This document shows, in pieces, positions 1 through 24,954 of a DNA stretch of 24,954 nt; position 1 is the stretch's first letter, and every line of letters starts with the position of its first letter. A program made the position numbers and the translations under genes. Source of the DNA: a virus; the IMG/VR virus record IMGVR_UViG_3300009151_005351, positions 1-24,954 of that record; one strand, written 5' to 3'. The notes below the pieces were generated by a model. It had not been told where the DNA came from. It was given only the letters and a program-made list of their open reading frames with translations, and ran no database searches.

Positions 1-1
1 A

Positions 2-190
2 CACAATTGCTATCGTGGCGATCTGGGAGTTAAATTATATAATTTTTCTAATACAGATCATAAGGTGTTAAAGGGAGATAGAGTAGCTCAAATAGCTTAC
101 TTTCCGTTGATATCTCTCGAACCACAGTGGTCAGAAGAAGTAGAAGAAACCGACCGAGGAGCTAACGGCTTCGGTCAATCAGGAAAATAA
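2..190 (+). CDS. dut: dUTPase, C-terminal part (5' end outside window)
   Basis: This is the last 62 residues of a trimeric dUTP pyrophosphatase, which hydrolyses dUTP to dUMP and PPi, keeping uracil out of DNA and supplying the dTMP precursor. Two signatures of the family are visible: motif IV as GDRVAQI (residues 25-31 of the fragment) and the flexible C-terminal motif V as RGANGFGQSG (residues 52-61), whose Phe stacks on the uracil ring and whose Gly-rich arm closes the active site. The usual Ser/Thr in the P-loop-like arm is present as QSG. The frame is open from base 2 to a TAA at 188-190, so the start lies left of the window. The clamp-loader gene starts 2 bases after the stop, so the two are probably co-transcribed as a nucleotide/replication block. 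Identification rests on motifs; confidence is high. Confidence 0.9.
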   Translation, partial: HNCYRGDLGVKLYNFSNTDHKVLKGDRVAQIAYFPLISLEPQWSEEVEETDRGANGFGQSGK

Positions 191-192
191 TT

Positions 193-1125
193 ATGAACAA
201 TCATTATAAAAATTTATGGTGTGAAAAATATAGACCACAAAAATTTGAAGATCTAGTTTTAGAACAAGAAATTAAAAATCATTTATTGTCTATCAATGAG
301 GATACTCCTCATCTTTTGTTTCACGGTAGTGCTGGTATCGGTAAAACCACCTCAGTTAAGATTCTAGTCAAACATGTATTAAAGTGTCAGTATCTTTATA
401 TTAATGCCAGTGATGAAAATGGTATTGACACCATTCGTAACAAAGTTATTTCATTTGCTCAAACTCGATCTTTAGATGGAAAGAAAAAAGTAGTGATTCT
501 AGACGAAGCAGACGGATTGACCGGAGATTCTTTGCGTATTCTACGGAATGTAATGGATGAATTTACAGACACCACCCGTTTTCTTCTCACTGCAAATTAC
601 ATTAACAAGATTATTGAACCTATTCGTTCAAGATGTATGTTGGTTAAGCTTCAACCTAACCTTAAAGGTATTGTACAGCGAAGCATAGATATCCTTAGAG
701 GCGAAGGAGTTTCTGTAGCAGATGATCAAAAGTCTGCATTGCTAAGTCTTATAGAAAAAAACAGTCCAGACATTCGTCGAATTATTAATGATTTACAAAA
801 ATATTCAGTCTCTGGTCAATTAATCATTAAAGAAGATAATCAAATATCAAATTTTGCGTCTTCTATATTTAAAGATTTAACAGCAAAGACTTCTAGCTTA
901 GAAATTCGTAAAAAGATTATTGAAGCAGAAAAATCTTTTAATGGAGACTTTCAAAGTTTGATGAAAGAATTATTTGAATACATTTATCGCTCAGATTTTA
1001 AAGACAATGTCAAAAAATCTTTAATGTTAAATCTCGGAGAATATATGTATAGAGATGCAACAGTTTTAGACAAAGAAATTAATTTCTTTTGTTGTATAAT
1101 TGCTCTGGAAAATGATTTAAAATAA
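193..1125 (+). CDS. 44: Sliding-clamp loader large subunit, T4 gp44 / RFC small-subunit type
   Basis: A 310-aa AAA+ ATPase of the clamp-loader family, close in size to T4 gp44 (319 aa). It should load the phage sliding clamp onto primer-template DNA together with a gp62-type partner, which is not in the window. Visible motifs: RFC box II as WCEKYRP (9-15), Walker A as GSAGIGKTT (45-53), Walker B as VVILDEAD (100-107), sensor 1 within LLTANYINK (131-139), and the SRC arginine-finger motif (146-148) that acts on the ATP of the neighbouring subunit. The remainder (about 160-310) is helical, as expected for the lid and collar. The start is supported by AGGA nine bases upstream, the only good Shine-Dalgarno-like site in the window. 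The gene ends two bases before the end of the convergent minus-strand gene, and its stop lies in a hairpin (1124-1149). Confidence 0.93.
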   Translation: MNNHYKNLWCEKYRPQKFEDLVLEQEIKNHLLSINEDTPHLLFHGSAGIGKTTSVKILVKHVLKCQYLYINASDENGIDTIRNKVISFAQTRSLDGKKKVVILDEADGLTGDSLRILRNVMDEFTDTTRFLLTANYINKIIEPIRSRCMLVKLQPNLKGIVQRSIDILRGEGVSVADDQKSALLSLIEKNSPDIRRIINDLQKYSVSGQLIIKEDNQISNFASSIFKDLTAKTSSLEIRKKIIEAEKSFNGDFQSLMKELFEYIYRSDFKDNVKKSLMLNLGEYMYRDATVLDKEINFFCCIIALENDLK

Positions 1126-1149
1126 ATTACTTCTTTTTAGAAGTAATTT
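1124..1149. terminator. Bidirectional hairpin between convergent genes
   Basis: A perfect 11-bp inverted repeat (arms 1124-1134 and 1139-1149) with a TTTT loop sits exactly where the clamp-loader gene (+) and the unknown minus gene converge. The stem is AT-rich (only two G-C pairs), followed by four T in total on the plus strand and by an AT-rich tract on the minus strand. It overlaps the last codons of the minus gene (Ser-Lys-Lys-Lys). The position argues for a bidirectional terminator; the weak stem and short T tract leave it uncertain whether it ends transcription by itself. Confidence 0.55.
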
Positions 1150-1705
1150 TAACCAACTTTGGTGCACCAGGTTTACTTGTATGTGCCAAAGTTGTATTTT
1201 TTACCGGCAAGAAGTCATCTTCTGGATGATTATCTACCTTTGTTTCCATTTTGAACACTTTGATATCACCATTCAAAGGCAATTCATATCTATTAGGAAC
1301 TCCTTGTACAGGAGGGAGATTAATTCCATAATCTTTAATGTCTAATAAATCAAAATCTCCTGGAATAGTAAACTCATTATATTCTGTAGGCCACTGAACA
1401 GTGCGTGGATCTGTGTGTAAGCTAAGATACACATCACCAGCTCCTTCGTTATCATTAGCATCCTTCACATTTTGCAAGGATCCACGACTAACAACTCTTT
1501 TGATAAAGAACATAACTTCATTATTAATAAGTTCTTTTAAAAAATTAGAAAAAGCCTCATGGCCACTATAATGTTTTTTAAAATAATCACACTTTAAAAA
1601 ACTAGGTTTCAACACAATAGGAGTGCCCTCTCTAAATCCTCCATTAGAAAAGTGAGAAAATGCTGTTTCAAATAAATTTTGAAATTTGTTAAATTTGTTA
1701 TTCAT
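1127..1705 (-). CDS. Hypothetical phage protein (192 aa)
   Basis: I do not recognise this protein. It is the only gene on the minus strand, between the clamp loader (convergent, 1-base gap) and the gp25-like gene (divergent, 36-base gap). The N-terminus (about 1-35) is amphipathic with Phe/Asn-rich heptad-like spacing, followed by a G-G-F-R-E-G segment (22-27) and a mixed alpha/beta region to about 90. A central stretch with G-A-G-D (about 88-91) precedes a Pro-rich, acidic half. The C-terminus ends in a basic Lys tail. No signal peptide or membrane segment is visible. The GGFREG...VLK...F pattern gives me a weak impression of small conserved proteins found in marine T4-type phages, but I cannot name a family. 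No Shine-Dalgarno sequence precedes the ATG. Its orientation suggests different timing or control from the tail genes. Confidence 0.75.
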   Translation of the reverse strand: MNNKFNKFQNLFETAFSHFSNGGFREGTPIVLKPSFLKCDYFKKHYSGHEAFSNFLKELINNEVMFFIKRVVSRGSLQNVKDANDNEGAGDVYLSLHTDPRTVQWPTEYNEFTIPGDFDLLDIKDYGINLPPVQGVPNRYELPLNGDIKVFKMETKVDNHPEDDFLPVKNTTLAHTSKPGAPKLVKITSKKK

Positions 1706-1725
1706 ACATTATAGAGATTTTAGGC

Positions 1726-1737
1726 ATAAATATTTAT
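1726..1737. promoter_or_regulatory. AT palindrome in the divergent gap, possible late promoter for both directions
   Basis: ATAAATATTTAT is a perfect 12-bp palindrome in the 36-base gap between the divergent minus gene and the tail operon. Read either way it contains ATAAATA, seven of the eight bases of the T4 late promoter core TATAAATA (C replaces the first T on the plus strand, G on the minus strand). On the plus strand a start about six bases downstream would fall within a few bases of the ATG at 1742, giving a nearly leaderless transcript. No sigma70-type -35/-10 pair stands out. The position is informative, but short AT-rich matches are common in this genome, so the promoter role is inference. 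Confidence 0.35.
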
Positions 1738-1741
1738 CACC

Positions 1742-2272
1742 ATGGCCGCTATTTATTTAGATAATATAGTTAAACCCAAGATTACTAATAGTGGTTCTGC
1801 TCTCACAGACCAATACAACAAATCTGCCTCTAATTATACTTATACAGATTTACACCTAGATTTAAAAATAGCCCAGAACATAGGAAACGGTTTAAATCCA
1901 GTTTTTTCTGCAGATTTTGAAGCAGACCATGATAAAAAAGCTATTTCAAATTCTATTTATAACATTTTTACCTGTAAGCAAGGTTGGAAAGTCTTATCTC
2001 CAGATTTTTATGGATCCCTTGATAGGTTTTTATTTGAACCCGTTTCTGAATCTAATGCTGGTGTAATAGGCAGAGATATAGCACGTTCTATAAACACATT
2101 TGAACCTCGCATAGAATTACTTAAGTTATACATTAAACCCAATAAAGAGGAATATAGTTATGAAATATCTATTAACTACAGGGTCAAACAATCTGGATTG
2201 CTAGATAAATTAGAATTTAGATTTAATACACAACACTATTCAGGGGTAAACAACATTACAGTATATGGATAA
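1742..2272 (+). CDS. 25: Baseplate wedge subunit, gp25 / GPW family
   Basis: A 176-aa protein matching the gp25-like (GPW) family, a conserved wedge component of contractile tails and related injection machines that nucleates sheath assembly at the baseplate. The core runs from about residue 65 to 150: the helix AISNSIYNIFTCKQG (67-81) corresponds to T4 gp25's AIKNS...TRKG helix, then LSPDFYGSLDRFLFEP (85-100) matches the PEFG...LFE segment, and FEPRIELL (120-127) matches the Y-E-P-R-I-D motif, followed by two beta strands. It is longer than T4 gp25 (132 aa) because of about 50 extra N-terminal residues. The ATG is in a CACCATGG context without a Shine-Dalgarno sequence. Its 3' end overlaps the gp6-like start by 8 bases, showing translational coupling within the wedge module. 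Confidence 0.88.
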   Translation: MAAIYLDNIVKPKITNSGSALTDQYNKSASNYTYTDLHLDLKIAQNIGNGLNPVFSADFEADHDKKAISNSIYNIFTCKQGWKVLSPDFYGSLDRFLFEPVSESNAGVIGRDIARSINTFEPRIELLKLYIKPNKEEYSYEISINYRVKQSGLLDKLEFRFNTQHYSGVNNITVYG

Positions 2273-4034
2273 TCAATTTTTAGCTTTTGATGCATTAGAA
2301 TTGCGCAATAAAATTGTTGATAAACTCAACAATAGTCAAGTTTTTACTGATCAAAATTTTCAAGGATCTAATATTTCTGCCATAATTGATATTATCAGTA
2401 TGGCTTTTGGTAGTTTACAATTTTACAACAGTAAAAGCTCTTCAGAGAGCATGTTTTCCGAAGCTCAAATATATGAGAACATGAATCGAATTGTTAAAAT
2501 TTTAAACTACAATCCGATAGGCAAAACTTCTCAATCTGTTCCTTTTACTATCACCGCTTCTAGTGATCTCTCCGCAAATTCTTATATAATACCTCGCTAT
2601 AGTTATACATCTGTTGGCGGTACTATTTTTACCCTGACACAAGATATAGGTTTTACAAAACAAACAGCCGGAACAGAAACCATTACAGACTTAAATCACA
2701 CTTATATGCTGAGGGAAGGTTCTATACAAGAATATGATATCCATTCAGCTTTGGGAATTGAAAATGAAGTGGTATATATCGCAACCGGAGATGATGTTTT
2801 TATTGACCATCTTACTATAGATGTTTATGTATTAAAAGACACTCAAATGTGGAAAAAATGGACCAGAGTGGAAAATTTAACCCAATATTCTGCTACAGAT
2901 AAGGCATATGAAGTAAGATATAACGCAAATAAAAGATATGAAATTTTGTTTGGAGACGATATCAACGGCGAAAAATTAGATACTGGTGATAAAGTAGCTA
3001 TTTATTTTTTAAAAATAAACCCAGGTAGTAACACCGTTGGACCACATGCTTTAAAAAATAATACTTTTGTTCCATTCAACTCTAGACAATTTAGTACAAT
3101 TTTTAATCAAACCAAATCTATTTTTGGTACCTATTTTACTTTTGATAAACTTAATTTATTGTCTTTAGACAATTTATTTCCATCTTCTTTATATAGTGAT
3201 GAAGAATCTATTGAATCTATAAGAAAAAAAGCTCCAAAATCTTTTAGAAGCCAACAAAGATTGATAACAACTGATGATTACAATTATTTTGCTAATAATA
3301 ATTTTTCTAATATTATTAAAGATTCAAAAGTAATTGATAATGACACCTATTTAAATACCCATTTAAAATATCTATATTCCATAGGTTTAAGCAAACCACA
3401 ATTAGAAACTCAAATTTTGTTAAATCAGGTTAAATTTGCAAATTCTTGCAATTTTAACAATGTTTATATATACAGTATTCCTAAAAATTCTCAAAAATAT
3501 TTATTATCAGCTCAAAAAGAAGTAATTTTAAAAGAAATTAATAGATACAAAGGACTTGGGGTTCAAATTGTTCCTATGGATCCCGAATACATGTTGTTTG
3601 ATTTTTATTTAAAAGATTTATACAAACCAGCGACTACAGCAGATATTTTTCAGACAACTTTAAGAATACACAAAAATCCAAACACTCGCAGATCGAAGGC
3701 TTCTATTAAATTTGATGTAGTTAATTTAATTAAAAATTATTTCGACTCTGCAGTTCTTGGATACGATATCAATACCCATCAATTGACTACAGACATTATA
3801 GCAATAGATGGAGTTGACTACATAGATAGTTATCGCAAAGACACAGATACCGTCTCAAGGCAATTATCATTTTTAGTGTGGAATTCTAAATATCCTACAA
3901 ATGATATAAATGTTTACACTCAAACAATATATTTAGATGATTTTAAATATCCTTTGATCAATAATGTTGCTTATTTAGCAGACCGAATTGAAATACTAGA
4001 TCTTTCTTATTCTATAAAAATAGCTGACTTTTAA
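2265..4034 (+). CDS. 6: Baseplate wedge subunit, gp6 / baseplate-J family
   Basis: A 589-aa protein of the T4 gp6 type (660 aa in T4), the dimeric wedge component that forms the ring holding the baseplate together. The N-terminal helical part includes NFQGSNISAIIDI (31-43), matching the F-E-G-S-R...D segment of gp6, with IYENMNRIVKILNYNPIG (69-86) after it. A beta-rich middle carries the baseplate-J hallmark around 219-259: YEILFGDDINGEKL followed by KVAIYFLKINPGSNTVG. IRKKAPKSFRSQQRLIT (about 317-333) followed by D-D-Y matches the family's R-K-x-A-P-x-x-x-x-x-Q-x-R-x-V-T-x-x-D-Y element. The C-terminal third is less conserved. The start overlaps the gp25-like stop (ATGGATAA), and the stop lies 2 bases before the next ATG, so the three wedge genes form a tight unit. 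Confidence 0.87.
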   Translation: MDNQFLAFDALELRNKIVDKLNNSQVFTDQNFQGSNISAIIDIISMAFGSLQFYNSKSSSESMFSEAQIYENMNRIVKILNYNPIGKTSQSVPFTITASSDLSANSYIIPRYSYTSVGGTIFTLTQDIGFTKQTAGTETITDLNHTYMLREGSIQEYDIHSALGIENEVVYIATGDDVFIDHLTIDVYVLKDTQMWKKWTRVENLTQYSATDKAYEVRYNANKRYEILFGDDINGEKLDTGDKVAIYFLKINPGSNTVGPHALKNNTFVPFNSRQFSTIFNQTKSIFGTYFTFDKLNLLSLDNLFPSSLYSDEESIESIRKKAPKSFRSQQRLITTDDYNYFANNNFSNIIKDSKVIDNDTYLNTHLKYLYSIGLSKPQLETQILLNQVKFANSCNFNNVYIYSIPKNSQKYLLSAQKEVILKEINRYKGLGVQIVPMDPEYMLFDFYLKDLYKPATTADIFQTTLRIHKNPNTRRSKASIKFDVVNLIKNYFDSAVLGYDINTHQLTTDIIAIDGVDYIDSYRKDTDTVSRQLSFLVWNSKYPTNDINVYTQTIYLDDFKYPLINNVAYLADRIEILDLSYSIKIADF

Positions 4035-4036
4035 TT

Positions 4037-7000
4037 ATGATATCTTTCGTAAATTTTTCCGTAAGTTCATCTACCGGATATGTAGGAATAACTCCAATTT
4101 CTTTTTTTCCTACCATATACCCAATTACTAAAGACACAAAAGTTACTTGGTATTTTGGAGATGGATCTTCCAGCTCTTTATTATACCCAACCCACACATA
4201 TTCTTCAGCTGGCTCTTTTCAGGTTAAATTGGTAGCATATAGCCCTAGTGGTGATGCTATGGAATCACAAAGCATCCAAACTATTACGATTACTCTCACT
4301 CTAAATGAATCTATATATTTTGAAAGAGTACCTCCACCCACTCACGCCGGATTTTTAAATGCTTATCCGTTTAAATTGGTTATTACTTCTCCAGACACTA
4401 AAGACCATTTTATACAATTATCAACTTTATTTTCTCGTTCTAGCAATCCAGGTTCTGGTACTAAATGGAATTTTCTCAGACCCGAGACTCGTTTTTATGA
4501 TTTAAATGGAAATCAAATCCAAACCATAAAAACAATAGACACTATATTACACTCTAATTCTGCCGGTAAATTAAATCCTACTGGATCTTATGTCGCCGGA
4601 GTCAGTGGATATGCTGAATTTTATTTCTCGGATGATTTGTATAATATGGATGTAGCGACTTCTTCCTCAGATTATACAACCATCCTGGCTACATTATTAA
4701 CAGATAATTCCAAAGATTATACACTCCAAACTGAATCTTTAAATTTTTTACCCAGCTATGCTAATAGTAAAGCTGTTGCGGTTTGTCCCTATGTCCAGAC
4801 CTGGAAAACTCCTGATATTTTAAAAATAACTGAAAACGGAATCAGAGAACATGCAAATCCTCGTTGGTCTACTTCTAAGGTACCTATTATAGTCAATGCC
4901 ACATATTCTCCGATAACTTTAGAAGATCCGTGGTTATCAGAAAATAATTTTAAATTTCCTTCAGATTCTTCTTATTTTGTTCATAGTTTTCCGTTAAAAA
5001 ACGAAGACAATTTTCCTATAGAAGTGGGTCTAATTGGTTTAAGTGCTGTATTTAATCCAGAACCATATTTTAATTGGACTGATTATTCTAACTACAAAAC
5101 TCCCGGATACTATAAAGGACAATTTGATGCAAACAACGTTAATACTTTAGGGGTTTGTATCACCGCAGCATTAACCGCAGCAATGCCTCCATTGACTGCA
5201 AACTTTTTTAATCCTCTATTATGGCTTTCTAATCCAGAAAATGGCTCTGTAACTGTAGCCCAATACAGTAGAGTCAATTTATTGTCGTCCTTAGTAGTAC
5301 CCCCCATTGTTCAGCAATCCTTTGAAATGCCGGTAGTAACTAGTGGACTGAGTGGTTTTCATGGCATATATAGCATTGCAGCATTACCATACCCATACTA
5401 CCAAGCTTGGATGTTAGACTCTGAACTTAGTTATTTATATAGAATAGATTCTAAAGGAGATATATTAAGTGCTATAGATATAAATGATTTAGTTACCACA
5501 AATTTAGGAATAACCGGAACAACCACATATCCGATAGCAATGAGTTTAGATAGCCAACAAAATATATGGTTAACGTTAAGTGACTCAGTGACATCTATAA
5601 AATTAGATAGTTATGGTAATTTCTTAACAGCCATAAACCCATCTTCATTTGTTTTTTCTTCTTCCAGCAGTTTAAGCAGTTTTGTTCCATGGTTGTGTGC
5701 AGAAAGTTACTTTCCAACATTAACCAGTTTTTTGACTGATGAAATATTCATAGAACCGACATTTTTAGATATTGATATAAATGACAATATTTTCATTTGT
5801 TACTCAAATCCTTTAAGTAGTTTCATTGTTCAATATAAAGCCGATGATTTTTCAGTATTATATGCTATATCTTTACCAGCCTTATCCACTCCTTCAGAGA
5901 TTGTTTGTGACAATAATCGAAATGTTTGGATATCTTTACCGTTTAATCAAGGTGACAACTTAGGTTATATAGAAAGGCGTAATTCTACTTTAACCCTATT
6001 ATCAAGTGCCCCCGGAGGTCTTTCTCGATTTGGGCCTTATCAAGACATTAATAATTTAACTATAGACAATAACCAAAACCTATGGTTTACTCATGATTAT
6101 CGATCTGTATCCAAGATAACAGTAACAAATGATATATCCGGTAACGAATTATATTCGACTCAAACTGTTGAATTGTTTACAACTAATTCATATTTAAACG
6201 CAGACACTCATGTATTAGAGGGCATATGTTCAGATTTGGCTGGTAGAATTTATGTTATTAATTCTATGGAGAATTGTGTATATCTTTTAGACAACAACAG
6301 TGTGTCTATTGTGGATAGTTTTGTTATCAATCCGCAAGGTTTTGTACATTATTTGGATGTAAATAATAAAAATACATTGGCATATGGTAGAGGTAATAAA
6401 TCTTTACAGGCTAATGGAGATTGGTCTGGATTTAGATGGACCAACAAATTTGGCTCAAAGTATCTTTCTTCTATAGAAAAAACCACTAATTATTTTTCTA
6501 TTTCAGGAATATCTCGACCTTTAGATTTTTATGCAGATAATTCTTATGCATATGGATTAACCAAGATAAATGAAGACTTTGATATGGCTTCTTATATGAA
6601 AAAATTAGCTTTTATGCCAATTTTACAAGACTGTCCAGTTTTGTTTGATGATTTTTTTGCTAGTATATTAGGAAATAAATCTGGAGACTTAGGCACAAAT
6701 ATATATGAAAAAATTGCCAATTTTGTCAGTAACAATGTAGACATAGATACCTGCAATATAGATCAGTTATATAGTTTATCTCAGATGGTAGATTTAAACA
6801 CAGATGATTTTTTGTTTACCTATCCTGAGTCTATAAAAAGATTAATGAATTTGATTAGTATCAATCAAAGTAGACTTCGAGGAGCTAAAGATTCGAGAAA
6901 GTATTTTTTTAAAAGTATTCCAGGCCAGCAAATAGAAGCGTTTAACAAAGGTCCTATATATACCTCTTCTATGGGAATATCGGCTGGTGAACTGGTTATA

Positions 7001-7312
7001 TTAAAAAACAAAAGTATAGATGAATACCAACTAATTTACACTGGAAATATTAATAATTTTACTCTTTATTCAACCAATATGTTAGCATCATATATTAATT
7101 TGCCTCTAAATTGGGCAGAATATTATGAATTTTATAAATATATTTCTTTGAGTGAAGGTAAAACTTTAGAAGGGATGATAGATTGGGAGAATCCATTCAC
7201 TACCATTAATTATAAGACTTCCTCCAAAGAAGAATGGCAGGGTAATGAGGGAATATATGAGACTCTATTAACCTATGAATTATACAAAGGATTAAATTTG
7301 TTGAACTATTAA
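4037..7312 (+). CDS. Large baseplate protein with PKD domain, six-bladed NHL-like propeller and wedge-like C-terminus
   Basis: A 1091-aa protein in the slot that T4 gp7 (1032 aa) occupies after gp6. Residues 1-90 form a PKD (Ig-like) domain with WYFGDGSS (38-45) and HTYSSAGSFQVKLVA (53-67). Residues 90-435 are beta-rich and unrecognised. About 440-765 holds six NHL/SMP-30-like repeats with recurring I-x-x-D-x-x-x-N-(I/L/V)-W cores, for example LTIDNNQNLWFT; this reads as a six-bladed propeller. After it comes GDWSGFRWTNKFGSKY (about 794-809) and then an alpha-rich segment with DFDMASYMKKLAF (about 846) and IYEKIANFVSN...DIDTCNIDQLYSL (about 888-915), which I infer to be the wedge-binding part, comparable in position to gp7. 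No signal peptide or membrane segment is visible. The gp7 assignment rests on synteny and length; PKD and propeller calls rest on visible motifs. No Shine-Dalgarno sequence precedes the start, which lies 2 bases after the gp6-like stop. Confidence 0.75.
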   Translation: MISFVNFSVSSSTGYVGITPISFFPTIYPITKDTKVTWYFGDGSSSSLLYPTHTYSSAGSFQVKLVAYSPSGDAMESQSIQTITITLTLNESIYFERVPPPTHAGFLNAYPFKLVITSPDTKDHFIQLSTLFSRSSNPGSGTKWNFLRPETRFYDLNGNQIQTIKTIDTILHSNSAGKLNPTGSYVAGVSGYAEFYFSDDLYNMDVATSSSDYTTILATLLTDNSKDYTLQTESLNFLPSYANSKAVAVCPYVQTWKTPDILKITENGIREHANPRWSTSKVPIIVNATYSPITLEDPWLSENNFKFPSDSSYFVHSFPLKNEDNFPIEVGLIGLSAVFNPEPYFNWTDYSNYKTPGYYKGQFDANNVNTLGVCITAALTAAMPPLTANFFNPLLWLSNPENGSVTVAQYSRVNLLSSLVVPPIVQQSFEMPVVTSGLSGFHGIYSIAALPYPYYQAWMLDSELSYLYRIDSKGDILSAIDINDLVTTNLGITGTTTYPIAMSLDSQQNIWLTLSDSVTSIKLDSYGNFLTAINPSSFVFSSSSSLSSFVPWLCAESYFPTLTSFLTDEIFIEPTFLDIDINDNIFICYSNPLSSFIVQYKADDFSVLYAISLPALSTPSEIVCDNNRNVWISLPFNQGDNLGYIERRNSTLTLLSSAPGGLSRFGPYQDINNLTIDNNQNLWFTHDYRSVSKITVTNDISGNELYSTQTVELFTTNSYLNADTHVLEGICSDLAGRIYVINSMENCVYLLDNNSVSIVDSFVINPQGFVHYLDVNNKNTLAYGRGNKSLQANGDWSGFRWTNKFGSKYLSSIEKTTNYFSISGISRPLDFYADNSYAYGLTKINEDFDMASYMKKLAFMPILQDCPVLFDDFFASILGNKSGDLGTNIYEKIANFVSNNVDIDTCNIDQLYSLSQMVDLNTDDFLFTYPESIKRLMNLISINQSRLRGAKDSRKYFFKSIPGQQIEAFNKGPIYTSSMGISAGELVILKNKSIDEYQLIYTGNINNFTLYSTNMLASYINLPLNWAEYYEFYKYISLSEGKTLEGMIDWENPFTTINYKTSSKEEWQGNEGIYETLLTYELYKGLNLLNY

Positions 7313-7335
7313 ATTTCATTCTAAGTATTATTGCC

Positions 7336-10300
7336 ATGGCAGCTGCTGACTCCGCTTTTTTAATTGAAAAATTAGGTACCTGGCCTACAGAAACCTACAG
7401 AATTTCTCCCAGTTCTCAACTTATAGAACCACGGCTAGGAGAACTTCCGGCAGAGAATTTACTCAGACTCTGCAATGTGCCTATTAATGAAGTAGAAAAT
7501 ATTAATACACTTTATTACAACAAAGCATCTTACTTTTTTTCTAATCAAACTAGTCAATATATAATTAATACTGACGAGGGAGCATCTTTTGTATGGGATT
7601 TATCCAGTCACCGCACAAAATACAATATAGGTCATCAGTTTAATTATTTTTATGTAAATATTAACCCGGGAGCGGAAGCAGCTTTTAAAAGAGAATATGC
7701 ATATTCTCTTTATCCTTCTAGATTATTTCTTAAACCAGTTTCTTTGGTTAAAAATATTAATTCTTGGACGCTAACAACCTCTGCCGTAGTAGCAGATCAT
7801 ACTACGTTTTTTTTCAAATCCTCTGCTTCTGAAGCTCTAGCATATAGTCAACATTATAATTTTTTAAATAGTGGACCCACATTTAGCCCTCTTCCATCTA
7901 CATCAGATACTTCTTATGTTTTTAGTTTAAGCTCCTGTAGACAACGAATCAACTATCCAGTTATTATTTTTTCTCCAATCAACAATCCGTATAAAACAGT
8001 TCGAGCTCTGGAAGACGCTACTATTAATTCTAAAATAAGACCAGATTCTCCGTGTGTAACGTATTCTGTATCGTATTCTGCGTATGACGGTGTTTTGACT
8101 CTCGGGCAAGATCGAGTAGATACTCATCCTGACCGACCCCACTCTTTCAGAAGTTCTTACATTCTCAACAGCCAAAGTTTATCTAGCACCCGACAAGCAT
8201 TTCAACTGCTACAGTTTAGAGCTTTAGGAGATACTACCTCCAATTTAGGCGATGCTAGTAATTGTATACTAAGTGCTGTCATAGATCTATCTTCCTCTAC
8301 TGCTAATTATTATAGCAGGTATCATTATGTTAATAAAACAATATATAGTGATGTGACAGGAACTCCAGGATCTTTCTTAGGGTTAGATTTTATATCAGAC
8401 AGCCCAATTTTATTATATTCTTTAGAAACTGTAAGTTCTACTCTTAGTACTTTTTATATTAATTCTGTTAGTTATAATTTAAACACTCCTATTTTGCCTT
8501 CTATTGCCAATAAGAGTATACAAACAACTACCAAGTATCCACCTCACTATTATTCTTATCAATTATCTTTATCCGCTCCAAAGCTAGGATTTAATAATTT
8601 AACAGATTCTTGTTATTTAACTTTTAGTCTAATTTCATCTGCAGTTTCTGCAAATTCTCAAACGGTTGTTTTATCTTCTTTTATAAGTTCTGACTATGGA
8701 TTATTGAAATATGATCTTAAAAACAATAATGTAAAAGAATATATAAAATATGAATTATTATCAGATTCTTTTTTATTAGATCTAAGTGCTATTAATGTGT
8801 ATTATGGTCCAAATAAAGACACTTATAATTTAAAATTTTCTCCATGGGTTCCAGTATCATCCGGAGCCGACTTAGTAATAGATTATCCCCACACACCTTA
8901 TGGGGAAGCTACACTGGTGTTGAGATCCACTTTAAGTTCTGCTAGTGGTTTTATAACGTCCAAATTACCTACAGTAATAACTATAGCAAAAAACCAAACC
9001 CAAAGTTATACCGGATCACCTATATTTTTAAATCCAATTAATCAGACCGGCACCACTTTTGATGTATCTTGTGATATGTTGACAGCAGCTCCTCAATGGC
9101 CTACTAGAGATTTGAGAAATTCTTATATTACTTGGAGTTATTCACCATCCGGCTTAGGCGCTACTTTAAGTTCTTTAGATCTCAGTGGAAACATTGTCAA
9201 ACCTTTATCAGCCAATGTACCAATTTTATTTTCTCCACAAACATCCTATGTAAGATTTAGTGATTTTGGTTTGAATACCATCACCATTCAATTATCTTCT
9301 CAGAAGTATAATGAAGTAACTACCTTACAATCTAACTCTGCCATTCAAAATCCGTTTGACGAAAAAAGATTTGTTATAGGACCCAGTAAAGCTCTAGATA
9401 ATTTAAACAAAACCCGAACTATAGGTTTAACAGCCTTGGTACCATATCACGGTAAGGTGTATCAATTTCCAACCGGCACCTCATTGTCTTGGTCCTGGAT
9501 ATATGCATTTACATTACAACCAGAACTAACCCCAATTAAGGTATATTACTACGGAAGTGGAGGTTCTCTCACTCCATATAGTTACGGAACCATATTACCA
9601 GCAACTCAACTTAGTTCTATTTTTGTAGAAGTGACTCCTGGATATTCAACACAATTACCAGATGTCAATGATGTGGAATTGGTTTTAACGTGTCATTCAC
9701 AAAATAATTTATTTAAAACTAATTATAGTTTTTATGTAGATGAATTTCCATCTAGGGATCTTTTAAATTCAGACTTTACTGTATCATATACTGGATATAA
9801 CTCTATATCGGCAACTGTATTAGATACTTCTTTGAATCAATACATTTTGACCCGACCAAATGACAATACAAATGTATTTTCTCTGTCTTCTTATAGCACA
9901 TCAGACATATCTCTAAGTACCACTTATGTATGGAGTGTTTCAGACAACACCGGACATACTCAATTAATTTCAGCATTTTACGGCAAACATCCCACTTTAA
10001 ATCTTGCAATTACTTCTACTGATATTAATACCACAACAGTCTCATTATGTGGTTTAAGTGCTTATGCGGTGGGATGGCAAGATCCTAATTTAATAGAAAA
10101 TGTAGATTTTAGACTCCCAGCATATCACAACATAGCAACGACAGTTACAATTTACACACCCAATTCAGCAGAATTTTATACTCCATTAAAATTTATTACA
10201 TATCCAGAGTATTATTGGAGTGGAACAAAGGCAGTTTTATTAAGTGCTAGCAATTATACACTAGCAAGTGCTCCTACAGCATATAATAATAAAAAATCTA

Positions 10301-13152
10301 ATAGTCAAAATTTTTATATTAGTGCCAATAAAATAATGTCAGAGTATGATTATAGTATTGGATCTCAAAAAACCTTTTTAACTACACTAAACTCTCCTTC
10401 TGCAACCTTAATATCTCTACCATATACATCAGAATTTCTCTCAAATAACGGTCTGACAATATCTTTAACTGCATATGGACAGATGTATCCACAGACTACA
10501 CCTTTTCAATATGTTAAACCATCTAGTGTGGGTGGAGAATTGGCGATGTACAATTTCAACCTCACAGCTAGTTCAGTTTTACCATCCACAACTGATGTAA
10601 ATTCTTTTGAAAAAAACCCAACACTAGTAAACTTTAATACAGATGTTCTTTTTTCTTATACTCTAGATTCAACTAAGATAGATTTAGATTATAAGAGATA
10701 TATTTCTTTGACACAATTTATAAGAGCTGCGGATTCTACCTCACCAGTAATTCCAGTTAGTGGAGGAACTGCTACCTATGCTCTTAAAAGTACACTTTGG
10801 CCAGATTCTTATTTAGTAACAGTTCCAGCAACCACCGGAACTCAAACAATTAATTTACAAATAGGAGATCCCTATGAACCTGGTTATCTAACAGAAGAGC
10901 AAATCAACAGATTGAGCATATCTTTATACAGTACTAATATTCCATTCACAATTCCAAGCTCTACCTTCAGTAATTATTCATCCGGAGTTTGGCCACAAGG
11001 AGGTGATTTATGGAATCCAGTATTTAGTCAAAGAATTTATCCATTAAGTGGGGATAATAGATGGAGAACATTCACAGCATTTGCCACCGCAGTATCTCCC
11101 TCTATTTTTGTTTCAAATTTTATATCCATCACCGGAGCTCCAATATCAGTTGCATATACCTCTCCAGCGGAAGTAGATGATAATAATATTCTTTTTTATA
11201 GAACATATTTTGGTGAAAACGCCACAGATGGTGTAATTTCCTACAAAGGAGGATTAGCAGAACACACATACACCCAGCCTGGGACATATTTTATAGATTA
11301 TGAAGCTGTCTATCAAGACGGAGCTACTAAAATAGGCACCTTAGCAGAACCAATCATAATTAAATCCAAATGGTCAGAATATAATCAAACTCATTTAAGA
11401 GATCTTAATGAGGAGATTATAGATTTGCCATGGACTCGAGAGCAAACTCACATCCAACCCAATGAATGGGGAGTAGCAGATATCTTTAACACTTCTTTAA
11501 AAAGATTAAGTGACAATTTGACCAAACTTCAAGACAGCACTCAATCCATCAATAATGATTTTCCTACCGTTTATTACGGATGGCTTGGATGTAATGCTAC
11601 AAAAAAGGGATTTGGTATCCGCTGGCATAACAAATATTTTGGAGGCAAATATTATGCTACTCCATCAACTTTTAGTCATATAAATAAAAATGTTTACAAA
11701 GACAGTACCGTACAATTTTTTAATAACATAATAGATATTTCTTCTTCTGGTGATTATCTATATGTTTTAGATGATTATTTTAATGTTAGAATGTTTTTAA
11801 ATAAAAACTATAAACCACAAGAAATAATATTCACTGATACCCCATCTTTTGTAAATCAATTTGTAAAACCTTCTAATATAGAAGTGGATGAAAATGGAAT
11901 AATGTATATATTAGACCCACCATCTAATAAACTTTATAGTTTAAATATAGACATAGAATCACAAACCATTAATGTATCTATCAATGTCGGAGGATTTGGT
12001 GGACGAAACGATTCTAGTAGATTTTCTGCTCCATCTGATTTATCTTTGTCTGAAAACAATGTATTTGTTTTAGATTATAATAATAAATGTGTCAAAGAGT
12101 TTACTAGTGATCTAAATTGGATTCATACCTATTACACAGAAAAATTTGAAACTGATAGACCAGAATATCTAGCCACTCATTTTGATGGAATGTGTTATAC
12201 TGTTTCAGAAAACCATAATTTGTATGTTTTTGATATATCATCTCCTTCTCCTCTATATATCACTTCTTTAAAAGAAATTAGTACATACTATCCAAACTCA
12301 GTTATAACTAAAATGACTCTGGATGAAGCTGGTGAATTTTTATACATCATTGCTTCTAATGGTAGAACTGGTTTATTATTCAAGTACAGTGCTCTTGGAG
12401 TATATATAGGAACTTCTCCCCTTGCCTACAATCCATTAACAATTAAAAAATCTTCTTATCGCAATTTACTGATGGCTATTCCACAAGCCATTGTAAAAAT
12501 TCAAGATGTAGTAGATTTATTCCGTATAGGACAAGGTTTACCTACAAATATGTGGTCTGAAGAACAAATATTGTTAAAAAAAGACGATTTTGCTTCTGAT
12601 ATTTCTTACAATAGATGTTTGAAGAGAATTTCTCAGAATATAAAAACTTTCAGAAATAATCTCAATGGAAAATTTTCAAAAGTTACAGAAAGGCTTTCAG
12701 TTGGAATAGTTACCTATTATGCCCAGATACCTGTATCAATTGAAGAACAACCATCTTTACACAAAGATGTAGAGAAAGATACAGTCTCTGTAGGTGTAAA
12801 TGAATTTCACCTTCCTCAAATTTTAAATAGAGAAATAGACAAAATTTACGACTCTATATTGTCTATCAAACAATTTTTAGATATTTATGCCCTTTCCTTA
12901 CCAGACTTTAAAGTAGAAGGATCTGGAGTATCTGTAATATGTCCTCAGGGATTCTGTTGGTCTTGGAATGCTATGTCTTGTTACAATCTATCCCTACCAT
13001 CCATAAGAATATGTAATGTAAATCCCATTACCTATCGAGAATTAGAATCTTCTTTTCCTATAAATTATGATTCCAGTGAAGGATGGACTAAAACCTGGGA
13101 CAATGCTAGTTCAGATTGCTGTAACAGCACACCCAATCCCTTGGACGAATAA
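7336..13152 (+). CDS. Giant tail/baseplate protein with Ig-like repeats, PKD-like domain and NHL-like propeller
   Basis: A 1938-aa protein, the longest in the window. Residues 1-1280 are almost all alternating beta-strand sequence rich in Ser, Thr, Tyr, Asn and Pro, compatible with a chain of Ig-like sandwiches, but I recognise no named family there. A PKD-like domain lies at about 1288-1345, ending in HTYTQPGTYFIDYEAVY. A helical element (1366-1400) follows, then GFGIRWHNKYFGGKY (about 1426-1440). About six NHL-like repeats at 1467-1730 have P-S-(N/D)-(I/L) and D-x-x-G-x-(M/L)-Y cores. A second copy of the helical element starts at residue 1740. The C-terminal 80 residues are Cys-rich (CPQGFCWSWNAMSC, later DCC), which is unusual for a virion protein. 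The domain content overlaps that of the preceding 1091-aa protein, suggesting partners or paralogues on the baseplate rim. The ATG has a GCCATGGC context without a Shine-Dalgarno sequence. Confidence 0.7.
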   Translation: MAAADSAFLIEKLGTWPTETYRISPSSQLIEPRLGELPAENLLRLCNVPINEVENINTLYYNKASYFFSNQTSQYIINTDEGASFVWDLSSHRTKYNIGHQFNYFYVNINPGAEAAFKREYAYSLYPSRLFLKPVSLVKNINSWTLTTSAVVADHTTFFFKSSASEALAYSQHYNFLNSGPTFSPLPSTSDTSYVFSLSSCRQRINYPVIIFSPINNPYKTVRALEDATINSKIRPDSPCVTYSVSYSAYDGVLTLGQDRVDTHPDRPHSFRSSYILNSQSLSSTRQAFQLLQFRALGDTTSNLGDASNCILSAVIDLSSSTANYYSRYHYVNKTIYSDVTGTPGSFLGLDFISDSPILLYSLETVSSTLSTFYINSVSYNLNTPILPSIANKSIQTTTKYPPHYYSYQLSLSAPKLGFNNLTDSCYLTFSLISSAVSANSQTVVLSSFISSDYGLLKYDLKNNNVKEYIKYELLSDSFLLDLSAINVYYGPNKDTYNLKFSPWVPVSSGADLVIDYPHTPYGEATLVLRSTLSSASGFITSKLPTVITIAKNQTQSYTGSPIFLNPINQTGTTFDVSCDMLTAAPQWPTRDLRNSYITWSYSPSGLGATLSSLDLSGNIVKPLSANVPILFSPQTSYVRFSDFGLNTITIQLSSQKYNEVTTLQSNSAIQNPFDEKRFVIGPSKALDNLNKTRTIGLTALVPYHGKVYQFPTGTSLSWSWIYAFTLQPELTPIKVYYYGSGGSLTPYSYGTILPATQLSSIFVEVTPGYSTQLPDVNDVELVLTCHSQNNLFKTNYSFYVDEFPSRDLLNSDFTVSYTGYNSISATVLDTSLNQYILTRPNDNTNVFSLSSYSTSDISLSTTYVWSVSDNTGHTQLISAFYGKHPTLNLAITSTDINTTTVSLCGLSAYAVGWQDPNLIENVDFRLPAYHNIATTVTIYTPNSAEFYTPLKFITYPEYYWSGTKAVLLSASNYTLASAPTAYNNKKSNSQNFYISANKIMSEYDYSIGSQKTFLTTLNSPSATLISLPYTSEFLSNNGLTISLTAYGQMYPQTTPFQYVKPSSVGGELAMYNFNLTASSVLPSTTDVNSFEKNPTLVNFNTDVLFSYTLDSTKIDLDYKRYISLTQFIRAADSTSPVIPVSGGTATYALKSTLWPDSYLVTVPATTGTQTINLQIGDPYEPGYLTEEQINRLSISLYSTNIPFTIPSSTFSNYSSGVWPQGGDLWNPVFSQRIYPLSGDNRWRTFTAFATAVSPSIFVSNFISITGAPISVAYTSPAEVDDNNILFYRTYFGENATDGVISYKGGLAEHTYTQPGTYFIDYEAVYQDGATKIGTLAEPIIIKSKWSEYNQTHLRDLNEEIIDLPWTREQTHIQPNEWGVADIFNTSLKRLSDNLTKLQDSTQSINNDFPTVYYGWLGCNATKKGFGIRWHNKYFGGKYYATPSTFSHINKNVYKDSTVQFFNNIIDISSSGDYLYVLDDYFNVRMFLNKNYKPQEIIFTDTPSFVNQFVKPSNIEVDENGIMYILDPPSNKLYSLNIDIESQTINVSINVGGFGGRNDSSRFSAPSDLSLSENNVFVLDYNNKCVKEFTSDLNWIHTYYTEKFETDRPEYLATHFDGMCYTVSENHNLYVFDISSPSPLYITSLKEISTYYPNSVITKMTLDEAGEFLYIIASNGRTGLLFKYSALGVYIGTSPLAYNPLTIKKSSYRNLLMAIPQAIVKIQDVVDLFRIGQGLPTNMWSEEQILLKKDDFASDISYNRCLKRISQNIKTFRNNLNGKFSKVTERLSVGIVTYYAQIPVSIEEQPSLHKDVEKDTVSVGVNEFHLPQILNREIDKIYDSILSIKQFLDIYALSLPDFKVEGSGVSVICPQGFCWSWNAMSCYNLSLPSIRICNVNPITYRELESSFPINYDSSEGWTKTWDNASSDCCNSTPNPLDE

Positions 13153-13178
13153 GGTAAATATTACATCCCACATTTGTT

Positions 13179-15650
13179 ATGAGTAACCGTTTTCATTCTA
13201 AGTACCATCGCCAAAATCATCACACTTACTCTAGCAGTGATAATCCAGATGCTGGACACGACCCAATAGCAAGCCCAGAAGCTCCTTTCCAGGGACCGTT
13301 TGTAATCAATGGCACCTTAAGTGCAATTGCGCCACTTAGTGCTTCTGCTGGATTTTTTAAAAGCAATTACACCGGAATTGTGGCGTGTGGAAATGTTCTT
13401 GGAGCTGATATATACGGTAACACCTGTATTCATGGGAATTTAACCATATCAGGAAATATTAATAATGCTGGCGTAGGTGGAGGTGGTGGAGGAGGAGATT
13501 ATGTTTTTACAGACGGTTTGCAGGTAAATGGAAATATAGTAAAAGTTTATACTGACCCAAGCACCATTAATATTGCCAATGACGGAAGAATGTCTGTTAA
13601 CCTGACAACCATTACAGATGCTTTGTGTGCCATGGTAGGTCATCCGGCAACATTTAGTAGAAACTCTTATTGTTTTGCTGCTAATTCTGGCTTGCAATCT
13701 TCCCATTTAGCAACTACTTTTGACGCCTGTGGGAATGGGACTACTTGTTATGGCGTAAATTTAAAAGTAGACAACAATTCTATTCAAATAAATTCAGTAT
13801 CTAATTTAGTAGAATTAACATCCGCAAGTCGATTTAAATTCATTCCGTCAGCTGGGTTAACTATTAATTCCACAATTAATTCTGGATATACTACAATTTC
13901 CGCTGCGGTAGATAATAACACCATTAAAATTATAAATGGTCAGATATCTTCTATAACCACATTTGGTAACGGAATGAATGTCAGTACAGATAAGGTTGTA
14001 ACTCCAAATATAGACAATACATCCATAAAACTTGATAATTTTAATAAATTAAGTTTAGGTTATAATTTTTGCCAGGGAGTTTGTTTAAATAATTCTACAG
14101 TTACTGCAAACGTTGACGAAGAAACTATTGTAGTCAACAACAGCAACCAGTTATCTGCAATTAATGTAATAAAAACCAATCAACCACAAAGTTCTATACA
14201 AACTATTAGAGGATCGTTGACTGTTACTAGCGATTTAAATGCTCTTAGTGGAATAACTTTTGCAGATGGTACAAAAATTACTTCTTATAGCAGTATACCC
14301 AAAACTGTTGCATTTTTTGGCGAAAATCACACTAGTCACTGGACCGCCAATGTAGTAACTTCAGACAATCGAGTAATAATGTGGGGCAACAACAGATTCT
14401 TTTCCAGAGATGATACAGATAGTATATGGCCACCACACCAAGTTTCATTTGATGAATTTTATAACTTCACACTTCCAGCAAATACCAAAGTTATAAAGAT
14501 GATAACTACCAGAGCTCATTCCATGGTGCTGTTTGATAATGGTACCTTGTGGTTTATAGGAGTAGATGCTCTGGGTAATTGGAATTATTATTTTCAAAAA
14601 ATAGCCATTTCTGCATTTATAGTAGATTTTGAAACATCTAGTCACGGCAGTTACGATTGGCCAAATACAGCCGCCATAGACTCTAGTGGTAAATTATATA
14701 CATGGGGTACTAATTATTACGGAGAATTGGGGCACGGTACATGGACTTACTGGCAAGATATTAAAACTCCTACTGGATTTGAAAGTGGTGTAAAACAAGT
14801 AGTAATGACACGTACCTGCTTGCATGTACTTAAAACAGACGGAACTCTGTGGTCATCTGGTGGAAATTACTATGGCCAGTTCAGCAATGGCACTAGTTCA
14901 CCAGCTCAAACAACTAATACACTTGTAGTGGCTCAGAAAAGTTTAAACAATGATGGTAATTTGCCAGGTACACCATTTAATAATATTACTAAAATTTTTA
15001 GAAAGAGCACCTCTTGTTATGAATCTTTGTATGTTTATACAGCAGACAATTCTGTATATGCTGTTGGACTAAATGATTCTGGTCAATTGGGTGTGGGTGA
15101 TAATACTAATAGAAATCTTTTCGAGAAAATAGCCACATTTACATCTGGTATTGTAGATATGGCAATTTATGGAGTTGGTAGTTATACTCATTGTCTTGCA
15201 TATACTTCTAACGGTACAGTATACACCTGGGGATACAATGGTTATGGTCCATTGGGATTTGGAGATGATACTAACAGAAATACTCCAACCGTAGTATCTT
15301 CTTTAGCCGGCATAGCTCCAGTTAAATTAATAAAATATGGCATAGATAGTAATCCCACAAATTCTGCTTTTATAGGAACTGATGGTTATTTATATTTGGC
15401 GGGATGGCGAGCCTTAACCACAGAACAATGGACTGGAGCAAAAGATTATGTTACAAATTTTGCAAGAGTTCCTGTACCAAACGTGGTAGATGCTCAAGCC
15501 ATGACCGGCATTAATCATGTTGTAGGTTGGTTAATCAAAGACAAATATAATAAAGTTTATATGATATGTGGATATCCAGCTTATTACATGTCCGGACCCA
15601 CCAATCGCCAAACAAGACAACCAGCAGATATAACTAGTTGGTTTGTTTAA
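13179..15650 (+). CDS. Tail fibre with repeat stalk and C-terminal RCC1 propeller
   Basis: An 823-aa fibre. The N-terminus (1-35) is His/Ser-rich and may attach to the tail. A fibre module follows with N-G-T-L-S-A and S-A-S-A-G-F-F, then a run of seven glycines (100-106) as a likely hinge. The stalk (about 115-360) has shaft repeats of the form (V/I)-D-N-x-(S/T)-I-x-(I/L)...L, seen four times (VDNNSIQINS, VDNNTIKIIN, IDNTSIKLDN, VDEETIVVNN), a pattern typical of trimeric phage fibres. From about 375 to the end come seven or eight RCC1-type repeats, clearest at TWGTNYYGELGHGT (about 508), AVGLNDSGQLGVGD (about 628) and TWGYNGYGPLGFGD (about 683), predicting a propeller of about seven blades at the distal tip. 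Propeller tips commonly bind ligands, so receptor contact is a reasonable inference. The gene starts 26 bases after the previous stop with no Shine-Dalgarno sequence. Confidence 0.82.
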   Translation: MSNRFHSKYHRQNHHTYSSSDNPDAGHDPIASPEAPFQGPFVINGTLSAIAPLSASAGFFKSNYTGIVACGNVLGADIYGNTCIHGNLTISGNINNAGVGGGGGGGDYVFTDGLQVNGNIVKVYTDPSTINIANDGRMSVNLTTITDALCAMVGHPATFSRNSYCFAANSGLQSSHLATTFDACGNGTTCYGVNLKVDNNSIQINSVSNLVELTSASRFKFIPSAGLTINSTINSGYTTISAAVDNNTIKIINGQISSITTFGNGMNVSTDKVVTPNIDNTSIKLDNFNKLSLGYNFCQGVCLNNSTVTANVDEETIVVNNSNQLSAINVIKTNQPQSSIQTIRGSLTVTSDLNALSGITFADGTKITSYSSIPKTVAFFGENHTSHWTANVVTSDNRVIMWGNNRFFSRDDTDSIWPPHQVSFDEFYNFTLPANTKVIKMITTRAHSMVLFDNGTLWFIGVDALGNWNYYFQKIAISAFIVDFETSSHGSYDWPNTAAIDSSGKLYTWGTNYYGELGHGTWTYWQDIKTPTGFESGVKQVVMTRTCLHVLKTDGTLWSSGGNYYGQFSNGTSSPAQTTNTLVVAQKSLNNDGNLPGTPFNNITKIFRKSTSCYESLYVYTADNSVYAVGLNDSGQLGVGDNTNRNLFEKIATFTSGIVDMAIYGVGSYTHCLAYTSNGTVYTWGYNGYGPLGFGDDTNRNTPTVVSSLAGIAPVKLIKYGIDSNPTNSAFIGTDGYLYLAGWRALTTEQWTGAKDYVTNFARVPVPNVVDAQAMTGINHVVGWLIKDKYNKVYMICGYPAYYMSGPTNRQTRQPADITSWFV

Positions 15651-15659
15651 AAATAATTT

Positions 15660-16334
15660 ATGTTTTTTGAATCTTCTGTAACTTTATTAGAATCTTTATC
15701 TTCTAGTGGTATAACTATAGAAGGAGTAAGCCCATTAATGCTTACTATAGATCCTTCTCTTTTATATTCTTCTAAAAATAGTGGTAGTGGTAAAAAATTA
15801 ATCAGAATAGAATATGATTTTGGAGATGGTACTCCTGCACACATTCAAAAAATGTTTTTTACAACAAAAATTGCAGATTCTTCAGCACCTATATCAGAAG
15901 ATTTGGGTGATCCTCGAAATTATCCTATAAAACATCTTTTTAATATAAAAGATGGTAATAAAACTTCTATTAACATTTCTGTAAAATGTGTTTGGACTCA
16001 AGACCCCTCACTAAGACAAGATAGTTTTCAAATATATAATATATTTTTAAATTTAAACACAGCTATTTTAGCTAGTAATCCAACAGAAATAAGTGCTAAA
16101 TTTTTCGAAGATGTTCATTTAGTCACTACTAAAATGTTCGGAATAGATGACTCAATTATTTACAATTTTCAAACATTTGAACCATCTTATTTAAGCCCAG
16201 TTTTAGTAAAGTGGAAGAATAATAATATTCCAACTCTTCGGCAACAATTAATATCCACTCCCAGGTCAGCCGTTAAAGTTATACCAGCCTTTGACACTCA
16301 AAATAATTTAGATGAATCTGTAAATATTGTATGA
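15660..16334 (+). CDS. Small virion-type protein with PKD-like domain
   Basis: A 224-aa protein that I cannot assign to a named family. Residues about 20-135 look like a PKD-type Ig fold with a long insertion: EYDFGDGTP (51-59) is the classic D-F-G-D-G turn, and KHLFNIKDGN...INISVKCVW (91-112) gives the late H-x-(F/Y) plus beta strand expected of PKD. The remainder contains FFEDVHLVTTKMFGIDD and a Pro-Leu-rich segment without known motifs. It lies 9 bases after the RCC1 fibre and its stop overlaps the next start as ATGA, so the next gene is probably translated by re-initiation. Context suggests a tail accessory protein such as a fibre connector or hinge; this is inference. The T-rich leader has no Shine-Dalgarno sequence. 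Confidence 0.68.
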   Translation: MFFESSVTLLESLSSSGITIEGVSPLMLTIDPSLLYSSKNSGSGKKLIRIEYDFGDGTPAHIQKMFFTTKIADSSAPISEDLGDPRNYPIKHLFNIKDGNKTSINISVKCVWTQDPSLRQDSFQIYNIFLNLNTAILASNPTEISAKFFEDVHLVTTKMFGIDDSIIYNFQTFEPSYLSPVLVKWKNNNIPTLRQQLISTPRSAVKVIPAFDTQNNLDESVNIV

Positions 16335-17191
16335 ATTTTGTAGAACAAGCCAATCTTCCAGGAGAATTGTGGTTAAGATCTCCAAACGGAGCCAAAGACA
16401 CTGCAAATAATGTATTATCTGATGTATATGCCAAATATTCTCAATATTCTTCTTTTTATAGTGAATTAACTTCTAATTCTATTAGGAGATTTGATACTTT
16501 TTATGATTGTCTTTTTGTGGAAACAAAAAGTGGTTGTTTTTTTGAAAAAATTGTGATAGAAAACAATTCTATACAATCTTTTAATCGTTATAACCAATTT
16601 ACTCCTCACTCTGGCCAAGTACCCGGATATGCTGCGTTTAACACCCGACCTGGGTACTGGTTTGATGATGTTAATAACTTAATATATCACGTAATTTTAA
16701 CACCATCAGCTCTTAATATTAATTTTAGTTCTCGTTTTTATCTCAACATTCATGTAAAAATTTTTGATTGCAACACCTGTGATATAAAAACTGTTTTATT
16801 AGATCAACTAGTGCTTATATTAAAAGAACCCGGCACCGATTGGAGTACCTACAATTATGTTTTAGAAGATCCTTGTTTGACTTTTAATTTTTCTACAAAA
16901 CATTTTAATATTTCTTTTTTAATTAAAAATATACCAAGACAAACTGGCATAATTAGTATTAATTTTAAATCCGGAGATTCAAAATATTATGATGATTATG
17001 TTATTACGGAAGTAAACGGCCACGTGCCATTTTTTAATATAGATCTGGAAAATACCATCACCAGACCATTCTTCCCTGGACTCATATATCCAATTCATAT
17101 TCTTACCGTAGACCCCCAATTTACAAAAAACGACAAAGCTATACAAGTTCTCTCGTCTGATTTTAAGAAATATTTGCTGGTTATAGAATAA
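16331..17191 (+). CDS. Hypothetical tail-region protein (286 aa)
   Basis: I do not recognise this protein. It overlaps the PKD-like gene by four bases (ATGA) and ends 11 bases before the beta-roll fibre, so it belongs to the tail operon. The sequence is beta-rich and aromatic: LPGELWLRSPNGAKD (9-23) near the N-terminus, then helices rich in Tyr/Ser (to about 50), and strands such as FYLNIHVKIFDCNTCDIKTVLL in the middle. Four Cys sit at scattered positions, two as C-N-T-C. The C-terminal half reads as a beta sandwich ending FPGLIYPIHILTVD, and no catalytic motif, signal peptide or membrane helix is visible. Together with its upstream partner it may form a connector between baseplate and the long fibres; there is no motif evidence for this. 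Confidence 0.66.
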   Translation: MNFVEQANLPGELWLRSPNGAKDTANNVLSDVYAKYSQYSSFYSELTSNSIRRFDTFYDCLFVETKSGCFFEKIVIENNSIQSFNRYNQFTPHSGQVPGYAAFNTRPGYWFDDVNNLIYHVILTPSALNINFSSRFYLNIHVKIFDCNTCDIKTVLLDQLVLILKEPGTDWSTYNYVLEDPCLTFNFSTKHFNISFLIKNIPRQTGIISINFKSGDSKYYDDYVITEVNGHVPFFNIDLENTITRPFFPGLIYPIHILTVDPQFTKNDKAIQVLSSDFKKYLLVIE

Positions 17192-17202
17192 GTATAAACA
17201 AG

Positions 17203-20200
17203 ATGGCCATCACATGCGAAGACATTCGGATCACAGACCTATGTAGAGCTGATCACTTAGTTAATAGTGATTTGTTATTAGCTGCTACCAATTTCTCTAC
17301 TCAAGCAAGCACCCAAGCTGTCTCCGCTTGTGTTGTATTAAATTATATAACTGACAGATCCGCATACAGACTTGATAATCAGTGCAGTATTGTACCATCT
17401 AATCCCTTGGTTGGCCAAAGCTATAACAACACCATCACTCTTTCTAAATATTCCAATATAGCCAGTGGTTTGAGTAATCGTATCGATGCAGCTGGAGATG
17501 GTGGTGGATCTGCTATCGGTTCTGGTTGTTGTAATTACGTAGGAGATGATTTATCTGTTATTGGAGGAGGAGAACAAAATTCTGTAGATGCTTGTGCATC
17601 AGCTATTGTTGCTGGGGCTTATAACGGTTCTACCGGTATATACGACTTCATCGGTGCTGGTGTGTATAACAAAGTCACTCTTCCAAAATCTTCTATTGTT
17701 GGTGGAGAAGGTAACCAAGTTAATGCTACTAAGAGTTTTATTGGAGGAGGACAGGGCAATTTAGTAAAATCTAATTATTCTTCCATTGTAGGAGGTTATA
17801 GTGGAATAGTAGATAGTCCATACTCCACCATTGTAGGTGGAAGCAATAATATAACTTGTGGAGATCACAATTTTATAGGATCTGGTACTTGTAATCAAAT
17901 AGACGGAGAGCATTCTTCTGTGAATGGAGGCTCTTACAACATAGTTAATTCCAGTTATGCGTCAATTGTTGGAGGTAACCTAAATAGAACTAATGCAAAT
18001 CATAACTTTATAGGTGCTGGAGTAAATAACACCACTAACCAAAATTGTGCTTCTATAGTTGGTGGTGAAGATAATTTTGTAAATGGAGAAATCAGTTCTA
18101 TCTTAGGTGGATATAGTAATGTAATTAGTGCTAGTGGATCCTCTATTGCCGGTGGATGTTGTAATAATGTTTCTGGAGAGTTTACTTCTATGGGAGCTGG
18201 TGCATGTAATGTCGCTAGTGGAGATTTTGCTTCTATAGTGGGAGGCAAAACTAATTCTTTATCCGGAAATTATGCTTCAATTCTTGGTGGTGAATTAAAT
18301 AAAGTAGTTTGTGATCATTCTATCATAGCTGGAGGATATAACAATTGTGTCTCAGATTGTTTATCGTTTATAGGAGGAGGCCAAAGTAATTTTTCTAGTA
18401 ATACTCACACCGTTATAGATGGAGGATTTTGCAATACAATCAGTGGAGAGAGATCTTCTATTGTAGGAGGTTATTGCAACAACATTTCTGGCAGCAATGA
18501 TTTTATTGCTGGTGGAGGACGCAATATTGTAAAATCTAATTTTTCTTCCATAGTCGGTGGATTTAGTAGTTCTGTATTAAGTGGAGATTGTTCTTTAATT
18601 GTTGGTGGTGAATGTAATGTAATTACAGCCGGAGGTTCTTCTATTGTCGGCGGCATAAACAACCAAATTAACGGCTGCAACTCTGTTATTGGTGGAGGCT
18701 GTTGCAATTTAGTACAAACTTATCATTCTTCTATTGTCGGTGGTTATAGTGGTTCTGTATTTGGAGCTCATTCTACAGTGGTCGGTGGATGTAAAAACGT
18801 TGTTAATGGATGCAAGTCTGTGATCACTGGTGGTGCTTTAAATAACGTTCTAGGAAATGATAGTTTTATAGGTTCTGGTGAAATTAATAAAGTTGATGCA
18901 GATTATTCTTCTATTGTTGGTGGTGTTTCAAATACAGTCTCTGGCACCAAATCTGATATTGTTGGCGGAGAGTTTAATAAAGTTCAATCTAACTATTCTT
19001 CTATTGTTGGTGGATATAGTGGTTCTATATTAAGTGGTGATTATTCTTTAATTGCTGGTGGATGTTGCAATACAATCAGCGCAGACAGTTCTTTAATTGC
19101 TGGAGGAGTTTGTAATACCGTTAGTGGGTCTAAATCTAATATTCAAGGAGGACAATTTAATACAGTTAAAACCAATTATTCTTCGGTAGCTGGTGGATAT
19201 AGTGGTTCTGTATTGACTGGAGATTGTTCTTTGATTGCTGGAGGTTCTGCTAACACCATCAAAGGAAGTGGTTCTTTAATTGCTGGAGGAGTTTGTAATA
19301 CAGTTAGTGGAACCAAATCTAATATCGGTGGTGGTGAGTGTAATGCTGTTGGATCTAATTTTTCTTCTGTGGTTGGAGGCTTTAAAGATACTATAACAGC
19401 GGGAGATTATTCTTTAATCGCCGGTGGAGCTTGCAATAATATTAACGGAACAAAATCTGTTGTTGCCGGGGGAGAATGTAATATTGTTAAAAGTAATTAC
19501 TCCTCTATTGTCGGTGGTTATAGCAGTTCTGTATTGACTGGGGATTATTCTTCCATTAATGGAGGACTTTGCAACGTAGTGTCAGGAACTAGATCTCAAA
19601 TAGGTACCGGTGAATGTAATACAGTTAAAACCAACTACTCCTCTGTGGTCGGTGGTTATAGCAGTTCTATATTAACCGGAGATCATTCCACTATTGTAGG
19701 CGGATGTAGTAACGTAATCAGTGCTAGCGGTTCTTCTATCGTCGGAGGATTTAATAATTCTGTAAATTCTCTTGGTGGATTTTCTTTAATTGCAGGTGGG
19801 TGTAGTAATGTCGTTAGTGCTAGTGGATCCTTAATTGCTGGTGGTATTTCTAATAAAGTTAGTGGAGATAAATCTAATATTATTGGAGGAGAATGTAATA
19901 TTGTCAAAACTAATCACTCTTCCATAGTTGGTGGTTACAGTAGTTGTGTAGCAACTGGAGATTGTTCTGTAATTGTTGGAGGTTTTAGTAACTCAATCAG
20001 TGCTAGTGGTTCTTTAATTGCTTCAGGAGGACTTAATATAGTTAAAACTAATTATTCTTCCATTGTTGGAGGATATAGTGGCTCTGTATTGACTGGTGAT
20101 TATTCTTTAGTTGCTGGTGGATGTAGTAATGTAGTTAGTGCTAGTGCATCTTCTGTAGTAGGAGGATTTTCTAACACGGTTAAAACCAATTATTCTTCCA

Positions 20201-22611
20201 TTGTTGGAGGATATAGTGGCTCTGTATTGACTGGTGATTATTCTTCCATTGTTGGAGGTTGTAGTAATGTGATTAGTGCTAGTGCATCTTCTGTAGTAGG
20301 AGGATTTTCTAACACGGTTAAAACCAATTATTCTTCTATTGTTGGTGGATATAGCAGCTCTATACTAACCGGAGACCATTCTTCCATTGTTGGAGGTTGT
20401 AGTAATGTGATTAGTGCTAGTGGTTCTTCTATTGCTGGTGGTATTTGCAATAATATTACGGGTTATAAATCCTCTATTGTAGGCGGAGAGTGTAATATTG
20501 TCAAATCTGGATATTCCTCCATTGTTGGAGGTTATAGTAGTTCTCTTGTAGCCGGAAATTACTCTTCTATTATTGGAGGATGTTGTAATATGCTTAGTGC
20601 TACTGGTTCCACCATAGTTGGAGGTACTAACAACACTCTTAAATCTGACAATTCTTATATAGCTGGTGGCAATAATAACAATTCTACCAATTATTCAAAC
20701 ACTTTTATTTTAGGAAGCAATGTTACGGCTACTTGTTCAAATTATACTTATGTCAATAATTTATCTGCAGTTTCAGACATTACCGCAGTAATTGTAAATG
20801 GCAGAACTTTATTATCTTCTCCAAGTGCTGTTATAACTAATATAACTGCTAGTAGTGCAGTTAGAATTGGTTCTTTCATAACCGCTCCTAGTGGTTATTT
20901 TATAGATACTACTGTAGATAATGTGTTATATGGTAACATAGTTCGAGCTTCCACAGTATTTAAATCTCCAAGTGCTTCAATAGTATGTGCAGTCATTGAC
21001 GATACCATCAAGGTTTGCACTCTTTTAAGAGCAGCTAGTGCTTCTATAGGAAATGCCGCAGTAGATAATGTGTTATATGGTAACACAGTTTGTGCTTCCA
21101 CGGTATTTAAGTCTCCAAGTGCTTCTATTTATAATGCCACAGTAGACGACACTCTTAAGGTTTGTACTCTCCTTAGAGCAGCTAGTGCTTCTATAGGAAA
21201 TGCCGCAGTAGATAATGTGTTATATGGTAACACAGTTTGTGCTTCCACTGTATTTAAGTCTCCTAGTGCTTCTATCGTATGTGCTGTTATAGACGACACC
21301 CTTAAGGTTTGCACTCTTTTAAGAGCTGCTAGTGCTTCTATAGGAAATGTTACTATAGACAACACATTATACGGTAACACAGTTTGTGCTTCTACTGTAT
21401 TTAAGTCTCCAAGTGCTTCAATCACTGCCGTAACAATTACAAGTGCTCAGTTTTCAAATGTATCTATTAACAACACCTTACTAGGAAATACTATATGTGC
21501 TTCCACAGTATTTAAGTCACCCAGTGCTTCTATAGATTATATAACTGTAAATTTTGATCTTACTAGCAATAATATAACCAGCCAAAACAACTTAATAGGT
21601 AAAACAATATATTCTAGTTATATCAACAACAGTAACAGAATAAATTCACCTATAATCAACGCCACCACTCAAATATTAAGTGCTGGTACAGACATTGCGT
21701 CTTTGTTTCTTAAAGCCGGTAGTGTTGATGAAGGATTTTCTACAACTTTATACCCTTACAAAGCACCTAATTTTATCTCTTATACAGTTTCCAATAACTC
21801 AACAACAACCTTTGTTCTTCCTGGAAATCTTTTTGTAGGAACACTGGCTAATGATTATATAGTCTTCATAGACGGGATACATCAAAAACCATCCATTAAT
21901 TACACTGTAGATGGAGTATATGGGTTGATAACCACTTCCACAGTTCCTTTAAGTTCTAAAGTTAATATTTTCTCTTATGATTATAGTGGTAACTATTCTC
22001 TAAGACCTAATATACAAACATTCACCAGTAACGGAATTACCTCTTTGTTTAATCTTAGTATATTATCTTCTACTTATAATCTAGAAAATACTCGTTATTT
22101 TGTATTTGTAAATGGAATTATACAACAACCTGGCATCGATTTTGTTATTAACTCCATTGGTGGTAGATCCATTCAATTTACAACTCCCCCTCCCACAATA
22201 GGAGGTTTAAATGGAACTATAGTAGTTTATGAATATTTGTACGGATCTCTTGGAATAACTCAACCAGATTTCTTATCTTTCACCGGCAATGGTTCAACTT
22301 CAGCTTTCAATGTTAGTACTTCTTATATCAGTCCATCTGCAACCAACTATCTCATATCTCTGGGTGGTGTTGTTCAACGACCAGAAATAGATTATGTAGT
22401 AAATTCTGTTAACAATGGAACTATTCAATTTACAACCCCACCTCCATTAAATGCCAATGCTGGAGTATATTATTTTAAATTTGGTAATTATAACAGCAAT
22501 CTTAATATTGTAAATATAATCTCCAAAACCACTCCAATGACTGCTACAGGTGATTTTATATCTTTAGTAATAAATGGAAATCAAAAATATATTCGTCTCT
22601 GGGAAGGTTAA
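17203..22611 (+). CDS. Giant tail fibre/adhesin with YadA-head-like beta-roll
   Basis: An 1802-aa fibre. Residues 1-85 form a non-repetitive N-terminus that likely anchors to the tail. From about 85 to 1165 the chain is a near-continuous series of 15-16 residue coils of the form S-S-I-V-G-G-x-x-N-x-V-x-(S/T)-x-x, resembling the left-handed beta-roll of YadA-type trimeric adhesin heads and similar phage-fibre repeats. Cysteines recur at fixed coil positions (GGCCN, GGECN, GGVCN). The run ends with a capping-like segment FILGSNVTATCSNYTYVNNL. A second block (about 1238-1440) has 49-residue repeats with F-K-S-P-S-A-S-I and D-N-V-L-Y-G-N-T. The C-terminus (about 1524-1760) has three domains with (V/I)-x-(F/L)-(V/I/G)-(N/D/G)-G-(I/V)-x-Q-x-P-x-(I)-(D/N)-(F/Y), known from marine phage structural proteins. 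The ATG (AAGATGGCC) lacks a Shine-Dalgarno sequence. Function is inferred as long tail fibre and host binding. Confidence 0.82.
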   Translation: MAITCEDIRITDLCRADHLVNSDLLLAATNFSTQASTQAVSACVVLNYITDRSAYRLDNQCSIVPSNPLVGQSYNNTITLSKYSNIASGLSNRIDAAGDGGGSAIGSGCCNYVGDDLSVIGGGEQNSVDACASAIVAGAYNGSTGIYDFIGAGVYNKVTLPKSSIVGGEGNQVNATKSFIGGGQGNLVKSNYSSIVGGYSGIVDSPYSTIVGGSNNITCGDHNFIGSGTCNQIDGEHSSVNGGSYNIVNSSYASIVGGNLNRTNANHNFIGAGVNNTTNQNCASIVGGEDNFVNGEISSILGGYSNVISASGSSIAGGCCNNVSGEFTSMGAGACNVASGDFASIVGGKTNSLSGNYASILGGELNKVVCDHSIIAGGYNNCVSDCLSFIGGGQSNFSSNTHTVIDGGFCNTISGERSSIVGGYCNNISGSNDFIAGGGRNIVKSNFSSIVGGFSSSVLSGDCSLIVGGECNVITAGGSSIVGGINNQINGCNSVIGGGCCNLVQTYHSSIVGGYSGSVFGAHSTVVGGCKNVVNGCKSVITGGALNNVLGNDSFIGSGEINKVDADYSSIVGGVSNTVSGTKSDIVGGEFNKVQSNYSSIVGGYSGSILSGDYSLIAGGCCNTISADSSLIAGGVCNTVSGSKSNIQGGQFNTVKTNYSSVAGGYSGSVLTGDCSLIAGGSANTIKGSGSLIAGGVCNTVSGTKSNIGGGECNAVGSNFSSVVGGFKDTITAGDYSLIAGGACNNINGTKSVVAGGECNIVKSNYSSIVGGYSSSVLTGDYSSINGGLCNVVSGTRSQIGTGECNTVKTNYSSVVGGYSSSILTGDHSTIVGGCSNVISASGSSIVGGFNNSVNSLGGFSLIAGGCSNVVSASGSLIAGGISNKVSGDKSNIIGGECNIVKTNHSSIVGGYSSCVATGDCSVIVGGFSNSISASGSLIASGGLNIVKTNYSSIVGGYSGSVLTGDYSLVAGGCSNVVSASASSVVGGFSNTVKTNYSSIVGGYSGSVLTGDYSSIVGGCSNVISASASSVVGGFSNTVKTNYSSIVGGYSSSILTGDHSSIVGGCSNVISASGSSIAGGICNNITGYKSSIVGGECNIVKSGYSSIVGGYSSSLVAGNYSSIIGGCCNMLSATGSTIVGGTNNTLKSDNSYIAGGNNNNSTNYSNTFILGSNVTATCSNYTYVNNLSAVSDITAVIVNGRTLLSSPSAVITNITASSAVRIGSFITAPSGYFIDTTVDNVLYGNIVRASTVFKSPSASIVCAVIDDTIKVCTLLRAASASIGNAAVDNVLYGNTVCASTVFKSPSASIYNATVDDTLKVCTLLRAASASIGNAAVDNVLYGNTVCASTVFKSPSASIVCAVIDDTLKVCTLLRAASASIGNVTIDNTLYGNTVCASTVFKSPSASITAVTITSAQFSNVSINNTLLGNTICASTVFKSPSASIDYITVNFDLTSNNITSQNNLIGKTIYSSYINNSNRINSPIINATTQILSAGTDIASLFLKAGSVDEGFSTTLYPYKAPNFISYTVSNNSTTTFVLPGNLFVGTLANDYIVFIDGIHQKPSINYTVDGVYGLITTSTVPLSSKVNIFSYDYSGNYSLRPNIQTFTSNGITSLFNLSILSSTYNLENTRYFVFVNGIIQQPGIDFVINSIGGRSIQFTTPPPTIGGLNGTIVVYEYLYGSLGITQPDFLSFTGNGSTSAFNVSTSYISPSATNYLISLGGVVQRPEIDYVVNSVNNGTIQFTTPPPLNANAGVYYFKFGNYNSNLNIVNIISKTTPMTATGDFISLVINGNQKYIRLWEG
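17461..20700 (+). repeat. Beta-roll coding region, about 45-48 bp coils
   Basis: The DNA encodes dozens of consecutive coils of about 15-16 residues, each with a core like TCTATTGTTGGTGG (S-I-V-G-G). Coils are grouped into higher-order units of three (about 46 residues): one containing K-T-N-Y-S-S-I-V-G-G-Y-S, one containing L-T-G-D-Y-S, and one containing S-A-S-G-S-S. Similarity is mostly at protein level in the first half and becomes strong at DNA level toward 19000-20500, suggesting that the distal half expanded more recently. No stop or frameshift interrupts the array. Confidence 0.85.
20050..20336 (+). repeat. Near-identical 138-bp tandem units
   Basis: Two offset exact matches show a fresh tandem duplication with a 138-bp period (46 codons). 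Bases 20050-20107 equal 20188-20245 (58 of 58), and 20135-20198 equal 20273-20336 (64 of 64). Third positions are identical across the copies, which cannot be explained by protein constraint alone, so the copies are recent or homogenised by recombination. The unit equals three beta-roll coils, so gain or loss keeps both frame and fold. Confidence 0.9.
20914..21465 (+). repeat. 147-bp direct repeats in the fibre neck
   Basis: Copies start at 20914, 21061, 21208 and 21355 (spacing exactly 147 bp, 49 codons); the last unit is shortened to 111 bp. Bases 21028-21101 match 21175-21248 without a mismatch (74 bases). Each unit encodes D-N-x-L-Y-G-N-T, then S-T-V-F-K-S-P-S-A-S-I, then D-D-T-(I/L)-K-V-C-T-L-L-R-A-A-S-A-S-I. 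It lies between the beta-roll and the C-terminal domains and probably forms a stalk. Confidence 0.9.
21766..22485 (+). repeat. Three C-terminal beta-domain repeats of the giant fibre
   Basis: Three domains of about 70 residues each begin with a F-T-x-N-G-x-T-S-x-F-like strand and carry VFIDGIHQKPSINYTV (about 21856-21911), VFVNGIIQQPGIDFVI (about 22102-22149) and ISLGGVVQRPEIDYVV (about 22351-22400). Two of them then have I-Q-F-T-T-P-P-P. They are diverged at DNA level, unlike the 138- and 147-bp repeats, so this is an older duplication. Similar N-G-x-x-Q-x-P-x-x-D-Y modules are frequent in marine phage virion proteins, where they probably decorate the fibre. Confidence 0.75.
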
Positions 22612-22624
22612 CAAAATTTAAATT

Positions 22625-24954
22625 ATGAGTTTGCAAATATTATCTCAACCACAACTAGTCCAGAACTCATTTTCTGTTAATGGAGTATTAAGTGCTACTA
22701 CAGCAGTATTTAATTCTATCAGTGCTAATTACATATACGCTGGCGGCTCTAATATTTTAGGGTTAAGTGGAGGTGGAGGAGGAGGTGGTAATGATCCTAC
22801 TAAATTACCATTGACTGGTGGAACTATTACTGGAGATTTAACCATTGTAGGAACTCTTTTTGTTAATTCTTTAAGTGCTAGTGGAGTTTTATATGGTGAT
22901 GGAAGTAAATTCACTTTTAATAACGGTCTGACTGTAAATACTTTTACATCCGCAGTTTCTTTAAGTGCTCAATCTGGTGTATTTTCTACTGGAAATATGC
23001 TTCTTGGTCAAAATGAAGGAGGATCTTATTTTGGCAGAACGGAAATTAAAGAATCTCAGTTATACACAAATAATAATAACATTAAATGGAACATGGTAGA
23101 CTCTAATCTTAGAGATTACATTGCATTTGCAATGTCATCTGATGGACAATATCAAACGGCATTAACTACTTCATATGGTATATTCAGATCAACAGATTAT
23201 GGAGTTACTTGGAATAATGTAGATTCCAATGTTAGAACTTATAGAGGAATATCAATGTCTCTAGATGGAAAATACCAAACAGCAGTGGTTTATTCTATTA
23301 ATGCAGTTTTTGGATCTCAGACTATATATAGGTCAACTAATTATGGAGCTACGTGGACCATGATCAGTGATGATTTTGGAAGACGCTATACTAGCGTAGC
23401 TATGTCTTCTGATGGAAGAATACAAACATTAGCATTATATAATGATACTGCTGGAGGTATATTCAGATCAACCGATTATGGAGTAACTTATAGTCCAGTA
23501 GATAATAATACTAGAAATTACCTCTCAATAGGAATGTCTTCTGATGGTAAATATCAAACCGCAGTCTGTAATGGTGGAGCTGTGGGTAATAGAGGTATAT
23601 TTAGATCAACGGATTATGGTGTTACTTGGAATAACGTAGATTCCAATTCTAGAAATTATAAAGCAATATCAATGTCATCCGATGGCAAATATCAACTTGC
23701 GGTTGGAGGTGTTTATGCTGGGTTTAGATCTACAAATTATGGATTAACATGGACTGACATATCAATATCAGGAGCATTTGAGGCAAATTATAATGCAGCA
23801 GCAGTTTCGTCAAATGGTAAAATTCAGTTGGTTATGGCAGGAAATGGAGTTGCCATGTCACCAGATTATGGTGCAACGTGGAGCATTGTATATCCTCTTT
23901 ATAATGGTACTGGTATTGGAATGTCTTCTGATGCAAAAATGCAGATTGCGGTTACTAATGGATCAGGACTATTTAGATGTGTATTAGATTCAGTTTTAGA
24001 AGGTAATTTAACAGTTACCTCTTCTGTTTCTGCTCCAGCTTTAAGTGGAACTCATTACGGTGACGGAGGTAATCTAAGTGGAGTAATTAAAACTCAGTAT
24101 ACTCCACCAGCCAATGCTACTTTTACTTCTTCAGTTTCTGCACCAGCTTTAAGTGGAACTCATTATGGTGATGGAAGTAAGCTAACTGGTATAGCTGGAA
24201 CATATACCCCACCAGCCAATGCTACTTTTACTTCTAGTGTTTCTGCTCCAGCATTAAGTGGAACTTTTTACGGTGACGGAAGTAAGCTAACTGGTATAGC
24301 TGGAACATATACCCCACCAGCCAATGCTACTTTTACTTCTTCAGTTTCTGCACCAGCTTTAAGTGGAACTCATTATGGTGATGGAAGTAAGCTAACTTTC
24401 ACCAACATTCAAGCCCGGGACGCCTCCACCAATTATCCTATTGGAGGTATTACTTTCAGTAATGGTTTTGTCTCCTTAAGTGCTAGTAGCTTTAGTCAAA
24501 TAATAACTTTTGACAATGGAGGAATCCGGCCCAAAGTAACTATATACGGAACAGTTTCTGCTCTGTCTTTAAGTGGTATACATTATGGTGACGGTAATAA
24601 TTTAAGCTTCTCTAACATTCAAGCACGAGATATTTTGTCAGGGCTTCCGAACGGTGGAATTACTTTTGGTTCTAATAGTATTACCTTGAGTACAACTAAT
24701 ACCCAAGTAATGGGTATAGATACCACTTCTTTTACTAAGGCAACTATATACGGATCAGTTTCTGCTCAGTCTTTAAGTGGTACATTTTATGGAGACGGAA
24801 GTAATTTATTAAATTTAAAAATAACTACAGTTGTAAATGGAAGCAAGTCTGGTACATACACATTAGCTCTTGCTGATGCTGGTTCTGTTGTCTCATTTAA
24901 TTCAACCAGTTCTAATATTTGCCAAATTCCAGCAAATTCTGTAGTTCCTTTTGC
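22625..24954 (+). CDS. Tail fibre with seven-bladed Asp-box (BNR) propeller, 3' end outside window
   Basis: An open frame of 776 codons with no stop before the window edge. The ATG lies 13 bases after the previous stop, without a Shine-Dalgarno sequence. The N-terminus has fibre modules (FSVNGVLSATTAVF), a run of seven glycines (residues 49-55) as a hinge, and LPLTGGTITGDLTIVGTL (about 60-78), a module common in phage fibres. Residues about 150-450 contain seven repeats, each with an S-S-D-G-K-Y-Q-like strand, and six with an Asp-box, F-R-S-T-D-Y-G-V-T-W; the first strand (KWNMVDSN) can complete the last blade. This predicts a closed seven-bladed sialidase/sortilin-like propeller. I see no evidence for sialidase catalytic residues, so binding is more likely than hydrolysis. 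Afterwards come 35-residue repeats with S-V-S-A-P-A-L-S-G-T-x-Y-G-D-G-S-K-L, then two copies of a 70-residue unit with N-I-Q-A-R-D and G-G-I-T-F, and the beginning of a terminal domain (DAGSVVSFNS, IPANSVVPF) like those of many fibre tips. Confidence 0.82.
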   Translation, partial: MSLQILSQPQLVQNSFSVNGVLSATTAVFNSISANYIYAGGSNILGLSGGGGGGGNDPTKLPLTGGTITGDLTIVGTLFVNSLSASGVLYGDGSKFTFNNGLTVNTFTSAVSLSAQSGVFSTGNMLLGQNEGGSYFGRTEIKESQLYTNNNNIKWNMVDSNLRDYIAFAMSSDGQYQTALTTSYGIFRSTDYGVTWNNVDSNVRTYRGISMSLDGKYQTAVVYSINAVFGSQTIYRSTNYGATWTMISDDFGRRYTSVAMSSDGRIQTLALYNDTAGGIFRSTDYGVTYSPVDNNTRNYLSIGMSSDGKYQTAVCNGGAVGNRGIFRSTDYGVTWNNVDSNSRNYKAISMSSDGKYQLAVGGVYAGFRSTNYGLTWTDISISGAFEANYNAAAVSSNGKIQLVMAGNGVAMSPDYGATWSIVYPLYNGTGIGMSSDAKMQIAVTNGSGLFRCVLDSVLEGNLTVTSSVSAPALSGTHYGDGGNLSGVIKTQYTPPANATFTSSVSAPALSGTHYGDGSKLTGIAGTYTPPANATFTSSVSAPALSGTFYGDGSKLTGIAGTYTPPANATFTSSVSAPALSGTHYGDGSKLTFTNIQARDASTNYPIGGITFSNGFVSLSASSFSQIITFDNGGIRPKVTIYGTVSALSLSGIHYGDGNNLSFSNIQARDILSGLPNGGITFGSNSITLSTTNTQVMGIDTTSFTKATIYGSVSAQSLSGTFYGDGSNLLNLKITTVVNGSKSGTYTLALADAGSVVSFNSTSSNICQIPANSVVPF
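24104..24397 (+). repeat. 105-bp direct repeats in the last fibre
   Basis: Three units with a 105-bp period (35 codons) encode S-V-S-A-P-A-L-S-G-T-(H/F)-Y-G-D-G-S-K-L-T followed by a P-P-A-N-A-T-F-T linker. The first and third are identical over 84 bases (24104-24187 = 24314-24397), while neighbouring units share 63 exact bases (24173-24235 = 24278-24340). Further diverged copies follow, and the N-I-Q-A-R-D motif recurs 210 bases apart (24407 and 24617), twice the basic period. Confidence 0.9.

Follow-up and report, generated by a model that had tools for sequence, protein, structure and literature searches.

An uncultured lineage of T4-like phages probably uses beta-propellers in two ways, as fixed parts of the baseplate and as swappable modules of its fibres. 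The window analyzed here is the whole of a 24,954-base virus record; it carries a clamp-loader gene, genes for gp25-like and gp6-like wedge proteins, and, following these, the large tail genes P0005 to P0011. The gp25 and gp6 homologues are adjacent, the arrangement of a T4-like baseplate wedge, and in tblastn searches at 1e-5 the gp6 homologue (P0004) matched 654 phage records, with cyanophage gp6 among the best; it also matched 45 loci in viral contigs. Two close sisters were found, a 131.5-kb record (G001; loci L002, L047, and L065) and a 26.8-kb record (G002; loci L048 and L064). Their P0003 to P0006, P0008, and P0009 are 92-97% identical to those of the window, and their P0007 is 92-93% identical. 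A pattern search of genome contigs for the C-terminal part of P0006, as a link to a host, found nothing. Between the clamp-loader and gp25 genes lies P0002 (1127-1705, minus strand), a conserved gene on the opposite strand for which Pfam and PHROG gave no match at the limits used. The original prediction had placed four propellers in P0005, P0006, P0007, and the last fibre, and all four were recovered in those reading frames, two by structural model and profile and two by family score. The features discussed below are as follows.

1742..2272, plus strand: P0003, gp25-like baseplate wedge (PF04965, 37.9 bits against a cut-off of 27.2; phrog_261, 1.7e-19)
2265..4034, plus strand: P0004, gp6-like baseplate wedge (phrog_219, 5e-45)
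4037..7312, plus strand: P0005, 1091 aa, following gp6, with a PKD domain, a propeller, and a helical domain (PKD, 34.5 bits against a cut-off of 23.5; AlphaFold2 model)
5207..6433, plus strand: P0005 propeller, residues ~391-799, seven-bladed by model (profile match and AlphaFold2 model)
7336..13152, plus strand: P0006, 1938 aa, two separate genes in some relatives (comparison with relatives)
11566..12507, plus strand: six-bladed NHL-type propeller of P0006, residues ~1411-1724 (profile and model)
13179..15650, plus strand: P0007, 823-aa fibre ending in RCC1 repeats (PF00415; phrog_4219, 1.6e-30)
13179..13388, plus strand: conserved anchor at the N terminus of P0007, residues 1-70 (present at 79 loci)
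14295..15647, plus strand: RCC1 propeller end of P0007, residues ~373-823 (Pfam, PDB similarity, and repeat motifs)
17203..22611, plus strand: P0010, 1802-aa fibre with a long YadA-like beta-roll repeat (PF21300, 65.4 bits against a cut-off of 30)
22625..24954, plus strand: P0011, the last fibre, at least 776 aa, running off the window (reading frame; Pfam)
22625..22735, plus strand: P0011 anchor, residues 1-37 (36/37 identical in the sister locus L064)
22892..23065, plus strand: upstream linker of the Asp-box cassette (46/58 identical to a different fibre of the sister G001)
23081..23986, plus strand: seven-bladed Asp-box propeller of P0011, residues ~153-454 (BNR_6 and Sortilin-Vps10 over cut-off; repeat count)
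23987..24085, plus strand: downstream linker of the Asp-box cassette (25/33 identical to the same G001 fibre)

P0007 ends in an RCC1 domain, as had been predicted (PF00415, 71.5 bits against a cut-off of 21.7). RCC1 propellers are a fold known from eukaryotic regulators, and among PDB entries the RCC1 part of P0007 resembles HERC2 and UVR8. Eight loose RCC1 motifs give seven or eight blades by sequence, and WD40_RLD scores 145.8 bits, just below its cut-off of 150. Among the 79 loci that carry the P0007 anchor, 65 sit close behind the C-terminal part of P0006. Complete proteins with this anchor range from 86 to 1428 aa and have many different ends: when 19 of them were searched against Pfam, seven showed RCC1, one showed the Peptidase_S74 chaperone, and 11 showed nothing over cut-off. 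A model made from eight proteins, the window's included, called RCC1 at 17 of the 79 anchor loci, and seven of these 17 were confirmed by Pfam outside the window and its sisters. Stand-alone RCC1 proteins that lack the P0007 anchor also occur in relatives (L168:4865-9124, 1419 aa with 26 repeat matches; L169:1577-4744, 1055 aa with 21), and their arrays hold repeats enough for three or more propellers.

The history of the RCC1 end was read on a tree of the neighboring P0006 part, comprising 46 non-redundant rows plus the window after near-copies had been dropped. It is a quick tree (LG+G4, SH-aLRT support only) in which one row is very long, and it excludes the 14 of 79 anchor loci without a complete upstream P0006 part. 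Sorted by the end carried at the P0007 position, the 47 rows divide into 10 with RCC1, 18 with another end, 7 short, and 12 cut off. RCC1 is clustered on this tree: the label needs three changes, the minimum forced by the starred branches, against a mean of 9.3 for shuffled labels, and 0 of 500 shuffles gave a value as low. The three changes may represent one gain and two losses. RCC1 ends occur in three tree groups, with protein lengths of 823-933, 1023-1260, and 1336-1396 aa, and these groups differ in the number of beta-roll motifs as well. When the window is compared with its two sisters, identity reaches 93-95% in the RCC1 end, above the 88% of the stalk; together with the clustering on the tree, this implies that exchange is slow in the window's own group. 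The neighboring fibre P0010 differs in length within the same trio, 1802 aa in the window against 1404 and 1349 aa in the sisters.

The last fibre, P0011, bears an Asp-box propeller (BNR_6, PF15899, 45.5 bits against a cut-off of 27). Its six Asp boxes and seven SSDG-type strands fit the seven blades originally predicted, and the Asp-box pattern matched seven times (once off register), whereas 2000 shuffles gave 0.31 matches on average and never more than 3. Instead of forming the tip, this propeller lies inside the shaft, at residues ~153-454 of at least 776. The sister locus L064 keeps the P0011 anchor and the later shaft repeats and has no Asp-box region, and at the corresponding place L065 has two other proteins, one of 181 aa and a Laminin-G-like one of 713 aa. 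Further along G001, two proteins bear Asp-box propellers: a 1430-aa fibre whose anchor is a different one, and a 471-aa protein that ends in S74. Another such propeller occurs in the more distant relative G014, in a protein of 1255 aa. Compared with the window, the 1430-aa fibre is 79% (46/58) and 76% (25/33) identical in the two linkers and 40% (120/297) identical in the propeller, the trace that head exchange, or fast divergence, between recombination joints would leave. The L064 contig ends 94 residues into a fibre with the second anchor of G001. Among the matches listed, the shift of an Asp-box propeller between fibre genes is seen in one phage pair only, the P0011 anchor only in the L064 record, and the cassette linker at full length only in G001, with weak partial matches in G002; 10 chosen records were inspected. 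When viral contigs were scanned with the window sequence alone, no Asp-box relative was returned; this method misses relatives at the 40% level, since the sister copies surfaced only in the family search, and the result does not speak for absence. P0011 had no match at 1e-5 in 50,697 phage records. In a set of 31 records chosen by hand (from among the larger ones, plus the 26.8-kb sister, with known RCC1 carriers included, so that the counts are not frequencies), RCC1 occurs in 14 (control, 0/14) and Asp-box in 2 (control, 4/14).

Several other features of these fibre regions were observed. The shaft repeats of P0011 resemble the Chlorovirus glycoprotein repeat (PF06598) at 18.2 bits, below the cut-off of 27, and the L064 counterpart (L064:18091-20838) scores 40.5 bits with the same family. 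A further large protein with a Laminin-G domain lies beyond the fibres in G001 (1181 aa) and in G014 (loci L165:5440-8985 and L166:1522-5037); it shows weak BLAST similarity to the P0005 propeller, and a propeller model found nothing in the G001 protein. A family 8 glycosyltransferase-like gene (L065:20957-22171) lies amid the fibre genes of the sister.

By sequence, the nearest PDB relatives of the P0011 Asp-box propeller are xyloglucanases (2cn3, 6e-12), which raises the question of whether the Asp-box and RCC1 propellers are enzymes, acting as glycan-cleaving spikes, instead of binding heads. The best stretch of that match covers 91 of 311 residues, however, and the Pfam list of P0011 contains no glycoside hydrolase family. 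Glycoside hydrolases of family GH74 combine two propellers with catalytic residues; by repeat count, P0011 has one. One Asp-box protein of a sister does end in the endosialidase chaperone domain, and endosialidases of phages have trimeric propellers on a stem, as is noted in the accessible part of the phi11 paper (PMC4901313). On balance we consider an enzymatic role unlikely. The same source describes a propeller placed mid-fibre, between the stem and the C-terminal part, in the phi11 receptor-binding protein Gp45, the position that the propeller occupies in P0011. This likeness is one of architecture; going by that text, the Gp45 propeller is five-bladed, its stem is helical, and phi11 is a siphophage. 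The eBAP3 fibres of eCIS, as described in the available portion of the report on them (PMC12923769), likewise are modular and include propeller lectins; unlike the fibres of the window, they belong to bacterial toxin-delivery particles and have collagen-like shafts.

We favor the reading in which the RCC1 and Asp-box propellers would be heads that bind the host surface, probably its glycans. P0007 and P0011, presumably trimers, each consist of a conserved anchor with variable modules beyond it, the modules at such places being RCC1, Asp-box, Laminin-G-like, YadA-like, chaperone-ended, and unknown modules. Heads could then be exchanged by recombination within the anchors, the repeats of the stalk, and the linkers, all of them conserved, and the target of adsorption would change with them. 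The original prediction took all the propellers to be exchangeable heads; for RCC1 and Asp-box it holds up to the extent that they stand at fibre places where relatives carry other modules.

P0005 was predicted to contain a six-bladed NHL-like propeller. In Pfam this part gives Reg_prop only, under cut-off, and no NHL (PF01436) row appears up to an E value of 1, but a 38-member profile matches PknD and the designed NHL propellers of the Pizza series (Pizza6 scoring best, 4e-11), and the AlphaFold2 model (pLDDT 78.8, pTM 0.70) has a closed propeller at residues ~391-799. The strands of the model form six full four-stranded blades and a seventh that is closed by N-terminal strands, and for this reason we read the propeller as seven-bladed; the prediction of a propeller thus holds and differs from the model by one blade. 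The best match of the model is the YVTN propeller 1l0q (Z 30.7, rmsd 2.4, 284 residues aligned), which heads the aligned chains together with LST8 and 7bid. The last of these is seven-bladed by its title, and 1l0q and LST8 we take to be seven-bladed as well; the Foldseek list also contains six-bladed NHL folds. For P0006, the NHL (PF01436) score is 15.5 bits against a cut-off of 20, the profile matches NHLRC2 at 9e-8, and the model (pLDDT 78.8, pTM 0.74) matches the NHL domain of TRIM71 (Z 26.2, rmsd 2.4, 249 aligned). Judged by the model, the P0006 propeller is six-bladed and of NHL-type build, though below the formal family score. Single-chain structure prediction therefore bore out the expectation of closed propellers in both proteins, and in P0006 that of an NHL-like one. 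In the relatives L021 and L034, P0006 is divided into two genes near residue 1232.

In most relatives examined, gp25 and gp6 are followed by P0005 and P0006 in that order; L008 has two extra genes between P0005 and P0006, and L016, L058, and L061 have no recognizable P0006 beside P0005 within the available stretch. Homologues were picked by their helical C-terminal part, with C-terminal models made from alignments of propeller-bearing members, and a frame truncated at its start was scored as having the propeller if the propeller was still present in it; the window is included in the counts. Before near-copies were removed, 101 P0005 homologues had the propeller, 1 lacked it, and 7 were cut by contig ends, and the corresponding figures for P0006 were 100, 0, and 3. 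In the non-redundant sets the numbers with, without, and cut are 44, 1, and 4 for P0005 and 44, 0, and 1 for P0006, so that the propeller is kept in 44/45 and 44/44 judgeable homologues, respectively. The lone propeller-free homologue (L038:3535-5265) has its N-terminal part joined directly to the helical part. Its relative L037 (L037:3338-7396), 41% and 51% identical to it over the N-terminal and helical parts, has ~745 residues between them. The P0005 propeller is therefore a near-constant insert and not an absolute need. Between the sisters and the window, the P0005 propeller is 97% identical, compared with 95-97% in other parts of the protein, and the P0006 propeller is 95% identical, compared with 92-98%; at this distance both propellers change about as fast as the remainder of their proteins. 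When distant relatives are compared, the propeller ranks last in conservation among the four parts of P0006 that were measured (median identity 0.353; the other three, 0.379-0.526), and the medians for P0005 are 0.394 for the propeller, 0.326 for PKD, 0.396 for the C-terminal part, 0.418 for the mid part, and 0.455 for the helical part. Such low identities speak against any special sequence constraint on the two fixed propellers. Two observations concern insertion sites in P0005: L038 set against L037 provides a natural empty site for the propeller, and the homologues in L027 (2036 aa) and L034 (1405 aa) are each lengthened by an insertion several hundred residues long, at the same C-terminal site near query residues 1003-1026.

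It is improbable that the four propellers together form a collection of exchangeable binding heads, as was first proposed. Four propellers of at least three repeat families do lie in one gene run, a propeller-free P0005 exists, and the P0006 propeller is the part of its protein least conserved over distant relatives, but almost every judgeable P0005 homologue and every judgeable P0006 homologue retains its propeller, and in the sisters these propellers evolve like the rest of their proteins; for these two the proposal is not supported. Their lower conservation among distant relatives, as far as identities can tell, may still leave some room for a role at the surface.

The propellers of P0005 and P0006 are instead near-constant parts of two large proteins encoded after gp25-gp6. 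At a threshold of 0.01, P0005 and P0006 matched nothing in the 50,697 phage records; comparison of P0005, P0006, P0008, and P0009 with the S-SRM01 proteins, and of P0005 and P0006 with part of the giant P-RSM4 protein, gave nothing significant; and hhalign of P0005 with T4 gp7 gave an E value of 0.2 over 21 columns, which is not significant. The term "baseplate protein" accordingly rests on gene position and conservation, from which we infer that both belong to the baseplate. Their propellers are perhaps baseplate architecture, which might provide a structural or docking platform for fibres. The nozzle of SU10 offers a precedent, in that, according to the consulted part of its description (PMC9509320), a seven-bladed propeller carries short fibres. 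The likeness to P0005 and P0006 would be one of architecture, a propeller built permanently into the tail to which fibres dock; SU10, as that source has it, has a short, non-contractile tail. The jumbo phage CBB has Kelch propeller repeat proteins, one of them in the virion (PMC5259590); they belong to another repeat family than those of the window, and the portion of that paper available to us describes no stalk swap. RCC1 and Asp-box propellers had been called unusual in phage fibres, and although propellers in phage tails thus have published precedents, RCC1 is indeed rare by this query, P0007 matching 21 of the 50,697 phage records.

The neighborhoods of the RCC1 genes were inspected in nine of these 21 records (S-SRM01, LIBA6276, BUCT-ZZ01, SeaP2/3/4, Jenst, Yong-DA, and a Helicobacter prophage). 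In S-SRM01 and LIBA6276 the RCC1 gene adjoins annotated tail-fibre genes and in BUCT-ZZ01 it is one gene away; in Yong-DA it sits among polysaccharide genes, which, like the stand-alone RCC1 arrays in two relatives of the window, speaks against a fibre reading. Jenst points neither way, and the Helicobacter prophage carries no annotation. In the Pseudomonas protegens phage Ppr_SeaP4 the RCC1 protein itself has tail-fibre matches: PHROGs annotated "tail fiber protein" (down to 3.3e-31) and one annotated "tail fiber assembly" (1.6e-68) align with its N-terminal part; the T7 tail-fibre domain scores 23.3 bits, just below the Pfam cut-off of 25.2. The same protein matches phrog_4219 from residue 1 (847.8 bits; the best stretch spans residues 1-607 of 863), and its residues 405-860 match phrog_20500, "tail protein." The fibres of Ppr_SeaP2, -3, and -4 are 97% identical over alignment columns 1-350, and beyond column 350 that of SeaP4 is 37.4% identical to SeaP2 and 38.0% to SeaP3, while SeaP2 and SeaP3 agree at 91% of positions in their RCC1 parts. 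On either side the three phages are nearly the same: the last 638 residues of the upstream gene product are identical at 637 of 638 positions, and those of an endonuclease a few genes downstream of the fibre at 593 of 595. A conserved N-terminal part with a divergent RCC1 part is the pattern expected of a receptor-binding end, as judged from these alignments, and it suggests that the RCC1 proteins of phages, which are classed with DNA metabolism, can form the ends of fibres. In this pattern the SeaP fibres resemble P0007; they differ from it in their anchor, with its T7-type domain just under the Pfam cut-off, and in genome type. The SeaP phage paper, in the section available, mentions a "tail protein" of Ppr_SeaP2 without naming its gene (PMC11888443), and the open-access literature searched did not name RCC1 as a phage fibre head.

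That the RCC1 domain marks a DNA-condensing or packaging protein, as was suspected, to go by the accessible text, for the RCC1 proteins of phAPEC6 (PMC7247149) and W70 (PMC11370258) and as the match of P0007 to phrog_4219, filed under DNA, RNA and nucleotide metabolism, might suggest, is very improbable, because RCC1 is here fused behind a conserved anchor and stalk beside baseplate genes, the phrog_4219 protein of SeaP4 also matches tail-fibre PHROGs and phrog_20500, and it is in the RCC1 part that the SeaP phages, nearly identical elsewhere, diverge. The RCC1-type proteins of W70 were found in the virion by mass spectrometry and, as far as the same text goes, are of 40-43 kDa, whereas in P0007 RCC1 is the end of an 823-aa protein with anchor and stalk.

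Returning to RCC1 as a fibre head, we lean slightly towards a broader claim, to be taken as a whole: that RCC1 is a general class of swappable head across unrelated phages, from this T4-like lineage to T7-like Pseudomonas phages, that the phage families labeled "regulator of chromosome condensation" are at least in part tail-fibre adhesins, and that Asp-box is a rarer head moving from one fibre gene to another inside conserved linkers. Modular phage adhesins are already known, and the RCC1 proteins of phages have so far been suspected of condensing DNA. Should they prove to be adhesin heads, a class of host-range determinants that has been misfiled would become visible, and the three sister SeaP phages on a laboratory Pseudomonas strain form a ready test system. 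The split between fixed and swappable propellers, for its part, warns against equating every propeller in a phage tail with a binding head.
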